This document shows positions 1 through 64,000 of a DNA stretch of 64,000 bases, piece after piece. Position numbers and translations under genes: made by a program. A model generated the notes under the pieces. The model was not told the origin of the DNA. It did not search any database and saw nothing but the letters and a program-made list of their open reading frames with translations. The first letter of the stretch is position 1. Every line of letters begins with the position of its first letter. Source of the stretch: a virus; IMG/VR virus record IMGVR_UViG_3300032241_002679, positions 62,001 to 126,000 of that record, one strand, 5' to 3'.

Positions 1-47
1 TAAACCTTGACAGAAATGAGGGTATTAGTTCAATTAAAGATTTATGA
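1..47 (+). CDS. C-terminal end of an upstream gene (partial)
   Basis: One frame is open from the left edge and ends in a TGA that overlaps the ATG of the next gene (ATGA). The 14 visible residues, ending in SSIKDL, do not identify a family. The ATGA overlap is the same coupling used throughout the following cassette, so this is probably another member of the same operon. Confidence 0.55.
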   Translation, partial: NLDRNEGISSIKDL

Positions 48-394
48 AAGAAGTAATAAAAATAGATAAGCCATGGGGTTTTGAAAGATGGATTGAAGTT
101 AATGATAATTATGTGGTTAAAGAATTATTCATGAAAGCTGGTAACAGCTGTAGCTTACAATATCATGAAAAAAAACATGAAACTTTTTATGTAATTAAGG
201 GTCAGTTAAAATTTTATGTTGGCTTGACTAAAGATTTATTGACTGAAATGATCCTTAAAGAGGGTGAACACTATACAATAGAACCATTTGTCATTCATAG
301 AATGGAAGCAATGATAGATAGTCTATATTTAGAAAGTTCGACCAATTTTTTATATGATGTAATTAGAATAGAAGATAAATATGGAAGAGTATAA
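44..394 (+). CDS. Cupin-fold protein (mannose-6-phosphate isomerase C-terminal-like)
   Basis: This 116-residue protein is a single cupin barrel. Motif 1 is visible as LQYHEKKHETFYVIKGQ (about residues 38-54) and motif 2 as EPFVIHRMEA, which together would give the His/Glu metal ligands. Small cupins of this kind occur in nucleotide-sugar operons as isomerases or epimerases, and the N-terminus (KPWGFERW) resembles the C-terminal domain of type II mannose-6-phosphate isomerases. It overlaps both neighbours by a few bases, so it is translated as part of the sugar cassette. The substrate cannot be read from the sequence. Confidence 0.75.
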   Translation: MKEVIKIDKPWGFERWIEVNDNYVVKELFMKAGNSCSLQYHEKKHETFYVIKGQLKFYVGLTKDLLTEMILKEGEHYTIEPFVIHRMEAMIDSLYLESSTNFLYDVIRIEDKYGRV

Positions 395-1955
395 AGTTTT
401 AATAACAACCAGTGGTATTGGTACTAGATTAGGTGATTTGACAAAATATACCAACAAAGCATTAGTTAGAGTTGGAAAGAAGCCAGCTATTTCATATATA
501 GTTGAGCATTATCCTTTGGATGTTGAATTGGTTATTACCTTAGGTTATTTTGGAAATCAAATAAGAGATTTTTTAAGTTTAGCTTATCCAAATAGAAAAT
601 TTAAATTTATTGAAGTTGATAAATATGATGGTGAGGGATCAAGCTTAGGATATTCTTTGTTAAAAGCTAAAAATGAATTACAATGTCCATTTATTTTTCA
701 CGCTTCGGATACCATTATAGATAAAAAAGATTTAATAAAAAAACCCTTAGTTAATTGGTTGGGCGTTTGTTATAAAGAAAATACATCACAATATAGAACA
801 GTATCATTCAATCACAATAATATGATTTATGATAAAGGGGATATGAATTCTAATTTTGTATATATAGGATTAGCTGGGATAAATGACTATCAAAAATTTT
901 GGTCTGCTTTAGAAAAAGAATATATCAGTAATCCAAATAATTCTAGTCTTAGTGATTGCCATGCTATAAATAAAATGTTTATCAATAAATGGGAAACTTA
1001 CGAATATAATAATTGGTTAGATATAGGTAATGCCTCAGATTTAAAACATTCAAGAGAATTAATAAGTGATAAATTTGAATTATTAGATAAAGTAGACGAG
1101 TCAATTTTTATATTTGAAAATTTTGTTATTAAATTTTTTTATGATAAAACCATATGCTTAAATAGGGTTAAAAGAGCTAAAGAATTAGAAGGACTAGTGC
1201 CTAAAATAATAGGATTTACTGATAATTTCTATAAATATAAATTAGCCAAGGGGGAATTATTATCATCAATAATATCTGAACCCGTATTTCATAATTTTTT
1301 AAAATTTAGTAAAGAAAAATTATGGATTAAATATGATAACTCTGATGAATTTAAAAAAAAATGTAATGATTTTTATTTTACAAAAACATTAAAACGATTA
1401 GATATGTTTTATAAAGAACATAAAATTGTTGATAATGAATGTTTAATAAACAATATTAGTATACCGTCATTATTATCAATGATAAATAGTATAGATAAAG
1501 ATTGGTTATGCTCTAATCAAGAGTATCAGTTTCATGGTGATTATATATTAGATAATATTATATTAAATGAAAATAATGATTTTACATTATTAGACTGGAG
1601 ACAAGATTTTGCTGGTGATCTTAAAAATGGTGATATTTATTATGATTTGGCTAAATTAAATCATAACTTATTATTTAATCATGATATTGTAAACAAAGGA
1701 TTATTTTCAATTACTAAAGAAAATAATAATAATAATATGTCAATAATTAAATGTGATATATTAAGAAGTGATAAATTAACTAATTGTCGTGAAATATTAC
1801 ATGAATGGATTAAGGAAAATGAGTTGGATTTAAAAAAAGTCAAAGTATTAACCGCTATTATTTGGTTAAATATGTCACCACTTCATGATTATAAAATGGG
1901 TGAATTCTTATATTATTTTGGGCTTTTTAATCTTTACAAAGCGTTGAATAATTAA
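381..1955 (+). CDS. Sugar nucleotidyltransferase fused to an APH/choline-kinase-like domain
   Basis: The protein has 524 residues and two parts. The N-terminal ~240 residues form an NTP-transferase domain: the loop SGIGTRLGDLTKYTNKALV has the GxGTR...K signature, and HASDTI holds the metal-binding Asp. The C-terminal ~250 residues carry an aminoglycoside phosphotransferase/choline-kinase core with FHGDYILDNI (catalytic HGDxxxxN) and LLDWRQDF (metal-binding D). Such a fusion could phosphorylate a sugar or small alcohol and then activate it with a nucleotide, as LicA plus LicC do for choline. The substrate is unknown. It starts inside the cupin gene (14-bp overlap) and is followed after 12 bp by a GatZ-like gene. 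Confidence 0.75.
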   Translation: MEEYKVLITTSGIGTRLGDLTKYTNKALVRVGKKPAISYIVEHYPLDVELVITLGYFGNQIRDFLSLAYPNRKFKFIEVDKYDGEGSSLGYSLLKAKNELQCPFIFHASDTIIDKKDLIKKPLVNWLGVCYKENTSQYRTVSFNHNNMIYDKGDMNSNFVYIGLAGINDYQKFWSALEKEYISNPNNSSLSDCHAINKMFINKWETYEYNNWLDIGNASDLKHSRELISDKFELLDKVDESIFIFENFVIKFFYDKTICLNRVKRAKELEGLVPKIIGFTDNFYKYKLAKGELLSSIISEPVFHNFLKFSKEKLWIKYDNSDEFKKKCNDFYFTKTLKRLDMFYKEHKIVDNECLINNISIPSLLSMINSIDKDWLCSNQEYQFHGDYILDNIILNENNDFTLLDWRQDFAGDLKNGDIYYDLAKLNHNLLFNHDIVNKGLFSITKENNNNNMSIIKCDILRSDKLTNCREILHEWIKENELDLKKVKVLTAIIWLNMSPLHDYKMGEFLYYFGLFNLYKALNN

Positions 1956-1967
1956 TATATTATTAAT

Positions 1968-2972
1968 ATGAAACAGACTAAAATATTTATAGGACCAATG
2001 AGTAAAAACATCGTTGATACCGTAATAAAATATTCAAATGAGTATAATATTAAATTAGGATTAATAGCCTCACGAAGACAAATCGAAAATACTGGTGGTT
2101 ATGTAAATAATTGGACGACAAAAGATTTTTGTGAATATGTAAGAAATAAATCTAAAAATGTTATCTTAGTTAGAGATCACGCTGGGCCGAATCAGGGTGA
2201 TATATTTGAAGATGGTATAGAATCTTTTAAAGAGGATTGTAAACCTAATATGTTTGATGTTATACATGTTGATGTATGGAAAAAATATAATGATTATGAA
2301 GACGGGTTAAAAGCTACAATAGAATTTATAAATTTAGGATATAATATTAATCCAAATGTATGTTATGAAGTTGGAACTGAAGAAGCTATTAGGGCAACTA
2401 CTCCAGAAGAATTAAATCAATTGTTAAGCGATTTAAAAAAAATATTAAATCATGATGTTTATTCTAAAATAAAATACGCTGTTATACAGTCTGGTACTGC
2501 TTTAAGCGGTAATAAAAATACTGGTCAGTTCAATCAAAATAGATTAAAAAAAATGATTGATGTTGTTAACAATTATTCTTTAATATCTAAAGAACATAAT
2601 GGTGATTATATAACTGATGAACTACTCAGATTAAAATTCAATAATGGATTAGATAGTATAAATATAGCACCAGAATTTGGTCAGATAGAGACTAAAATAA
2701 TTCTTCAGGAAATAAAGGAAAATTTTACGGAATTATATGATGAATTTTATAATATATGTCTAGAATCAAAAAAATGGGTTAAATGGGTTGATAAAAATTT
2801 TAATCCTAATAAAAATAAAGATGAACTAATCAACATATCTGGGCATTATGTTTTATCAAATCCAAAGTTCGTTGAATTAAAATGTAAATTATCTAAAAAT
2901 ATAGATGATTTAATAAAATTGGAAATTGAAAAAAAAATACAAAATTTAATAAATTTAAGTAATAATGAATAA
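1968..2972 (+). CDS. GatZ/KbaZ-like TIM-barrel protein (tagatose-bisphosphate aldolase non-catalytic-subunit family)
   Basis: The 334-residue protein resembles the GatZ/KbaZ family. NTGGYVNNWTTKDFCEYV matches the conserved Q-x-GGYTGMTPxDF segment, and VRDHAGPNQG matches the GGDHLGPN segment. In bacteria GatZ/KbaZ supports a class II aldolase. Here it lies among nucleotide-sugar genes, with no catalytic GatY/KbaY partner in view, so a role as a stand-alone aldolase or synthase is possible but unproven. Its last 8 bp overlap the next gene. Confidence 0.65.
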   Translation: MKQTKIFIGPMSKNIVDTVIKYSNEYNIKLGLIASRRQIENTGGYVNNWTTKDFCEYVRNKSKNVILVRDHAGPNQGDIFEDGIESFKEDCKPNMFDVIHVDVWKKYNDYEDGLKATIEFINLGYNINPNVCYEVGTEEAIRATTPEELNQLLSDLKKILNHDVYSKIKYAVIQSGTALSGNKNTGQFNQNRLKKMIDVVNNYSLISKEHNGDYITDELLRLKFNNGLDSINIAPEFGQIETKIILQEIKENFTELYDEFYNICLESKKWVKWVDKNFNPNKNKDELINISGHYVLSNPKFVELKCKLSKNIDDLIKLEIEKKIQNLINLSNNE

Positions 2973-3753
2973 TAGATGCGCCTTTGTTATATTTGCTCAT
3001 AATAATATACAGACTAACGATGATATAGATGACATGATAAAAAACATTAATTATTTTCATGATAATTGTGATTTTTATATAAATCATCCGACTCTAAATC
3101 ATGATAAAGTAAAAATAAGACATAGATTAGGTCCACTTAATTACTCTAGTTTTATTTTTGGTGCGTTTGAGGCATTATTAAAAAAATTAACAATTGAAGA
3201 GATAAATAGTTTCAATCATTTTTGTTTGGTATCAGCCAATCAATATTTTATCAATAAATTTAACTTTCAAAAAAATGTAAATTATTTACAATTTTTAAAT
3301 ACTGAAAATTGGGAGGAGACATATATTGGCAAAGATAGTAGTAAAAAAATTATAGGATTCCCACTTCAACAACCATACGGTAGATGGGACCCTAAAGATA
3401 TGTATAAAACTTTAAATATTGAATCCCCAATGTCCGCTAATTGGGAATGTGCGGTGTTAACAAATAATGCAATGTTATTGGCTAAAGAACATATTGATAA
3501 ATGTCTTGAAATTTATCCTAATCAAGACATGATTAATATCTTTCCACCATATATGGCTTTATTAAGCGGAGAACCATGGGAATTTCCTAAACATTTTGGT
3601 ACATATGATCCATCTAATAAAGCTAAAAATTGGATTATTACAATACCCCAAGTAAAACAAAAATATGAAGAAGGTTATTATAGTATAAAAAGAGTTAATT
3701 ATCAAAAAAACTGTCCAGTAAAAGAATTTATAAGAAAAACATATATGGTATGA
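2965..3753 (+). CDS. Putative GT14 (core-2/I-branching-like) glycosyltransferase
   Basis: The 262-residue protein starts with CAFVIFAHN, typical of the first strand of GT14 enzymes. It then has a short segment giving an intersaccharide-style context (YINHPT, VKIRHRLGPLNYSSF) and FNHFCLVSANQYFI, comparable to the FILLSGxDYPI strand of that family. Similarity is moderate and was judged by eye. It overlaps the GatZ-like gene by 8 bp and the next cupin by 4 bp (ATGA). It would add a sugar to a phage or host glycan; donor and acceptor are unknown. Confidence 0.5.
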   Translation: MNNRCAFVIFAHNNIQTNDDIDDMIKNINYFHDNCDFYINHPTLNHDKVKIRHRLGPLNYSSFIFGAFEALLKKLTIEEINSFNHFCLVSANQYFINKFNFQKNVNYLQFLNTENWEETYIGKDSSKKIIGFPLQQPYGRWDPKDMYKTLNIESPMSANWECAVLTNNAMLLAKEHIDKCLEIYPNQDMINIFPPYMALLSGEPWEFPKHFGTYDPSNKAKNWIITIPQVKQKYEEGYYSIKRVNYQKNCPVKEFIRKTYMV

Positions 3754-4070
3754 AAAAAGATAACTTAAAAAATTTTATTAACGGTTGGTTTATTGGTAAT
3801 TTTAATCCGTCATTATTATTAACAGATAATTTTGAAATTGCTGTTAAACGTTATAAAGCTGGAAATTCAGAAAAAAGCCACGTACATAAAATAGCAACTG
3901 AATATACGATAATAATAGATGGCGAAGTTGAAATGAATAAAAACAAATATTTAAAAGATGATATAATAATAATTGAGCCAAATAATTGGACGGATTTTTA
4001 TTGTTTAACAGACGTTACTACTTTAGTTATTAAAATACCATCAGTAAAGGAAGACAAATATTTTGATTAA
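3750..4070 (+). CDS. Small cupin-fold protein
   Basis: A 106-residue single-domain cupin. The motif EKSHVHKIATEYTIIIDGEV (residues about 35-54) supplies HxH and E ligands, and the C-terminal strands follow the usual beta-barrel rhythm. It differs from the cupin at the start of the window, so the two are not recent duplicates. The start codon overlaps the preceding stop (ATGA) and the end overlaps the next gene. It is probably a sugar-modifying or sugar-sensing accessory protein; nothing more specific can be said. Confidence 0.65.
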   Translation: MKKDNLKNFINGWFIGNFNPSLLLTDNFEIAVKRYKAGNSEKSHVHKIATEYTIIIDGEVEMNKNKYLKDDIIIIEPNNWTDFYCLTDVTTLVIKIPSVKEDKYFD

Positions 4071-4758
4071 AATATTTATGCATATAGCAACAATGGGCGA
4101 GTATCAAAAAATAGGCTCAGAATTACTCGAAAAAATTATAATATCCGATTTATTATTATTTTGTGATGAATTAAATATATGCATTGTTGGAGATGGTATT
4201 TTTGAAATACCATATCAATCTGATAAAATTAAAATTCATAAATTAGGTCAAATACATGAATTTGAATTTCCAACACTTCAATTTATTGAAAATGTTATTC
4301 AAGAAACAAAAGAAAATATTAAAATTTTTTATTTAAATGGATTAGGTGTTACTAATAACACTATTTACAAACAGAGTTGGAGAAAATATTTAAGTTATTT
4401 CAATATTATTAAATTTAATAAATGTGTTGAAGCATTAGATAATGGATATGATATTTGTGGTGTTGACTGGAGAACTCATCCAGTACCACATTATTCTGGT
4501 AATTTTTGGTGGGCTAATTCTGATTATTTAAAAACTCTTCCTAAAATAGAATCCCTAAATAAATCAAATTCACCAATTATATTGACTTTAAGGCATAATG
4601 CTGAAATGTATATTGGCATGAATTCTAATGTTAAACCTAGAATTTTACATCAAAGCACTGTATCTCAATACACTAGACATCTAAAAGAATATGATGAAAA
4701 AAATTATATAGATAAAATTTCAGAAGAGGATATTATTATAGATCTCATACCAGATTAA
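4063..4758 (+). CDS. Putative glycosyltransferase
   Basis: The 231-residue protein begins with a beta strand (IKIFMHIATMG). It contains KIFYLNGLGVTN and, near residue 145, the run PVPHYSGNFWWANSDYLKTL, a pattern seen in uncharacterised glycosyltransferase-like proteins. There it would form the acceptor-side loop after a central nucleotide-binding segment. No clear DxD was identified. Placement between other glycosyltransferase and cupin genes supports a glycan role. It is followed by a 55-bp gap, the largest in this part of the operon. Confidence 0.45.
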   Translation: MIKIFMHIATMGEYQKIGSELLEKIIISDLLLFCDELNICIVGDGIFEIPYQSDKIKIHKLGQIHEFEFPTLQFIENVIQETKENIKIFYLNGLGVTNNTIYKQSWRKYLSYFNIIKFNKCVEALDNGYDICGVDWRTHPVPHYSGNFWWANSDYLKTLPKIESLNKSNSPIILTLRHNAEMYIGMNSNVKPRILHQSTVSQYTRHLKEYDEKNYIDKISEEDIIIDLIPD

Positions 4759-4813
4759 TAAAATAAGCTTGCCTTTATAAAAAAAATGCCTACATTATAA
4801 AAAATAAAATTAA

Positions 4814-6112
4814 ATGAATATTGAACAAATATTATCAAATTTAAAAGATTATATTAAAAACAATAAACCAAAATATTTGTATAATCAATCATTTATTGCA
4901 GGTAAAAGTCAAGTATTATACTCAGGGCCATATTGGGATGAAGCTGAAATAATTGCGGCCATAAATACTTTTATTACTGGTAAATGGGTAGTCGCTGGTG
5001 AAAATGTCCATAAATTTGAATCCACTTTTGCTAAAATGTTTTCTGTTAAGTTTGCTCACATGGTAAATTCTGGAAGTTCAGCTAATTTAATACTCATAGC
5101 TGGGCTTAAAAAATATTTTAATTGGGAAGATGATGATGAGGTAATTGTATCACCAGTAGGATTTCCAACCACTATTTCCACATTAGTACAGAATAATCTA
5201 AAACCAGTTTTTATAGATATAGAATATAATACACTTAATTTTGATATAACTAAAATAGAAGAAAAAATAACATCTAAGACTAAAGCAATTTTTGTATCAC
5301 CAGTATTAGGTAATCCACCAGACATGGATTTTTTAACTAGTTTATGCGAAAAATATAATATTAAATTAATTGGTGATAGTTGTGATAGTTTAGGTACTAA
5401 ATGGAATGGTAAACATTTAAGTAATTATTATGTTGCGTGGTCCTCATCTTTTTATCCAGCTCATCACATTTCAACTGGTGAGGGTGGTATGGTATGTACT
5501 GACATAAATGAACTAAATAAATTATTTATTAGTTTTTCATGGTGGGGTAGAGATTGTTATTGTGTCGGGTCATCAAATCTTTTATCCTGCGGTACTTGCG
5601 GTAATAGATTTGATAAATGGCTTGATTCATATGATGGAATTATTGATCATAAATATGTTTTTACAACTATGGGATATAACCTTAAGCCGATGGATTTACA
5701 AGGTTCTATAGGATTAGTTCAACTAACAAAATTTGATGAAATAGAAATAAAAAGAAAAAACAGTAAATGTAGAATTGAATCTATTTTACTAGAAAACGTA
5801 AATAATTTAAAAGGTGTCACAACACTTACTAATGCTGATGTTTGTTGGTTTGGTACCCCCTTTATTTGTGATAATAAAGAAATGAAAAATAAATTAGTAA
5901 CATTTTTAGAGGAAAATAAAATACAAACAAGAAATTATTTTGCGGGAAATATTCTCATGCATCCAGCTTATAGACATTTAGATGATTTAACAAAATATCC
6001 AAATGCTAATCAGGTATTAGATAATGTATTTTTTTTAGGAGCTGCGCCACATTATGATGAAGAAATTTTTAATTATATAGAAAATATTTTTAAAGAAAAA
6101 TGGATAAATTAA
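4814..6112 (+). CDS. rfbH: PLP- and [2Fe-2S]-dependent 4-keto-6-deoxyhexose-3-dehydratase (RfbH/E1 type)
   Basis: The 432-residue protein has the DegT/DnrJ/EryC1 aminotransferase fold. In FYPAHHISTGEGG the usual PLP-binding Lys is replaced by His (H217/H218), as in the E1 enzyme RfbH and in ColD. Cysteines at 190, 248 and 250 reproduce the C-x57-C-x-C spacing known for the E1 Fe-S cluster, with a fourth ligand at C259 or C262 in a region (WWGRDCYC, TCGNRF) like E1. The family removes the 3-hydroxyl of a CDP-4-keto-6-deoxyhexose en route to 3,6-dideoxyhexoses. The spacing before the fourth Cys is longer than the x7 of E1. The next gene, a reductase, overlaps it by 13 bp. Confidence 0.85.
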   Translation: MNIEQILSNLKDYIKNNKPKYLYNQSFIAGKSQVLYSGPYWDEAEIIAAINTFITGKWVVAGENVHKFESTFAKMFSVKFAHMVNSGSSANLILIAGLKKYFNWEDDDEVIVSPVGFPTTISTLVQNNLKPVFIDIEYNTLNFDITKIEEKITSKTKAIFVSPVLGNPPDMDFLTSLCEKYNIKLIGDSCDSLGTKWNGKHLSNYYVAWSSSFYPAHHISTGEGGMVCTDINELNKLFISFSWWGRDCYCVGSSNLLSCGTCGNRFDKWLDSYDGIIDHKYVFTTMGYNLKPMDLQGSIGLVQLTKFDEIEIKRKNSKCRIESILLENVNNLKGVTTLTNADVCWFGTPFICDNKEMKNKLVTFLEENKIQTRNYFAGNILMHPAYRHLDDLTKYPNANQVLDNVFFLGAAPHYDEEIFNYIENIFKEKWIN

Positions 6113-6804
6113 AAGTATTAGTTTTAGGTGATGGATTATTAGGTGCTGAAATAGTAAAGCAGACTAATTGGGATTATATATCTAGAAAAAAAGATAATTT
6201 AGATATAAATAATATATATCAATACATTCCTAAAGATAATAGTTTAAATCCGATACATAATGTTATTATTAATTGCATAGCAAATACGGATACATATTCA
6301 AACGATAAACAAAATCATTGGGAAACAAATTATGTCTTTGTAAAAAAATTAATAGATTTTTGTAATAACTATAATATTAAATTAGTACACATTTCTAGTG
6401 ATTATCTTTATGCTGGTTCGATATCAAATGCATCAGAGAATGATATTCCAGTTCATTGTAATACTTGGTATGGCTATACCAAACTATTAAGTGATGGGTT
6501 AGTTCAATTAGAATCCAGTAATTATTTATTATGCAGATGTACACATAAACCATATCCTTTTCCATATGAAGGAGCTTGGATAAATCAAATTGGTAATTTT
6601 GATTATGTTAATGTTATAGCTGAGCTTATAATTAAAATGATACAAAAAAATTTATTTGGTTTATATAATGTGGGTACCGAAATTAAAACGATGTATGAAT
6701 TAGCATCTAAAACTAAATCAGTAGTGAAAACGTTTGCCCCGAGTCATGTGCCCAAAAATCAATCAATGGATATAAATAAGATGAAAGAAAATTTATTATT
6801 ATGA
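6100..6804 (+). CDS. RmlD-like NAD(P)-dependent sugar reductase
   Basis: The 234-residue short-chain dehydrogenase has the nucleotide loop VLGDGLLGAEI (GxGxxG) at residues 6-16, INCIANTDTYSND, the active-site strand LVHISSDYLYAG, and a YxxxK motif in WYGYTKLLSD. These are the marks of the dTDP-4-dehydrorhamnose reductase (RmlD) branch, though it is shorter than the usual ~290 residues. Translation is coupled to the E1-like dehydratase upstream (13-bp overlap), so it may reduce the product of that enzyme. The exact nucleotide sugar is not known. Confidence 0.75.
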   Translation: MDKLKVLVLGDGLLGAEIVKQTNWDYISRKKDNLDINNIYQYIPKDNSLNPIHNVIINCIANTDTYSNDKQNHWETNYVFVKKLIDFCNNYNIKLVHISSDYLYAGSISNASENDIPVHCNTWYGYTKLLSDGLVQLESSNYLLCRCTHKPYPFPYEGAWINQIGNFDYVNVIAELIIKMIQKNLFGLYNVGTEIKTMYELASKTKSVVKTFAPSHVPKNQSMDINKMKENLLL

Positions 6805-7754
6805 TAAATATAAATTATTTTTCTAATTCTAGATTAGAAATCTATCCACTTATATTTCATTTTTTAAAAAAAATAAAGACTGAAAATAAGAAAAATATAA
6901 AATTAAATATATTAACTACACAAGATAAAATTGATTTTTTTGAAAAATATATTGATGAAGATTTAAATACTGTTATTCTTACGTTTAATAATGGGTTTAA
7001 TTATACGGAGAAATTAAAATATGTTTTAGAATTAGATTCTGAATACTCTATTAAATTAGATGAAGATTGTATAATTAATAATCATATTTGGGATTATATG
7101 ATTGAAAATTGTGGTATATTAAATGATGAAAATAATTTATTATTGAGCCCATTATTATCGACCACGCTTCCATCTTGTGATGAATTTATAAATGAATTTT
7201 TGTCTAATGAAGAAGGGGAAAAAATAAAAAAATATTTTTTATCTCAAGAAATGCCAAATGGTTTATTTAATGTTGACTATTCTCCACTCAATAAATATAC
7301 TATTTATGCTAAGGAATGGATACCTAATGATTATTATAAAGGTCTAAGTGAATTAAAAACTAATATTAAAGGTATGCATCCTATGAGAATATCTTATAAT
7401 GCTCAAACAAATATAAATGATTTTATTTTAGATAATTATCAAAAACTTTTAAATAAAAATCAATATAGTATTTTTGAAATAAATTCGCCATATTTTACCA
7501 ATAATTTATTTTTAATAAAAACAAATACATGGAAAAATATATTTAATTTATATGGCAGTATCTATGACGAAATTCCTATTTCAGATTTTAAAAATAAATA
7601 CAATAAAAGATTTATGTTTATTAAAAATGGGTTTGGCATACATACCATGTATAATACAATATATGGTAATAATAATAAATGGAATATAGGCGGTATGGAT
7701 TCAGAAGAAAAAGAATTAGCCTTTATATCTAATTTAAAAAAAATAATATTATGA
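6801..7754 (+). CDS. Putative GT-A glycosyltransferase
   Basis: The 317-residue protein has an N-terminal half built like a GT-A fold. LNILTTQDKIDFFEKYI is followed by FTEKLKYVLE-like helix content and a DxD-type motif in YSIKLDEDCIINNHIW, the expected metal and nucleotide-sugar site. The C-terminal half is not recognised. It overlaps both neighbours by 4 bp (ATGA). Base composition is like that of neighbouring genes. Donor and acceptor are unknown. Confidence 0.5.
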   Translation: MININYFSNSRLEIYPLIFHFLKKIKTENKKNIKLNILTTQDKIDFFEKYIDEDLNTVILTFNNGFNYTEKLKYVLELDSEYSIKLDEDCIINNHIWDYMIENCGILNDENNLLLSPLLSTTLPSCDEFINEFLSNEEGEKIKKYFLSQEMPNGLFNVDYSPLNKYTIYAKEWIPNDYYKGLSELKTNIKGMHPMRISYNAQTNINDFILDNYQKLLNKNQYSIFEINSPYFTNNLFLIKTNTWKNIFNLYGSIYDEIPISDFKNKYNKRFMFIKNGFGIHTMYNTIYGNNNKWNIGGMDSEEKELAFISNLKKIIL

Positions 7755-8395
7755 TACATTGCATAGGGGATAGTCACGCTTCAGTATTTTGTGGTAAAGA
7801 AGAAATGCAACCAATATGGCCACAAATTTCCGATGATAAAACACCTTTTTTTAAGACTTATAGAATTGGAGCTGCTACAGCATATCAATTAGATAATAAA
7901 AAACCAATAATTAATGAAATAATTCGTCTTAAAGTAGATATTAAAAATGATTCTGTTTTATTTTGTTTTGGTGAGGTTGATATTAGGGCTCATCTTTTAA
8001 AACAAGTGGAATTACAAAAAAAATCAATATCTGAAATTGTTAAAGAATGTGTTGACAGATATTTTTCGACTTTATTATATTATAAAAATTTAAACATTGA
8101 TGTTATTGCTTGGGGGCCAATTGCTTCTTGGCATGAATCAAAAAAATATACAGGAGGTCCATCTTTTGGTACATGTTTAGAAAGAAATATAGTAACGGAA
8201 GAATTTAATAAATATTTAGAAGAATTATGCGTAAAAAATAATATTAAATTTGTCACAATATTTTATAAAATGATTGATGAAAATAAAATAACTAATCCAT
8301 ATTATTTAGATAATTGGGAAGGTTCACATATGCATTTAAGTCAAACAGCTATGCCATTAATATTAAACGCTTTTTCTGAAAAAAAATTTATATGA
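7751..8395 (+). CDS. SGNH/GDSL-like hydrolase
   Basis: The 214-residue protein begins CIGDSHASVF, the block I Ser motif of SGNH hydrolases. It has FCFGEVDIRAHL in the block III position and HMHLSQTAMP near the C-terminus, where the catalytic Asp-His pair (WEGSHMHL) is expected. Such enzymes add or remove acyl groups on glycans or act as lipases. In a glycan cassette an acetyl-transfer or deacetylation role is plausible. The gene is coupled to both neighbours by 4-bp overlaps. Confidence 0.65.
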   Translation: MIHCIGDSHASVFCGKEEMQPIWPQISDDKTPFFKTYRIGAATAYQLDNKKPIINEIIRLKVDIKNDSVLFCFGEVDIRAHLLKQVELQKKSISEIVKECVDRYFSTLLYYKNLNIDVIAWGPIASWHESKKYTGGPSFGTCLERNIVTEEFNKYLEELCVKNNIKFVTIFYKMIDENKITNPYYLDNWEGSHMHLSQTAMPLILNAFSEKKFI

Positions 8396-8835
8396 TATTA
8401 ATAGCACATAGGGGGAATATAAATGGAAAATTTGAATCTTATGAAAACGAACCAACTTATATTGATAAAGCAATAAATGATGGATTTGAAGCTGAAATTG
8501 ATGTTTGGTATATAAATGGTATTTTATTTTTAGGTCATGATAAACCACAATATGGTGAAAACTTAAAGTGGTTTATAGATAGAATGACAAAACTTTGGAT
8601 ACATTGCAAAAATATTGAAGCTATTGAATTTTTCAACAAATTAGAGTACAAATTTAATTATTTTTGGCATGAAAATGATACTGTAACTCTTACATCTAGA
8701 GGTTATATTTGGGCATATCCTAATAAACAACCTATAATTAATAGTATTGCAGTAATGCCAGAAATTAATAATGAAAAAATAGATCACTGTGCTGGTATAT
8801 GTAGCGATGTAATTTCAAATTATAAAAAAATATGA
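8392..8835 (+). CDS. Glycerophosphodiester phosphodiesterase-like protein
   Basis: The 147-residue protein starts ILIAHRGN, the GDPD catalytic HRG motif. It continues with FEAEIDVW (ExD metal ligands) and FLGHDKPQYG, whose His is the second catalytic residue in the family. It is much shorter than typical GDPDs (about 240 residues), so only the first half of the TIM barrel and a shortened remainder are present. It may act on a phosphodiester-linked glycan substituent or be a degenerate copy. About 60 bp without a gene follow before gmd. Confidence 0.65.
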   Translation: MILIAHRGNINGKFESYENEPTYIDKAINDGFEAEIDVWYINGILFLGHDKPQYGENLKWFIDRMTKLWIHCKNIEAIEFFNKLEYKFNYFWHENDTVTLTSRGYIWAYPNKQPIINSIAVMPEINNEKIDHCAGICSDVISNYKKI

Positions 8836-8895
8836 ATAAATTATTAGTAACTAAATGTGAATACCATTCTTACAAAATTTAAAATAATTTAAGTT

Positions 8896-9918
8896 ATGAA
8901 AAATAAAAAAGCATTAATAACTGGAATAAATGGTCAAGATGGTAGCTATCTTGCCGAATTATTACTCTCAAAAAATTATGAAGTATGGGGAACTATTAAA
9001 AGAAATTCTGTATCTGAAACACAGTCAACAAGAATTGAACACTTAAGATCTAAAAATTTAATAAAATTAGAATATGCTGACTTAACAGATATGTCATCAC
9101 TTGTTCGAATATTATCCCATATTCAACCAGATGAGGTTTATAATTTAGCAGCACAATCACATGTTAGAATTAGCTTTGATCAACCAATTTATACCGCAAA
9201 TGTTGTTGCCATAGGAACACTTAATTTATTAGAAGCAATTAGAATTGTTTCACCAAAATCAAAATTTTATCAAGCTAGTTCTTCTGAAATGTTTGGTAAT
9301 ACAATTGATGAAGACGGATATCAAAGAGAAACAACAAAAATGAATCCTGTTTCTCCATATGGTTGTTCTAAAGTTTTTTCGTATAATATTTGTAAAAATT
9401 ATCGTAATTCATATGGGATGAAAATATGGAATGGTATTTTATTTAATCATGAATCCCCAAGAAGAGGAACTAATTTTGTGACAAATAAAGTTGTCAAATC
9501 AGCCGTTAAAATAAAGTTAGGTTTACAAGATTTTTTATATCTTGGTAATTTAGATGCCACAAGAGATTGGGGACATGCAAAAGATTATGTCGAGGCCATG
9601 TGGATGATGTTACAAACTGATACACCAGATGACTATGTTTGCGCAACTGGAATATCACATTCAGTTAAAGACCTTTGTGAGTACACATTTTCAAAATTAG
9701 AAATGAATTATCAAGATTATGTTAAAATAGAGGAAAAACACTTAAGACCAGAGGAATTAAATGTTTTAAAGGGTGATGCAACTAAATTAAAAAAAAATGT
9801 AAATTGGAAACCAAAATATACATTTGAAACTATGTTAGACGAAATGATTAATTATTGGATTAATCATTATGAAAATAATAACATCTATAATATTAATGAA
9901 GTTAATACAATATTTTGA
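8896..9918 (+). CDS. gmd: GDP-mannose 4,6-dehydratase
   Basis: This 340-residue protein is full length for Gmd. The NADP loop ITGINGQDGSYLAELL (GxxGxxG) is at residues 8-23. The YxxxK catalytic pair is in SPYGCSKVFSYN, and the family signature NGILFNHESPRRGTNFVT is intact. Gmd converts GDP-mannose to GDP-4-keto-6-deoxymannose, the common precursor of GDP-fucose, perosamine, rhamnose and colitose. No GDP-fucose synthase is visible; the partner may be the E1-like dehydratase and RmlD-like reductase earlier in the cassette, or host enzymes. Confidence 0.92.
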   Translation: MKNKKALITGINGQDGSYLAELLLSKNYEVWGTIKRNSVSETQSTRIEHLRSKNLIKLEYADLTDMSSLVRILSHIQPDEVYNLAAQSHVRISFDQPIYTANVVAIGTLNLLEAIRIVSPKSKFYQASSSEMFGNTIDEDGYQRETTKMNPVSPYGCSKVFSYNICKNYRNSYGMKIWNGILFNHESPRRGTNFVTNKVVKSAVKIKLGLQDFLYLGNLDATRDWGHAKDYVEAMWMMLQTDTPDDYVCATGISHSVKDLCEYTFSKLEMNYQDYVKIEEKHLRPEELNVLKGDATKLKKNVNWKPKYTFETMLDEMINYWINHYENNNIYNINEVNTIF

Positions 9919-9926
9919 TATTTATA
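9917..9926 (+). promoter_or_regulatory. ATATTTAT box before the PhoH-like gene
   Basis: GATATTTATA lies at the gmd stop codon, 21 bp (first A to start codon) before the ATG at 9939. Because it would lie inside a gene starting at 9915, it favours 9939 as the true start. It is one of a recurring set of boxes described in the findings. Confidence 0.5.
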
Positions 9927-9938
9927 CAAAAAGACTGC

Positions 9939-10775
9939 ATGAATAAAAAGACAGGAGAAAGAAAAACAAGAACTAGAAAAACTAACGAATTATCAGCATC
10001 ATCAGAGACCCAAACAGAAATAAAGAACAAACCAGATATAAACGAAATCATTCACTTCTACGAGCCATTTAAATGTAAAAATAAGCCCCAAAAAGACCTT
10101 ATAAATCTAATCAATGAGAAAGATATTGTAATTGCTTCAGGCCCAGCAGGGGTTGGTAAATCGTATATAACGATAGCTAGAGCATTAGAGCTATTAAAAG
10201 CCACAAATACTCCATTTTCTAAAATAATTTTATCAAAACCAGCCGTAGAATCGGATGAACATCATGGTTTTTTACCAGGCAATATGAGAGAAAAAATGGA
10301 GCCATTTATTGCTTCTTCATTAGATATTTTTGACAAATTAATTGGAAGATCAAATAGACTTAGATTAGAAGAATTAGAATATCTAGAAATACAACCACTT
10401 GCTTATATAAGAGGTAAATCTATTGATAATACAATTTTAATAATGGAAGAAGCTCAGAATATGACACCAGTCCAAATGAAAAATTTATTAACTAGAATTG
10501 GTAACAATAGTAAATTTATTATTTCTGGAGATTTAGATCAATCCGATAGGTTTAAGAATGTTAAACATAGTGGTCTATATGACGCAATTCAAAAACATAG
10601 CAATATATCTGAGATTGGTTTTATAGAATTCGATGAATCTCAAATAGTAAGAAATCAAATAATTAGTAAAATATTAGCAAATTATAAAATACCAGAATAT
10701 AAGCCAGAATATAAACCAGAATATAAAAAAGAAAAAAAATCATTATTTAAAAAAATATTTAATTTTTTTAAATAA
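9939..10775 (+). CDS. PhoH-like ATPase
   Basis: The protein has about 278 residues from the ATG at 9939; an in-frame ATG at 9915 overlaps gmd and was not preferred. Walker A is ASGPAGVGKSYITIA and Walker B is ILIMEEAQN, followed by the sensor strand FIISGDLDQSD, as in the PhoH family of RNA-associated ATPases that is common in phages. The C-terminus has a small tandem repeat (EYKP three times) and then a basic tail (KKSLFKKIFNFFK). The role in phages is not established; RNA processing is suspected. Confidence 0.85.
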   Translation: MNKKTGERKTRTRKTNELSASSETQTEIKNKPDINEIIHFYEPFKCKNKPQKDLINLINEKDIVIASGPAGVGKSYITIARALELLKATNTPFSKIILSKPAVESDEHHGFLPGNMREKMEPFIASSLDIFDKLIGRSNRLRLEELEYLEIQPLAYIRGKSIDNTILIMEEAQNMTPVQMKNLLTRIGNNSKFIISGDLDQSDRFKNVKHSGLYDAIQKHSNISEIGFIEFDESQIVRNQIISKILANYKIPEYKPEYKPEYKKEKKSLFKKIFNFFK

Positions 10776-10779
10776 AAAC

Positions 10780-10809
10780 TTGACTTATAGTATTATCTAA
10801 TTATTTTAG
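10780..10809 (+). promoter_or_regulatory. Bacteroidota-type promoter (candidate)
   Basis: TTG at 10780-10782 (within TTGACT), a 19-bp spacer, then TATTTTAG at 10802-10809, one mismatch from TAnnTTTG at the seventh position. The -7 element ends 4 bp before the ATG at 10814, so a transcript from it would be nearly leaderless. Confidence 0.4.
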
Positions 10810-10813
10810 ATAC

Positions 10814-11413
10814 ATGTTTATAAATGTATCAATAAATGAAGTATTACGAGATTTTATCTCTCAATTAACATATGTCTATGACAAATATATAGGACCGTCT
10901 AATATAAAGGAAGGCGATGTTACTAATTTTGAATTAATGAATTTTTTCAAATTTGATAGCAAATTTGAAATGAGTAAATTCATTTACATGGAAGCACCAT
11001 TAGAAATTTTTGGACACGCTGATTTAATGTCTGATAATCTAATGAATCATTTTAATTATTTCATAGAAGAAATGAAGGATGAGGAAATAAATGTTAAATT
11101 AGTTAGCAGAGAAGTAAATAAAAGTATACCATCTACCCTTTTCTTCCTATCTAAAACGGGTTGCAGGGCTCAAGATATTCACTTCGTTGATGACTCAAAA
11201 AAAGAATGGGATAACGCTGATATATTAATCACAGCAAACCCAGATGCATTAATTAATAAACCAAATGGTAAAATATCGGTTAAAATAAAAGCTAGCTATA
11301 ATAAAGATATAGCAGCTGATTTTGAATTGGATTCAATTTTAGATTTTATTAAAGACGAAAATCTTAGAACTAAAATTTTAACTACAAAAATAACAACATA
11401 CGAAGAAATTTAA
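10814..11413 (+). CDS. HAD-superfamily-like protein
   Basis: In this 199-residue protein the central region reads like the second half of a HAD phosphatase: VKLVSREVNKSIPSTLFFL (motif II/III spacing) and DIHFVDDSKKEWDNADILIT, where the DD pair would bind metal. The N-terminal DxD nucleophile motif of HAD enzymes is not obvious, so catalysis is doubtful. It is preceded by a candidate promoter and followed after 3 bp by a small unknown gene. Possible roles are nucleotide metabolism or a non-catalytic derivative. Confidence 0.45.
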   Translation: MFINVSINEVLRDFISQLTYVYDKYIGPSNIKEGDVTNFELMNFFKFDSKFEMSKFIYMEAPLEIFGHADLMSDNLMNHFNYFIEEMKDEEINVKLVSREVNKSIPSTLFFLSKTGCRAQDIHFVDDSKKEWDNADILITANPDALINKPNGKISVKIKASYNKDIAADFELDSILDFIKDENLRTKILTTKITTYEEI

Positions 11414-11416
11414 ATT

Positions 11417-11773
11417 ATGCTAGAATTTGGAGACTCAATCTATTATATAGATTTAAAAGCTTTTGACAACGTACTTACAATTAATAAGGGTAGTGATGGT
11501 AAAACAACAAGGGATCAAGAAATGAAAATAGTATATGATGGTGGCGGAAATATAGTGAGCACTGAAACATATGAAAGAATATCCCCACAGCATAAAGAAA
11601 TTGATGCGGCAAAATATGATTTACTTAAAACATTTATTGAATATATTATTGATTATGAAGATGAAAGTGATGATACACTTGGTGCTGAAAGAGCATTAAA
11701 TTCAACTCCATTAGGTTATAAAATAGTATTTAATACTCTATATAAAGAAGGTATTATAAAAGAAAAAAAATAA
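11417..11773 (+). CDS. Hypothetical protein
   Basis: A 118-residue protein with no recognised motif. The first half is predicted beta-rich (SIYYIDLKAFDNVLTINKG, KIVYDGGGNIVSTETYERI); the second half is helical and acidic (IIDYEDESDD). It sits 3 bp after the HAD-like gene and 22 bp before a glycosyltransferase, so it is cotranscribed with them. Confidence 0.6.
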   Translation: MLEFGDSIYYIDLKAFDNVLTINKGSDGKTTRDQEMKIVYDGGGNIVSTETYERISPQHKEIDAAKYDLLKTFIEYIIDYEDESDDTLGAERALNSTPLGYKIVFNTLYKEGIIKEKK

Positions 11774-11795
11774 TAATGTCTAAAAAAAAATTAAT

Positions 11796-12914
11796 ATGGA
11801 CGAAAAACAACAAAAATTAGAACAAATAAAACAAGTTATTGAAAAATTAAAAACAAAAGATTTTAATTTTTATTTTTTCACTTTAGATACAAAGGGAAAT
11901 CCAAGCGCTGGTATAGCTAATATTTATGAACATGTAAAACTTCTAAATGAATTTGGCTATAAAGCATATATTATGCATGAAAAAGCTGATTATAAACTTA
12001 GAGGTGATGAAAATGGTATGGGCATTGCTGATTGGCTTGGGGAAGAATATGCAAGCCTTCCACACATAGCAATCGAAGGACAAAATTTAAATATTAGTCC
12101 AGCTGATTTTATTGTAATACCAGAAATTTTTTCTACAATAATGGATCAAATTAAAACATTTCCATGTAGAAAAATTGTAATGTGTCAGAATTATGATTAT
12201 TTGTTGGAATTATTGCCAATTGGAAAAAGATGGGATATTGATTATGGATTTACACATGTAATAACAACGACTGAAAAACAATCTCAGTATGTTAGAAATT
12301 TATTCCCTACAGTTAGAACACATGTCGTTCCAGTATCCATACCACAATACTTTTCTCCTAACACAAAACCCAAAAAACCAATTATAGCAATCTTAAGTAG
12401 AAATCAGACTGATACTGTTAAAATTGCAAAATCGTTCTATCTCCAATATCCAATTTATAAATGGATTACATTTAAGGAATTAAGAGGACTATCACGTAAA
12501 ACATTTGCTGATGAACTAAAAGACTGTTGTCTAGCTGTCTGGGTAGATGATAGTTCTGGATTTGGAACATTTCCTCTTGAAGCTATGGAATGTAACACAC
12601 CAGTAATCGGTAAAATTCCTAATCTAATTCCAGATTGGATGGAGACAAAAGATGAACATGGTAATCCCGCAATTAAAAATAATGGAGTATGGACAAATAC
12701 TACATTAAATATTCCTGAGTTAATAGCAACGTATATGAAAATATTTTTTGAAGACGCTCTTCCCAATGATCTATTGGAAAGTATGAAAGAAAGTACTGGT
12801 CATTATACAGCAGAACAACAAAAAATTGTTGCAAGCAATGTCTATGATATTTTAGTTCAAGAAAGAATAGGGGAATTTAATAACATCCTAGCTAACGAAA
12901 GAGTGGAAGCTTAA
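11796..12914 (+). CDS. GT-B fold glycosyltransferase
   Basis: The 372-residue protein has the two-domain layout of GT-B enzymes. The N-terminal domain has GIANIYEHVKLLNEFGYKAY (acceptor-side helix after the first strand). The C-terminal domain starts near KKPIIAILSRN and carries SSGFGTFPLEAMECNTPVIG, the E-x7-E-like loop that holds the nucleotide sugar in GT4 proteins. It is the first of two adjacent glycosyltransferases. It may modify phage DNA, virion or host surface glycans; the target is unknown. Confidence 0.75.
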   Translation: MDEKQQKLEQIKQVIEKLKTKDFNFYFFTLDTKGNPSAGIANIYEHVKLLNEFGYKAYIMHEKADYKLRGDENGMGIADWLGEEYASLPHIAIEGQNLNISPADFIVIPEIFSTIMDQIKTFPCRKIVMCQNYDYLLELLPIGKRWDIDYGFTHVITTTEKQSQYVRNLFPTVRTHVVPVSIPQYFSPNTKPKKPIIAILSRNQTDTVKIAKSFYLQYPIYKWITFKELRGLSRKTFADELKDCCLAVWVDDSSGFGTFPLEAMECNTPVIGKIPNLIPDWMETKDEHGNPAIKNNGVWTNTTLNIPELIATYMKIFFEDALPNDLLESMKESTGHYTAEQQKIVASNVYDILVQERIGEFNNILANERVEA

Positions 12915-12959
12915 TATAACAATAAGATACTCAAATAGAAGTATAAAAAAAAATAAATT

Positions 12960-13775
12960 ATGAAACAAACAGAAAATAAAAATTTAACGGACATTTCTGT
13001 CATACTTCCAGTACACGAAGTAGATGAAATAACAAAACAATTATTTCTAAATTCAGTAAAGAGTGTTGAGGGACAAAAAGTTAGACCAGATGAACTATTA
13101 ATTGTTGTTCCGACAAATAGTGAAGCTAGTAATTATGTAAAATCAGTAGATTACGGAGAAATAAAGGATATAGTTACTATACTAGAGAATGATGGTCCAA
13201 CGGATTTTGCTAGTCAGACAAATTTTGGTGTCAGTAATGCAAAATCAGAATGGGTATCTCTATTGGAATATGATGACGAATATGCTAATACATGGTTTAA
13301 AAATGTATTAGAATATCGTGAAGCCTATCCGAATGTAGGTTTATTTATGCCAATTATTGTTGACGTAGATTCTAAAGGCTTATTTGTTGGATTTACAAAT
13401 GAAGCTGTATGGGCAACTAGTTTTTCAGATGAAATTGGTATTTTAGATCTCAATGCATTATTGGCATATCAGAATTTTAATATTGATGGAATTGTGATTA
13501 AAAAATCATATTTTGATGAATATGGCGGTTTTAAGCCAAGCATTAAATTAACGTTTATTTATGAATTCTTGTTAAGAATGGCGTTTAAAGATGTAAGAAT
13601 TATGACGATTCCAAAATTTGGTTATAAACATATAAACCAAAGAGAAAATTCTTTATTCGCTAACTATAAGGATAGTATTAATCCAGTTGAAGCTAGATGG
13701 TGGCTTAGTCAAGCTAAGAAAGAATATTATTTTGACAAAGACAGAAAAATAACATATGATAAATCAATAGTCTAA
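12960..13775 (+). CDS. GT2-like glycosyltransferase
   Basis: The 271-residue protein begins with the GT2 strand ISVILPVHEVDEIT. It has SVKSVEGQKVRPDELLIV and the donor-binding segment SEWVSLLEYDDEYANTWF, where EYDDE takes the DxD position. FNIDGIVIKKSYFDEYGGF matches the downstream acceptor-site region. It follows the GT-B gene by 45 bp and ends one base before the sigma factor gene, so it is likely in the same operon. Confidence 0.75.
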   Translation: MKQTENKNLTDISVILPVHEVDEITKQLFLNSVKSVEGQKVRPDELLIVVPTNSEASNYVKSVDYGEIKDIVTILENDGPTDFASQTNFGVSNAKSEWVSLLEYDDEYANTWFKNVLEYREAYPNVGLFMPIIVDVDSKGLFVGFTNEAVWATSFSDEIGILDLNALLAYQNFNIDGIVIKKSYFDEYGGFKPSIKLTFIYEFLLRMAFKDVRIMTIPKFGYKHINQRENSLFANYKDSINPVEARWWLSQAKKEYYFDKDRKITYDKSIV

Positions 13776-14501
13776 ATGGTTAATAAAAGGGGACGCAAAA
13801 GAAAGAATGAAATTTATTTTGGTCCAGATGAGGAGAAAGCCGTTAATGACTATTTAGCTTCAAGTGATGACAAAGAAAGAAACTTAATTTATAATCAATG
13901 GCTCAAAGATCCATTGGACAAAATGATAGAATCTATTATCAGAAGATATAAATTATATAGAAAGGGTGAAACGTTTGAAGATTTGCATACGGACACTCTT
14001 TCTTTTCTTATGACTAAAGCTCATAAATTTGAAAATGCAAGAGGTAAAAAAGCTTATTCTTATTATGGAACAATTTGTAAACATTATATTTTAGGTCTTT
14101 TAATAAAAGATGAAAAATATACTAGACAAACAGCTTCTTATGAAGATATTTCATCTAATATTGAAGAACGAAAAGATTTAAGTTATGTAATTGATGAAGA
14201 TGAATTTTCAATGGATGCATTTTTGTCTGAATTAATTGATGGTATCAAAAAAGAAATGGACGAAGATACTGTATCAAAAAAAAGGTTGACTGATAACGAA
14301 AAAAAAGTTGGCTATGCATTAATTGAAATATTAGAGAATTGGGAAAAAGCCTTTGATACAATGCGAGGCGGTTCAAAATATAATAAAAACTCAATTCTTG
14401 AGACAATGAGAAATTATACAAATCTATCCACTAAAGATATAAGACTCGCTATGAGAAGATTTAAAGAATTATACGAGTTATTAAAAAACAACAATTTATA
14501 A
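13776..14501 (+). CDS. Late-transcription sigma factor (T4 gp55-like)
   Basis: The 241-residue basic protein has a sigma-70 region 2-like core at about residues 45-110: MIESIIRRYKLYRKGETFED, then LSFLMTKAHKFENARGKKAYSYYGTICKHYILG, where the aromatic/basic helix would contact the -10 element. The C-terminal half (about residues 165-235) has helices that may replace region 4. T4 gp55 directs late transcription by recognising only a -10 box. A candidate box for this protein is the recurring ATATTTAT motif in the window. It starts directly after the stop of the GT2 gene. Confidence 0.7.
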   Translation: MVNKRGRKRKNEIYFGPDEEKAVNDYLASSDDKERNLIYNQWLKDPLDKMIESIIRRYKLYRKGETFEDLHTDTLSFLMTKAHKFENARGKKAYSYYGTICKHYILGLLIKDEKYTRQTASYEDISSNIEERKDLSYVIDEDEFSMDAFLSELIDGIKKEMDEDTVSKKRLTDNEKKVGYALIEILENWEKAFDTMRGGSKYNKNSILETMRNYTNLSTKDIRLAMRRFKELYELLKNNNL

Positions 14502-14502
14502 G

Positions 14503-14525
14503 CCTAAAAAAAACATTTTTTTAGG
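14503..14525 (+). terminator. Weak A/T-rich hairpin after the sigma gene
   Basis: CCTAAAAAAA and TTTTTTTAGG can pair around a 3-base loop just after the sigma factor stop. The stem is almost all A/T, so termination is uncertain. It runs directly into the next ATATTTAT box. Confidence 0.35.
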
Positions 14526-14534
14526 TATTTATAT
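14525..14534 (+). promoter_or_regulatory. ATATTTAT-type box (GTATTTATAT)
   Basis: A variant of the recurring box, 24 bp before the ATG at 14549, at the head of the baseplate gene run. Confidence 0.45.
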
Positions 14535-14548
14535 ATAAACTATATTAT

Positions 14549-14932
14549 ATGCCTAGAAAAAAGAAACAGGATATTAAAATTAATAATTTAGCTAGTTTAG
14601 AAGGTCTATGTCAAGAAACATACAACGATGCTTGTTTGCAAATTATTGACGCTCAAATTAGTATAAATGAATTAAAGGTTAATTCCAATCCAGTTGATGT
14701 TGATGATTTAACAAAAATTGCTAAAGAAAAAGGTGGGTTATTGAAAGTTAAAGATTCCGCAATTAGAATTAAGTTGGAATTGGCAAAACTTCAGTCTGAA
14801 ATTATTAAAAATCAAGGTAATATCGAAGCTGCTGTACAAGAAAGAGGTCATGGACAAGCTTCATTAAATGATTTTAAGAGTATAAGAGAAATGCTTAAAA
14901 AAGACAATGACTTAAACACTGATTTTGAATAA
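14549..14932 (+). CDS. Possible small terminase subunit (gp16-like)
   Basis: The 127-residue, helix-rich protein has a basic N-terminus (MPRKKKQD) and a central segment of two long helices (YNDACLQIIDAQISINEL and RIKLELAKLQSEIIKNQ), a layout like gp16-type small terminases. It stands at the head of the structural operon and ends 2 bp before a large structural gene. Sequence similarity to gp16 is weak by eye, and the large terminase is far away on the other strand. It could equally be a tail assembly factor. Confidence 0.35.
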   Translation: MPRKKKQDIKINNLASLEGLCQETYNDACLQIIDAQISINELKVNSNPVDVDDLTKIAKEKGGLLKVKDSAIRIKLELAKLQSEIIKNQGNIEAAVQERGHGQASLNDFKSIREMLKKDNDLNTDFE

Positions 14933-14934
14933 CT

Positions 14935-16377
14935 ATGGGAGTTTTAGATCAAAAACAACAAATATTTGGCAACATTGCAGCTGCTAGATCTTTAACTGAG
15001 GGACTTCCTACGTTAAATGCAAACTCCTCATTTCCATCAATAAATAATGATGGGGATTCAATTAGTTTTTTAACTGATTTAATAAAAGCTCTAGTCGGAT
15101 TTCAAGAATTACAAAAGACAATAGAAACTATTATTAGTACAAATTTAATAGAAATTGAAAGAGAAATTAAAATTGCTTTAAAATCACAACTTAAATCAAT
15201 TGTAAGTTGCAATGTCAATCCTTCCATACCAGATTGGTTAAAATATGGTAATGTAGGTGCTAAATTTAAAGTATCTCAAGTTGATTTTGTAAATTTAATG
15301 TTTGTTAACCCAACTTCAGATGCTGGCAAATTATTATATAATAATATTAAATCAAATTTAATAGATAGTACTGATTTTAATACATTTTTGTATCAAACCA
15401 TTCAAAATAATGGTACTGTAGAAGGATGGGGACATCAAACTATGGGCGATGATATTTTAAATTTTAAATATACAGCTAAAGATATAAGTAATACAGATCC
15501 AAACAATACTATAACTGTCAATGCTAGTAAGTATTATACCAATAATAAAACATTAACAGATTTAAATAATGATTATATTGATAGTGTAAATTTATTAAAT
15601 GCGCCAAAACTAATCACTAATTTAATTGATAATATTTTTGGCACCGTCTCAAGTACTCTTAATAAATCTCTTACACAATTAAATAAAGAAGCTCAAATAA
15701 CAACAGTTGTAAATAATCTTACAAAAGCAAAATCAAACGATGTTATAAATAGTAGTTATTTTCAATTTAATAGTAGTCAAATCAGTGCTCAGGAGGCAAA
15801 TGCATTACAGAGAAGAAACGGACAATCATTAGTAACTACTAGTAGTCAAATACAGACAAGCGTACCGTTTAGTTCTCTACAGACAATGAATACAAATGTA
15901 AGTAGTGCTACTAATCCTCTAGAAACAAGAAACGCTGTTTCATCATCATTAAATAGTATTGGAAATGATTTAGGTTCTTTAGCAACTAACCCAATTGATG
16001 CAAATACTATTAAATTAAATTTTATTCAATCATTAATTGATAATTTAATTAAATGCATTGTAGATACAATCTTATCCCCAAAAATTGTATCACTTTTTTT
16101 ATTAAATTATAAAATTATAAATGGACCAACAGCAACATTTACTGATGTTATTGATTTTATGGAAAAAAATAAAAATTTATTATATAATGTTATAAAGGGT
16201 ATTTCAGCTTCAATAATTAAAGTATTATTAAAATTTGCTTTAGGGGAAATTGGAAAATTGGTTACTGCATCTGTGGGGAAAAAATCATTAGATAAAAATA
16301 ATTTATATATAGCACAATTATTAACATTAGTTGGTGTTCCGCCAAGTATTATACAATTAATAAATAAACTAGTATGA
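14935..16377 (+). CDS. Putative tail/baseplate structural protein
   Basis: This 480-residue protein is rich in Asn, Ser, Thr and Ile, without recognised motifs. Segments such as LIDNIFGTVSSTLNKSLTQL and FIQSLIDNLIKCIVDTIL are amphipathic or hydrophobic helices. The middle (about 270-330) is Ser/Gln/Thr-rich, as in fibrous virion proteins. It is coupled to the next gene by a 4-bp overlap and lies upstream of a gp5-like hub gene, so a baseplate or tail role is inferred from position. Confidence 0.5.
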   Translation: MGVLDQKQQIFGNIAAARSLTEGLPTLNANSSFPSINNDGDSISFLTDLIKALVGFQELQKTIETIISTNLIEIEREIKIALKSQLKSIVSCNVNPSIPDWLKYGNVGAKFKVSQVDFVNLMFVNPTSDAGKLLYNNIKSNLIDSTDFNTFLYQTIQNNGTVEGWGHQTMGDDILNFKYTAKDISNTDPNNTITVNASKYYTNNKTLTDLNNDYIDSVNLLNAPKLITNLIDNIFGTVSSTLNKSLTQLNKEAQITTVVNNLTKAKSNDVINSSYFQFNSSQISAQEANALQRRNGQSLVTTSSQIQTSVPFSSLQTMNTNVSSATNPLETRNAVSSSLNSIGNDLGSLATNPIDANTIKLNFIQSLIDNLIKCIVDTILSPKIVSLFLLNYKIINGPTATFTDVIDFMEKNKNLLYNVIKGISASIIKVLLKFALGEIGKLVTASVGKKSLDKNNLYIAQLLTLVGVPPSIIQLINKLV

Positions 16378-16823
16378 GTGATGTAAATACAGGAATGCAA
16401 TCGCAAACTCCTACAAATAATTTTGATTTTAGTTCCATTAGTGATGTATTAAATGTCGTTAGTTCTTCATTTAGTATATCAGATACCCCTATAACACCTC
16501 TTCCACCACCACTTATATTAATTGGTGGTGTACTTAGAACTGGGTTGAGTGCTGATGAAATAGCATCAAATATTATATCAAGACAATCAGAAGCTGGATT
16601 AATTGTTGGGGATGCATTTGCTGATGGAAAAAATTCATTAGAACAAATGGAATTGATAAGAATTCAAGAAATAATAAAGGCACTAATGCTTAATGCTAAA
16701 ATAGAAGTTGTAATCCCACCAGGTGTTTCTGTTACATCCGTTGGTATAGGTAATTTAGGGGCACCAGTATTATCATTAGGTTATACAACAACTATTGGTT
16801 CTGGATATGGTGTAATACGTTAA
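16374..16823 (+). CDS. Putative baseplate protein
   Basis: In this 149-residue protein a Ser/Asn-rich N-terminus is followed by a Pro-rich hydrophobic stretch (ITPLPPPLILIGGVL). A helical middle and a Gly-rich C-terminal end (LGYTTTIGSGYGVIR) follow. No family is recognised. Overlap with the preceding gene (ATGA) and the gp5-like gene close behind suggest a baseplate component. Confidence 0.45.
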   Translation: MSDVNTGMQSQTPTNNFDFSSISDVLNVVSSSFSISDTPITPLPPPLILIGGVLRTGLSADEIASNIISRQSEAGLIVGDAFADGKNSLEQMELIRIQEIIKALMLNAKIEVVIPPGVSVTSVGIGNLGAPVLSLGYTTTIGSGYGVIR

Positions 16824-16833
16824 ATTTTTTAAT

Positions 16834-17013
16834 ATGACAGTAAATTTTGAGGAAATGTCTAATAATGAAATACTCTTTCATATAAAACAATTAGAAGCTG
16901 ATCATGAGGCTATAAAAATTAAAATGCTTAGGGATTATGATAAAATGATTGAATTAGAAAATGAATTTGATAAAGCAAATAAAATTTTATTAAAAAGATT
17001 AAAAGGCGAATAA
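16834..17013 (+). CDS. Small coiled-coil protein
   Basis: This short gene encodes 59 residues. It starts MTVNFEEMSNNEI and continues as one charged helix with heptad-like spacing (IKQLEADHEAIKIKMLRDYD, IELENEFDKANKILLKRLKG). It is tightly packed: 10 bp after the previous stop and 1 bp before the hub gene, which supports real coding. The function is unknown; it may be an assembly chaperone or a small virion part. Confidence 0.6.
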   Translation: MTVNFEEMSNNEILFHIKQLEADHEAIKIKMLRDYDKMIELENEFDKANKILLKRLKGE

Positions 17014-17014
17014 C

Positions 17015-17992
17015 ATGGCTGGTGGAGAATATAAATATATATTTGGACAGAATAAATTAGTTCCTAATGAAGAAGCTCTTAAAAGGGTTCAAATTGGTAT
17101 TGTGGCTAGCGTTGATGATCCAAATTCATTGGGGAGAATAAAAGCAGTTATCCAAGGACCAGCACAAAAAGGAGGTGATGACGGATTATCATTAGATGAA
17201 TTAGCTTGGTGTTATCCAATGGTACCAAAATTTTTCTTATCAACACCAAAAGTCGGTGAGGCTGTATTTATCTTTATTCTTAATGATAAAAAAACACATG
17301 CTGATAGATTATATCTCGGCCCAATAATTTCTCAGTTAAATAAGTTAGATTATGACTCAATTAATTCAACAGCCCTAAGCTCATTTAGTTTTGCTCTATT
17401 AAATCCAACATCTAATTTTGATACAATACCAGCATTAAAAGGTGTATTTCCATTAGTTGATGATATTTCAATCCAAGGTAGATATAACACAGATATTATA
17501 CTGAGAGAAAATGAAATATTAATAAGAGCTGGTAAATTTGTTGAAAGTACGCCAACACAGACTAATCCATATAATTTTCAATTTAATAATACCACACAGG
17601 GTTATTTTCACATAAAAAATAATGTATACCTTGAAGCACAGAGTAAATCAGATACAAGAGCAAAGGGTAGTGTCGCTAATATTATAGCAAACAAAATAAA
17701 TTTAATATCTCTTAATGGTACGCCACAATTTAATGTTTTACAACAAGACGGACAAATAAATGATGATGAAATATTAAATATAATTCAAAAAGCCCATCCA
17801 GTTCCATTTGGTGATTTACTTGTAGAATATCTTAAACTATTTAAAAAAGCATTTTTAAACCACGTACATAATGCATATGGTCAAGCACCACCCACAGATC
17901 TCACAAGTGGAACTTTAAATGTCACTGATTTTAGAAATAAATCCGATGATTTAGAAGCTAGAATGTTATCCAAAAATATTAATATTAACTAA
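17015..17992 (+). CDS. Baseplate hub protein, gp5 OB-fold type
   Basis: In this 325-residue protein residues ~26-110 match the N-terminal OB-fold of T4 gp5: VQIGIVASVDDPNSLGRIK, then LAWCYPMVPKFF and TPKVGEAVFIF, the YP...PxxGExVW-type signature of hub/spike proteins. A lysozyme domain and a clear beta-helix spike are absent; the C-terminal part may be a short spike connector (QAPPTDLTSGTLN). It would centre the baseplate under the tail tube. Confidence 0.75.
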   Translation: MAGGEYKYIFGQNKLVPNEEALKRVQIGIVASVDDPNSLGRIKAVIQGPAQKGGDDGLSLDELAWCYPMVPKFFLSTPKVGEAVFIFILNDKKTHADRLYLGPIISQLNKLDYDSINSTALSSFSFALLNPTSNFDTIPALKGVFPLVDDISIQGRYNTDIILRENEILIRAGKFVESTPTQTNPYNFQFNNTTQGYFHIKNNVYLEAQSKSDTRAKGSVANIIANKINLISLNGTPQFNVLQQDGQINDDEILNIIQKAHPVPFGDLLVEYLKLFKKAFLNHVHNAYGQAPPTDLTSGTLNVTDFRNKSDDLEARMLSKNININ

Positions 17993-17998
17993 TATTGT

Positions 17999-18008
17999 GA
18001 TATTTATT
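17999..18008 (+). promoter_or_regulatory. ATATTTAT box (GATATTTATT)
   Basis: Lies in the short gap between the hub gene and the next gene, 20 bp (first A to ATG) before the start at 18020. Confidence 0.5.
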
Positions 18009-18019
18009 ATAAAAAGATA

Positions 18020-19435
18020 ATGGTATTAAGAACCTTTTTTGATAAAACTAACACTATTGTTTATAATGATTACACCAATACTGGTAGAAACCCAATTGCT
18101 CAATTATTCTATGGTGGCTCAGATGGACTAAATACATATAGCCGTCTGTTATTTCATTTTGATGAATCTAGATTAATTAATTACTATACTGGTGGCACTT
18201 TTACAGATTTAAATAAAGTAAAACATATACTTAAATTAACAAATACTAGTTCGTTTGATAAATCATTATTAAATACTTCATACGATGGTATATATAATAG
18301 AAGCTCATCATTTGATTTAATTGTTTTCCCAGTTAATCAAATCTGGGACGAAGGTGTTGGTTATGATTATACAAATGGTTCAAATTTAATAAATGGAGAT
18401 TTGGCTGTTTCTACATTGCCATCTAACTGGTTTTATTCACAGAGTGGTATATATTGGGATAATGGTGGTGGTACTTTTTCAGGATCACCATCAGAAATGA
18501 TCATAGCGACACAACATTTCGATGCTGGTAATGAAAATATGGAAGTTGATGTAACTGATTTTGTGAATGGTATATTAACTGGTAATACAAATTATGGAAT
18601 GGGTATAGCATATTCTTATGCATTTGAACAAACAAGTACGCCACAAATACAGTATGTAGGATTTTTTACAAGACATACTCAAACTGCTTATGAGCCATAT
18701 ATAGAAACAAGATATGAAAACTATATTCAAGACGATAGAAATAACTTCTTTCTAGATAAGATTAACAAATTGTATTTATACGTTAATTTGGCTGGAAATC
18801 CGACCAATTTAGATACACTACCTACTGTTACAGTATATGATAATTATGGTGGCATATTTTCAGCCTATACAAGCTCTGACGTAAATCATATAACTAAAGG
18901 CGTTTATAGTATAGATTTACTCATACCAACAAATACATCATTTAGCGATGGTATGCTATTAAATGATGTATGGGGTAATATTCTTATTAATGGTATATCA
19001 AGACCAGATATAAAACTTAGCTTTGAATTAATGGATAGTTGGAAATACTATAATCTAGGTAGTAGCGATTCATTACCAAAACAAGTAGCTGTAACCGTAT
19101 CTGGAATATATGCAAATGAAAAAATTAAACGTGGTGATATTAGAAAAGTAATTGTATCAACAAGAATACCATATACCGTTAATCAGACCCAAGTAATAAC
19201 TGGATTAAAATATAGACTATACGTAACAGAAGGACAAAATGAATTAACTATTGTTGATTATGAACAAATAGAAATGACTAGCAATAGTAATTACTTTTTA
19301 ATAGATACACAGAGTTTATTACCAAATACTTATTATGTAGATATAAAAGTAGAATCTAATTTAGAAATTATTACATTAAGTAATGTATTAAATTTTGATA
19401 TAACAAGTCAATCAACATGGAGAATTAGCCAATAA
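18020..19435 (+). CDS. Putative virion protein with DNRLRE-like beta domain
   Basis: The 471-residue, beta-rich protein has an N-terminal part like DNRLRE-type carbohydrate- or surface-associated domains: RLLFHFDESRLINYY, LIVFPVNQIWDEGVGYDY, MEVDVTDFVNGILTG. The rest is a series of Ig-like or beta-sandwich segments (KQVAVTVSGIYANEKIKRGD, TYYVDIKVESN). No signal peptide is present. It has its own ATATTTAT box and lies after the hub gene; a baseplate or receptor-facing role is inferred. Confidence 0.5.
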   Translation: MVLRTFFDKTNTIVYNDYTNTGRNPIAQLFYGGSDGLNTYSRLLFHFDESRLINYYTGGTFTDLNKVKHILKLTNTSSFDKSLLNTSYDGIYNRSSSFDLIVFPVNQIWDEGVGYDYTNGSNLINGDLAVSTLPSNWFYSQSGIYWDNGGGTFSGSPSEMIIATQHFDAGNENMEVDVTDFVNGILTGNTNYGMGIAYSYAFEQTSTPQIQYVGFFTRHTQTAYEPYIETRYENYIQDDRNNFFLDKINKLYLYVNLAGNPTNLDTLPTVTVYDNYGGIFSAYTSSDVNHITKGVYSIDLLIPTNTSFSDGMLLNDVWGNILINGISRPDIKLSFELMDSWKYYNLGSSDSLPKQVAVTVSGIYANEKIKRGDIRKVIVSTRIPYTVNQTQVITGLKYRLYVTEGQNELTIVDYEQIEMTSNSNYFLIDTQSLLPNTYYVDIKVESNLEIITLSNVLNFDITSQSTWRISQ

Positions 19436-19800
19436 TGAAAACATTTTTTAAAATATTATTATCCGATAGTAATAAAATATCTATGAAAAGATTCATAGGA
19501 TTATTATGTCTTATTATGTTTATAGCCTATGGAATTGTTGGTCTATATAAACCATTTAACCAAAGTTTCTGGATATTCTATGTAAGTCTATGTACCATAA
19601 CCATTTGGATCGCATTTAAATTTATGACATCCGATAAAATTCTTAAATATGATGTAATTGGTAAACTTACAAAATTTAATAATATTAAAAATGCTGTTGA
19701 AAATTTTACAGAAGAAGAAAATGAATTAGATGATAATATTCAACCAAATAATACAGCCTCAGGATCTACTTCAAATACAACATCCGCTCCAATGGAATAA
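19435..19800 (+). CDS. Two-helix membrane protein, holin-like
   Basis: In this 121-residue protein two hydrophobic segments (FIGLLCLIMFIAYGIVGLY and FWIFYVSLCTITIWIAFKF) are separated by a short turn, with a charged, then Asn/Thr/Ser-rich C-terminal tail. This size and topology fit a class II holin or a small inner-membrane protein. It begins on the last base of the preceding stop. No endolysin is next to it; the NlpC/P60 gene lies elsewhere in the window. Confidence 0.5.
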   Translation: MKTFFKILLSDSNKISMKRFIGLLCLIMFIAYGIVGLYKPFNQSFWIFYVSLCTITIWIAFKFMTSDKILKYDVIGKLTKFNNIKNAVENFTEEENELDDNIQPNNTASGSTSNTTSAPME

Positions 19801-19814
19801 TTTTTAAAAATTAC

Positions 19815-19844
19815 TTGACTATTTAATAATTATTATTATATTTT
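19815..19844 (+). promoter_or_regulatory. Bacteroidota-type promoter (candidate)
   Basis: TTG at 19815-19817 (in TTGACT), a 19-bp spacer, and TATATTTT at 19837-19844, one mismatch from TAnnTTTG. A start site near 19850 would fall in the left arm of the 15-bp inverted repeat. Confidence 0.45.
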
Positions 19845-19845
19845 A

Positions 19846-19860
19846 TTTACGTTAACTCAA
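19846..19860. repeat. Left arm of a 15-bp perfect inverted repeat
   Basis: TTTACGTTAACTCAA here is the exact reverse complement of 20816-20830. The two arms frame one complete gene with its leader. Confidence 0.7.
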
Positions 19861-19949
19861 GTATTGGAACCCAGAATTAAATGTCTGTTGAGTCATTAAA
19901 TGACAAAGGTTTTAGTACATAATAACAAAAAAATTAAAAGTTAATTATT
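19861..19949 (+). promoter_or_regulatory. Unusually long 5' leader
   Basis: About 90-100 bases lie between the predicted start site and the ATG, in a genome where most leaders are under 30 bases. ACTCAA (19855-19860) and TTGAGT near 19887-19892 could pair as a small stem. It ends in an A-rich stretch with AAAAGTTAATT before the ATG. Regulation by structure is possible but unproven. Confidence 0.3.
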
Positions 19950-20807
19950 ATGAAAAAAAACTATGTAAATGGTGCATTGGCACCAAGTGCTGTGATTTGT
20001 ATTAACAAATCCAGACTAAAAATCTATCACAAAGAAAGTAATCCGACCTATTATCTAGAAAATGGTCAGGAATTCTCAATTGAACTTCACAATCCAACTC
20101 ACAATACCGTTCTAGCTAAAATAGAGCTTAATGGTAAGCAGATCTCACAGGGTGGTATAGTATTAAGGCCAGCAGAAAGAATCTTCCTAGAGCGTTATAT
20201 AGACGTTCCTAATAAGTTTAAATTTGAGACATATAAGGTCTCAAATACTAAAGAAAATAGGGAAGCAATAAAGGAAAATGGGGATATTGTCGTTAGGTTT
20301 TATAATGAATCAACACCATATACCACATATACATATAATCCAATCCTTACCAATGGTACATATTATAATAATAATTTACAATATTATTATAATAACCCTA
20401 ACTTTACTACTGCATCACCTAAGTTTACGGTAACTACTACCAATGGAATTGCTACTAGTGGTTCTTATAGTGCATTAAATGCATTAAACACTACCAATAC
20501 CTTTAATTCATCTGGTACATTGAATATGACCACAATGGATGCTTTTGCTGGTAACGCTACAAGTAATTATACATCATCAATAGAGACTGGTCGTGTTGAA
20601 GGTGGAAGTGATTCAAATCAGAAATTTCAATTTGTAAACAAAATGTTTGATAATTATCCGTTTTTTACTGTTGAATATAAATTACTACCATTTTCCAATA
20701 AAATTAATACTGTGGGGGATATTAATGTTAAAAGATATTGTCACAATTGTGGGGCAAAATTAAAATCAGAATACAAATATTGTCCACACTGTTCTGTAAA
20801 AATATAA
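19950..20807 (+). CDS. Beta-rich protein with C-terminal zinc ribbon
   Basis: The 285-residue protein has an N-terminal ~115 residues forming a predicted beta-sandwich (FSIELHNPTHNTVLAKIELN, VLRPAERIFLERYIDV). The middle is a low-complexity Asn/Thr/Tyr linker. The C-terminus ends in a CxxC-x13-CxxC zinc ribbon (YCHNCGAKLKSEYKYCPHC). Codons are richer in G/C than in neighbouring genes, and the gene has its own promoter, long leader and strong terminator, suggesting high or separately timed expression. Similar zinc-ribbon-tailed proteins occur in large viruses, but no function is assigned. Confidence 0.65.
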   Translation: MKKNYVNGALAPSAVICINKSRLKIYHKESNPTYYLENGQEFSIELHNPTHNTVLAKIELNGKQISQGGIVLRPAERIFLERYIDVPNKFKFETYKVSNTKENREAIKENGDIVVRFYNESTPYTTYTYNPILTNGTYYNNNLQYYYNNPNFTTASPKFTVTTTNGIATSGSYSALNALNTTNTFNSSGTLNMTTMDAFAGNATSNYTSSIETGRVEGGSDSNQKFQFVNKMFDNYPFFTVEYKLLPFSNKINTVGDINVKRYCHNCGAKLKSEYKYCPHCSVKI

Positions 20808-20815
20808 ATAAATAA

Positions 20816-20830
20816 TTGAGTTAACGTAAA
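20816..20830. repeat. Right arm of the 15-bp inverted repeat
   Basis: TTGAGTTAACGTAAA is the exact reverse complement of 19846-19860. It runs into the A-rich side of the terminator hairpin. Confidence 0.7.
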
Positions 20831-20856
20831 AAGCTGAGATTTACTCAGCTTTTTTT
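20828..20856. terminator. Bidirectional rho-independent terminator
   Basis: An AAAAAGCTGAG / CTCAGCTTTTT stem with a 5-base loop lies between two converging genes. It is A-rich on one side and T-rich on the other, so it can serve both directions. Confidence 0.85.
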
Positions 20857-20859
20857 AAT

Positions 20860-21258
20860 TTAAACGGTATATTTAATTTTGTCATCATCCGCAACATTTG
20901 TCTTTAATTCTGATTTTTGAAGTATTTTAATAGCGTTATCTATAGATATTATTTTAAACATAGTAAAAGGAACAATACCATCCCATACTACCTCTTCTGC
21001 ATAACCATATTTTGGCAATTTATTCGTCTTAAATAATATAGCAACTTGTCTTTTTTCATTCTTTGGTAAAACAGCACCTTTATTATATATTCCCCATTTT
21101 GCTGAAACCGCCCATGTACTAAAACCATCCTTACCTAATGATTTTTTATCAATTATATTTTTACTATTTTCTAATGTAGTAAAATGTATAAACATATCAT
21201 CACTTAAACTTTTTTTAATTAGTTCTTCTTTTAATATTTTTTTTATGAACAATTTCAT
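20860..21258 (-). CDS. ADP-ribosyltransferase-like protein with capsid-targeting-like N-terminus
   Basis: The protein has about 132 residues from the ATG at 21258; an in-frame start 13 codons upstream exists but reads through the ATATTTAT box. It opens MKLFIKKILKEEL, a basic helix ending in LKE like the packaged proteins elsewhere in the window. The body resembles a small ART fold: MFIHFTTLENSKNII (His strand), FSTWAVSAKWGIYN, and YAEEVVWDGIVPFTMFKIIS with a candidate catalytic Glu. T4 packages Alt, an ADP-ribosyltransferase, inside its head; this could be a functional analogue. Fold assignment is by eye only. Confidence 0.5.
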   Translation of the reverse strand: MKLFIKKILKEELIKKSLSDDMFIHFTTLENSKNIIDKKSLGKDGFSTWAVSAKWGIYNKGAVLPKNEKRQVAILFKTNKLPKYGYAEEVVWDGIVPFTMFKIISIDNAIKILQKSELKTNVADDDKIKYTV

Positions 21259-21262
21259 AATA

Positions 21263-21270
21263 ATAAATAT
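21263..21270 (-). promoter_or_regulatory. ATATTTAT box
   Basis: Reads ATATTTAT on the minus strand, only 12 bp before the ATG at 21258, the same short spacing as before the metallopeptidase gene at 61861. Confidence 0.35.
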
Positions 21271-21284
21271 TGTCTTTAAAACAA

Positions 21285-21310
21285 AAAAGCCCCACATAAG
21301 TAGGGCTTTT
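21285..21310 (-). terminator. Terminator after the major capsid gene
   Basis: On the minus strand, AAAAGCCC ... GGGCTTTTTT forms a hairpin with a run of T just downstream of the capsid gene stop. Confidence 0.75.
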
Positions 21311-21331
21311 AAGTTTATATTCTTGAATCGA

Positions 21332-23224
21332 TTATCTCAATTCAGCTACATTAAATGTAACCACACCATCAACTCTAACACCAGCATAGAATCTGTTATT
21401 AACAGATTTCTTAGCATAACGTGTCATGATACCTTTAACAGGAGCAAAGTTGAAAGGATTGTACATAGTTGGGGTTAATTGCAATGGCACATATGGCGCA
21501 TAGATATAACCAGTATCCAACAATGATTTACCTTTATGACCTACAATGACACTGTAAGCAGGAGAATAAGGGTCACGATACACTTGGTAACGACCACTCA
21601 ATGTTCCAATTCTTTCAATACCCATGTTATATTGGTCTTGCTCAGGGTTAGCATCACTTACGTGGAAATATTCAAGATCATCGAATATTGCAGAAATTTC
21701 TGAAGATACTACGATGAAGTTTGCACCACCACGCAATGTTGATTTATGAATTTGTGCGCTAAGTTGATTAATCTTAGTGATAAGAGTTTGGTTCCAGTCT
21801 TTTTGTGTATAAGGACTAGCAGCTGAAGAAGCTTTTCTCCAACCATTATAATCCCAACGCAATTGCCAAGCACCAAGTTTACGTAAATCTCTAAGGATTT
21901 CACGGTCAATTTCAGCAGCAATTTGTTCAGACAACATAGCAGTCAATTCAGCTTCAGCGTCAATGTTATGGAAAGCACTAACGTCTTGAGCCAATTCAGG
22001 TGACCACGTTGCTCTTAATTTTCTTTCTTCAACAGCCACAACAACTTCTTGAAGTGTGAAGGTAACTTCTCCAAGTTCTGTTTCAAGTTCCAAAGAACTA
22101 TATTCAGCCCATGCAAAAGAGAAAATATTAGTATATGCTGATGCTGTAGAACCAGAAGCTCCTACATAACCATCATAAGTTGATGTACCGTTAACGGCAG
22201 CACCAGTAGCAGATGTACCAACTGGATGTCTAAGATCCATCTCAATATATATTACACCTTGTGGTGATGTTAATGAACCTTTATTTTGAACAATAGCCTT
22301 ACCATATTGTTGAGTTACTACTCTGAAAGGAACTTCTTTATTAGCAGCAACAATAACGTTATTATCTTGGTCCAAAATGTTTGAAGAAGTAACACAGTGT
22401 AATGAAGCTAAGAAAGATTCAGTATCCATGTTATTACCATCTGGTCCTGTTAATACTTCAGTACCATTAGAACCACCAGCACCGCCACTAAATCCACTTA
22501 AACCGATAATTACACCTCTCAATGAACCATCAGTACTTGTAGGTAAAGAAGAAGCTGGAGCAGCTACATTAAGATTACCAGTTGAATCAAATGTATAAGC
22601 GTTTAATGAAACACCAGTACCTGCACCAGAAGTTTTAATAGTCAAAGTACCTTTAGAATTATCAAACAAGCCATCATTGTAGAAAATATCATACAAATTT
22701 TTAGCATAGAATTGAGTTAATGGTGTGTTATTTGTAGCTTTTACTACTGCATAAGGTAATGCAGCATTTGTAGCAGAACCATTGTGTTCACCATTCAATC
22801 CAGTATGTGCTGAATATGTTGTACCATATACATCACTACTTGAAGTTGTGCTATAATCATTTCCTGCAACACCACCACCGTCAACACGGCTAGATGTCTG
22901 AGGTACGAAGTAGAACAATTTACCGATAGGCATGTTCATTGCTTGAACAGATACGATATCGTTAGCCAATAATTTAGAGAATACTCTTCTCACAATTGGG
23001 AATACAACTGTTTCGAAAGAACCTGATGAAGTAGCAGTTGTAGACTCATTCAAAAGCGTTGATGCTTGGTTCTCATATAATTGGGCAATGTTTTCTTTTA
23101 CATGACCTTTAAGGCCTTCCAAGAATCCCAAGCTATCCCATTTTGCTTGAGTTTCTTTACGGATTGCTTTCATATGGTTCAATCCGATGTTACCAACTTG
23201 TCCTGATGTTAATAAATGTGACAT
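21332..23224 (-). CDS. Major capsid protein (T4 gp23-like)
   Basis: The 630-residue protein belongs to the T4 gp23 family. FETVVFPIVRRVFSKLLAND and MNMPIGKLFYFVPQTSSR match the conserved N-terminal part of the mature shell protein, and EVVVAVEERKLRATWSPELA and AAEIDREILRDLR match the central part. The N-terminal ~60 residues are a probable propeptide: TLLNE|STTAT around residue 60 fits the (L/I)xE cleavage rule of gp21-type proteases. G/C content and codon choice are more biased than in neighbours, as expected for the most abundant protein. The scaffold and protease genes lie directly upstream. Confidence 0.93.
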   Translation of the reverse strand: MSHLLTSGQVGNIGLNHMKAIRKETQAKWDSLGFLEGLKGHVKENIAQLYENQASTLLNESTTATSSGSFETVVFPIVRRVFSKLLANDIVSVQAMNMPIGKLFYFVPQTSSRVDGGGVAGNDYSTTSSSDVYGTTYSAHTGLNGEHNGSATNAALPYAVVKATNNTPLTQFYAKNLYDIFYNDGLFDNSKGTLTIKTSGAGTGVSLNAYTFDSTGNLNVAAPASSLPTSTDGSLRGVIIGLSGFSGGAGGSNGTEVLTGPDGNNMDTESFLASLHCVTSSNILDQDNNVIVAANKEVPFRVVTQQYGKAIVQNKGSLTSPQGVIYIEMDLRHPVGTSATGAAVNGTSTYDGYVGASGSTASAYTNIFSFAWAEYSSLELETELGEVTFTLQEVVVAVEERKLRATWSPELAQDVSAFHNIDAEAELTAMLSEQIAAEIDREILRDLRKLGAWQLRWDYNGWRKASSAASPYTQKDWNQTLITKINQLSAQIHKSTLRGGANFIVVSSEISAIFDDLEYFHVSDANPEQDQYNMGIERIGTLSGRYQVYRDPYSPAYSVIVGHKGKSLLDTGYIYAPYVPLQLTPTMYNPFNFAPVKGIMTRYAKKSVNNRFYAGVRVDGVVTFNVAELR

Positions 23225-23244
23225 AGTGTTATTTGTTTTTTTTT

Positions 23245-24693
23245 TTAATACTTATCTTTATTTTCAACTCTCTTAATCAAATCTTTAATTCTTTGAGTTG
23301 AAGGGTCAACATATGCATTTGCTTCGTTTAATTGTTTTGAAGTGCTACTTGTGACCTCTTTTATTATTTTGTTCCCTAAAGCTTCATTTATTGGTTTTCT
23401 TGTACCCAATTCATTAGCAATAGTCTTGTATAATTTTTTAGATTCTTTAAGGTTTGTTACTTCCTCATCAAATCTTTGAATTATTTTTTTCTTTTCATCC
23501 TTAGTAGTAGAGTGTTCCATAAACAATTTAGTTACGTAACTTAAATTGCTATTGAATACAACTGTTTCTACTAACATGCTTCTGAACTTCTTAAGAGCCT
23601 TTCTGAACTCTTCATTTTCGTTCTTAAGTTGTGTAGCTTCGTTCAACAATTTCTTGTATTTTACTTCGGCTTCAGAAACAATAGACTTTGTGGAACTTTT
23701 AGATTCTGTTTTAATTGCACCATATTCCTGACCGAATTTAGCACCAGCGCCTTTTGGTTGCCCAATATCAGCACCAGCACCACCCTTGTGACGGGATTGA
23801 GCATTTCCGACTGGAATGGCTTCTTCAACAACATCTTCATCTTCCTGATCAACTTCAGTTATTGATTCATCTTCTTCATCTTCTTCAGCCTCTGTCATTG
23901 ATTCATCTTCTTCAGTTTCTGTAATGTTGTCTTTAGGATTACCTTTTTTTGTGGGTTTCATTTCATCATGGTCGGCACCTTTCATATGTTCTTTGATTTC
24001 AGATTCGTCTTCCTCATCTTCTTCCTCATCTTCCTCTTCTTCTTCATCATCTTCATTAGGTTCCTCATCCATATCAATTTCATATGTTAGGCCTTCATCC
24101 TCATTATCCATGTCTTCCATTTCTTCCATGTCTTCTTCGCCAGATGTCTCCATACCAAGGTCTCCCTTTTTGACGATGTACTCACCTGGTTCAGAAATGT
24201 TGAGATGAATTTCATCTCCCACGATTTCAATTTCATCATCACCACTCAATTTCTTGTAGATAGCAATAACGTCATCATCTGATGCACCTGTCATGTCTAA
24301 TTCATCCCCTCCAAACGCATCTGCGTCCATTCCTGCTTCTTGGTCTTCTGGACCAACTTCAGCTGAGGCTGGAATCTCGGTGTCATCATCACTGTCCATG
24401 GCTTCAGGTTCGTCATCAATTGTTACATCTCCTTTATCACCAATTTCATCAGAAGGCTCATCACCATCTTTTTCAATTGGTTCATCAGTTTCAGTTTCAT
24501 CTGATTCCATACCATCATCATCAACAGCTTCTTCTTCGTAATCACTTTCTTCTTTAAGTGATTCTTTCACAACACCATCAATTTCTTCTTTCGCAACGGA
24601 ACGAAGTATTTCTTTGGTATTGGCATTTAAAGCCTCTTGAATTTTTTTCAAATCCAAAATAGCTCCTTCTAAAATTTCTTTTTTTTCTGCCAT
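23245..24693 (-). CDS. Prohead scaffold core protein (gp22-like)
   Basis: The 482-residue protein is dominated by Asp/Glu. An N-terminal helix (EILEGAILDLKKIQEALN) is followed by about 250 residues of acidic low complexity, then a coiled-coil segment (AEVKYKKLLNEATQLKNENE) and a C-terminal helical end. Position between the capsid and prohead protease genes is that of gene 22 in T4. The acidic tract has several (L/I)xE sites where the protease could cut it into small peptides during maturation. Assigned on order and composition rather than close similarity. Confidence 0.75.
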   Translation of the reverse strand: MAEKKEILEGAILDLKKIQEALNANTKEILRSVAKEEIDGVVKESLKEESDYEEEAVDDDGMESDETETDEPIEKDGDEPSDEIGDKGDVTIDDEPEAMDSDDDTEIPASAEVGPEDQEAGMDADAFGGDELDMTGASDDDVIAIYKKLSGDDEIEIVGDEIHLNISEPGEYIVKKGDLGMETSGEEDMEEMEDMDNEDEGLTYEIDMDEEPNEDDEEEEEDEEEDEEDESEIKEHMKGADHDEMKPTKKGNPKDNITETEEDESMTEAEEDEEDESITEVDQEDEDVVEEAIPVGNAQSRHKGGAGADIGQPKGAGAKFGQEYGAIKTESKSSTKSIVSEAEVKYKKLLNEATQLKNENEEFRKALKKFRSMLVETVVFNSNLSYVTKLFMEHSTTKDEKKKIIQRFDEEVTNLKESKKLYKTIANELGTRKPINEALGNKIIKEVTSSTSKQLNEANAYVDPSTQRIKDLIKRVENKDKY

Positions 24694-24780
24694 TGTATTT
24701 TTTTTTATTTTTCTATTATAATTTGTATTTGCAGTTGCAGATACTTTTCAATAAAATAATGGGAATTATCCACTTACATA

Positions 24781-24789
24781 ATAAATATG
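24781..24789 (-). promoter_or_regulatory. ATATTTAT box upstream of the scaffold gene
   Basis: CATATTTAT on the minus strand, about 95 bp before the scaffold ATG, within the 135-bp gap that precedes the highly expressed scaffold-capsid pair. Confidence 0.35.
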
Positions 24790-24827
24790 TCTTATTTATC
24801 AAAAAATCATTTTAAGATTAAAATATT

Positions 24828-26633
24828 TTAATCTATTAAAAATCTATCGATACTTTCTATCAAACGTTCCTTTTTGATAATTCTGTTTTCTACGTATGGT
24901 TTTGATTCTTCACGATTTTTAAATACCCATGACCCTGGCGTACTTGGAGCAGTAACAACATCCCAACAAATCAATTCAAAGTCATCTTGTACAATTAAAT
25001 CACCCTTGACTTCTTTAAGACTACCAACACCCCTTGATGATACACCAATCATTATATTATGACGTAATAAATCTGCTACTAAATCTCCTTTAGTAGATAC
25101 TATACCATAAGTCTGATATCCTTTAGTCATGAGGATTTCCATCTTACCCATTAGGGTATGATCCTCCCACCATGTTTCAATAATATTGTGTGAAATTCTA
25201 TCCGCTGAAATAACGCTTGATTCTGGGTGGTCACAATTATGTGTCCATGCAGATGCGTTGTTATATCTCATAAGCCATGTGTTATTAGGTACAGAGACAC
25301 AATAAACATTATCATTAATTTTTTCTAATTCTGCTTTTATAAACCTATTATCTAATGATATACTTGAAGAATTTTTTTCGGATACTATATACAATGGTTT
25401 TGAATTAGAGGCTAATATCTTTCTTTTAATTTTTTTACTTATGACTGAAACAGTTCCATTTTCATCCTCAACTTCATTTTCAACTTCATTATCAATAATG
25501 TACCTATCAGTTTGTATTCTAGTATTAATTGAAGCACCACTACCTAATTTTAATATTATTTCATAGACATCATCAGCTAATTTTTTGGATGTTGTATAAT
25601 ACTCTCTGAGTAGTTCTCCCTTCAAATTATGCCTATTTCTTCCGTCACCCATTAACAACCATTCAAATAATATATTTAATATTTCAACACTCCAATTTTT
25701 AGCATAATTTGGAATATACTTTTCCCAAGAATTTCCTAAAACTTTTAAATGTTCATATAAATTTTTATCTGTTATAATGAATTGTCTATTATTTGATACC
25801 CTATATTTAAATGGTAATCTATTAAGTAGCTCTATTAATTTTTCTTGTTGAACTGATTTGGTCTGTGTTATAATAACATTATTTATAGTTTTACCGCCAC
25901 GGCTACCAGAAGTATGCCCCTCAGCAATAAAAATACCTAAAAATGCAGCCCAATCTTTTATATCTATTTTAATATCTGTATTTGGTAAAATGAAAAATTC
26001 TTCATTTTTACCATTCCAATTACCACCATAATGAATAGAGGAATGAGATAATGTAGAATTTTTATTTTTCAATTTCTCATAAAATTCAATAGCTGTTAAT
26101 TCATATGGTTTATTATACCTATCCCAAAGAATCATTTTATGGTTCTTTGTTAATTTCATATCTAAAGAACATTTTTTATTATATATGTGAACTAATTCGT
26201 CATTATATTTTTTTTCAATTGTATATGAAATTGGCTGTAATTCAATCTCATTTTTATTTACATTAAGTGTAAAAATTTTCTCACCAGCTACAACATCTGT
26301 TATATTTTTCCAGCCAGTACTTGTCAATATTTCTGTGTCTCTGGTAACACATTCACCGACAGCTCTTCTTTCTCTTATATTTTGTTGATAAATTTCATTC
26401 TGTTTTCTTAGAATATCTTCTGGATATATTCTACCGTTACGGTTTTTTACATTGTATTTTTGAAGAACGACATATACTATTAATTTGTCTGAAGTACTAG
26501 ATTTTAAATCTATTTTTTCAAATTCACGTATAATATTTTTATTTCTTTCATCCAATGGTGAAATAAACCCTGCATCCCCTTCAATTAAAAATCCATAACC
26601 AGTTTCATTAGCCTTTAATATTTTTATATCCAT
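24828..26633 (-). CDS. Prohead maturation protease (gp21-like) interrupted by an intein
   Basis: The chosen start is the ATG at 26633 (MDIKILKANETG); an ATG 12 codons upstream reads through the ATATTTAT box. After removing a 372-residue intein, about 229 residues of protease remain. Joining the exteins gives RAVGE-CDHPES, which carries the catalytic His of the gp21/herpes assemblin-type fold (GExDHP), and IGVSSRGVGSL supplies the nucleophilic Ser. It would cut scaffold, capsid and internal proteins after (L/I)xE. The gene lies between a candidate core gene and the scaffold gene, as in T4. Confidence 0.9.
   Translation of the reverse strand: MDIKILKANETGYGFLIEGDAGFISPLDERNKNIIREFEKIDLKSSTSDKLIVYVVLQKYNVKNRNGRIYPEDILRKQNEIYQQNIRERRAVGECVTRDTEILTSTGWKNITDVVAGEKIFTLNVNKNEIELQPISYTIEKKYNDELVHIYNKKCSLDMKLTKNHKMILWDRYNKPYELTAIEFYEKLKNKNSTLSHSSIHYGGNWNGKNEEFFILPNTDIKIDIKDWAAFLGIFIAEGHTSGSRGGKTINNVIITQTKSVQQEKLIELLNRLPFKYRVSNNRQFIITDKNLYEHLKVLGNSWEKYIPNYAKNWSVEILNILFEWLLMGDGRNRHNLKGELLREYYTTSKKLADDVYEIILKLGSGASINTRIQTDRYIIDNEVENEVEDENGTVSVISKKIKRKILASNSKPLYIVSEKNSSSISLDNRFIKAELEKINDNVYCVSVPNNTWLMRYNNASAWTHNCDHPESSVISADRISHNIIETWWEDHTLMGKMEILMTKGYQTYGIVSTKGDLVADLLRHNIMIGVSSRGVGSLKEVKGDLIVQDDFELICWDVVTAPSTPGSWVFKNREESKPYVENRIIKKERLIESIDRFLID
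25236..26351 (-). mobile_element. LAGLIDADG intein in the prohead protease
   Basis: The intein has 372 residues. It starts CVTRDTEILTSTGWKNI (Cys1, block A) and ends in NNASAWTHN before Cys+1 (block G His-Asn-Cys). Block F is VYCVSV. The endonuclease part has LGIFIAEGHTSG and WLLMGDGRN, the paired LAGLIDADG-type motifs. The insertion point is two residues before the catalytic His of the protease. Confidence 0.92.
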
Positions 26634-26649
26634 AGATAATTTTATTATA

Positions 26650-26658
26650 ATAAATATG
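26650..26658 (-). promoter_or_regulatory. ATATTTAT box before the prohead protease
   Basis: CATATTTAT on the minus strand, 24 bp (first A to ATG) before the start at 26633. Confidence 0.5.
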
Positions 26659-26674
26659 CTAATGGACATAAAAA

Positions 26675-26698
26675 AAACGCCAAATAGTTTTGGCGTTT
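26675..26698 (-). terminator. Terminator hairpin
   Basis: ACGCCAAA / TTTGGCGT with extra A/T pairs and a T-rich flank on either side, downstream of the gene that ends at 26722. Confidence 0.8.
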
Positions 26699-26721
26699 AA
26701 TTTTTAATTTTTATTTTATCT

Positions 26722-27183
26722 TTATTTTTTTCTTTTATGAAATTCAAAAATTTTATTATTCTCAAAAGATTTACTAATGACATGATTAATTACTTCTTCA
26801 ATCTTTGGTTTAATTATTTCTGAATTTATTGGTATTTCAGTATCCATAAATAATGTTATTTCGCAATTTAAATAACTCTTTTTACCAAATTTTACACCTG
26901 ATTTTCTTATGTCAAAATCAACAATTGTATAATCTTTCATAAATGGTGTAAAGAGATTTTTTTTAATAAAATCATAGATATTTTGTCTAATACATTTATC
27001 AAAATTTTTGATGATTCTATTATAATTAATATTATCATTAATGAGGGGTTCAACCCATGAAGAAATATTAATATATAATGCTTTAGGGTTTTTATTGTTT
27101 ACTGTTCCATAAACAATATTATAATTTTTAAAAACGTCTAACTTAAGTTCTTTTCCATATTTCATACCTGGTATTTTTTCCAA
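26722..27183 (-). CDS. Hypothetical protein
   Basis: The 153-residue protein has mixed alpha/beta character, without recognised motifs. IVYGTVNNKNPKALYINISSW and YTIVDFDIRKSGVKFGKKSY look like beta strands, and the C-terminus is basic (FHKRKK). It lies between the prohead protease and a small membrane protein in the head-gene run and ends before a strong terminator. Confidence 0.6.
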   Translation of the reverse strand: MEKIPGMKYGKELKLDVFKNYNIVYGTVNNKNPKALYINISSWVEPLINDNINYNRIIKNFDKCIRQNIYDFIKKNLFTPFMKDYTIVDFDIRKSGVKFGKKSYLNCEITLFMDTEIPINSEIIKPKIEEVINHVISKSFENNKIFEFHKRKK

Positions 27184-27216
27184 GTATAGACAAAATTTTT
27201 GGTAGTGTCAAGGAAT

Positions 27217-27561
27217 TTATTTCATTTTTGCCCAATAAATAATAATAAACCCCATTACAATTTGAATAAAAGTTATAATAGCAATAGTAGCAACCCATTT
27301 ATTCTTTTGTTTATAAATTTCGTCTTTTGCTTCTTTCATTTGTATTGGTGACCATACATCAGTCACTTTCTCAATCCATAATTTTTGGTCTATTACCAAT
27401 CTTTCAGTATTTTTTAAATCAGATAGTGTTGAAGTCATTTCTTGAAAACGAGTATCTATTTCTTCTCTCATTTTCTCATAATTATCATTTAATCTTTCTA
27501 GTTCCTTTAATACTAATTTGCTGTAATCACCCCACGTTTCATTTTTTTCTGGCGTTGACAT
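27217..27561 (-). CDS. Coiled-coil protein with C-terminal membrane anchor
   Basis: In this 114-residue protein a long charged helix (KELERLNDNYEKMREEIDTR and onward) is followed by a single C-terminal hydrophobic segment, WVATIAIITFIQIVMGFIII. The topology is that of a tail-anchored protein with a cytoplasmic coiled coil. A lysis or membrane-docking role during head assembly is possible but there is no direct evidence. The neighbour upstream ends 2 bp away. Confidence 0.6.
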   Translation of the reverse strand: MSTPEKNETWGDYSKLVLKELERLNDNYEKMREEIDTRFQEMTSTLSDLKNTERLVIDQKLWIEKVTDVWSPIQMKEAKDEIYKQKNKWVATIAIITFIQIVMGFIIIYWAKMK

Positions 27562-27562
27562 G

Positions 27563-27805
27563 TTAAGTAAATTTAAATCTATTTAATATTATTTGTATTT
27601 TAGAACAAATTTTTTCATAACATTTAAGCCTAATTTCTTTATCAGTATTCAGACTCGGATTTTCAGTTTCTAAAACTTTTTTTATTTCATTAATTACATT
27701 TTTATACTTTTCCTCTTCATCATGCTCAGTTTTTTCATACTGACAAATTCTGTCTGATAACTCTTTTAATTTTAAAATATTTGTATTTGAGAAATTAGAA
27801 ACCAT
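27563..27805 (-). CDS. Hypothetical helical protein
   Basis: This 80-residue protein is largely helical and charged (LKELSDRICQYEKTEHDEEE, NEIKKVLETENPSLN). No family is recognised. It is packed 2 bp from the tail-anchored protein and 14 bp from the next gene, so it belongs to the head-gene operon. Confidence 0.55.
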   Translation of the reverse strand: MVSNFSNTNILKLKELSDRICQYEKTEHDEEEKYKNVINEIKKVLETENPSLNTDKEIRLKCYEKICSKIQIILNRFKFT

Positions 27806-27819
27806 AGTATTATAATTTT

Positions 27820-28587
27820 TTAATTAATAAGATTATTTTTAAGATCAATTAATTTTATTATTTTTTCAAGTAATTGATTTTCATTAATATTTTTATCTTT
27901 TAATAATTTTTCTTTTACTTTTATTAATTTATCCTTTGATTCTTCATTTGTATTTTCCAATAAATTATTTACCAATTCAAGACATTCATTAACGGTTTTA
28001 TTATAATATTCTTTTTTAGAATTTAAATCAGAATTTAATAACACTTTTAATAGTTCTTTATCCTCTAAATCTAAATCAGCATATTTTTCATTATATTTCT
28101 CAACCATTATCTTTGTTATAAGACTATTTGGTAAATCAATACTTTCATTAATTTTTGGTAATTCATTATTATTAATATAATTAATAATATTTTTAAGTTC
28201 ATTAGTTATTTTGTCTACATTGTTAGCATTAGATTCCGTTAATATTAAATAAGATAATGATTCATGAAGTTTATTATCCTCAGTTTTATTTAATTTTTTA
28301 TTCTCCAATAAATTTAATAATTTTTTATTTTCCTCTAAAATATCATGAACTTTATATTTTTTTAAAATTTTAATATTTTCTGATACATATAGTGCAGCAG
28401 AATTAAAATCTTTCTCTATCTTAGTTTCAATATTATTATAGACTAAAAACTGATCTTTTAATATTTCACTTTCTTTTATAGTCTTTAAATATTTTTTAAA
28501 AAGATTTTTGCTCTTCTTATCCTTTTTTATAATTCCGTCAATAAGAATATTATTGAAAATTGTCTTTATATTACCAAAATCTTGCAT
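27820..28587 (-). CDS. Putative prohead core protein (position of gp67/gp68)
   Basis: The 255-residue, Lys/Glu/Asn/Leu-rich protein is almost wholly helical (KKYLKTIKESEILKDQFLVY, LIKVKEKLLKDKNINENQLL). In T4, genes between the portal (20) and protease (21) encode the prohead core proteins gp67 and gp68; this gene holds that position. Internal LHE, LTE and INE triplets could be protease sites. The role is inferred from location and composition, not similarity. Confidence 0.4.
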   Translation of the reverse strand: MQDFGNIKTIFNNILIDGIIKKDKKSKNLFKKYLKTIKESEILKDQFLVYNNIETKIEKDFNSAALYVSENIKILKKYKVHDILEENKKLLNLLENKKLNKTEDNKLHESLSYLILTESNANNVDKITNELKNIINYINNNELPKINESIDLPNSLITKIMVEKYNEKYADLDLEDKELLKVLLNSDLNSKKEYYNKTVNECLELVNNLLENTNEESKDKLIKVKEKLLKDKNINENQLLEKIIKLIDLKNNLIN

Positions 28588-28606
28588 TTTAAATTATTTA
28601 TATTTA

Positions 28607-28615
28607 ATAAATATC
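28607..28615 (-). promoter_or_regulatory. ATATTTAT box
   Basis: GATATTTAT on the minus strand, 27 bp before the ATG at 28587. Confidence 0.45.
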
Positions 28616-28633
28616 ATTATTAGATTAAAAGAA

Positions 28634-31600
28634 TTATTCACTCTCTAACATATCATCTATTTCCCTTATCATTGTATTTACACTCTCATTAATATGTACG
28701 TTTTTATCATAAATTTTAACCTTTTCAATTGGTTTAGGTTCATTATCAACCATTTCAATTAACTTATTAACAAATAACCCCTTATATTTTTCAGTTCTTT
28801 CATTTAATTTTTTGGAGATTTTTTCTTTCTCCTCTTTAAGAAGGTTTTCGATTTTTTTAATATTTTCAGCCGTTGGTGGTGCTTCAGTCTCTGGTTTTTC
28901 TGCCCCAGCAGCTTCAGCAGCCCCAGCTTCAGGGCCACCAGCCTCAGCAGCTCCAGCTTCAGGACCACCAGCTCCAGCCGCTTCAGCTCCTTCGGTTTCT
29001 TCTGTACCCTCTGCTCCAAAATTTAAATCGGCTTCAGTAGTTCCACCACCACCAAATCCACCGCCTCCACCACTGAATCCGCCACTAGGTTCTTTTCCTT
29101 CTTCAGTACCTCCTGTACCCCCTTCAAGTGCTTTATTCATATCGCCATATATTCTATCAACCGTATCAAACATACCAGTATGTTTAATAACACTTGCAGA
29201 ATTTGCGAGTTCCGCAGCAGCAGCTTTTTCCATACGCTGTTCTAATAGATCTTGTTTAATTTCATTATCAGGCCATCCAAATATTTCTCTTCTGGCTCTT
29301 GTCATACTCATTGCGCCAAAACCATTACCAGCATCACTAACAGCATCTTTATATAATGTAACTTTTAATTGCATATGTTCAACCTTAAGCATTTCTGCTT
29401 GTGTTGACGGATTATTTAATGTTATTGTGAAATTATCCAACTCATCTTCAAATCCCAATAAATACAAATGAATAATTATAACCTTATTTAATTCTTGAAG
29501 CATCGATTGTTGAATTCTATTAATTGTTCTTGAGAAACGTATATCTTGAAGTGCTAAATTTTTACCCTCACCAGTAGTTTCATCAAAGCCTAAAAATGGT
29601 TTAGGTACTCTCAATGCTGTGAATAATTTTTTCTGAAGATACTCAATATCTGCAATCTGATCCAAATTAGAATTTTTTACATAAATACCTGATTCTAAAG
29701 CAAATGTGTGGTTTTTATTAAATTTTTCCTCACCATCAACAGTAATTGTACCTGTATCTTGTGTGTCATCTAACCATTCAATATTAATTATTTTATGATT
29801 ATATAATTCTATTTTATTTTCTTTTTCAATATAGTATTTCCAAGCCCTAACATTTTTATATCCTAATTCTTCAGCAGTTATTTTACACCATTGACGATAA
29901 TTTTTAAAACCACGTTGTTTAAGCATTTTTTCTAAATGATTATGCGTAAATTCATTTAGATTTGTTAATGCGCTTCGTATATTTGTATTATTACTTCTAA
30001 ATTCATTAATAAAAGTTTCATTTGAATTTAAAACAGATAATGTTAGATCAGCTCTACCTAATTTATTATATTCCCCTAAAAACATATCATATAATTTATC
30101 ACTAAATATTATATTCTGATTTTTAGAAAAAACACGTTTTTTATACCCCTCTTTTTTCCATTGCTCTGAAGCAATTTTAGAAAATTTCTCTTTAAATTCT
30201 AATGTTGATTTAACATTACTAATTGCTTTTCCCCTTAATGAAATTATATCATTTTTATTTGGGTTATCATCAAATGTTTTTTTAGCTTTATTTCTAGATT
30301 TTATTGAATTATTTTTAGAATTGTTTGCCCTAAATATTTTTTCTTCTTTGGTTAAATTACTAATATATTTATTTATTCCATTAGTTATTTTTTCTTTATT
30401 TAATTCTGGATTAGCCCAAATAGTTTCTTTTATAACTGATTGATGATATCTCATATGATCACCACCGTTCATCCAAACTATATTATCTGGATTATTATTA
30501 AATCTATTATGATCCCTATGATGTCTAATTTTTTTATCACTGTCACTATATTTTTCATCGAAAATAAATTCCTTTATTAAACCAAATTTATCTAGTTTAT
30601 CGGTAACTAATCGATGTGTAAATATCCATTCTTGTTTATTTGAATCCCATGTTCTATGATATTCTCCGTTTGTGTTTGATTTAATTTTGGCTGTATCACT
30701 ATAAAATGGCATTAAACTATCACCAATATTTAAATGTTGTGCTTCAACAAATCCGTTTGTTCTATGAACAAACTTATGATCTGGTGTGGCTATAACTTCC
30801 TTACCATTATCGAGTGTTATTTTTAATACTTGTGTATTTTTACGTGTAATCCCAGCCCATGTAATTGGGCCTATAGTTGATTCACCAGTGTTAGGGTTGA
30901 CAGAATACACCCACATATTCTTATTTCCATTATCCCATTCTTTAATAATTTCTTGTAATTCAAGGATTCTTCCGTCAAGTAATGGTATACGTGTATTCAA
31001 AGCAAGGCATGCACCTGGCAATGTATCAATGGGACTTGGCGCATCTTCAGTTCTAACGGGAATAAAATAATCCTGATCGTTCGAATTTCTTAAGAATGAA
31101 CCACTTACGGATACATTATTTTCATAATCTAATGATAAAGCTGCAAAATTATGTCTATCATTCTCCCCATTTGGACCAACTACGGTCATGCAATACACAT
31201 CATCACCTCCAACTATTTCAATAGATTTAACTTTATGATTTTTACTATGTGAATTAATGTAATCGGTTATTGTTTCAAAACCCTCTTCAATTAATAATCT
31301 TTCTATGACAGTACGCTCAATTTTACGTTGACGATGTAATCTTCTATTAGTATTTATCGAAATAATATGATTTAATTGCTCATCCTCATTTAAAAATTCT
31401 ACTAAAGTTTTTCTATTTTTTATTTTTTTATTGATAATATTTTTTCTAATTAATTCCCAAATAATAGAATCAAATTTAATTTGCATTGCTTTAGACCTAA
31501 CTTTTTTCTTTTCTGGATTAGACCAATCTTTTAACTGAGCATCTTTCCTTAGGATATTATGTTGAGTATGTAAATCAGAATGATTATATTCGATAAATGT

Positions 31601-33211
31601 ACTAGCCCAATCTTGTTCTTTGGCTAATTCAATATTTCTAATACGTTTTTTTTCAGATTTATTATATTCTATTAGTTTTGGCACAACTTTATTATATAAT
31701 CCATTTTTCCATTTGGTTTTCATTAATTCTTTATGATAGTTTTGATGCTCATGCCAATTAGTCCATAAAAGATTTTCTGGGTTATTGTTTTTAGAATTAA
31801 AATCTATATGGTGAATGGTATTATTATTTTCTCCTAAATTACTAATTTCCTTTGCTACAAATCTATGCGTAAATTCATATTTTCCAGTTTTAGGATTAAA
31901 TACTCTATAATACTTGCTAGCATTTGGTGTAGTGGTAAATGCTTTTTCATCACGATAAAAAGGCATTAAGGAATCATTTTCTTTTAATTCATCAGCTCTT
32001 TTATGAGAACCATCTCTCAATATAAACGGATGTTCTGGTGCTGTTGTTATATGTGTATTATCATCTAGCCATATTTTGATCATTTTTTCTGCTGTATAGT
32101 TTTTTCCACACCATTTAACTTTACCGCCAACAAGTTGGTGGGTTTTATCGTTAATTGAGTGAACCCAATTTTCTTTACCCTCATCATATTCTTTAGCTAG
32201 TTCTTCTATTGTAAGTGTCCTACCATCTAATAAGGGTATAGGTGTATTTTTCCATACGGGAAGTTGATTATATCTCAAATCAACTTGACCAGTTTGAGGA
32301 TCAACCATTGGTGTACGTTTAAATCTATTTGCAATTTCATTTACATATGACTCAACGTCTTTATCATCTATATTACCTACATATATTTTATATATCCTTC
32401 TTTCAGGTGCTCTAGTAACACGATAAACAAGCATGGCATCTTCAGACAATAAAAGTTGTTTCCAAATTCTACGTGCTTTTTCTAATAAACTTGTGCCATA
32501 TGGCAATCTACGATCATCGCCAAATATTCTAAAATGTGCTATTTGCCAAGAATTAAATTCAACATCTCTACCACGCCAATAAAATTTAACTTTATCTGCT
32601 TTATAATCTTCATTCATTCTTTGTGTAAGAATATCATATAATGCGCCATCCCTACGTTCCATTTCATAATTAGGCATTTGTTTAGCGCCTACAATACCAT
32701 TTTTTTCATCAATATGCAAGAAAACAAAATTATCGCCATATTTTACAGTATTTCTAGTCCACATTGGAAGTGAGGTATGAATATCTAATCTATTAAATAA
32801 TAAATCTTCAATTATGCCTTTTACTCTTTTACTATCAGAATAAACATTAACCATACGACCATTATTATTTAATGTCGTACTTTCTTCCATAAAAATATCT
32901 AAAGCTGCGGCTATTTCTGGATAAAATTCCATTGCCTCAAAGTCTGAATAAGAACCAATCCTTGTTGTTTCATAATTAACAGCTTGTTGAAAAAGACCAT
33001 GTTCTACTTTTTTCCAAACTTGGCCTAAATATTTATTCTGTTGAGCTTGTAATTTTGCTATTTCATATTCTTTCTTATCAGTTGTTTTAAGAAGAACATC
33101 ATTATTCATCTTATATCTCTGAGTCTGTTGTTGGGTCTGTTTAATTTTAAAACCATCAGGGCCTAATATTTGCCCTAATTTTTGAAATATTGTTAAATTA
33201 TTTTTTGCCAT
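28634..33211 (-). CDS. Portal vertex protein (gp20-like) with two inteins
   Basis: The primary product is 1525 residues; removing inteins of 392 and 446 residues leaves about 687. Portal signatures are in all three exteins: YSDFEAMEFYPEIAAALDIF and RNTVKYGDNFVFLHID in the first, DQDYFIPVRTEDAPSPIDTL in the short middle one, and QIADIEYLQKKLFTALRVPK then EGKNLALQDIRFSRTI in the last. These match the gp20 core, including the DxEYxQKKL helix. The C-terminal ~200 residues add Gly-rich and Ala/Glu-rich tracts. The portal forms the dodecameric DNA channel and head-tail joint. Confidence 0.93.
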   Translation of the reverse strand: MAKNNLTIFQKLGQILGPDGFKIKQTQQQTQRYKMNNDVLLKTTDKKEYEIAKLQAQQNKYLGQVWKKVEHGLFQQAVNYETTRIGSYSDFEAMEFYPEIAAALDIFMEESTTLNNNGRMVNVYSDSKRVKGIIEDLLFNRLDIHTSLPMWTRNTVKYGDNFVFLHIDEKNGIVGAKQMPNYEMERRDGALYDILTQRMNEDYKADKVKFYWRGRDVEFNSWQIAHFRIFGDDRRLPYGTSLLEKARRIWKQLLLSEDAMLVYRVTRAPERRIYKIYVGNIDDKDVESYVNEIANRFKRTPMVDPQTGQVDLRYNQLPVWKNTPIPLLDGRTLTIEELAKEYDEGKENWVHSINDKTHQLVGGKVKWCGKNYTAEKMIKIWLDDNTHITTAPEHPFILRDGSHKRADELKENDSLMPFYRDEKAFTTTPNASKYYRVFNPKTGKYEFTHRFVAKEISNLGENNNTIHHIDFNSKNNNPENLLWTNWHEHQNYHKELMKTKWKNGLYNKVVPKLIEYNKSEKKRIRNIELAKEQDWASTFIEYNHSDLHTQHNILRKDAQLKDWSNPEKKKVRSKAMQIKFDSIIWELIRKNIINKKIKNRKTLVEFLNEDEQLNHIISINTNRRLHRQRKIERTVIERLLIEEGFETITDYINSHSKNHKVKSIEIVGGDDVYCMTVVGPNGENDRHNFAALSLDYENNVSVSGSFLRNSNDQDYFIPVRTEDAPSPIDTLPGACLALNTRIPLLDGRILELQEIIKEWDNGNKNMWVYSVNPNTGESTIGPITWAGITRKNTQVLKITLDNGKEVIATPDHKFVHRTNGFVEAQHLNIGDSLMPFYSDTAKIKSNTNGEYHRTWDSNKQEWIFTHRLVTDKLDKFGLIKEFIFDEKYSDSDKKIRHHRDHNRFNNNPDNIVWMNGGDHMRYHQSVIKETIWANPELNKEKITNGINKYISNLTKEEKIFRANNSKNNSIKSRNKAKKTFDDNPNKNDIISLRGKAISNVKSTLEFKEKFSKIASEQWKKEGYKKRVFSKNQNIIFSDKLYDMFLGEYNKLGRADLTLSVLNSNETFINEFRSNNTNIRSALTNLNEFTHNHLEKMLKQRGFKNYRQWCKITAEELGYKNVRAWKYYIEKENKIELYNHKIINIEWLDDTQDTGTITVDGEEKFNKNHTFALESGIYVKNSNLDQIADIEYLQKKLFTALRVPKPFLGFDETTGEGKNLALQDIRFSRTINRIQQSMLQELNKVIIIHLYLLGFEDELDNFTITLNNPSTQAEMLKVEHMQLKVTLYKDAVSDAGNGFGAMSMTRARREIFGWPDNEIKQDLLEQRMEKAAAAELANSASVIKHTGMFDTVDRIYGDMNKALEGGTGGTEEGKEPSGGFSGGGGGFGGGGTTEADLNFGAEGTEETEGAEAAGAGGPEAGAAEAGGPEAGAAEAAGAEKPETEAPPTAENIKKIENLLKEEKEKISKKLNERTEKYKGLFVNKLIEMVDNEPKPIEKVKIYDKNVHINESVNTMIREIDDMLESE
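29672..31009 (-). mobile_element. HNH intein 2 in the portal gene
   Basis: The intein has 446 residues. It begins CLALNTRIPLLDGR (Cys1 after LPGA) and ends FALESGIYVKN before Ser+1 (SNLDQ). The HNH motif is RHHRDHNRFNNNPDNIVWM then DHMRYH. The C-terminal junction lacks the usual penultimate His (KN). It is related to portal intein 1 and to the intein in the papain-like protease by a shared SLMPFY...FTHR region. Confidence 0.9.
31085..32260 (-). mobile_element. HNH intein 1 in the portal gene, non-canonical N-terminus
   Basis: The intein has 392 residues if splicing joins RYNQL to SNDQDYF. Block A reads NTPIPLLDGRTLTIEEL, which places Pro, not Cys or Ser, at position 1 (32258-32260). Block F contains VYCMTV with a Cys, and block G ends GSFLRN before Ser+1, without the usual His. 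HNH residues are in IHHIDFNSKNNNPENLLW and EHQNYH. The lack of an N-terminal nucleophile recalls class 3 inteins, though the block G Thr of that class is not seen. Confidence 0.8.
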
Positions 33212-33253
33212 ATTTTTTTATATATTATAACGTTTTTATTTAAAAAATAAAGA

Positions 33254-33508
33254 CTATTCTATATAGCCACAAGCTACATATGCTGATCTTTCTATTATAC
33301 CATTTACAACAGAAATATTATATACATAATTCACTGTCCAGTCTTGTCCCTGTGAATTAGCTGTTGCATTACAAAAATTATTTGTTACTTGTTGATTTAA
33401 TAAAGAAGTAGCTCTTTTTTTAACATTAGCCTCTGGGCTCCAAGTATATAAATTACTATCAAAAGTTTTAAGAGTATATTTGCCTCTTTTTTGTGCTTTT
33501 TGTGCCAT
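33254..33508 (-). CDS. Small hypothetical protein between portal and terminase
   Basis: The 84-residue protein has a basic N-terminus (MAQKAQKRGKYTLKTF) followed by Asn/Gln/Ser-rich sequence and a C-terminal strand region (YVYNISVVNGIIERSAYVAC). No family is recognised. It lies 13 bp after the terminase stop. It could be a small head or neck protein. Confidence 0.55.
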   Translation of the reverse strand: MAQKAQKRGKYTLKTFDSNLYTWSPEANVKKRATSLLNQQVTNNFCNATANSQGQDWTVNYVYNISVVNGIIERSAYVACGYIE

Positions 33509-33521
33509 ATTTTTTTAAATT

Positions 33522-36500
33522 TTATCTAGCGCCACTAAATAACCACATATATTGTCCAGTTGGATCTTGCATATTTTTTGCTACAATTGGACTAAAATTT
33601 GGTCTTTCTGTCTGTTTTTTATATCTATTATTATTTGATACAAAACCATGTCCCTTCATTCTATCATTTATAATTTCATTAGGACTATTTGGACTAATCC
33701 AACTGCTTAACATTGCTTTTGTCTGTTTTTCAAGTCTTTCAAGATTTTTAAAAGAATGTTCCAATACCCACAAACACATTGCCATTGCAAAAATTAAATC
33801 GTCATGATAACCATCCATATGGTCTGGCCTTCCATTTTTAAATACAAACGTTTTCATTTCTGAAATCATTCTAATTGATTTAATTTTTACTAAATTATTT
33901 CTGACTTTTTCTTCGAAGTTTGATATCATCTGTAGACGTATGCTACTTACTTGAAGGCCTGGTACTTTATTATCTTTTTTAAATGTTTCCATTTGTTTTT
34001 GCTTACTTGATAATATTTTACCATTTGGAGTATCGTAATGAAGTCTCTTGTAATCAAATTCCAATAATTTTAAAACAGTAGAGACACCCATACCACCAGT
34101 AATATCCACAATTGTATAGGCCTTATATAATTCACCATATTCCTCAACTAATTGAGCCAATAAGTCTGGCTGTATTTTACCTTGATATTCCATAACTTGT
34201 TCCATGGTTGTGAAGTCCAATATTACTATTGTTGATGAATCCTCACCATCTCCACGACTTACGTCAACCCCCATGATGTATTGATGCCCCTCTTCTGGCT
34301 TCTTCCAAATCCATATTTCATTCTCACTACCATCAATAAAAAGAGGGTCCTCGACATTAAATTTTTTCTGTTCTTCAATTATTTCTTCACTAATGACATT
34401 ACCACCACTACCAATAAATGATACATCCAATTCCTGTGCGATCATTTTAGCATCATTATTCATACCACGACACATCTCCTCATACCATGAAGATGTTGGT
34501 TTATACCCATTTAATATTTTATTATTATATGACTCAAATGTAAATTCAAATTCCTCTATTATTTCATCACCCTTAATCCATTTTAAATCTTTATTATATC
34601 TCAGATCCTCATACCATTTCATTTCAATTATATTGAAATTATTTTTTTTAGCTTTAGACTGAGCATATGTCTCATAATATAACTTATCCATACCATTTGG
34701 TGTGGATATAAGGGTAGCTTTTCCTCCAGTATTATGGCTTATAATACCATTACTAATAAAAGAATTGGTTTCTGGCACATGTAAATCATAGGTATAGTTT
34801 TCAGATTTTGAAATTTCAATAATTTCATCAACATAAAAATTTTTATTAATTTCTACTTTTCTATTTATATTATCTAATATTGGATGTTTTATTTTCTCAT
34901 TAAGCTTATCAATTGCGTTATATGTTAAACGACTGTATTTTGAATTCCAAAATCTTTCTAAAAATCTAACTTTATATTTTGGAATTTTATTATCTGATAG
35001 TACAGTTTCTATCTCTCTTTTTTTAACAAAAACAAATCGTTTATTTTTAATTTTATTAATTAAAAATTTTTTCTTTTCTTGTTTTCTCTCCAATCTAAAA
35101 CCGATCTCATCATAAAATTTTATTGCGTTATTTGAATATATGTATAAATTATAAATTTCTGTTATATGTTCTTTATTTAATATAATTGAAGACTGGCTAG
35201 TTTTTTGATTTTCTTTTTTTATTCTAGAAATAATACCAAAATTTAACAATAATATTTGTAGTTTTTTAGCTAAATCATGCGATGTAGTTGAATACTTTAC
35301 TTCTTTTACTGTTGAGCAACCATCCCCATCAAATAATCCCTGTAAAAATGATTTTATAACGTTCTTACTTGATTTCAAAATACAACTTGGTATTGTTTTA
35401 TCTCTAGCATTATGTTTTTTAAACCCATAGTATTCTAGCCATGCAACTAATTTTTTTGAGCTTAAATAATAATGATATTCTCTAGACTTTTTAAACCCAC
35501 GACCTAATTTTGAGCCATCGTTAATTAGAAAATCTTGTATCTTTTTATCACCATTAGTAATTACAATTCCACCTTTCTGAAAATTACCCTCAGCAACAAA
35601 TAATCCTAATAAATAAGCAAAATCTAAATTATTATTTAAATTCGTTGGAATATTAATTTCCTTTTCGTTTATAGTTGGTTTATAATCAAAATCATATAAA
35701 AAATCGCCAAAATAGTTTTGATTATATTGTACTATTGGCATATCGCCAACCTTAAGTTCATTAAATCTAACCCATTTATTAATTTCATTATCACTAATGT
35801 ATATGGGATGTTTCCAACTACCTTCTAATTCAAGACCTAATTTTGTTTTAATTTTATAGGTTTCCCCGTATTCCGAAACAAATGTCTGGGTAACATCAGT
35901 AAGCTTTCCATACATATCACATACTTTATGCGGAGTTTCTAAAGTTGTAAAACCAATTTGTTTTTTTTCTTTAACCAATTCATCTAATTCTATTAACCCC
36001 TCCTTTGTTAAGATTAATGATTCTTTAGTTAAACAACCTAAAGCAGTCAGAGCAGCACCAAATACAATAGCCCCGTTATCAATATAGGCGGCTTCATCCA
36101 TTACTAGATATGTCGGTGTAAAACCACGAAGAGCATCCTTTGATGTAGCAACGGCTTTAATTCTACTACCATTTGGTAATCTAATTTCTTTTTTAGAATC
36201 AGTGATAAAAATTGTTTTTTCCTCATTACGACTATTGCCATAATATTCTGGCCCCCATACCCAACGTGGAAGTTGTGATACAAAATCTTTAATTTTAGCT
36301 AAAAATTCAAAAGCTAGTTCTTGTTTATTGGCAATAATTAGAACAGCTTCAGGATTTTCATCATCTGCAAATGCCGCTTTTATAGCGAGATATGCAGCGG
36401 TTGTTGTAGATACACCAGCTTGACGTGGTTTTGTAATTAAATTAAAACGTTCTTTTTCGTATGAAAAAATAATTTCTTTTTGTCTTGGAAATAGTTTAAA

Positions 36501-36614
36501 AGGTACAAATCCTTCTTGTGTTTTGTCAAATGTCTCTAAATAAGTCTCAATTGCATAAATTGGACTGGATAAACATTTGGCGTATTCTCTTATTATTTCC
36601 TCTCTAGTGAGCAT
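33522..36614 (-). CDS. Large terminase subunit (gp17-like) with intein
   Basis: The primary product is 1030 residues; removing a 435-residue intein leaves 595, close to T4 gp17 (610). The ATPase part has KPRQAGVSTTTAAY (a Walker A variant of the KxRQxGxST type, with Val where P-loop Lys is usual), TYLVMDEAAY (Walker B) and TLISTPNG (motif III). The nuclease part has YIMGVDVSRGDGEDSSTI, AYTIVDITGG and DGYHDDLIFAMAM for metal-binding Asp residues. It packages DNA through the portal. The intein splits the protein just before motif III. Confidence 0.93.
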   Translation of the reverse strand: MLTREEIIREYAKCLSSPIYAIETYLETFDKTQEGFVPFKLFPRQKEIIFSYEKERFNLITKPRQAGVSTTTAAYLAIKAAFADDENPEAVLIIANKQELAFEFLAKIKDFVSQLPRWVWGPEYYGNSRNEEKTIFITDSKKEIRLPNGSRIKAVATSKDALRGFTPTYLVMDEAAYIDNGAIVFGAALTALGCLTKESLILTKEGLIELDELVKEKKQIGFTTLETPHKVCDMYGKLTDVTQTFVSEYGETYKIKTKLGLELEGSWKHPIYISDNEINKWVRFNELKVGDMPIVQYNQNYFGDFLYDFDYKPTINEKEINIPTNLNNNLDFAYLLGLFVAEGNFQKGGIVITNGDKKIQDFLINDGSKLGRGFKKSREYHYYLSSKKLVAWLEYYGFKKHNARDKTIPSCILKSSKNVIKSFLQGLFDGDGCSTVKEVKYSTTSHDLAKKLQILLLNFGIISRIKKENQKTSQSSIILNKEHITEIYNLYIYSNNAIKFYDEIGFRLERKQEKKKFLINKIKNKRFVFVKKREIETVLSDNKIPKYKVRFLERFWNSKYSRLTYNAIDKLNEKIKHPILDNINRKVEINKNFYVDEIIEISKSENYTYDLHVPETNSFISNGIISHNTGGKATLISTPNGMDKLYYETYAQSKAKKNNFNIIEMKWYEDLRYNKDLKWIKGDEIIEEFEFTFESYNNKILNGYKPTSSWYEEMCRGMNNDAKMIAQELDVSFIGSGGNVISEEIIEEQKKFNVEDPLFIDGSENEIWIWKKPEEGHQYIMGVDVSRGDGEDSSTIVILDFTTMEQVMEYQGKIQPDLLAQLVEEYGELYKAYTIVDITGGMGVSTVLKLLEFDYKRLHYDTPNGKILSSKQKQMETFKKDNKVPGLQVSSIRLQMISNFEEKVRNNLVKIKSIRMISEMKTFVFKNGRPDHMDGYHDDLIFAMAMCLWVLEHSFKNLERLEKQTKAMLSSWISPNSPNEIINDRMKGHGFVSNNNRYKKQTERPNFSPIVAKNMQDPTGQYMWLFSGAR
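34731..36035 (-). mobile_element. LAGLIDADG intein in the large terminase
   Basis: The intein has 435 residues, from CLTKESLILTKEGLIELDEL (Cys1 after ALTALG) to NSFISNGIISHN before Thr+1 (TGGKATLIS). LAGLIDADG-type motifs are LLGLFVAEGNF and LQGLFDGDGCS. Block B is GSWKHPIYI. Confidence 0.93.
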
Positions 36615-36626
36615 ATTTTTTTCTTT

Positions 36627-36635
36627 ATAAATATG
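36627..36635 (-). promoter_or_regulatory. ATATTTAT box before the terminase gene
   Basis: CATATTTAT on the minus strand, 20 bp before the ATG at 36614. Confidence 0.5.
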
Positions 36636-36665
36636 CTGTGAGCGAATTAAAACCTATTTTAATGT

Positions 36666-37682
36666 TTATTTAAAGTAATCACACCAAATATTCTTAGCTT
36701 GATCAGAAATATTAATAAGATTTTTTTTGTTTAATTTTTGTAAATTAGTTATTTTAAAATAATTTGCAAATCTTAATTTATCCATAATATCATTGCTATC
36801 TGTTGCATCCGCTTTATAAAAATAATTTAACCAAGATATCTCTTTTGAGCCAATAACTGGAATATTTTGATTTACAAAATCTGCTGCTACAATATTAAAT
36901 GTTTCATTAAAAGACACTTGTAAACCTAAATCCATTTGACGAATAAGTAATATAAATTCATCATGATTTAACCAAGAATGCTCTATTAATTTATGTACTT
37001 TTTGATTTTCAAATAAAGCTTTTATGTTAATTAAAACTGAGTCACCTCTTTCAATTCTACTAGAATTTATATGAAAATGAATTTCTTTATTAATTTTATT
37101 ACCAAAATCTATAGCAGCTATAGCTTGAATTAATTGGTTTTTCATTGGTCTAATAGCACCAAAACATCCAATGTCAATATGATTTTTTTCATTAAAAGAA
37201 TAGCAATTTTTTTTATCAACTGGATAATAATTAGGCATATAAACTACATGGTTAATTCCAATTTTATTCAAGTCATCTAACATTTTTTCTGAATTAACAG
37301 CAATCTTTATTTTATTGTAAGCCATTGAATTATATTTAAATAACCAATCAATTGCAATACTCTCATTTGAAATAAATGGAATTTCGGAATGAAGTCTTAT
37401 ATACCATTTGACATTTGGGTGTAATGTATGTAGTATATCAAATTTTTCAGGAACAACCCAAAGTGCCTCAATAATTACATCTGTCGGTTTATAATTATAT
37501 ACTTCCCTATCAATATCATTATTGTCATTAACTTGCACTAATTTAGATTCAATACCATTTTGATTTAACATATCATTGACAAATAATGCGCTATTATATA
37601 GTCCTGAAGAAAATACTTCTTCATTCGGCATATCATATACTCTTCTTTTTTTAAGTATAAATAAAATTTTATGTTCAGACAT
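36666..37682 (-). CDS. GT4-like glycosyltransferase
   Basis: In this 338-residue GT-B protein the N-terminal domain begins HKILFILKKR and has IRLHSEIPFISNES. The C-terminal domain begins near HIDIGCFGAIRPMKNQLIQA, typical of the phosphate-binding turn. It has SFNETFNIVAADFVNQNIPV in the position of the E-x7-E nucleotide-sugar loop. The gene stands alone between two promoter/terminator signals, inside the head module. It is the only sugar gene there, so it may modify the virion itself; the target is unknown. Confidence 0.75.
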   Translation of the reverse strand: MSEHKILFILKKRRVYDMPNEEVFSSGLYNSALFVNDMLNQNGIESKLVQVNDNNDIDREVYNYKPTDVIIEALWVVPEKFDILHTLHPNVKWYIRLHSEIPFISNESIAIDWLFKYNSMAYNKIKIAVNSEKMLDDLNKIGINHVVYMPNYYPVDKKNCYSFNEKNHIDIGCFGAIRPMKNQLIQAIAAIDFGNKINKEIHFHINSSRIERGDSVLINIKALFENQKVHKLIEHSWLNHDEFILLIRQMDLGLQVSFNETFNIVAADFVNQNIPVIGSKEISWLNYFYKADATDSNDIMDKLRFANYFKITNLQKLNKKNLINISDQAKNIWCDYFK

Positions 37683-37696
37683 AATGTAGTTTTTAA

Positions 37697-37705
37697 ATAA
37701 ATATA
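37697..37705 (-). promoter_or_regulatory. ATATTTAT box
   Basis: TATATTTAT on the minus strand, 22 bp before the ATG at 37682. Confidence 0.5.
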
Positions 37706-37747
37706 ATGTCTAAACATAATTGTAATTAATAATTGGTTAATAATAAA

Positions 37748-37773
37748 AAAAACCACTCATCTGAGTGGTTTTA
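37748..37773 (-). terminator. Terminator hairpin
   Basis: AAACCACTCA / TGAGTGGTTT with a 2-base loop and T-rich flank, downstream of the gene ending at 37799 and before the next transcription unit. Confidence 0.85.
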
Positions 37774-37798
37774 TATTTAAAAATAATTTATATTTTAA

Positions 37799-38989
37799 TT
37801 ATAGAAATTCTTCTGAATCTTCTATGTTATCATTAGTTTCATTCATAGCATTATTAAATTCTTCATTCTGAATATCACGATTGACATCTTGAATAATTTC
37901 CTTCACAATATTTTTACCCTTTTTAGTACCAGCCATAATTTCTTTCATCTGACGATGAAATTCTTTAGCTGGCAATTTTGCTAATTCTGAATATACATGA
38001 TGTTTAAGAGGAAAATCATCTGGATCAAAAGCATCTGTAAATTTACCCCAAATAGCTGGACCAAGTCTCATATCCCATGGCTCAGCAGCTAAAAAATCAG
38101 CCTTATTTGTTATATAATTAGCTAATTTTGGATCTTGTGGTAAACCATGCGCTGATAATAATTCCATTACTCCTTTAACTATTTCATGTATTAACACTGG
38201 AAATACCATGGCTTGTGCATGTATAACAGCCTTTGGATTTTTTTTATTTGGATATTCAACCTTTACTACACCACCAGTAATACCATTATCTATTTTTGGA
38301 ATGACATAATACATATAATCAGCAGCTGACATCATTTTATTATATCTATTAGGCAAACGAGGATCTAAATTTAACAATTCTTCATCAACCATATGAAACA
38401 TATGATTACACTTTTTCGCAGCACCCTGTGTCATTGCATTTAGGAATCTTCTTTTATATACTTCTTCATTAGCGTTTGATATATCATCATGGCTATTAAA
38501 TTCCATATTATCAACTTGTACTGGTCTTGGATTCTTTTTAGCGCCTTCAAGACTAATTTTAGGCGTTAATTCAGCTATAATTTCTACGACATCCTCACTC
38601 ATATCATATTCTTCTCTTACCATCTTAATAGCTAATTCTTCTAAAGCTTTTTTATGTTTTTCTTCAGCCGCCATTGTTTCATATACTAATGGCATCATTT
38701 CTGAAACCAATTTTTGATTATCAATTTTATCAACATCAAAAGCTCTTTTATATCTATTTGCTACTTCACTAAAACGCTGGCCCATAATCTTTTCTTCAAA
38801 AGAACATTCATCACCCTCAGGTATAGCTGGATGTTTACCCAAAGAATGCGTTTGATTTTTTAAATCTTCTTCTAAAGCTGGATGCATCCTTTCACTTATA
38901 TTTTCTGGATATAAAACATTTTCTTTCAATATTCTTTTAATATTGACTTTGTTTAATGCTTTTTCCGCTAATTTTTTATAATCACTCAT
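37799..38989 (-). CDS. Putative virion protein, unknown
   Basis: The 396-residue, mainly helical protein is well conserved in appearance (regular hydrophobic spacing) but not recognised. The N-terminal segment KALNKVNIKRILKENVLYPE has a basic helix ending in LKE, similar to the targeting-like segments of neighbouring genes. A central region (LIHEIVKGVMELLSAHGLPQ) and an acidic C-terminal tail follow. It ends the operon at 38991-45198 and is followed by a strong terminator. A structural or packaged role is inferred from the neighbourhood. Confidence 0.5.
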   Translation of the reverse strand: MSDYKKLAEKALNKVNIKRILKENVLYPENISERMHPALEEDLKNQTHSLGKHPAIPEGDECSFEEKIMGQRFSEVANRYKRAFDVDKIDNQKLVSEMMPLVYETMAAEEKHKKALEELAIKMVREEYDMSEDVVEIIAELTPKISLEGAKKNPRPVQVDNMEFNSHDDISNANEEVYKRRFLNAMTQGAAKKCNHMFHMVDEELLNLDPRLPNRYNKMMSAADYMYYVIPKIDNGITGGVVKVEYPNKKNPKAVIHAQAMVFPVLIHEIVKGVMELLSAHGLPQDPKLANYITNKADFLAAEPWDMRLGPAIWGKFTDAFDPDDFPLKHHVYSELAKLPAKEFHRQMKEIMAGTKKGKNIVKEIIQDVNRDIQNEEFNNAMNETNDNIEDSEEFL

Positions 38990-38990
38990 A

Positions 38991-40070
38991 TTATTTTATG
39001 TCTTTTTTCTTAATTTTTTTTATAATACGAACATTTTCAGTCACTGGAGCTGCTGGAGCTGGTGTAGTAGCTGGGGCCGTATTAGTTGGTGTAGCTGGTT
39101 TACTAGTTGGTTGTTTAGCTAAACCTCTAACTGTATTTATAATATCATTTAGTTTATCAGCAGGAACACCAACTTTTTTAATAAAATCAATAATGGCAAA
39201 TTTTTGAGCATTAGGATTTTGTTTTATATTGTCAAATGTATTAGAGGGTAATGCTCTATCTATTAACCCCATCATATGTGTTACAGCTGAAGGTTCACTA
39301 GTTTGAGTAGTAGCCGCTGGTGCTGGTGCTGCTGGTGCTTCTTTTATATTTCTTTTACCGAATAAAGACTCATCAAGATATTTTTTGAATTCTTTTATGC
39401 CCATATATTTTTCATTCCCATCCATTTTAGCTTTTGCTAATTCTTCTATTGATTTAAATTTTTTTATTTTACCACTATTTAAATTTACAATAAAATGTTT
39501 ACAACCCTTAAAAAATTCTGCCTTATTAATATCTTCTTTATCTTTATTTTCTTCCTTTTCTTCTTTATTTTTTTCTTTGGTTTCTTCTTTTTTAGATTTC
39601 TCTTCTTTTTCTGATTCTTCAATAGCTTTTTTAGCTACGTTTTCTTCAAATTCTTTTAAATCATAAATTATATTTTTACCATTTTCATCTCTCTCATCTA
39701 AAGAATAAACAGCGGTTACTTTTTTTCTTTCTGGTGTAATCGCCCTACATATTTGATATTGTTTACCATTAATAGTAAATGGCTGTGATATTTTATTAGT
39801 TTTTGCATCTTTAACCTCAGAAAGATACGTAAAATTAGATGGTTTTAAAACGCTTTTTAAATCTGTCTTAATTTCTTTTTCCTCTTTTTGTACCATAATT
39901 TGAGCATCTGTGCCTTTTAATTTGGCTGCAGTGTCTTTTAATTTATTTTGTGGTACAACAACAGTTGGATGTTTACCAGAAGAACCAGTAGTAGTGGTAT
40001 TTGATGTATCATAACTAGTGATACCTTGACTTAACGCACCTTCTTTAATTTTATTTTTCTTGTTTTTCAT
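38991..40070 (-). CDS. Low-complexity, probably internal virion protein
   Basis: In this 359-residue protein an N-terminal globular stretch (FTINGKQYQICRAITPERKK) is followed by about 70 residues of Lys/Glu repeats. A second small domain (FFKGCKHFIVNLNSGKIKKF) and Pro/Ala/Thr-rich linkers with APAAPAPAATT-type runs come next. Potential cleavage sites include NIKE|AP before the Ala/Pro linker. The mosaic of charged tracts and linkers resembles proteins packed in T4-like heads. It overlaps the next gene by 20 bp. Confidence 0.5.
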   Translation of the reverse strand: MKNKKNKIKEGALSQGITSYDTSNTTTTGSSGKHPTVVVPQNKLKDTAAKLKGTDAQIMVQKEEKEIKTDLKSVLKPSNFTYLSEVKDAKTNKISQPFTINGKQYQICRAITPERKKVTAVYSLDERDENGKNIIYDLKEFEENVAKKAIEESEKEEKSKKEETKEKNKEEKEENKDKEDINKAEFFKGCKHFIVNLNSGKIKKFKSIEELAKAKMDGNEKYMGIKEFKKYLDESLFGKRNIKEAPAAPAPAATTQTSEPSAVTHMMGLIDRALPSNTFDNIKQNPNAQKFAIIDFIKKVGVPADKLNDIINTVRGLAKQPTSKPATPTNTAPATTPAPAAPVTENVRIIKKIKKKDIK

Positions 40071-40449
40071 TTTCTAATACTAAATCTTTTTCATACAGCT
40101 TATTTTGAACTTCTTCCAATGTCTCACCAAACTTAAAACATAGCCTATGTTCAGGATATGATTCATAGCTATCAGTATTTTCCCATGCTAAAGCAATCAC
40201 TCCGTCTAATGCATCCCATACAGCAAACGTATCACTATTTTGAACTACATCTAACTTTATTTCCGATTTTAATACTAAAGCTTTTTTAATAAATATATCA
40301 TGTGGTGGTTCAGGACGAGTAGATGCTGGGAATGAATCCCAGTTTTCGCCATCAATATTTTTTGTTGTATCAGAAAAAAGAAATTCATAAATAAAATTTC
40401 CTTTATAATCTTTACCGACATAATTTACATATATTAAATATAGTTTCAT
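40051..40449 (-). CDS. Hypothetical protein
   Basis: The 132-residue protein appears globular alpha/beta: MKLYLIYVNYVGKDYKGNFI at the start, an FASTRPEPPHD-like loop, then FAVWDALDGVIALAWENTDS, with a charged C-terminal end. No family is recognised. It overlaps genes on both sides (1 bp upstream, 20 bp downstream), so translation is coupled. Confidence 0.6.
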   Translation of the reverse strand: MKLYLIYVNYVGKDYKGNFIYEFLFSDTTKNIDGENWDSFPASTRPEPPHDIFIKKALVLKSEIKLDVVQNSDTFAVWDALDGVIALAWENTDSYESYPEHRLCFKFGETLEEVQNKLYEKDLVLENEKQEK

Positions 40450-40967
40450 TACTTTTTAGCTTTAGGATCTGTTTTTATGCCTGGTGTTACGTTAGGTAAA
40501 AATGGTTTATCTTTTCTACTTGGTTCTTTTACAGGCTTTATGAAAGGCTCATTTGGGCTTTTCTTTGGTTTTACTTCTGGTTTTACCTCTGGTGTCATAT
40601 TTTTTTGTTCAAATATACTATTTTTTTTTGAATTGTCAAAATTTTTACTTTCACCCATCATACCACCAATTCCGATTGAATCAATTTTTGGTGATGAATT
40701 TTGAACTAAATTTTCATGTCCTGTTCTATCCATTTGAGCTTCTAAAAAATGGCATACTTGGTCTATATCATCTTTTGCAATAGCAATATGATCTAACGCC
40801 CAATTACTATCAATTAATATTTCATCCAATTTATTTTGATCCATTTGCATAATTTTAGCAGTAGCCTCATAAATTGTTTTTATATTATTAAAAAACATAT
40901 AATTCTGTGGCCCATCTTCGTGGGTTTCAACCATTTCATGTAATTTTTTCTTAATTATATTTTTCAT
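40449..40967 (-). CDS. Packaged-protein candidate, paralogue A
   Basis: This 172-residue protein begins MKNIIKKKLHEMVE, a basic helix ending in LHE. It then shares a ~70-residue domain with the next gene upstream (QNYMFFNNIKTIYEATAKIM, WALDHIAIAKDDIDQVCHFL). After that the two diverge; here a Pro/Lys-rich tail follows. The pair is a tandem duplication with changed C-termini. The function is unknown; the N-terminus suggests co-packaging in the prohead and cleavage by the gp21-like protease. Confidence 0.6.
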   Translation of the reverse strand: MKNIIKKKLHEMVETHEDGPQNYMFFNNIKTIYEATAKIMQMDQNKLDEILIDSNWALDHIAIAKDDIDQVCHFLEAQMDRTGHENLVQNSSPKIDSIGIGGMMGESKNFDNSKKNSIFEQKNMTPEVKPEVKPKKSPNEPFIKPVKEPSRKDKPFLPNVTPGIKTDPKAKK

Positions 40968-40972
40968 ATTTT

Positions 40973-41572
40973 TTAAACTATTTTAGATACAGGTTTACTT
41001 GACCACATTCTACATGACCAATATTTTGGTGTAGTACGATCTTTAGCCTGTGAACATTTATGTCTGGCTCTGAATGATTTTCTTCTTTCTGGATTATCTC
41101 TTTTAATTTCCATATTAGGATCGCCAAAATTTACTTTAACCACATTACCCTTTTTATTTTTAACATATACTTTAAACTTTTTAACATCACCCTTTGTTGG
41201 TTTACCCAATTTAACAGATTTACCCTTATATTCAGCTTCATTCATTACAGATTCGACACTTCCATATTCATCCTCATAACCACCCTCTGTATTACCAATT
41301 TCTGGGGATAATTCTTCAACATCATCATAGCCTACATTCGCATCTAAGAAATGATGTACTTGATCTATATTTTCTTTTGCTGATGCAATATGGTCAAGTG
41401 CCCAATTATGTCCATCTGATATTAATCTATCAACTTCAGATGGTTCTAATTTTAGAATTTCGTCAACAATTTCTTTAATTGTTTTTAAATCATTAAAGAA
41501 CATATAATTTTGTTGTTCATGAGAATGTTCATTAATCATTTCGTGTAATTTTTTTGTGATTAAGTCTTTCAT
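40973..41572 (-). CDS. Packaged-protein candidate, paralogue B with Cys/Arg-rich C-terminal module
   Basis: This 199-residue protein starts MKDLITKKLHEMINE and carries the same domain as its neighbour (QQNYMFFNDLKTIKEIVDEI, WALDHIASAKENIDQVHHFL). The C-terminal module has KVNFGDPNMEIKRDNPERR, then SFRARHKCSQAKDRTTPKYW and SCRMW. This is a short basic, Cys-containing unit that recurs in phage structural proteins. It overlaps the upstream gene by 4 bp (ATGA). A packaged or head-associated nucleic-acid-binding role is likely but unproven. Confidence 0.6.
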   Translation of the reverse strand: MKDLITKKLHEMINEHSHEQQNYMFFNDLKTIKEIVDEILKLEPSEVDRLISDGHNWALDHIASAKENIDQVHHFLDANVGYDDVEELSPEIGNTEGGYEDEYGSVESVMNEAEYKGKSVKLGKPTKGDVKKFKVYVKNKKGNVVKVNFGDPNMEIKRDNPERRKSFRARHKCSQAKDRTTPKYWSCRMWSSKPVSKIV

Positions 41573-43092
41573 ATTCCTTTTTGTTTTATTTGTTTAAGAA
41601 TGTTATAAATTTTTTTTAAATTTGGTAATGTTACAATATGATAAGCATTTAATTCTTTTAAACTAAAATTGGTGTTATCGTCATTTAATTTCGACCATAT
41701 ATCATACATTGTTTTAAACTGTGGATTTTTTTTAACGAAATCTTCAAATTTATCCACAGTAATATATCTAACGCCAGAAGGGGTAATTTTATCATGATCA
41801 ATATTTCCTTCTTTATCCATTATATTTTCAGCTTCTTCATAAGCACGTTGAAGTTCTTCTAGTGTTTGTGTATTGTAAAATCCCATAATTTTATTATAAA
41901 GAAATTTAGACGGCTGAAAAGTAATTTCTTCTTGAAAAACTGGCAAAATAAGTTCTTCAAATTTTTCAAGTTTTAATTCTGCTAATTGCTTTCTTTTCAA
42001 TTGCACCATATCTTCCGCTAAGGCTAAAATTGTTTTATCCAAATTTTTTTTGAAGCTAATTTCATCCATTTTATCAACCCAATCAAGGAAAGCTTCGTTG
42101 TTGTGTTCCTCACCAGACTTTCTAAATTTATCTTGTTCCCTATTCCAATCAAATTTATGTTCAAAAATATGTCCATAATTGTATTTAAAATTTTTCCATA
42201 AATCTTTTGGGAAAAAAGTAGAATAAATTATGCCTTCTCTAAACTCGCCTTTGTCATTTACATGAAAAGCCTCATGTAATTTTTTTGCTATAAATTTTTT
42301 TATTTCTTTGTTCTCATTAGAACTTTTTTTCCCCCAACTTTTTCCCCTACCCTTTGTACCACAAGATGCTGGCGTAGGTCTACAAGCTGGATATTTTCTT
42401 TTTTCACCTTCTTGTCTACCACATGGCTTGCATTTTTTTCTTCCAGTTTTTGGATCTTTTTTGCATGTATTGCAATCCACCCAACCACTTGAACCACTGC
42501 CACCACGTCTAGCAAACCAACCATGTAATCCTTGTTTTTTTTCTTTCGAAAAATCAGTTTTTTTTGCTTCGTCTAATGGATTTTGTATGTTTACCCTTAT
42601 TTTTTCAAAAAAATCTTCGATTTCAAAAAACTTTCCATTAATTTCATTAATTACATCATTTAATTGTTTATTTGTTAAATGGTTTTGTTTTGAAATTATT
42701 TCTTTATTATAATTATATTTATTATTTGCCATACTTTCAACAATTTTTAGAGCTAATTTAGTTGCAGTATCTGTTTCTTTACTTGGAATTTGTATAAGTT
42801 TGAAATCTAGATTAAAATAAAAAAAATAATTTTCTCTTATTTTATTTATAAGATAGGTAAATTCTATTACAGTATTTAAAATATCAAACGTTATTTTTTC
42901 ATCATTAAAATAGTATTTAATGTTTTTATTGTAAGTTACATTTTGAAAAAAAACTTTGTTTTCACCTGAAGAATCTTTGAATTTTTTTAAAAATGGAATT
43001 CTCTTGATAAAAGTCTCAGGACTAATATCAATTTTTTGCAAATCTTCATTTAAACTATGTTTTTGCATTTTTAACTTTGGGGGTTTTAACAT
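41569..43092 (-). CDS. Multidomain virion-associated protein with DUF5872-like Cys-rich module
   Basis: In this 507-residue protein the N-terminal ~170 residues are unknown, helical and charged. Residues ~185-265 form a Cys-rich module: QGLHGWFARRGGSGSSGW, VDCNTCKKDPKTGRKKCKPC and KYPACRPTPASCGTKGRG. It resembles the DUF5872 family seen in phages and giant viruses. A second targeting-like helix follows (EIKKFIAKKLHEAFHVND), then a ~220-residue helical domain. The internal LHE suggests that the protein may be cut into two parts during head maturation. Confidence 0.6.
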   Translation of the reverse strand: MLKPPKLKMQKHSLNEDLQKIDISPETFIKRIPFLKKFKDSSGENKVFFQNVTYNKNIKYYFNDEKITFDILNTVIEFTYLINKIRENYFFYFNLDFKLIQIPSKETDTATKLALKIVESMANNKYNYNKEIISKQNHLTNKQLNDVINEINGKFFEIEDFFEKIRVNIQNPLDEAKKTDFSKEKKQGLHGWFARRGGSGSSGWVDCNTCKKDPKTGRKKCKPCGRQEGEKRKYPACRPTPASCGTKGRGKSWGKKSSNENKEIKKFIAKKLHEAFHVNDKGEFREGIIYSTFFPKDLWKNFKYNYGHIFEHKFDWNREQDKFRKSGEEHNNEAFLDWVDKMDEISFKKNLDKTILALAEDMVQLKRKQLAELKLEKFEELILPVFQEEITFQPSKFLYNKIMGFYNTQTLEELQRAYEEAENIMDKEGNIDHDKITPSGVRYITVDKFEDFVKKNPQFKTMYDIWSKLNDDNTNFSLKELNAYHIVTLPNLKKIYNILKQIKQKGI

Positions 43093-43132
43093 TGAAATAA
43101 TTTACATTTTTAGGTTCACCATTCTCTTATAG

Positions 43133-44137
43133 TTAGATTGCATTTTCATCAACTCCTTTCCAAATTTTTCCTTGTCTGCATTTTACAACAGCACCACTAG
43201 CATAGGCTGAAGGCCATACATCATATTTTCTTTTAGCTATTCTTGTGCATCTATCATCCTTTTCATCTAATATATCATTGGAACCTTCTTGAAACATATT
43301 ATTTTTTTTCGGATTTTCTAGAAATATATCTGTTTCTTTAATATCTATTACTTTTGAATCAGATTCAATGTCTGGAATTACAATACCATTTTTTTCTAAT
43401 TTTTTAAAAAAATTTTCTAAATCTTCTTCATTTACATAATCCTCTAAACATTCAAGAAAATATTTTCTATTTTCTGCTAAATCTTTTTCATCTACGGAAT
43501 CGCTTTCATCTTCATATGTTACGAATCTAACTAATTGTTTTTTAGCTTCGCCACCATTATCATACATTTTAATTAATATTTTAGCATCCCTCTTTTTTAG
43601 AGACATTTCATTTAATGTTTGATCGGTAGTTTCATCTGAGGGTTCTTCATTATCACCATCTGGAATATTTGTAGTTTCTGTATCCCCATCATTATTCATA
43701 TCATCATTATTACCATCCTTACCAGAAGATTTTATTTTTTTAATAATATCTTTTTGATCTTTTGGATTCATTTCAGATGCATGGGTCGCTGAAATAACAG
43801 AATTAATAGCAAATTTTTCCAATTTAAAATCAGGTTGGCCCTGTTCATCAGAATATTTTCTTAATGATTGGCCTAATTTACCAGATAATTGCTCAATAAA
43901 TTTTTTGGGATCACTTTCTTCATCAGCCTCTACACCAGCATCAAACGGTTCTTTTTCAAAAGGAGATTTATTTCCTGTGTCCTGTGTATTTTGGGAATCA
44001 ACTCCGAAATCAATATCATCAGATGGTTCTTGTGGAGCTGGTTTCTCAGTGGCTTGTGGTTCTGGAGCTGGAGCTGGGGCAGGTTTGCTGCCCAGCTTCA
44101 ACTTATATTTTGCTTCGTCTATCTTATCGAATAGACT
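43133..44137 (-). CDS. Downstream half of a probable -1 frameshift product
   Basis: This frame has no ATG for over 100 codons. It is open up to a TAA at 44144-44146 inside the A9 run and reads in sensibly from there (SLFDKIDEAKYKLKLGSKPA); the first non-ATG candidate is TTG at 44101. It encodes Pro/Ala-rich and acidic sequence and ends in a small Cys module: DRCTRIAKRKYDVWPSAYAS then GAVVKCRQGKIWKG. This is most simply the C-terminal part of the protein encoded at 44119-45198, giving a fusion of about 688 residues. Confidence 0.65.
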   Translation of the reverse strand, partial: SLFDKIDEAKYKLKLGSKPAPAPAPEPQATEKPAPQEPSDDIDFGVDSQNTQDTGNKSPFEKEPFDAGVEADEESDPKKFIEQLSGKLGQSLRKYSDEQGQPDFKLEKFAINSVISATHASEMNPKDQKDIIKKIKSSGKDGNNDDMNNDGDTETTNIPDGDNEEPSDETTDQTLNEMSLKKRDAKILIKMYDNGGEAKKQLVRFVTYEDESDSVDEKDLAENRKYFLECLEDYVNEEDLENFFKKLEKNGIVIPDIESDSKVIDIKETDIFLENPKKNNMFQEGSNDILDEKDDRCTRIAKRKYDVWPSAYASGAVVKCRQGKIWKGVDENAI

Positions 44138-45198
44138 TTTTTTTTAGAAGGAGCAAATTCTTCAATAATATTGTCCATTTCGTTTAATGATTTGGCAATA
44201 CTTAATTTTCCTTTTTTTATTTGTTTAATTGGTTTTTTATCTTCCTCATACATATTTTGTACGGCTTGTTGAATTTCATCTAATTCTTCATCCATATTAA
44301 ATTTATGCATATCAGTTGATATACCCCAACCTTCTTCTTGCATCTTATCAGCACCTCTTGGAATTTCTTTAGAATCTTTATAACCAATAAGAGCGCCATC
44401 TTTATTAACTTTAAACCCATTAATTGCGTCATAAGTACCTATAATTCTACCATTTGAAAGGTTTTTTACTTTATGAATCTCAGGAGTGAATGATTCATCA
44501 GCTTGATCACCAGCATGTTTTCCGCCTAAAGATGGTTCATTATCAATTAATTCTTCTGGCATATAATCTTCATTCTTTTCAAAATTTTCTGGATCTCTAT
44601 CTTGTGCATTAGCTGTTGCGTAATATACACCAATACCTTTTTTATCACCATATTGGTCTTTCATTCTCTTCATAACTTCTTTGTTATATTCGTCCAGAGT
44701 CATACCACATTCGCTACACATTCCTTCATACATTGGAGCCCCACAGCATTCACTCATAGGATGTTCTTCCATATTTCCCTCAGCAGCGAAGCCACTATTC
44801 ATACTATCAAAACCAGCAATATCTTCTTTTAAAAGATTATCGTTTTTTAAAATATCTATATCACCAGTAATATTATAATTTTCATATAGACTATTAAATT
44901 TAAGATTTAATTGTTTTGTTGCTTTGGCATATGAGGAATAGGCGAAGTCTTTTTTATTTTTTAAACCACCAATATATGAAAAATCTTCAATAACTAAGTT
45001 TTTTTTGTTATCAGCTATTTTAATATAATATTCATGATTTTCTCTTACAATGCCATATACTTTACCATCAGGTCCAAGTTTAGTTAATTCAACAACACTA
45101 GTCTTTTTATTTTCAACTATGGGTTGAATACCCATAAGTTCTTTCATACGTTCTGTTATTTGATTTCCCTTTAATCCGATTGGGTTTATTTTATCCAT
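44119..45198 (-). CDS. Virion-associated protein with Cys4 ribbon, upstream half of a frameshift pair
   Basis: In this 359-residue protein the N-terminal domain (VVELTKLGPDGKVYGIVREN, YYIKIADNKKNLVIEDFSYI) is followed by a compact CxxC pair, SECCGAPMYEGMCSECGMT, a probable zinc ribbon near residue 155. The rest is acidic with a KGKLSIAKSLNEMDNII helix near the C-terminus that again ends in LNE. The last codons cross a run of nine A residues, after which the -1 frame continues into the next gene. It heads the operon and has its own ATATTTAT box. Confidence 0.65.
   Translation of the reverse strand: MDKINPIGLKGNQITERMKELMGIQPIVENKKTSVVELTKLGPDGKVYGIVRENHEYYIKIADNKKNLVIEDFSYIGGLKNKKDFAYSSYAKATKQLNLKFNSLYENYNITGDIDILKNDNLLKEDIAGFDSMNSGFAAEGNMEEHPMSECCGAPMYEGMCSECGMTLDEYNKEVMKRMKDQYGDKKGIGVYYATANAQDRDPENFEKNEDYMPEELIDNEPSLGGKHAGDQADESFTPEIHKVKNLSNGRIIGTYDAINGFKVNKDGALIGYKDSKEIPRGADKMQEEGWGISTDMHKFNMDEELDEIQQAVQNMYEEDKKPIKQIKKGKLSIAKSLNEMDNIIEEFAPSKKKVYSIR
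44137..44145 (-). promoter_or_regulatory. Slippery A9 site, candidate -1 ribosomal frameshift
   Basis: The minus-strand mRNA reads TCT AAA AAA AAA GTC in the zero frame, containing A-AAA-AAA. A -1 slip continues into 300+ open codons; without it translation stops five codons later. Confidence 0.55.
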
Positions 45199-45214
45199 AA
45201 TCTTTTATTTTAAT

Positions 45215-45223
45215 ATAAATATC
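45215..45223 (-). promoter_or_regulatory. ATATTTAT box
   Basis: GATATTTAT on the minus strand, 24 bp before the ATG at 45198. Confidence 0.5.
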
Positions 45224-45241
45224 TGTTTTTCTTATTAAAGT

Positions 45242-45487
45242 TTAGTAAACATATGGGCTTCCTGTTCTATTATCAATTGTTTCACCGAGTAAATAACACG
45301 CCCCTGTACCACCACTTATACTATTTATTTTAATTTTAATAGATGAAGCTGGTGCCATATTTACAGTTACACCATTAATTACTACTGTAGTTGAAACACC
45401 ACAATAAATTTCAGTATAACTATGTGCTGTAAAATTCGCTGAATCTACTGGAACTATAAGCGAATGTATATCATTCATTAATGGCAT
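45242..45487 (-). CDS. Small beta-rich protein, possible head decoration
   Basis: The 81-residue protein is beta-rich (HSYTEIYCGVSTTVVINGVT, ASSIKIKINSISGG) with two Cys residues. It is a single small gene with its own ATATTTAT box and is separated by a terminator from the gene upstream. Size and independent expression fit a decoration or accessory virion protein, but no similarity is recognised. Confidence 0.5.
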   Translation of the reverse strand: MPLMNDIHSLIVPVDSANFTAHSYTEIYCGVSTTVVINGVTVNMAPASSIKIKINSISGGTGACYLLGETIDNRTGSPYVY

Positions 45488-45502
45488 ATTCTAATTTTTA
45501 TT

Positions 45503-45511
45503 ATAAATATT
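45503..45511 (-). promoter_or_regulatory. ATATTTAT box
   Basis: Minus-strand AATATTTAT, 23 bp before the ATG at 45487. Confidence 0.5.
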
Positions 45512-45523
45512 CAATAAAAATAA

Positions 45524-45549
45524 AAAAAGCATCTAAAAAGATGCTTTTT
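45524..45549 (-). terminator. Terminator hairpin
   Basis: AAAAGCATCT / AGATGCTTTT around a 4-base A loop, downstream of the gene ending at 45577. Confidence 0.8.
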
Positions 45550-45576
45550 GAAAAATAAGATGTTTATTTTTATAAG

Positions 45577-46320
45577 TTATTCGACTACATATCTGATTCC
45601 ATCAACAACCAACCATTTAATTTCATTGATATTGACTTTTCTCACATTTGATCCCCTACCATCGTCAATAATGTCCATATCAATAACATCGTAAAAACCA
45701 TTAGTTGAGGAAAATTGTACTTTATAACCCCTTAGAATTCTTTCATCACCCTTTTCAATGGACAATACTGGATTTTCTTGGATTTGTTTAAAAGCTTCCT
45801 CGAGAGTCACTTTACCACTACTAATGTTTGTTAAAGCTTCTTGGATTTGTTTTTCTTTTGCAGTGTTAAAAGCTTTTTTAGTCAATTCCTTACCCTTTTT
45901 ATCAAAGCATACTGAGAATACCCTAGTTGTATGAATGTCCGCCCATAGGTTCCTAATACCCTTTAATTTGATATCTCCTTCTCTTACAGTAGAGTCAGCC
46001 TCTAATTGACCTTTATTTTTAGCTTCGTCAATTTGTTTTTGTGTCCATAATTTATCCTCACGACCTACACTGACTTCTTCAGAATATTGATCCGCTGTTG
46101 TCAATAATTCAGATACATATTTGCTATCCAAATTAACTACTTGATTTGATTCTAGGTGTCTGAACTGATAATTAGTAACAATATTTCCATTGTTATCTAA
46201 ACCTGCGTTTTTGTTACCTAAGTAGACATAATGACTTTCTTCGCTGAATACATCGCCTACTTCCATTTCATTAATTTTAATGAGATTTTTCTTTGTTTGT
46301 TTTTCTGTTTGTGTGTTCAT
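45577..46320 (-). CDS. Hypothetical protein cotranscribed with a VWA protein
   Basis: In this 247-residue protein small beta-rich segments alternate with helices (MEVGDVFSEESHYVYLGNKN, YKVQFSSTNGFYDVIDMDII). The N-terminal portion reads like a small SH3-like barrel that recognises a modified residue or peptide, but this is only an impression. Higher G/C and cleaner codon use than the flanks suggest good expression. It starts 7 bp after the VWA gene and ends before a terminator. Confidence 0.55.
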   Translation of the reverse strand: MNTQTEKQTKKNLIKINEMEVGDVFSEESHYVYLGNKNAGLDNNGNIVTNYQFRHLESNQVVNLDSKYVSELLTTADQYSEEVSVGREDKLWTQKQIDEAKNKGQLEADSTVREGDIKLKGIRNLWADIHTTRVFSVCFDKKGKELTKKAFNTAKEKQIQEALTNISSGKVTLEEAFKQIQENPVLSIEKGDERILRGYKVQFSSTNGFYDVIDMDIIDDGRGSNVRKVNINEIKWLVVDGIRYVVE

Positions 46321-46327
46321 ATATATA

Positions 46328-47053
46328 TTATTTTTTTTCTTCTACTGTCTTAGTGTAAAAATCTTGAGTAACCTCTTCGCCCCTAGATACTGATTTAGAA
46401 TACATCATTCTAGCTTTTTTTGTATTATCATAAGACATTTTAATACTCGATGCTGTATTCATATGGGTTAGGGTATTTGATTCCTTTAAATTAAGTATAT
46501 CAACAGCATACTTGACTTCTGACTTTGTACCCATAAATGTAATTGTAAATCCTTCTTTTTCATATTGTTTAATCATATCGCCCAATATTTTTTGACCATT
46601 ATATCCGCCATAAGTTCCTCTTGATGAATTTTCTTCACCATCTGTAAAAATATTAATAAGAACTTTATCAGATTCTGAATACTTTGTTTTTCGAGCAAGA
46701 TGTATATATTCCAATGTCTCGCCAATTGCTTGATTTAATGGTGTTGAGCCACCAGTACCCATACCCCCGTATGTATCTGGAATAGTATTTAATATATCCA
46801 AGATTCTTTTAATTGATGACCCCTCAAATTCAACAACTGTCACTGTATTATCAGTATCAGTATCTGTTTTTATATCTTTAAGAAGTTCATTAACGCCATC
46901 AATTGCATTTGAATACTTACTACCAGTCATGCTGCCAGATGCATCAATAATGAATACATTATGTATTCGTGGTTTTTGACTGTTTAATGGAATGTTGACT
47001 GTAACTTTATTGTCAACTAAATTTGGATTGCGTTTTGCGCCCTTTACTCTCAT
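46328..47053 (-). CDS. von Willebrand factor A domain protein
   Basis: In this 241-residue protein HNVFIIDASGSMTGSKYSNA contains the DxSxS MIDAS motif. GGMGTGGSTPLNQAIGETL gives the conserved Thr, and VLINIFTDGEENSS the third MIDAS segment (TDG). A cytoplasmic VWA protein of this kind usually binds a metal-dependent partner in a protein complex. It has a clear Bacteroidota-type promoter and forms a two-gene operon with the unknown gene downstream. Its role in the phage is unknown. Confidence 0.85.
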   Translation of the reverse strand: MRVKGAKRNPNLVDNKVTVNIPLNSQKPRIHNVFIIDASGSMTGSKYSNAIDGVNELLKDIKTDTDTDNTVTVVEFEGSSIKRILDILNTIPDTYGGMGTGGSTPLNQAIGETLEYIHLARKTKYSESDKVLINIFTDGEENSSRGTYGGYNGQKILGDMIKQYEKEGFTITFMGTKSEVKYAVDILNLKESNTLTHMNTASSIKMSYDNTKKARMMYSKSVSRGEEVTQDFYTKTVEEKK

Positions 47054-47093
47054 GTTTAAATTTTTAATGAAAAATATCTTATTTATGTATAAT

Positions 47094-47124
47094 CAAATAT
47101 ACATAATATATTCATAAAAGTCAA
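47094..47124 (-). promoter_or_regulatory. Bacteroidota-type promoter
   Basis: On the minus strand TTG (47122-47124, within TTGACT), 20-bp spacer, TATATTTG (47094-47101), a perfect TAnnTTTG. It precedes the VWA gene with a leader of about 35 bases. Confidence 0.65.
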
Positions 47125-47129
47125 GTAAA

Positions 47130-47885
47130 TTATAAAGAAAAAACACTGAAATTGTTATCAAAATCCAGCAAAATAGCGGTTCTATTTTCAACCCAATCGC
47201 CACTATTTAAATAGTGTGAGTTATTTATTATACGGTCAGCTGGCTGATGTATATGGCCACAAATAACGCCATAACAATTATTTTTTTGTGCCATTTTAAT
47301 AGCATTGATTTCAAAATCATTTATATAGTTTGTAGCAGATTTAACACCAGATTTAATATCCTTTGATATCGATTTATATGGTAATTTTTTCCATTCACGA
47401 TATCTATTATACCATCTATTAATCCATAATGCTAAATCATAGCCAATACTTCCTATTTTAGCAAGCCATTTATACTTAGTTATAAAGACATCTATTACAT
47501 CACCATGAAAAATATAATAATGTTTGGGGATCATTGTGTCATAACTATCCCATACAAAATTTTCTAATCTATAATCTTCACAAATTTCAATATTTCCCAA
47601 TTTAGAACCAATAAAATCTTTTAAAAAATCATCGTGATTTCCACGAATCCAAACGACATTTGTTTTTTTTGAATATTTAAGAAGTTTTGCGATAACTTTA
47701 ATGTGATGGTTTTTTAATTTTGAACCTCTTTTAATAGCCCAACCATCAATAATATCACCATTTAATATTAATAAATCGGTTGAATGTGTTTCCAAAAATT
47801 GTAAAAATTCTTTAGCTTTTGAATCTTTAGTACCTAAATGTAAATCAGATACAATAATAGCTTTATATTTATTTTTTATTTCCAA
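47130..47885 (-). CDS. Calcineurin-like phosphoesterase (LpxH-like)
   Basis: The 251-residue protein has all metallophosphoesterase motifs: IVSDLHLGT, LNGDIIDGW, WIRGNHDDF, FHGDVIDVF and CGHIHQPAD. The arrangement is that of the UDP-2,3-diacylglucosamine hydrolase (LpxH) branch found in Bacteroidota. The substrate in the phage is not known; cyclic or sugar-nucleotide phosphates and lipid precursors are all possible. The start overlaps the end of the glycosyltransferase gene by 10 bp. Confidence 0.85.
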   Translation of the reverse strand: MEIKNKYKAIIVSDLHLGTKDSKAKEFLQFLETHSTDLLILNGDIIDGWAIKRGSKLKNHHIKVIAKLLKYSKKTNVVWIRGNHDDFLKDFIGSKLGNIEICEDYRLENFVWDSYDTMIPKHYYIFHGDVIDVFITKYKWLAKIGSIGYDLALWINRWYNRYREWKKLPYKSISKDIKSGVKSATNYINDFEINAIKMAQKNNCYGVICGHIHQPADRIINNSHYLNSGDWVENRTAILLDFDNNFSVFSL

Positions 47886-48574
47886 TAATTATAATCTTTT
47901 TTAAACCAATCTTCATTATTTCTATTCCACCAACTTAAAAACATTATTTTAATCATATACCATATACCTTTCTTTTTAAATCGTCTATCTGTAGTATAAA
48001 CATAACGATTAATGATTTTAAATTTTCTTGGTTTAATCTTCGAACTAATACGATAGTCCTCAGCAATTTTATCTTTTTCATCAAATCCTCCTAATTTATT
48101 AAATGTCTCTGTCTTAAATAACATAAAACCACCGACAGCAAATGGACGAGTTATTGAAGTTATTTTTTGTATTGTATCAAATACACGATAAACCCAATTA
48201 TAACCCTTACCAATTGTTCTAAATTTACATGTAATTAAATCATAATCGCCATTAATTGCAGTAAATAAACAATTTTTAATTAAATATTTATCTGTAATAA
48301 AAATGTCCGCATCTAAAAACAAAACATAAGGTGTCTTAACTAATTTAGCCCCATTATTACGAGCTACACTAGGTAAGCCACCTTTTATTATTTTAATTAA
48401 TCTATGTGAACGTTGAACAAAATCATATAATGATTTAATTGATAATATATCATCACTTGAATCGGCTATAATAATTTGACAATCCAGACGCTGTCTAAAA
48501 ATAAGTTTCAAAACATTAATAATGTTTACCCCCTCATTTTTACATGGTATTACTATCGTTAAATCTTTATTCAT
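47876..48574 (-). CDS. GT2 glycosyltransferase
   Basis: In this 232-residue GT-A protein LTIVIPCKNEGVNIINVLKL is the first strand and helix, IIIADSSDDIL the second, and YVLFLDADIFITDKY holds the DxD. GGFDEKDKIAEDYRISSKI has the downstream ED acceptor-site motif. It sits between the phosphoesterase and the papain-like protease genes with minimal spacing. Host-like in style; target unknown. Confidence 0.85.
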   Translation of the reverse strand: MNKDLTIVIPCKNEGVNIINVLKLIFRQRLDCQIIIADSSDDILSIKSLYDFVQRSHRLIKIIKGGLPSVARNNGAKLVKTPYVLFLDADIFITDKYLIKNCLFTAINGDYDLITCKFRTIGKGYNWVYRVFDTIQKITSITRPFAVGGFMLFKTETFNKLGGFDEKDKIAEDYRISSKIKPRKFKIINRYVYTTDRRFKKKGIWYMIKIMFLSWWNRNNEDWFKKDYNYWK

Positions 48575-48575
48575 T

Positions 48576-50522
48576 TTATTTTATTAATGATATTGTCCAG
48601 AAGTCACTTGCGTAGTCTGAACTACATAAATATGAAGCTGGTATTTTAAAATAACCGCCTAATCCCCAATTAGTACCCCAAGAATTACGCATCATGAACA
48701 TATCTTCTTCTTTAATATAACCGACAACAGCTATTGCATGACCACCTACCATACTCTCAGTATTAATATCTGGCATTGGTACAATACCAGTCTGAGCAAC
48801 TTCTTGACTCATAAAACTTTCAAAGACACTTATGCCACAACTAATTGGAAATCCCTGTAATAAAGCATTAACTAATAATTGTTTATTTGTGTTATCGATA
48901 GATTTATATTGCAATGCCTCAAATTGTTTAGCTGAATTAATTGCTTCATCACTCGGTTTAATAGTAAATTGATTAATATTGTATGGCCATAAATCCTCAG
49001 ATGAAACACCATTTTGAGCTATTACTTTAATTCCATCACGAATAACGGCACCAGCATCACTATTAACAGTTCCTTCCATGAGTCTTTCAAAATAATAAAT
49101 AAAAAGTCTTGATGGTTGAAATGGAGTTTGATTTAGTGTAGTATGTTTATTTAACAAATCAAAATGTACCAAAAAAGCAAGTGAATTAGCTGTACAATTA
49201 TGTACAAAAACACCAGACTCTAAGGCAAAATTATGGTACTTATCAACTGTTAAGCAATAAACATCAATTTTTTTATCTAGTTTTTTTATATTAACTATTT
49301 TATGGTTATAATTTATTGCGGACTCCTCAAGTTCTTCTATTGAATTAAAGAATTTTTCTATCGTTGTAAACTTGTAAAAATTATGTATACCACTACTTTC
49401 TTTTTTTTCTAACCAATTTTTTTCGTTAATTTCTTTGTTTTCATCAATTAATTCTTTAGCCCATTTGACCAATAATTTCTTTGTCGTATTTTTTCCTAAA
49501 TATGTTTTTCCTAAATTAATATATTTTTCTTTATTAAAATCATTACTCAATAGATTGGCCATTACTTTTTTTCCATTGATAATTTGTCTTTCTTTAATTT
49601 CAGGATTTTTTAAAGTATTTTTTAATGTTTTATTAGCCTTATCTCTTGACTCTTTAGTATGGCCAATTAATAAATTATTTTTAATTTGTTCTAATCTTTT
49701 AGGTTCATTTTTTGCTTTTTCCCAAGCCATTTTGCCACCCTTAGAACAATTTTCTAAATTCCACTCTGGATTTTTTTCATATCTCTCTTGCATTATTTTT
49801 CTCGAATGTTCTCTTTGAGCATCAGTACCGTTCCAACTAGTATTATGAAATATTTTATGTTCGTTTTCACCCATCCATTCTAAATTATCTGGTGTATTAT
49901 CAAATTTATTAAAATTTTTATGGTGTGTAACTAAATATTTATCTGATTTTTCCTCTATCCTTTCTTTAACAATTTTTTTATAACCTAAATTTATTTTTTC
50001 GTTTATCGTAGTATGTACATATTTCCATTTATTTAAATTATTATCAAAATATTGTTCATAACCAAGAGGACCGACTTTTAGATAGTTCGGCATTAAGGAT
50101 TCATTTGGCATTATATCTATAACTCTTTTAAAGCTACCATCCCTCATCATAAATTCATGGTCAGGGGTACAAATAATTTTAGCCCCATTATCTAGAGTAA
50201 CTTCAACGACTTCTTTATTTTTACCAGTTAAATTAGCCCTAGCTTTACCAGCAGTTAATGAACCATTTTCATCGGCTGAATATACATAAAAATCTTTTCC
50301 GTTTTCATAAAGTTCTTTAAGTGTTTTTATTGTCCCATCAAGTAATTTAATTTTAGTTTCACCAGCAAAACATGAACCTAATTGTCCTTGGTCATAAGGC
50401 GTTGGTAATACATACTTATCTGATAATAAAACTGTCTGTATTGGCTTTAAAAGCTCTACACTGAATTTAATGTCACGAGGATCTGGTTTTTGTGGTAACC
50501 AACCCAATTTTTTCTGTATCAT
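48576..50522 (-). CDS. Papain-like (C1A) cysteine protease interrupted by an intein at the catalytic Cys
   Basis: The primary product is 648 residues; the spliced form would be 256. Joined exteins read DQGQLGS-CTANSLAFLVHF, the papain active-site helix, with Cys443 (intein +1) as nucleophile. VGGHAIAVVGY gives His595 and MRNSWGTNWG gives Asn613. No signal peptide or inhibitory prodomain is evident, so it probably acts inside the cell or the virion. It could process host or phage proteins. It has its own ATATTTAT box. Confidence 0.9.
   Translation of the reverse strand: MIQKKLGWLPQKPDPRDIKFSVELLKPIQTVLLSDKYVLPTPYDQGQLGSCFAGETKIKLLDGTIKTLKELYENGKDFYVYSADENGSLTAGKARANLTGKNKEVVEVTLDNGAKIICTPDHEFMMRDGSFKRVIDIMPNESLMPNYLKVGPLGYEQYFDNNLNKWKYVHTTINEKINLGYKKIVKERIEEKSDKYLVTHHKNFNKFDNTPDNLEWMGENEHKIFHNTSWNGTDAQREHSRKIMQERYEKNPEWNLENCSKGGKMAWEKAKNEPKRLEQIKNNLLIGHTKESRDKANKTLKNTLKNPEIKERQIINGKKVMANLLSNDFNKEKYINLGKTYLGKNTTKKLLVKWAKELIDENKEINEKNWLEKKESSGIHNFYKFTTIEKFFNSIEELEESAINYNHKIVNIKKLDKKIDVYCLTVDKYHNFALESGVFVHNCTANSLAFLVHFDLLNKHTTLNQTPFQPSRLFIYYFERLMEGTVNSDAGAVIRDGIKVIAQNGVSSEDLWPYNINQFTIKPSDEAINSAKQFEALQYKSIDNTNKQLLVNALLQGFPISCGISVFESFMSQEVAQTGIVPMPDINTESMVGGHAIAVVGYIKEEDMFMMRNSWGTNWGLGGYFKIPASYLCSSDYASDFWTISLIK
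49197..50372 (-). mobile_element. HNH intein in the papain-like protease
   Basis: The intein has 392 residues, from CFAGETKIKLLDGTIKTLKE (Cys1) to FALESGVFVHN before Cys+1. Block F is VYCLTV. HNH residues are in THHKNFNKFDNTPDNLEWM and EHKIFH. Its SLMPNY...W.YVHT region and the FALESG(I/V)(Y/F)V end are close to portal intein 2. Confidence 0.93.
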
Positions 50523-50539
50523 AATTTATAGGTTTTTCT

Positions 50540-50548
50540 ATAAATATT
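50540..50548 (-). promoter_or_regulatory. ATATTTAT box
   Basis: AATATTTAT on the minus strand, 25 bp before the ATG at 50522. Confidence 0.5.
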
Positions 50549-50595
50549 TCAAATACGAATAAAATTGGGAATAATAATAATTTAACACTAAATAA

Positions 50596-50619
50596 AAATG
50601 GCCCAAAAATGGGCCATTT
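50596..50619 (-). terminator. Terminator hairpin
   Basis: AAATGGCCCA / TGGGCCATTT with a 4-base loop, downstream of the gene ending at 50641. Confidence 0.85.
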
Positions 50620-50640
50620 AATAAAAACTTTGAATATTGT

Positions 50641-51609
50641 TTAGAATATCCTATTGAAAAAATTACCAGTGCCTAAAACTAATGTACTTTGACCTATTTC
50701 ATAACCATTATTATATACCGAAATGTTATAATCTCCAGCTATTAAATTTTTCTGTGGTAAAGCAAATTGGATACGTTTTGTTTTTTTAGTCTCAATATTT
50801 ACTGGTATCTTAGTGGTAAATGATTTATCACCATCCTCACGTGTTGTGAATGTACCAGAATTTAAAGTCTCATCAGTAACTACATCACCACTAGGGGTAG
50901 TCAAAACAATGTGTAGCTCAGTCTGTTTGTTTTCTATAATTCTATTGTAGACATCAAATGAAATCAAAAATTCATCAATCTTTTTAGCTACATCACTTCT
51001 TTTTAATTTACCATTGTTCTTCTTGTGTACTGGAACAATAAGAATATTATTTGCGACTAGAGTTGAGGCAACATCCACAGTTTTCTGTAATTGCTCATTA
51101 ACTTGGTTACTCACATTAAGGCTAGAGTCTGATACTTCTTTTTCTTTAATCAAACGTCCATTATTCTCTTTTAAAGTGGCAACTTCAACGTGAAGAGCAC
51201 CAACTTGATTATTCAATTCTTTAATTAAATCCTCAGCCTGTTTCTTTTCAGCATCAGTTAAGTTCTGTTTATTTAACAATGAACGAATTTCATTCTTTAA
51301 CTTAGAAATTTTTGAATTTTTATTATTCAATGCAAGACTTAGCTTATCGTTAAGACTGTTAGCTGAATCCAATCTAATTAATGCGTTATCAAAATTTTTC
51401 TGTAGATCGGTCTTTTCGCTCTCAACTGTGACAATTTTTAATTCTTGCTTAACTGTCTGAATACGTTGACTAGTTATATAGTTATATGCGAAAATAAAAA
51501 CAACTATGTTTAGCAATAATAGGGATATAATTATCCAATAGTTCTGAAAAAAATTCTTTTTGTTTCTCTGAAGTGTTTCCTGTGTAGGAGCGTTTTCTCT
51601 GTTTATCAT
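50641..51609 (-). CDS. Membrane-anchored coiled-coil protein
   Basis: In this 322-residue protein a short cytoplasmic N-terminus is followed by one membrane helix (YWIIISLLLLNIVVFIFAYN). About 140 residues of coiled coil come next (KLSLALNNKNSKISKLKNEI and onward), then a C-terminal beta domain (TELHIVLTTPSGDVVTDETL, PQKNLIAGDYNISVYNNGYE). The layout is common in Bacteroidota membrane proteins, so it may be host-derived. It could act in the periplasm during infection; no function is assigned. Confidence 0.7.
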   Translation of the reverse strand: MINRENAPTQETLQRNKKNFFQNYWIIISLLLLNIVVFIFAYNYITSQRIQTVKQELKIVTVESEKTDLQKNFDNALIRLDSANSLNDKLSLALNNKNSKISKLKNEIRSLLNKQNLTDAEKKQAEDLIKELNNQVGALHVEVATLKENNGRLIKEKEVSDSSLNVSNQVNEQLQKTVDVASTLVANNILIVPVHKKNNGKLKRSDVAKKIDEFLISFDVYNRIIENKQTELHIVLTTPSGDVVTDETLNSGTFTTREDGDKSFTTKIPVNIETKKTKRIQFALPQKNLIAGDYNISVYNNGYEIGQSTLVLGTGNFFNRIF

Positions 51610-51635
51610 ATCATATAAGTTTATGATACTATAAC

Positions 51636-51643
51636 CAAATGTA
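51636..51643 (-). promoter_or_regulatory. TAnnTTTG element (candidate promoter -7 box)
   Basis: TACATTTG on the minus strand, 27 bp before the ATG at 51609. No well-spaced TTG is seen upstream, so it is weaker than the other promoters. Confidence 0.35.
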
Positions 51644-51663
51644 TGCCAATTTTTTTTATGGGC

Positions 51664-51954
51664 CTAATTGGTCACATAATATAAATCCCATTTTTTTGAA
51701 AAATTTATAAATGTCTGGGCAACAAATTCATTTATAGAGTCCCAGTCCCCGAACATTTCCTCTTTCTCCCACCACCAACCTCTAATCTCAGCCAGTTCAT
51801 TAATGTCATTAACAAACTCTAATTGTTTTTCATTCGGTAATGATAACAATAATTCTGAATATTCAAGAATTGATACCACAGAACTTAAATCATGAGTATA
51901 GACCTCACATTCAATAATTGTATTATTTTTTTTGTTTCTTAAAAAATGTACCAT
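51664..51954 (-). CDS. Hypothetical protein
   Basis: The 96-residue, acidic, Trp-rich protein (IRGWWWEKEEMFGDWDSINE) is without recognised motifs. It begins 11 bp after the Dam-like gene stop and is likely cotranscribed with it. Small acidic proteins of this kind are common early phage products, but a specific role cannot be inferred. Confidence 0.6.
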   Translation of the reverse strand: MVHFLRNKKNNTIIECEVYTHDLSSVVSILEYSELLLSLPNEKQLEFVNDINELAEIRGWWWEKEEMFGDWDSINEFVAQTFINFSKKWDLYYVTN

Positions 51955-51965
51955 ATATAGTCAAT

Positions 51966-52397
51966 TTATTTCTTTCCAAAAACTACAATCATACTATCAT
52001 GCATTCCAGCCTTATTCTCGACATATTCACCCTTCGTGTTCATACCTAAAAATTTTACTCTACCCCTAAGAAATCTAATTTCTTCAGCGTTTGGTTTAAT
52101 GTAATCATGAAATAATTTGGTAGATGTACTTACTGGTAAAAGCATGACGCATAATTTACCCCTCTTACTCATTTCAATATCCCTCTTTACAAAAGCTTCC
52201 TTCAATTGTCTTGAATACGGTGGATTAATATAATTTCTTTCGCCCCACTCTATTAATAACCCATCATTCTCTTCAGTTATTTCACCTAGGTTTAATGGAC
52301 ATGGATCGAAGTCAAAATTGAATTCTTTATTTAGCTCGTCATATAAATAAGGTGGAGTTGCCCAATTATCACTATGCTTTAAATTTCTATTTTTCAA
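51966..52397 (-). CDS. Phage-type DNA N6-adenine methyltransferase (Dam family)
   Basis: The 143-residue protein has the start SDNWATPPYLYDELNKEF and FDFDPCPLNL, characteristic of the phage DNA N-6-adenine-methyltransferase family (PF05869). RNYINPPYSRQ supplies the NPPY catalytic motif. It is slightly shorter than most family members. It would methylate phage DNA, possibly against host restriction. The recognition site is unknown. Confidence 0.85.
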   Translation of the reverse strand: MKNRNLKHSDNWATPPYLYDELNKEFNFDFDPCPLNLGEITEENDGLLIEWGERNYINPPYSRQLKEAFVKRDIEMSKRGKLCVMLLPVSTSTKLFHDYIKPNAEEIRFLRGRVKFLGMNTKGEYVENKAGMHDSMIVVFGKK

Positions 52398-52427
52398 GTT
52401 TTTATTGTATTTTAATTAAGATATTGA

Positions 52428-52435
52428 ATATTTAT
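52428..52435 (+). promoter_or_regulatory. ATATTTAT box on the plus strand
   Basis: 24 bp before the ATG of the small basic peptide at 52452, inside a region otherwise transcribed leftward. Confidence 0.5.
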
Positions 52436-52451
52436 TAATAAAATAATTTTA

Positions 52452-52572
52452 ATGGCAACAACAGCAAATTCACCCTATAAAGTCTCCTTTGGTAGAAGAA
52501 AAGGCGGCAAGGCTAAAAAATCATATAATAAACACGAATCTAAAAAAACAATATAGAGGCCAAGGTCGCTAA
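52452..52572 (+). CDS. Small basic peptide gene with an apparent frameshift in an A7 run
   Basis: Read straight, it gives 34 residues (MATTANSPYKVSFGRRKGGK then AKKSYNKHESKKTI) and stops at 52556. Skipping one A in the A7 run continues as KKQYRGQGR and stops at 52572, a more natural basic ending. It has an ATATTTAT box and faces the thyA gene, overlapping its stop by 4 bp. Either a sequencing or assembly indel or a +1 frameshift explains it. A highly basic ~39-residue product could bind nucleic acid or sit in the virion. Confidence 0.5.
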
Positions 52573-53342
52573 TTACTTAATGGTGCTTTAATTGCTGGAT
52601 GAGATTTATAATTATCTAATTTGAAATCATCTGGGTTTAAATGGTTATATAGTGATTGATCCCCTGATAATGATTTATAAAAAACATCTGTCTTACAATG
52701 TACTAATTTTGGTAATTCAAATGGCATCCTATTAGAATAGGGGATATTATTACAATTCATCCACCAATTAATTATTCCTTCAGTAAATGGACTTAAATTT
52801 CCAAACTCATCTCTTTGTTTTTCCGTTAAAAACTCTCTACGTTCTTCCCAAGATAATTTACCAATTTGCTCCTTAGCTTGTTCAATATGATTTAGGTATA
52901 AATGAGTGTCACCTAAATTACCAATCAATTCATCAGGCACCATATTCACAATTTTTGCAATAATCTCTAACAGTAAACCATAAGATGCTATGTTAAACGG
53001 CAAACCGAGAAAAGTATCGATGCTTCTCATATTGAATATCAAAGAGATTGCTCTGTATTTTCCAGGATTAACTATTTTTTCATCCCTTGTGGTTGGTCTG
53101 GTATAAACTTGAAATCCGTAATGACAAGGCGGTAAAGTCATTTCTGTTAGGTCATTGACTGCCCACGCATTAACAATTAACCTACGAGAATCTGGATTTT
53201 CTTTTAATTGTTTAATCAAATCAGATATTTGGTCTATACCTTTGTTTCCAAATTCTTTATTGAACTCAGCATCGGTTTCTAACTTTTTTAAGAACTCTTC
53301 CTTCGTAAAAGGTGTCCCATCTTCGTGTGTGTATTTATTCAT
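52569..53342 (-). CDS. thyA: Thymidylate synthase, C-terminal piece
   Basis: The 257-residue protein carries the second half of ThyA: DQISDLIKQLKENPDSRRLI (phosphate-binding Arg pair), LPPCHYGFQVY with catalytic Cys73, FLGLPFNIASYGLL, and the C-terminal folate/dUMP region. The first ~34 residues (from MNKYTHEDGT) are extra and include FTKEEFLKKLETD, which echoes a segment in the N-terminal piece. It starts 4 bp after the HNH endonuclease stop. It would have to associate with the product of 54091-54648 to make dTMP from dUMP. Confidence 0.88.
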   Translation of the reverse strand: MNKYTHEDGTPFTKEEFLKKLETDAEFNKEFGNKGIDQISDLIKQLKENPDSRRLIVNAWAVNDLTEMTLPPCHYGFQVYTRPTTRDEKIVNPGKYRAISLIFNMRSIDTFLGLPFNIASYGLLLEIIAKIVNMVPDELIGNLGDTHLYLNHIEQAKEQIGKLSWEERREFLTEKQRDEFGNLSPFTEGIINWWMNCNNIPYSNRMPFELPKLVHCKTDVFYKSLSGDQSLYNHLNPDDFKLDNYKSHPAIKAPLSN

Positions 53343-53346
53343 AACT

Positions 53347-54039
53347 TTAATTTATATAATACCAATTTTTATACCTCTCTTTGAATTTTTCTGAACGAAA
53401 TCTATTTAATAATCTATCTCGCATAGTACATTCATTTATATTGAAAAAATCCGCAGCTTCCTTTGCCGATTCAAATTCAACACCATCTATTGAACATCTT
53501 TTGTTTGACGTGGACGGTAATTTCTTTCCTTCATATTTTTTTTGTTTATCATTATTGGCCTTGGTTGATATATGATATCCATTAAACCGACCAGGTAACC
53601 AACCTTCTAATTTAATTCTTTCATCATTTGGGAAAGTTCTTAAATTAGTCCCATTTAATTTATGATACCATTTGGTTCCAGTTAATCTTTCTTTAATTGA
53701 ACTTATTTGGGTTTCAGATGGTTTAAATTTTTGCCAAACTTCTAACATTTGATGTTTAGCATATTCATATATTCGAGATGAAGGTCTATACCTTTTCTGA
53801 TTGTCAGAAGAACGACACATTGACCAAAAAGAATATCGTAAATCTGTATTATTGGGATACATTTCGTGTAATAACCAATGACATAGAAAATGCTCTCTTG
53901 CTGTTAGTTTTACTATGTTATCTGAATTATTAGTTCCATTCATACATTTTGGGATTATGTGATGTTTTTCTGAATATCCACCCAAATTTCTACTTTTTGC
54001 TCTTTCAATTATTTGATTGTAAATTTTTCTGTAGTTCAT
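53347..54039 (-). CDS. HNH homing endonuclease inserted in thyA
   Basis: In this 230-residue protein YSEKHHIIPKCMNGTNNSDN and LTAREHFLCHWLLHEM form the HNH nuclease of the kind seen in T4-like free-standing or intron endonucleases. The C-terminal half has SIDGVEFESAKEAADFFNIN, a NUMOD-like DNA-binding helix. It lies between the two thyA pieces with only 51 bp on one side and 4 bp on the other, and it has its own ATATTTAT box. No room is left for a complete group I intron core. Confidence 0.88.
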   Translation of the reverse strand: MNYRKIYNQIIERAKSRNLGGYSEKHHIIPKCMNGTNNSDNIVKLTAREHFLCHWLLHEMYPNNTDLRYSFWSMCRSSDNQKRYRPSSRIYEYAKHQMLEVWQKFKPSETQISSIKERLTGTKWYHKLNGTNLRTFPNDERIKLEGWLPGRFNGYHISTKANNDKQKKYEGKKLPSTSNKRCSIDGVEFESAKEAADFFNINECTMRDRLLNRFRSEKFKERYKNWYYIN

Positions 54040-54062
54040 ATATTCTCCATTGATTACCGTAT

Positions 54063-54071
54063 ATAAATATG
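54063..54071 (-). promoter_or_regulatory. ATATTTAT box before the HNH gene
   Basis: CATATTTAT on the minus strand, 31 bp before the ATG at 54039, in the 51-bp spacer after the first thyA piece. Confidence 0.45.
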
Positions 54072-54090
54072 GTAAAAAATAGAAAACATA

Positions 54091-54648
54091 CTATTTCGTT
54101 TGAACTTTTTTCAAATAATCTTCGTATAGTTCGTCTTTTGTTTTTCCACTCCAATTACGCCACTGGAATCCGTATATTTTTCCGAGATCACCCCACTTCT
54201 CGGCAAATACGTTATCAGTTTTGATTTTCTCGATGAATTCTTCTTTACTAAAAAACCCATCTATTTTAAAATCCCCCCATCCTTCAATTTTAGTCCCACT
54301 AACTTCCAATGGTTCACTACTTTTGATTTTAAAATCATATGGATTAGAAGAAAACATTGCACTATCCAAATATTTCTTATAAGCATCACCATCCCAAATG
54401 TGACAATCGTTATCAACCAGATATTTTATGTTGGTATCGCCTCTCAAAAACCATAGTAATTCAGTAACGATTCCCTTAAAATGCATTTTCTTTGTAGTTA
54501 ATAATGGAAATTTACCATCTTTAAATTTGTATCTAATAGACCTACCAAAGACACTTAAAACTTTACCGTTTCGGGTGTTTTTCTCAACCCCATTTTCTAA
54601 TATATCCTCTAAAAGGTCTATATATTGTTTGTCTAATCCATTTTTCAT
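54091..54648 (-). CDS. thyA: Thymidylate synthase, N-terminal piece
   Basis: The 185-residue protein carries the first half of Thy[55 protein letters not shown] and [13 protein letters not shown]. It stops 19 residues after the conserved WRNW with a charged tail ([18 protein letters not shown]). An insertion relative to bacterial ThyA (about residues 95-150) contains [14 protein letters not shown], similar to the start of the other piece. The catalytic Cys is not here. The ATG overlaps the stop of a nuclease remnant (ATGA). Confidence 0.88.
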
Positions 54649-54848
54649 AGTATAATAAATTTAAAATTAATGTTTTTATTTAAAACGGATTCTCTTTTTA
54701 AAAGGTTTTTTTCTTTTTCTTTATTAAACGTGTAGGTTGATTTTACCTCAATAACTTTATTTTCCGATTTAATATAAATGTCTGGATAATATCTGTGAGT
54801 TTTGTTTTCGTAAACATAATGAAACCCTCCAATCTCGTCAATTATTAT
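54645..54848 (-). pseudogene. Remnant of a PD-(D/E)XK endonuclease
   Basis: A 67-codon open stretch without a start codon, bounded upstream by TAA and ending in a TGA that overlaps the thyA ATG. It reads HYVYENKTHRYYPDIYIKSE then NKVIEVKSTYTFNKEKEKNL, a PD...ExK nuclease core with the usual following helix. The N-terminal part of the gene is missing. It is most likely the tail of a degraded homing endonuclease. Confidence 0.6.
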
Positions 54849-54858
54849 TTATTTTAGA

Positions 54859-55476
54859 TTATTTATCAACTACTTGATACATAAGCTTATTATCCTTTAT
54901 TATTTCAATATAATAAACATTTCCAAAAGTCTTATAATATTTAATTCCATCAATTATAACAATTTTAGCATCTTCTGGTAAATAAGATACTATTGCACCT
55001 ACTGGAGGTTTAACTACTTCATAATTTCCATCACTTGTTTGGTCATAATAAATCCCAGAATAGTAATAATAAGGATAGCCGTTATAGAAAAATGCCCAAT
55101 AACCATATGGTAAACCACCAACCAAAAATCCAAATGGTGGATATATTAAACTATAATATGAATTATAATACAATCCATGGTAAAAAAAACAATTGGCGTT
55201 TGCAATACGAACACTTACGCCACGATGTGATATTACTCTCATCATATGCCTGTTTACTACAACATCCCTGTTACCATAGTTGTGTTGTCCATTGTTATAA
55301 GTATGCTGACCATTATATCCGTTATTATAGGTACGTTGTGTATTATTATAATGCGATGCTTCATAATGAGGCGCATTATAGTGTGGTGCACTATAATGCG
55401 ATCCATTATTATTTCTCTGTGCATTTAAAGAACTAATTATTAATAGAGCTAAAAATAAATTTACAATCTTTTTCAT
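54859..55476 (-). CDS. Secreted Tyr/Asn-rich protein (DUF6515-like)
   Basis: The chosen start is the ATG at 55476, giving MKKIVNLFLALLIISSLNAQ, a clear signal peptide. An ATG 8 codons upstream lies in the promoter box. The mature N-terminus is a degenerate repeat (SHYSAPHYNAPHYEASHY), then a Tyr/Gly-rich hydrophobic stretch. A C-terminal domain (VVKPPVGAIVSYLPEDAKIV, IIDGIKYYKTFGNVYYIEI) matches the Bacteroidota DUF6515 type. It is probably acquired from the host and exported to the periplasm or surface. Its role in infection is unknown. Confidence 0.75.
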   Translation of the reverse strand: MKKIVNLFLALLIISSLNAQRNNNGSHYSAPHYNAPHYEASHYNNTQRTYNNGYNGQHTYNNGQHNYGNRDVVVNRHMMRVISHRGVSVRIANANCFFYHGLYYNSYYSLIYPPFGFLVGGLPYGYWAFFYNGYPYYYYSGIYYDQTSDGNYEVVKPPVGAIVSYLPEDAKIVIIDGIKYYKTFGNVYYIEIIKDNKLMYQVVDK

Positions 55477-55488
55477 AATCTTTTTCTT

Positions 55489-55497
55489 ATAAATATA
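55489..55497 (-). promoter_or_regulatory. ATATTTAT box
   Basis: TATATTTAT on the minus strand, 20 bp before the ATG at 55476. Confidence 0.5.
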
Positions 55498-55530
55498 CAC
55501 AATATTTCAGCAACGTTGGTTAATCGGATG

Positions 55531-57318
55531 TTAAAAGGTCAATGTTACTTTTACTGTATTAAAATATGTTATTGTTTTGTCCTTATGAATTACACTTAGT
55601 CTAAAGTAATGATAATGTGGACTAGTTGTCTTATTTATTCTTGCAGCATCAACAACTGTTGAATCTGCATTAGAGGCTAATGAGTTATCTTTAGTACATG
55701 AGAACAATCCTATCATTAGAATAATTGGTAATATTAAAAATAATTTATTACGTCTCTTAAATGATATTCCAAGAATCAATAAACCAAATCCAGCAATTGC
55801 AACAGTAGCAGTTGTTGGGGTAAAGAAGAAATAATAAGGACCATAATTAATGGTACTAGTTGATGTTCCCTTAGTTGCTTTAGTTGCAACTGTTTGATAT
55901 CTTACCCAAGTACTATTATTAGAAGAAGAATCCATTACCCATAGGCTATCATTTCCTTCTTTGGTAGCAGCCCAAGTAAATTTAATTCTTCCAGTTGAAT
56001 CATTAACACCAACTAATGTTGCAAGAGTTGTATCATTAACTGCTGGTGGTGGCGGTGGTGGTGTTGAACCACCATATGAAATTGCACCTAAATCTAATGT
56101 TGCTGGATTATGATATAAATCCTGAGTTCTCCATGATAATGCTACTCCAGCATTTATGGCTGGGCTTCCAGCGACCAATTTACCAGTACTTGGATCTAAT
56201 ATACCAGTAGCACTTGCATTAGTTAGATTATTACTAAATACCACTGGATCACTAGCTGCGTTATATACATCATTACCCATATCTTGTGAGCCAACATTTA
56301 AATTATTATAGACATAATACGTTGCACCCGCATGACCAAATATAACTGCTGCTGCAGTAGTATATGTAAGAGGATCTAAATTTCCAAATTGGGTATTATT
56401 ACATATGTAAGCATTAGCGGATGTTACCGAACCCCCAATATTACTGCTACTTGCTCTAATATCGACAACACCATAACAAGTAGTATTCAATTTTAAATTA
56501 TTATATACATATGTCGTACCCTTTCCATTTAATGAAATTGATTCAAGTCTTCCAACATATCCCCATAGTGAACCCTGCATAATTATTGAACTGACACTAC
56601 CATACCCCCCAACTCTTATCATACCAATATCGTCTGTGGCGGAACTATTTGTTCCACCTATAGTCCAATCATGGAAATTATAATTCCACATATTATAACC
56701 AAATATAAGACCATCTCCAGTTGTCATGTTCTGAATTTGTGCATTATATATTTGTAGGCCAAAACTGGAAGAATGAAGTGTTGTTGTTGCATCCCATGTT
56801 CCGTATAGAATATGAGCACTATTACTCATTGAAAAATTTGCTAGTGTAAATTGATTAAACATTAATGTGCTACTATCAGATAAATTCCAAGTGCCACCCT
56901 GACTACCACTGAAATCAATTAAATCACCAGAATTAACTGTTTGAAAATATTGGATACTTGAATGGTCAGCAATATGACCAGATCCGATTTGAAATACATT
57001 ACCATTGTAGGTAAAATTAAATCCGTATTGGAGACCAGATGTTCCATTACCCATTAAGTTAACATAACTCCATGGGCCAATGTTAACTGGGCCAGTACAA
57101 GTAACTTGACCACCCTGATTAACAATTGTAACATTGTTTATGTTCTGCAGTGTAATACTGGAATACGTACCAGCTTGAATAATTAGGACATCATTCGGGT
57201 TAATTCCCGTCATTGATGTCACCGAAACGGTCCCTGAACCATTACCAACAACAATATTATTGGCGAATGAATTTAGGGATATAAATCCTAGTAAAATAGC
57301 AAAAATAAGTTTTTTCAC
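55531..57318 (-). CDS. Secreted beta-helix protein with a second, lipoprotein-like segment at the C-terminus
   Basis: This 595-residue protein has a GTG start. A signal peptide (MKKLIFAILLGFISLNSFAN) is followed by a parallel beta-helix rich in Asn/Ser/Gly (SSITLQNINNVTIVNQGGQV and onward to about residue 400). A PPPPPP linker and a fibronectin-like domain (GRIKFTWAATKEGNDSLWVM) come next. Then come a hydrophobic helix (ATVAIAGFGLLILGISF), RRNK, and KLFLILPIILMIGLFSCTKD, which looks like a Bacteroidota lipoprotein signal with a lipobox Cys. It may bind or degrade surface glycan; host origin is likely. Confidence 0.65.
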   Translation of the reverse strand: MKKLIFAILLGFISLNSFANNIVVGNGSGTVSVTSMTGINPNDVLIIQAGTYSSITLQNINNVTIVNQGGQVTCTGPVNIGPWSYVNLMGNGTSGLQYGFNFTYNGNVFQIGSGHIADHSSIQYFQTVNSGDLIDFSGSQGGTWNLSDSSTLMFNQFTLANFSMSNSAHILYGTWDATTTLHSSSFGLQIYNAQIQNMTTGDGLIFGYNMWNYNFHDWTIGGTNSSATDDIGMIRVGGYGSVSSIIMQGSLWGYVGRLESISLNGKGTTYVYNNLKLNTTCYGVVDIRASSSNIGGSVTSANAYICNNTQFGNLDPLTYTTAAAVIFGHAGATYYVYNNLNVGSQDMGNDVYNAASDPVVFSNNLTNASATGILDPSTGKLVAGSPAINAGVALSWRTQDLYHNPATLDLGAISYGGSTPPPPPPAVNDTTLATLVGVNDSTGRIKFTWAATKEGNDSLWVMDSSSNNSTWVRYQTVATKATKGTSTSTINYGPYYFFFTPTTATVAIAGFGLLILGISFKRRNKLFLILPIILMIGLFSCTKDNSLASNADSTVVDAARINKTTSPHYHYFRLSVIHKDKTITYFNTVKVTLTF

Positions 57319-57338
57319 AATATATTATATTTTATAAT

Positions 57339-57347
57339 ATAAATATC
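57339..57347 (-). promoter_or_regulatory. ATATTTAT box
   Basis: GATATTTAT on the minus strand, 28 bp before the GTG start at 57318. Confidence 0.45.
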
Positions 57348-57376
57348 ATGAAAACTATGCCAAACTTTATAGAAAT

Positions 57377-57964
57377 TTAAATTTCCACTAAGTGATTTAT
57401 ATAATAATCGTTTAACTTGCTAATAATCACCCCAGTTTTATGTCCCGAAGCATGAATAAAATAACCATTCGTTAAATATACACCTACATGCCAACCAGTT
57501 TTTTTATTCGGAACTTTAAAGAATATAAGATTTCCACTCTTTAATGAATCAATGTCATTATTTCCATAGACTTTAAATTGTTCCTTAGCTGTACGTGGTA
57601 TTGTTAAATGGTACACACTATCATAAAGGATTTTTGTAAATCCAGAACAATCCACTCCCCTAGGACTAGCACCACCCCAGACATATCTAGCTCCAATCCA
57701 TAATTTTACAAAATTATTTAATATACTATCATTAGTAATTGCTGAATCTAATGACATAGAATATTTTTTATATACCTTATTTTTAATAATAGAAACATTA
57801 TTCTTAATTTTACGATGCTTAATTTTAAGAGAATAACGATGTTTATGGGCAATACGATGCCCAACATGTTTGGTAACATGTACGTGCACTTGTGGAGACT
57901 GAAACTGTGCACTTGATTTGGTTGAGGTAAAACAAATTACGAATGCAATTGCAATCTTTTTCAT
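57377..57964 (-). CDS. Secreted NlpC/P60 peptidoglycan endopeptidase
   Basis: In this 195-residue protein a signal peptide (MKKIAIAFVICFTSTKSSAQ) precedes a His/Lys-rich stretch of about 50 residues. The NlpC/P60 domain follows: ARYVWGGASPRGVDCSGFTK with the catalytic Cys, IPRTAKEQFKVYGN, and KTGWHVGVYLTNGYFIHASG with the catalytic His. It would cut stem peptides of the cell wall from the periplasmic side, as a lysis or wall-remodelling enzyme. It is the only clear lysin in the window. Confidence 0.88.
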   Translation of the reverse strand: MKKIAIAFVICFTSTKSSAQFQSPQVHVHVTKHVGHRIAHKHRYSLKIKHRKIKNNVSIIKNKVYKKYSMSLDSAITNDSILNNFVKLWIGARYVWGGASPRGVDCSGFTKILYDSVYHLTIPRTAKEQFKVYGNNDIDSLKSGNLIFFKVPNKKTGWHVGVYLTNGYFIHASGHKTGVIISKLNDYYINHLVEI

Positions 57965-57998
57965 AATAATTTGTTTTTAATTTACGTTATTTAATTAT

Positions 57999-58007
57999 AT
58001 AAATATC
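57999..58007 (-). promoter_or_regulatory. ATATTTAT box
   Basis: GATATTTAT on the minus strand, 42 bp before the ATG at 57964, overlapping the stop codon of the upstream gene. Confidence 0.35.
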
Positions 58008-58443
58008 ACAAAAATTCTTTTAAAACCATGTCTAAAGTTTTAAGGTTATTTTCGAATTGATTTTTATCAAATGGAACAGTATCATCTATTAATATAATAT
58101 TCTTCATTAATTTAATGATTTTCATTCGTTTAGCTTTTTCTAATGCGTTTTGTTCTTGATCTTTTAATATTACTGCTTCATTCAATATTTCTTGAACATT
58201 GACATTTTCCAATTTCTCATATTGATATTTTTTTATATGTGTATTAAATACGACTCCTTGACTTTCAGCAATTTCTAATCTAGTATAATCATTCAGACTT
58301 ACATTTGGATACTTATACTGTGTCCCTGATTTAAAAATAATAATTAAATCATTTGTATTTGTATCATATATACTCGCTAATACATTGGATGAATCGTATA
58401 ATGATTTTATTATATTTTCTTTTACTTGTTTTTTTAATATCAT
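58006..58443 (-). CDS. KTSC-domain protein
   Basis: In this 145-residue protein the first ~75 residues have the KTSC layout: SLYDSSNVLASIYDTNTNDL, IIIFKSGTQYKYPNVSLNDY and AESQGVVFNTHIKKYQYEKL, i.e. a Ser-Ser start, a short beta hairpin, and the final fxxxI...Y segment. A helical, Lys-rich C-terminal part follows. KTSC domains occur next to RNA- or nucleotide-associated proteins but their role is not established. It overlaps the upstream gene by 4 bp. Confidence 0.65.
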   Translation of the reverse strand: MILKKQVKENIIKSLYDSSNVLASIYDTNTNDLIIIFKSGTQYKYPNVSLNDYTRLEIAESQGVVFNTHIKKYQYEKLENVNVQEILNEAVILKDQEQNALEKAKRMKIIKLMKNIILIDDTVPFDKNQFENNLKTLDMVLKEFL

Positions 58444-58682
58444 ATTGATGATTTTTGGTATACCTTATATAATTTTATTTTACTTAGTTCAAATATAGTA
58501 CCAATTGTTATAAACATATTATCTTCATGTCTTATTTGATTAATAATAAAAAAATTTTGTATTATTTTTAATGACCCGTCTTCAAAAATTTCTTTTTTTA
58601 TACTATCAATTGTCGTATTTTTACTATTATCATATAATAATATTTCTAATTTATTAAAGTTTATATCATAATCACTATTCAT
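58440..58682 (-). CDS. Hypothetical protein
   Basis: The 80-residue protein has mixed strand/helix character (YDINFNKLEILLYDNSKNTT, NFFIINQIRHEDNMFITIGT) and no known motif. It is the first gene of a leftward operon with a good Bacteroidota-type promoter and is coupled to the KTSC gene (ATGA). Confidence 0.6.
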   Translation of the reverse strand: MNSDYDINFNKLEILLYDNSKNTTIDSIKKEIFEDGSLKIIQNFFIINQIRHEDNMFITIGTIFELSKIKLYKVYQKSSI

Positions 58683-58699
58683 ATTCTTTACATTTAAAA

Positions 58700-58730
58700 C
58701 AAATGTACAAATATTTATCTAATAAATCAA
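58700..58730 (-). promoter_or_regulatory. Bacteroidota-type promoter, leftward
   Basis: On the minus strand TTG (58728-58730), 20-bp spacer, TACATTTG (58700-58707); 17 bp to the ATG at 58682. Back to back with the rightward promoter of the ClpC-like gene. Confidence 0.65.
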
Positions 58731-58731
58731 G

Positions 58732-58762
58732 TTGTTTATTTGATGAATATAATGTAAATTTG
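58732..58762 (+). promoter_or_regulatory. Bacteroidota-type promoter, rightward
   Basis: TTG (58732-58734), 20-bp spacer, TAAATTTG (58755-58762); 13 bp to the ATG at 58776. Confidence 0.7.
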
Positions 58763-58775
58763 TAAAAAATTAAAA

Positions 58776-61700
58776 ATGAATAGAGAAATCCTTCCAAAAG
58801 TAAAGTTGATTATTAATCAAGCTAGTAAGGAAGCTAAATCATTTGATGATATTAAAATAAAACCTGAACATATAGTTTTATCTATGATATCTCATGATGA
58901 TAATGAATGTATTAAAATATTAAAATCACTCAAAGTTGATATGGGTGATTTACATGATAAAATATCTGATTATTTAAGAAAAAATGATTTAACACCAAGA
59001 ATTTCGCAGTATGGTAGAAATAAACTACCTTTGTCCGATGAAACAAAAATAATATTTAAAAATGTTGATTCTGAGTGTGAAAAATTAAATGATGATGCTA
59101 TTGATACTCATCATTTAATGCTGAGCATTCTTAAAATAAAAACACCAATTACAAAAATCTTATTTGATGCTGGTGTTAATTACAGGAGCTTTAAAAAAAT
59201 AATTATGGACAACAGAAATGACATGCCAAAAGAAAACAATGTAAAAATGGAAAATGATTCAATGGATGATGATTTTCAAGAGCCTGAACGTTTTAAAAAG
59301 GTTAAAAAGAAAACTGATTCTAAAACGCCTATTCTTGATAATTTTTGTCGAGATATTAGTAAGGCTGTTGAAAAAGGCGCAATTGATCCAGTTGTAGGTA
59401 GGATCAAAGAAATAAAACGAATAAGCCAAATTCTATCCAGAAGGAAAAAAAATAATCCAGTATTGATTGGCGAACCTGGTGTCGGAAAGACAGCCATTGT
59501 TGAGGGATTGGCACAATTAATTAAAGATGGTAATGCACCACGTACTATAGCTAATAAAAAAGTATATAGTCTTGATTTAGCTAGTATTGTTGCTGGCACT
59601 AAATATCGTGGACAATTTGAAGAAAGAATGAAAGCTGTTTTGGAAGAGTGTAAAGCGAATACAGATATTATTTTATTCATTGATGAATTGCATACTATTA
59701 TTGGTGCTGGTAATGCCTCTGGTTCACTTGATGCAAGCAATATTTTTAAACCAGCTCTTGCACGTGGAGAAATACAAATCATTGGCGCAACTACACTTGA
59801 TGAATATCGTGAACATATTGAAAAGGATGGCGCACTTACAAGAAGATTTCAACAAGTATTAGTTGAGGAACCTTCTCTTGAAGAGACTAAAATAATTCTC
59901 ACTAATATTAAAGAAAAATATGAAAAACATCATAAAGTAGTATATACTGATGAGGCTATTGATGAATGCGTGAAATTATCACATCGCTATATAATGGAAC
60001 GCTCAATGCCAGATAAAGCTATTGATGTACTTGATGAAGCTGGAGCAGCTACAAATATAACTGTAGAAAAACCACAAATTATTAAGACATTAGAACAGAA
60101 AAAAATAGCACTCAATAATAAGAAAAAAGACGTAGTGCTTCAACAGAATTATGAAGAAGCTGCTAAGATACGTGATGAAGAAAAAAAGATAGATAATCAA
60201 CTCTTAAAGCATAATAAAGAATGGGCTGATAGCCTAGATAAAAAAATCACTACGGTTGGTGTGGAACAAATATCAGAAGTAGTCAGTATGATGACTGGTA
60301 TACCTCTTACTAAAATTTCTACACAAGAAAGCAAACGCCTATTGAACCTTGATAAAGAACTGATGGGTAAAGTAATTGGACAGGACGATGCAGTTTCAAA
60401 AGTAGTTAAAGCTATTAAAAGAAATAGAGTCGGTATTAAAGATAAAAATAAGCCCATTGGAAGCTTTATTTTTCTTGGCCCAACAGGTGTCGGTAAATGT
60501 TTTTTATCTGATACTAAGATAATTATAAGAAATAAAAAAACTAAATCAATCGAAGAAATTGATATTAATGAATTAAAAGATAGATTTGATGAGATACAAA
60601 AAAGAATTAAAAAAACTAATAATGTCTTATTGTTTGACAAGCATGAATTAGAATCATTAAAGAAAATTACCAAAACAACCAAAATAAGCGATTACGAGGT
60701 TTTAACTGACGATGGTTTTGTTGATATTGAAGCATTGCATGAAACAATACCATATGAGGTTTACCTTCTTAGGTTATCTGACGGAAAGGAACTTAAATGC
60801 GCTGATAATCATATTGTATTTTTAAATGATTATCAAGAAATATTTGTGAAAGATTTGCAAATTGGTGATAACGTTATCGTGGAATCAAACGAAACCACAG
60901 GATTGGCTAGTGTGCTCGAAGTAAAAAATTTGGGCTATGAAGAAGCAATGTATGATTTGGAATTAGCAGAAGATTCAAACAGACGATATTATACCAATGG
61001 AATATTGTCACATAATACGTATTTGGCCAAATTATTGGCAGAATTTGTCTTTGGAGATGTAGATGCTTTGGTTAAAATTGATATGAGTGAATATATGGAA
61101 AAACATTCTGTATCAAGACTAATTGGTTCTCCGCCAGGTTACGTTGGTTATGATCAAGGTGGCCAATTGACAGAAAAAGTACGTAGAAAACCACATTGTG
61201 TTATTCTTTTTGATGAAATTGAAAAGGCACATGAAGATGTATTCAATCTCTTATTACAATTATTGGATGAAGGTCAGTTGACAGATGGACTTGGAAGAAA
61301 AGTTAATTTTAAAAATTCATTAATTATACTTACGTCAAATTTAGGTGTTAAAGAAATTAATACTTTTGGTACATCAATAGGTTTCGAGACTACAGCTACC
61401 GTTGCTAGTGAAGAAGCTAGAGCTAGAGGAATAATTGAAAAAACACTCAAGAAAAAATTCAGACCAGAATTCCTAAATCGTATAGATGAGAGTATCATTT
61501 TCAATGAATTAAAAGAAGATGATATACATAAAATCATATACAAAGAATTGGAAAAGTTGGAGAACAGACTTAATGAAGTTCATTTTAAACTTAAAATTAA
61601 TAAAGCAGCCGTTGAATTCTTAGCGAAAGAGGGTTATAGTAAAGAATATGGTGCTAGACCATTGGGTAGAGCAATCCAGAAATATATCGAAGACCCAGTC

Positions 61701-61817
61701 GCTGACGAAATTCTGAGCGGAAGTATTACTGAGGGTGAAGTAATAAAAATTAATTTCGATAAGAATAAAAATGAAGTTATAATCAAACCAGATAGGAATA
61801 ATAAATCTGAAGACTAA
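58776..61817 (+). CDS. ClpC-like AAA+ unfoldase with a mini-intein
   Basis: The primary product is 1013 residues; the spliced form would be 840. An N-terminal double Clp repeat covers about residues 1-145. AAA domain 1 has LIGEPGVGKTA and ILFIDELHT. The linker has a UVR-like motif (QQNYEEAAKIRDEEKKIDNQ), which points to ClpC rather than ClpB. AAA domain 2 has FLGPTGVGK-TYLAKLL after splicing, HCVILFDEIEKAH and FRPEFLNRIDE. It would unfold proteins, alone or with host ClpP. The likely source is a host gene. It is expressed from a Bacteroidota-type promoter and followed by a terminator. Confidence 0.92.
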   Translation: MNREILPKVKLIINQASKEAKSFDDIKIKPEHIVLSMISHDDNECIKILKSLKVDMGDLHDKISDYLRKNDLTPRISQYGRNKLPLSDETKIIFKNVDSECEKLNDDAIDTHHLMLSILKIKTPITKILFDAGVNYRSFKKIIMDNRNDMPKENNVKMENDSMDDDFQEPERFKKVKKKTDSKTPILDNFCRDISKAVEKGAIDPVVGRIKEIKRISQILSRRKKNNPVLIGEPGVGKTAIVEGLAQLIKDGNAPRTIANKKVYSLDLASIVAGTKYRGQFEERMKAVLEECKANTDIILFIDELHTIIGAGNASGSLDASNIFKPALARGEIQIIGATTLDEYREHIEKDGALTRRFQQVLVEEPSLEETKIILTNIKEKYEKHHKVVYTDEAIDECVKLSHRYIMERSMPDKAIDVLDEAGAATNITVEKPQIIKTLEQKKIALNNKKKDVVLQQNYEEAAKIRDEEKKIDNQLLKHNKEWADSLDKKITTVGVEQISEVVSMMTGIPLTKISTQESKRLLNLDKELMGKVIGQDDAVSKVVKAIKRNRVGIKDKNKPIGSFIFLGPTGVGKCFLSDTKIIIRNKKTKSIEEIDINELKDRFDEIQKRIKKTNNVLLFDKHELESLKKITKTTKISDYEVLTDDGFVDIEALHETIPYEVYLLRLSDGKELKCADNHIVFLNDYQEIFVKDLQIGDNVIVESNETTGLASVLEVKNLGYEEAMYDLELAEDSNRRYYTNGILSHNTYLAKLLAEFVFGDVDALVKIDMSEYMEKHSVSRLIGSPPGYVGYDQGGQLTEKVRRKPHCVILFDEIEKAHEDVFNLLLQLLDEGQLTDGLGRKVNFKNSLIILTSNLGVKEINTFGTSIGFETTATVASEEARARGIIEKTLKKKFRPEFLNRIDESIIFNELKEDDIHKIIYKELEKLENRLNEVHFKLKINKAAVEFLAKEGYSKEYGARPLGRAIQKYIEDPVADEILSGSITEGEVIKINFDKNKNEVIIKPDRNNKSED
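60498..61016 (+). mobile_element. Mini-intein in the P-loop of ClpC domain 2
   Basis: The intein has 173 residues, from CFLSDTKIIIRNKKTKSIEE (Cys1) to YYTNGILSHN before Thr+1. Block B is LKCADNHIVFL and block F is AMYDLELAED. The middle (about residues 600-640) is a short charged helix with no endonuclease motif. It interrupts GPTGVGK|T, so ATP cannot bind domain 2 until splicing. Confidence 0.9.
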
Positions 61818-61821
61818 TATT

Positions 61822-61845
61822 AAAACCCCACTTTTGTGGGGTTTT
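61822..61845 (+). terminator. Terminator after the ClpC-like gene
   Basis: AAAACCCCAC / GTGGGGTTTT with a 4-base T loop, 5 bp after the stop codon. Confidence 0.88.
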
Positions 61846-61848
61846 CTT

Positions 61849-61856
61849 ATATTTAT
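61849..61856 (+). promoter_or_regulatory. ATATTTAT box
   Basis: 12 bp before the ATG at 61861; the same short spacing as at 21263-21270. Confidence 0.35.
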
Positions 61857-61860
61857 AAGC

Positions 61861-64000: not shown

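Follow-up and report, generated by a model that had tools for sequence, protein, structure and literature searches.

Inteins in phage large terminase (TerL), portal and P-loop proteins are well known (PMC5050341). In crAss-like zeta phages, essential genes are interrupted by many splicing elements, with up to 14 introns and a published maximum of three inteins per genome (PMC7886860). Class 3 inteins are defined operationally by the absence of Cys1 and the presence of Cys at F:4 (PMC7891396). A single origin, in a phage gene, is reported for them (PMC4031507); direct descent from class 1 has been deemed unlikely, and engineering a class 1 intein into a class 3 intein of the WCT type failed (PMC7664689). 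For class 2, the only known examples are KlbA orthologues such as Mja KlbA, which have Ala1 and Cys+1, need Asp F:4 and Thr B:7, and have no penultimate His (PMC4031507).

The stretch analysed here (the window, 64,000 nucleotides) comprises bases 62001-126000 of a 141,843-bp virus record, IMGVR_UViG_3300032241_002679. Essential genes are interrupted in this record as in the crAss-like phages, but at least nine inteins can be read in its 141.8 kb, six in the window and three outside it; eight are contiguous and one is split (Table 1).

Table 1. Intein-bearing genes, inteins and residues of interest. Positions refer to the window unless the record is named.
Feature	Position	Strand	Evidence
Prohead core protease (peptidase S77) gene, one intein	24828..26669	-	Pfam PF03420 E 1.8e-15, LAGLIDADG_3
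Protease intein, 372 aa, LAGLIDADG, Cys1...THN|C	25236..26351	-	Model matches, intein-free relatives
T4-like portal (gp20) gene, two inteins	28634..33211	-	Pfam PF07230 E 4.9e-57; spliced junctions
Portal intein 2, 446 aa, class 1 (Cys1), HNH-type, TLPGA|C...VKN|SNL	29672..31009	-	Profile, junctions
25-aa extein separating the portal inteins, SNDQDYFIPVRTEDAPSPIDTLPGA	31010..31084	-	Junctions of relatives
Portal intein 1, 392 aa, Pro1 type, HNH, PVWKNT...DVYCMTV...SFLRN|S	31085..32260	-	Relatives, family alignment
Cys357 of portal intein 1 (block F:4), candidate first nucleophile	31190..31192	-	Family alignment
HNH endonuclease core of portal intein 1	31757..31825	-	Pfam HNH_3 E 1.9e-4
Cys51 of portal intein 1; invariant in Pro1 family, Ala in class 1 sister portal inteins	32108..32110	-	Alignment
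Pro1 codon of portal intein 1 (Cys/Ser expected)	32258..32260	-	Intein-free relatives, NQL|SNDQ
Large terminase (T4-like TerL) gene, one intein	33522..36614	-	Pfam PF03237 E 6.6e-7
TerL intein, 435 aa, LAGLIDADG, ALG|C...SHN|TGGKATLISTPNG	34731..36035	-	Domain match, intein-free relatives
Papain-like (C1) protease gene, one intein	48576..50522	-	Pfam PF00112 E 4.4e-15
Papain-protease intein, 392 aa, class 1 (Cys1), HNH-type, Cys at F:4 (VYCLTV)	49197..50372	-	NCBIfam profile, alignment
Hsp100 chaperone (ClpC/ClpB-like) gene, one mini-intein	58776..61817	+	Profile matches
ClpC mini-intein, 173 aa, without endonuclease, in D2 Walker A (GVGK|T)	60498..61016	+	Alignment of relatives
SNF2-type helicase mini-intein, 154 aa, GEDR|CYRIGQ	record 18529-18990
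LAGLIDADG intein, 377 aa, in probable glycosyltransferase	record 41918-43048
Split intein, IMPDH/GMP-reductase gene	G000 record 44962-47449 (L010 6962-9449)
Split IMPDH parts: N-part; endonuclease-like ORF (REase_MTES_1575-like); C-part	record to 45726; 45754-46800; 46778-46915

Inteins of the record and their intein-free relatives

Intein borders in the window were set by eye on the translated open frames of five genes, and the lengths of the six inserts are exactly those given in a preliminary description of this DNA. Intein models match all six (Pfam Intein_splicing, TIGR01445 for the N-terminal and TIGR01443 for the C-terminal part, and several NCBIfam intein-containing families). Blocks A, B, F and G are present with a C-terminal Asn and Cys, Ser or Thr at +1, and a block A nucleophile is missing only in portal intein 1, for which the earlier statement on block A needs correction. 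The endonuclease types are as had been described: LAGLIDADG_3 matches the protease (E 2.9e-7) and TerL (E 3.9e-22) inteins, HNH_3 matches portal intein 1, portal intein 2 and the papain intein are of HNH type by motif and homology only, and the ClpC insert has no endonuclease. Portal intein 2 and the papain intein have in common an HHxxxNxxNNxxxNL-like stretch and a match to the same NCBIfam profile. Insertion at catalytic or nucleotide-binding motifs, which had been claimed for most sites, is seen in the ClpC gene but not at the portal sites, which are conserved and have no known catalytic motif. The protease site (GE|CDHPES) adjoins a conserved DHP motif.

The intein density of the record is unusual. 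A Pfam intein search gave seven matches in the record compared to zero to five in 19 related records, several of which are fragments. The preliminary description had called the density exceptional, and it is high compared both to the related records and to the crAss-like maximum; the count of six is too low for the record, given the three inteins outside the window, which intein models match as well. No Pfam match was found for the extein of the probable glycosyltransferase that carries one of these three. A tenth intein was considered for three weak matches from a sweep of the record (126134-126817, 27369-30467 and 49067-49993) and rejected: none has intein blocks, and they read as a Walker A ATPase, a repeat-rich structural protein and a chance match, respectively.

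A search of viral contigs with the C-terminal extein of TerL yielded 80 relatives with 68-82% identity, and TerL, portal and protease are uninterrupted in most of these roughly 80 close relatives. The spliced exteins of the three proteins can be aligned over their whole length to their nearest intein-free relatives (75-85% identity), and the junctions are ungapped (ALG|TGG in TerL, NQL|SND and PGA|SNL in the portal, GE|CDHPES in the protease). Similarly, the joined papain-like protease aligns as one piece, with 98% coverage, to an intein-free huge-phage protein, and in ClpC the joined extein can be aligned through GVGK|T to five relatives that lack the intein; ungapped joins are thus seen in all five interrupted genes of the window. 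In none of these comparisons did the segments appear as normal domains, the result that the preliminary description had named as contrary to its reading. The sequence and these alignments show the inserts to be inteins with exactly these borders.

The residue after the junction is not always that of the relatives. The +1 Cys of the protease stands where 9/9 intein-free relatives shown have Leu, and the +1 residue at the second portal site is Ser here compared to Ala, Gln, Thr or Ser in intein-free relatives, suggesting that intein acquisition can accompany a change of the +1 residue. In the papain-like protease, +1 is a catalytic-type Cys (GQLGS|CTANS; codon at window 49194-49196), as is the +1 nucleophile of the split IMPDH gene (codon at record 46916-46918). 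Since the nucleophile is in both cases the enzyme's own catalytic-type Cys, the unspliced papain-like protease and IMPDH are unlikely to be active.

Inteins also vary in their presence at a given site. TerL inteins start at the identical site in three relatives (L034, L060 and L076), split inteins occupy the ClpC and IMPDH sites in the related record G002, and portal genes with two or three inteins occur in several relatives. This pattern of presence and absence among close relatives is what homing predicts. Each intein would be translated inside its host protein, excise itself and join the exteins, and most carry or adjoin a homing endonuclease that would allow spread into intein-free alleles. 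No recent relatives of the papain intein were found in viral contigs. Since three essential head and packaging genes are interrupted, virion assembly would be expected to depend on several splicing events. With motor, portal and head protease all interrupted, the phage of this record would offer a system for studying whether splicing times virion assembly.

A portal intein family with proline at position 1

Portal intein 1 has Pro in place of the Cys or Ser that marks position 1 in class 1. Because intein-free relatives fix the junction (NQL|S), the first residue is truly Pro, and a misplaced N-terminal junction is ruled out. With Pro1, Ser+1 and Cys F:4, the intein also departs from the Ala1, Cys+1 and Asp F:4 of class 2. 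An AlphaFold2 model (pLDDT 86, pTM 0.76, splicing part mostly >90) has HINT inteins as its Foldseek matches, and portal intein 1 is predicted to have the HINT fold.

A search of viral contigs with portal intein 1 found eight loci. Besides its own allele, five distinct full-length alleles occur at the same site (counting L093/L094 and L096/L097 once each); they have 44-55% identity and all begin with Pro. A profile search gave 66 loci, and the sequences collected in all include 47 distinct complete members of 165-483 aa that form 43 clusters at 90% identity. The family is known only from T4-like portal genes of uncultivated phages, where it occupies three insertion sites: RYN[QP][LM]|P and variants, GGSY|P, and RN[TL]|P. 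At the RNT site, the record's own portal has the intein-free reading RNT|VKYGDN, compared to RNT|P...N|CKYGDN in intein carriers.

Four residues are present in 47/47 members: Pro1, the Cys of W-C-[GD] (residue 51), Cys F:4 and the C-terminal Asn (G:7). Position +1 is occupied by Ser, Thr or Cys, and a penultimate His, Trp B:12 and Thr G:5 were each found in 0/47. B:7 is mostly Ala, but the members at the RN[TL]|P site have Thr there and seem nearer to class 1; a few B:7 and B:12 letters in the residue tables are mis-parsed relative to the printed sequences. Both Cys residues were present in the seeds of the profile search, so their conservation is partly built in, while Pro1 was not in the seeds. 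Six RNT-site members that were found via TerL without an intein seed (L020, L032, L039, L045, L058 and L062) show Pro1 and both Cys residues.

The splicing domain of the family is under purifying selection, with dN/dS of about 0.08-0.18 in pairs with unsaturated dS (including L111/L114, L096/L112, L115/L120 and L095/L107). For L095/L107, dN is 0.074 in the splicing part compared to 0.486 in the endonuclease region. Furthermore, the portal open frame runs through the Pro1 insert in dozens of phages. Four members (L146, L154, L156 and L150) have a reduced homing endonuclease region and are only 165-173 aa long; such short forms would be convenient for structural studies and for developing tools.

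Among 50,697 sequenced phages there was no Pro1 relative; four records contain distant homologues, and those examined have Cys1. No description of Pro1 portal inteins was found in the open-access literature. As far as open papers and these sequenced phages show, the Pro1 non-WCT portal family is undescribed, and this family, rather than the presence of inteins in such phage genes, is what is new here. Pro at position 1 is not in itself a unique trait, as the WCT class 3 TerL intein of phage Violet also begins with Pro.

It should also be noted that several portal genes combine inteins. The portal gene of L123 (frame at 287, 1863 aa) has two Pro1 inteins at neighbouring positions, that of L168, which is filed under a Wolfebacteria MAG, has two Pro1 inteins and a Cys1 intein, and the L104/L094 portal has three inteins, namely a Ser1 intein, a Cys1 mini-intein and a Pro1 intein.

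Candidate nucleophiles and descent of the Pro1 inteins

Since residue 1 is Pro, the usual N-S shift is impossible as a first step in portal intein 1. Its likeliest route would be class-3-like: Cys357 would attack the Leu(-1)-Pro1 bond, the N-extein would then be transferred to Ser+1, Asn392 would cyclise without a penultimate His, and an acyl shift would join the portal exteins. Cys51 may assist. Its alignment counterpart in DnaE inteins is the His of the W-H-D segment, and this His has reportedly been linked to Asn cyclisation in a DnaE intein that has no penultimate His, so Cys51 may serve the C-terminal step. Taken as one explanation, we consider it probable that the record derives from a T4-related phage heavily colonised by mobile inteins, which would splice and home, and that portal intein 1 would splice through Cys357.

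Since the published operational definition asks for no Cys1 and for Cys F:4 (PMC7891396), the Pro1 family (47/47 members) already falls inside class 3 in this loose sense, but it lacks the Trp and Thr of the WCT signature throughout. With WCT inteins such as Msm DnaBi1, Mch DnaB1, mycobacteriophage TerL and AceL NrdHF, the family has in common the missing Cys1, Cys F:4, His B:10, a C-terminal Asn and Ser, Thr or Cys at +1. The WCT inteins have Trp B:12 and Thr G:5 (Met and Thr in AceL) and are mostly of LAGLIDADG type, whereas Pro1 inteins carry HNH or are mini-inteins and lie elsewhere in the tree. Class 1 HNH-type phage inteins (portal intein 2 in the same gene, and homologues in SP-15, LR756508 and CL131) resemble the Pro1 family in HINT fold, position of HNH and PLLDG-like block A neighbourhood, with 29-39% identity. 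They differ in having Cys1 or Ser1, mostly Thr B:7, and Ala or another residue at position 51; their F:4 residue is Asp, Thr or Cys.

The tree was built from a short alignment of the splicing domain without the trait columns (positions 1, 51, B:7, B:10, B:12, F:4 and G:5-7). It included eight WCT-type class 3 inteins from sequenced phages, found with a 69-aa bait; the analysis used the retrieved database sequences only. The Pro1 inteins form a clade (support 100/97) whose sister group is class 1 portal inteins, including portal intein 2 of the record (96/82). The next branch outward (98/92) holds the papain intein, L161 and CL131, all three of which have both Cys1 and Cys F:4, and WCT class 3 is a separate group (100/97). 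A tree without class 3 agrees on the placement of the Pro1 inteins.

This topology bears on the possibility that Pro1 inteins are ordinary class 3 inteins of the single known lineage, which later lost Trp B:12 and Thr G:5 and exchanged their endonuclease for HNH. Both groups lack Cys1, have Cys F:4 and have mostly lost Thr B:7. Departures from WCT are also on record, in 4.6% (T) and 6.1% (W) of class 3 inteins, with AceL NrdHF being MCT (PMC7891396), and an AU test of Pro1 and WCT class 3 as one clade gave p = 0.19, so that their union is not rejected. However, the tree nests the Pro1 inteins within class 1 HNH inteins with good support, and class 1 formed one side of a branch in 0/200 bootstrap trees. 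The PLLDG start, a W-x-G segment and the HNH domain are common to Pro1 and class 1 portal inteins, LAGLIDADG motifs occur in 82.5% of the published class 3 set (PMC7891396), and neither W nor T is found in any of the 47 Pro1 members. On balance, we regard descent from the WCT lineage as the less likely reading.

Our best reading is that the Pro1 family would represent a second, independent origin of class-3-like splicing. The route through Cys F:4 probably arose within the class 1 HNH lineage, independently of WCT class 3, several members of that lineage already having Cys F:4. We lean slightly towards the more specific view that Pro1 portal inteins are a separate mechanistic lineage derived from class 1 HNH phage inteins, in which Cys F:4 and/or Cys51 would replace Cys1 without the W and T. 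If true, inteins with a block F Cys and no N-terminal nucleophile would have originated more than once, in contradiction to a single origin of class 3 (PMC4031507) and to the view that descent from class 1 is unlikely (PMC7664689). Furthermore, a clade inside class 1 that lost Cys1 and kept Cys F:4, with near relatives that have both, would provide a series of intermediates for a change of splicing chemistry.

Which Cys acts first is a separate question. Cys51, rather than Cys F:4, could be the first nucleophile of an undescribed route: it tracks Pro1 in 47/47 members and is replaced by Ala in class 1 sister portal inteins, its segment aligns with W-H-D in DnaE inteins, and Cys F:4 is not specific to Pro1, some inteins (for example the papain intein) having it together with Cys1. 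However, action as first nucleophile is proven for Cys F:4 in class 3 inteins (PMC4031507, PMC7891396) and is without precedent for residue 51, and Cys51 may instead act in Asn cyclisation, the penultimate His being absent from all members. An initial attack by Cys51 is quite improbable in our view.

We find still less room for a class-2-like route, in which the +1 residue would attack the N-terminal junction directly. Such a route would fit the absence of Cys1 or Ser1, and class 2 likewise has no penultimate His. It is very unlikely for a family in which +1 varies among Ser (as in the window), Thr and Cys, and which has Cys F:4 and mostly Ala B:7 where class 2 needs Asp and Thr. Finally, that the Pro1 inserts are dead or only cleave, the phage tolerating a broken portal, would account for the missing standard nucleophile but is highly improbable: the portal is essential, the flanking exteins are conserved and undamaged, and purifying selection acts on the splicing domain in dozens of different sequences.

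Split inteins and a free-standing endonuclease-like frame

In the split IMPDH/GMP-reductase gene of the record, each half is an open reading frame with its own intein half, and the exteins join seamlessly at a catalytic-type Cys and match intact relatives. G002 (L200) has the same split arrangement. Split-intein 'fractured genes', including IMPDH with a free-standing endonuclease, were reportedly described by Dassa et al. in 2009. The gene seen here is alike in its order of N-half, endonuclease frame and C-half and in the meeting of the halves at the catalytic-type Cys (CLTT); it differs in lying in a T4-like phage record that has eight contiguous inteins besides.

Split inteins also interrupt ClpC in relatives. 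In L197 (G002:60300-65600) the split intein is at the same D2 Walker A site as the mini-intein of the window, with an endonuclease-like frame between the halves, and in L198 (G006:58200-61600) ClpC is fractured at the D1 Walker A site (GEPGVGK|C).

The window itself contains a free-standing endonuclease-like frame (DUF723, treble-clef DUF4379) at 62875-63777. It is flanked by near-duplicate acetyltransferase-like C-terminal segments (MGIG[VP]RFSDAIAQ...) at 62569-62814 and 63736-63984, which suggests an insertion that duplicated the end of its target gene.
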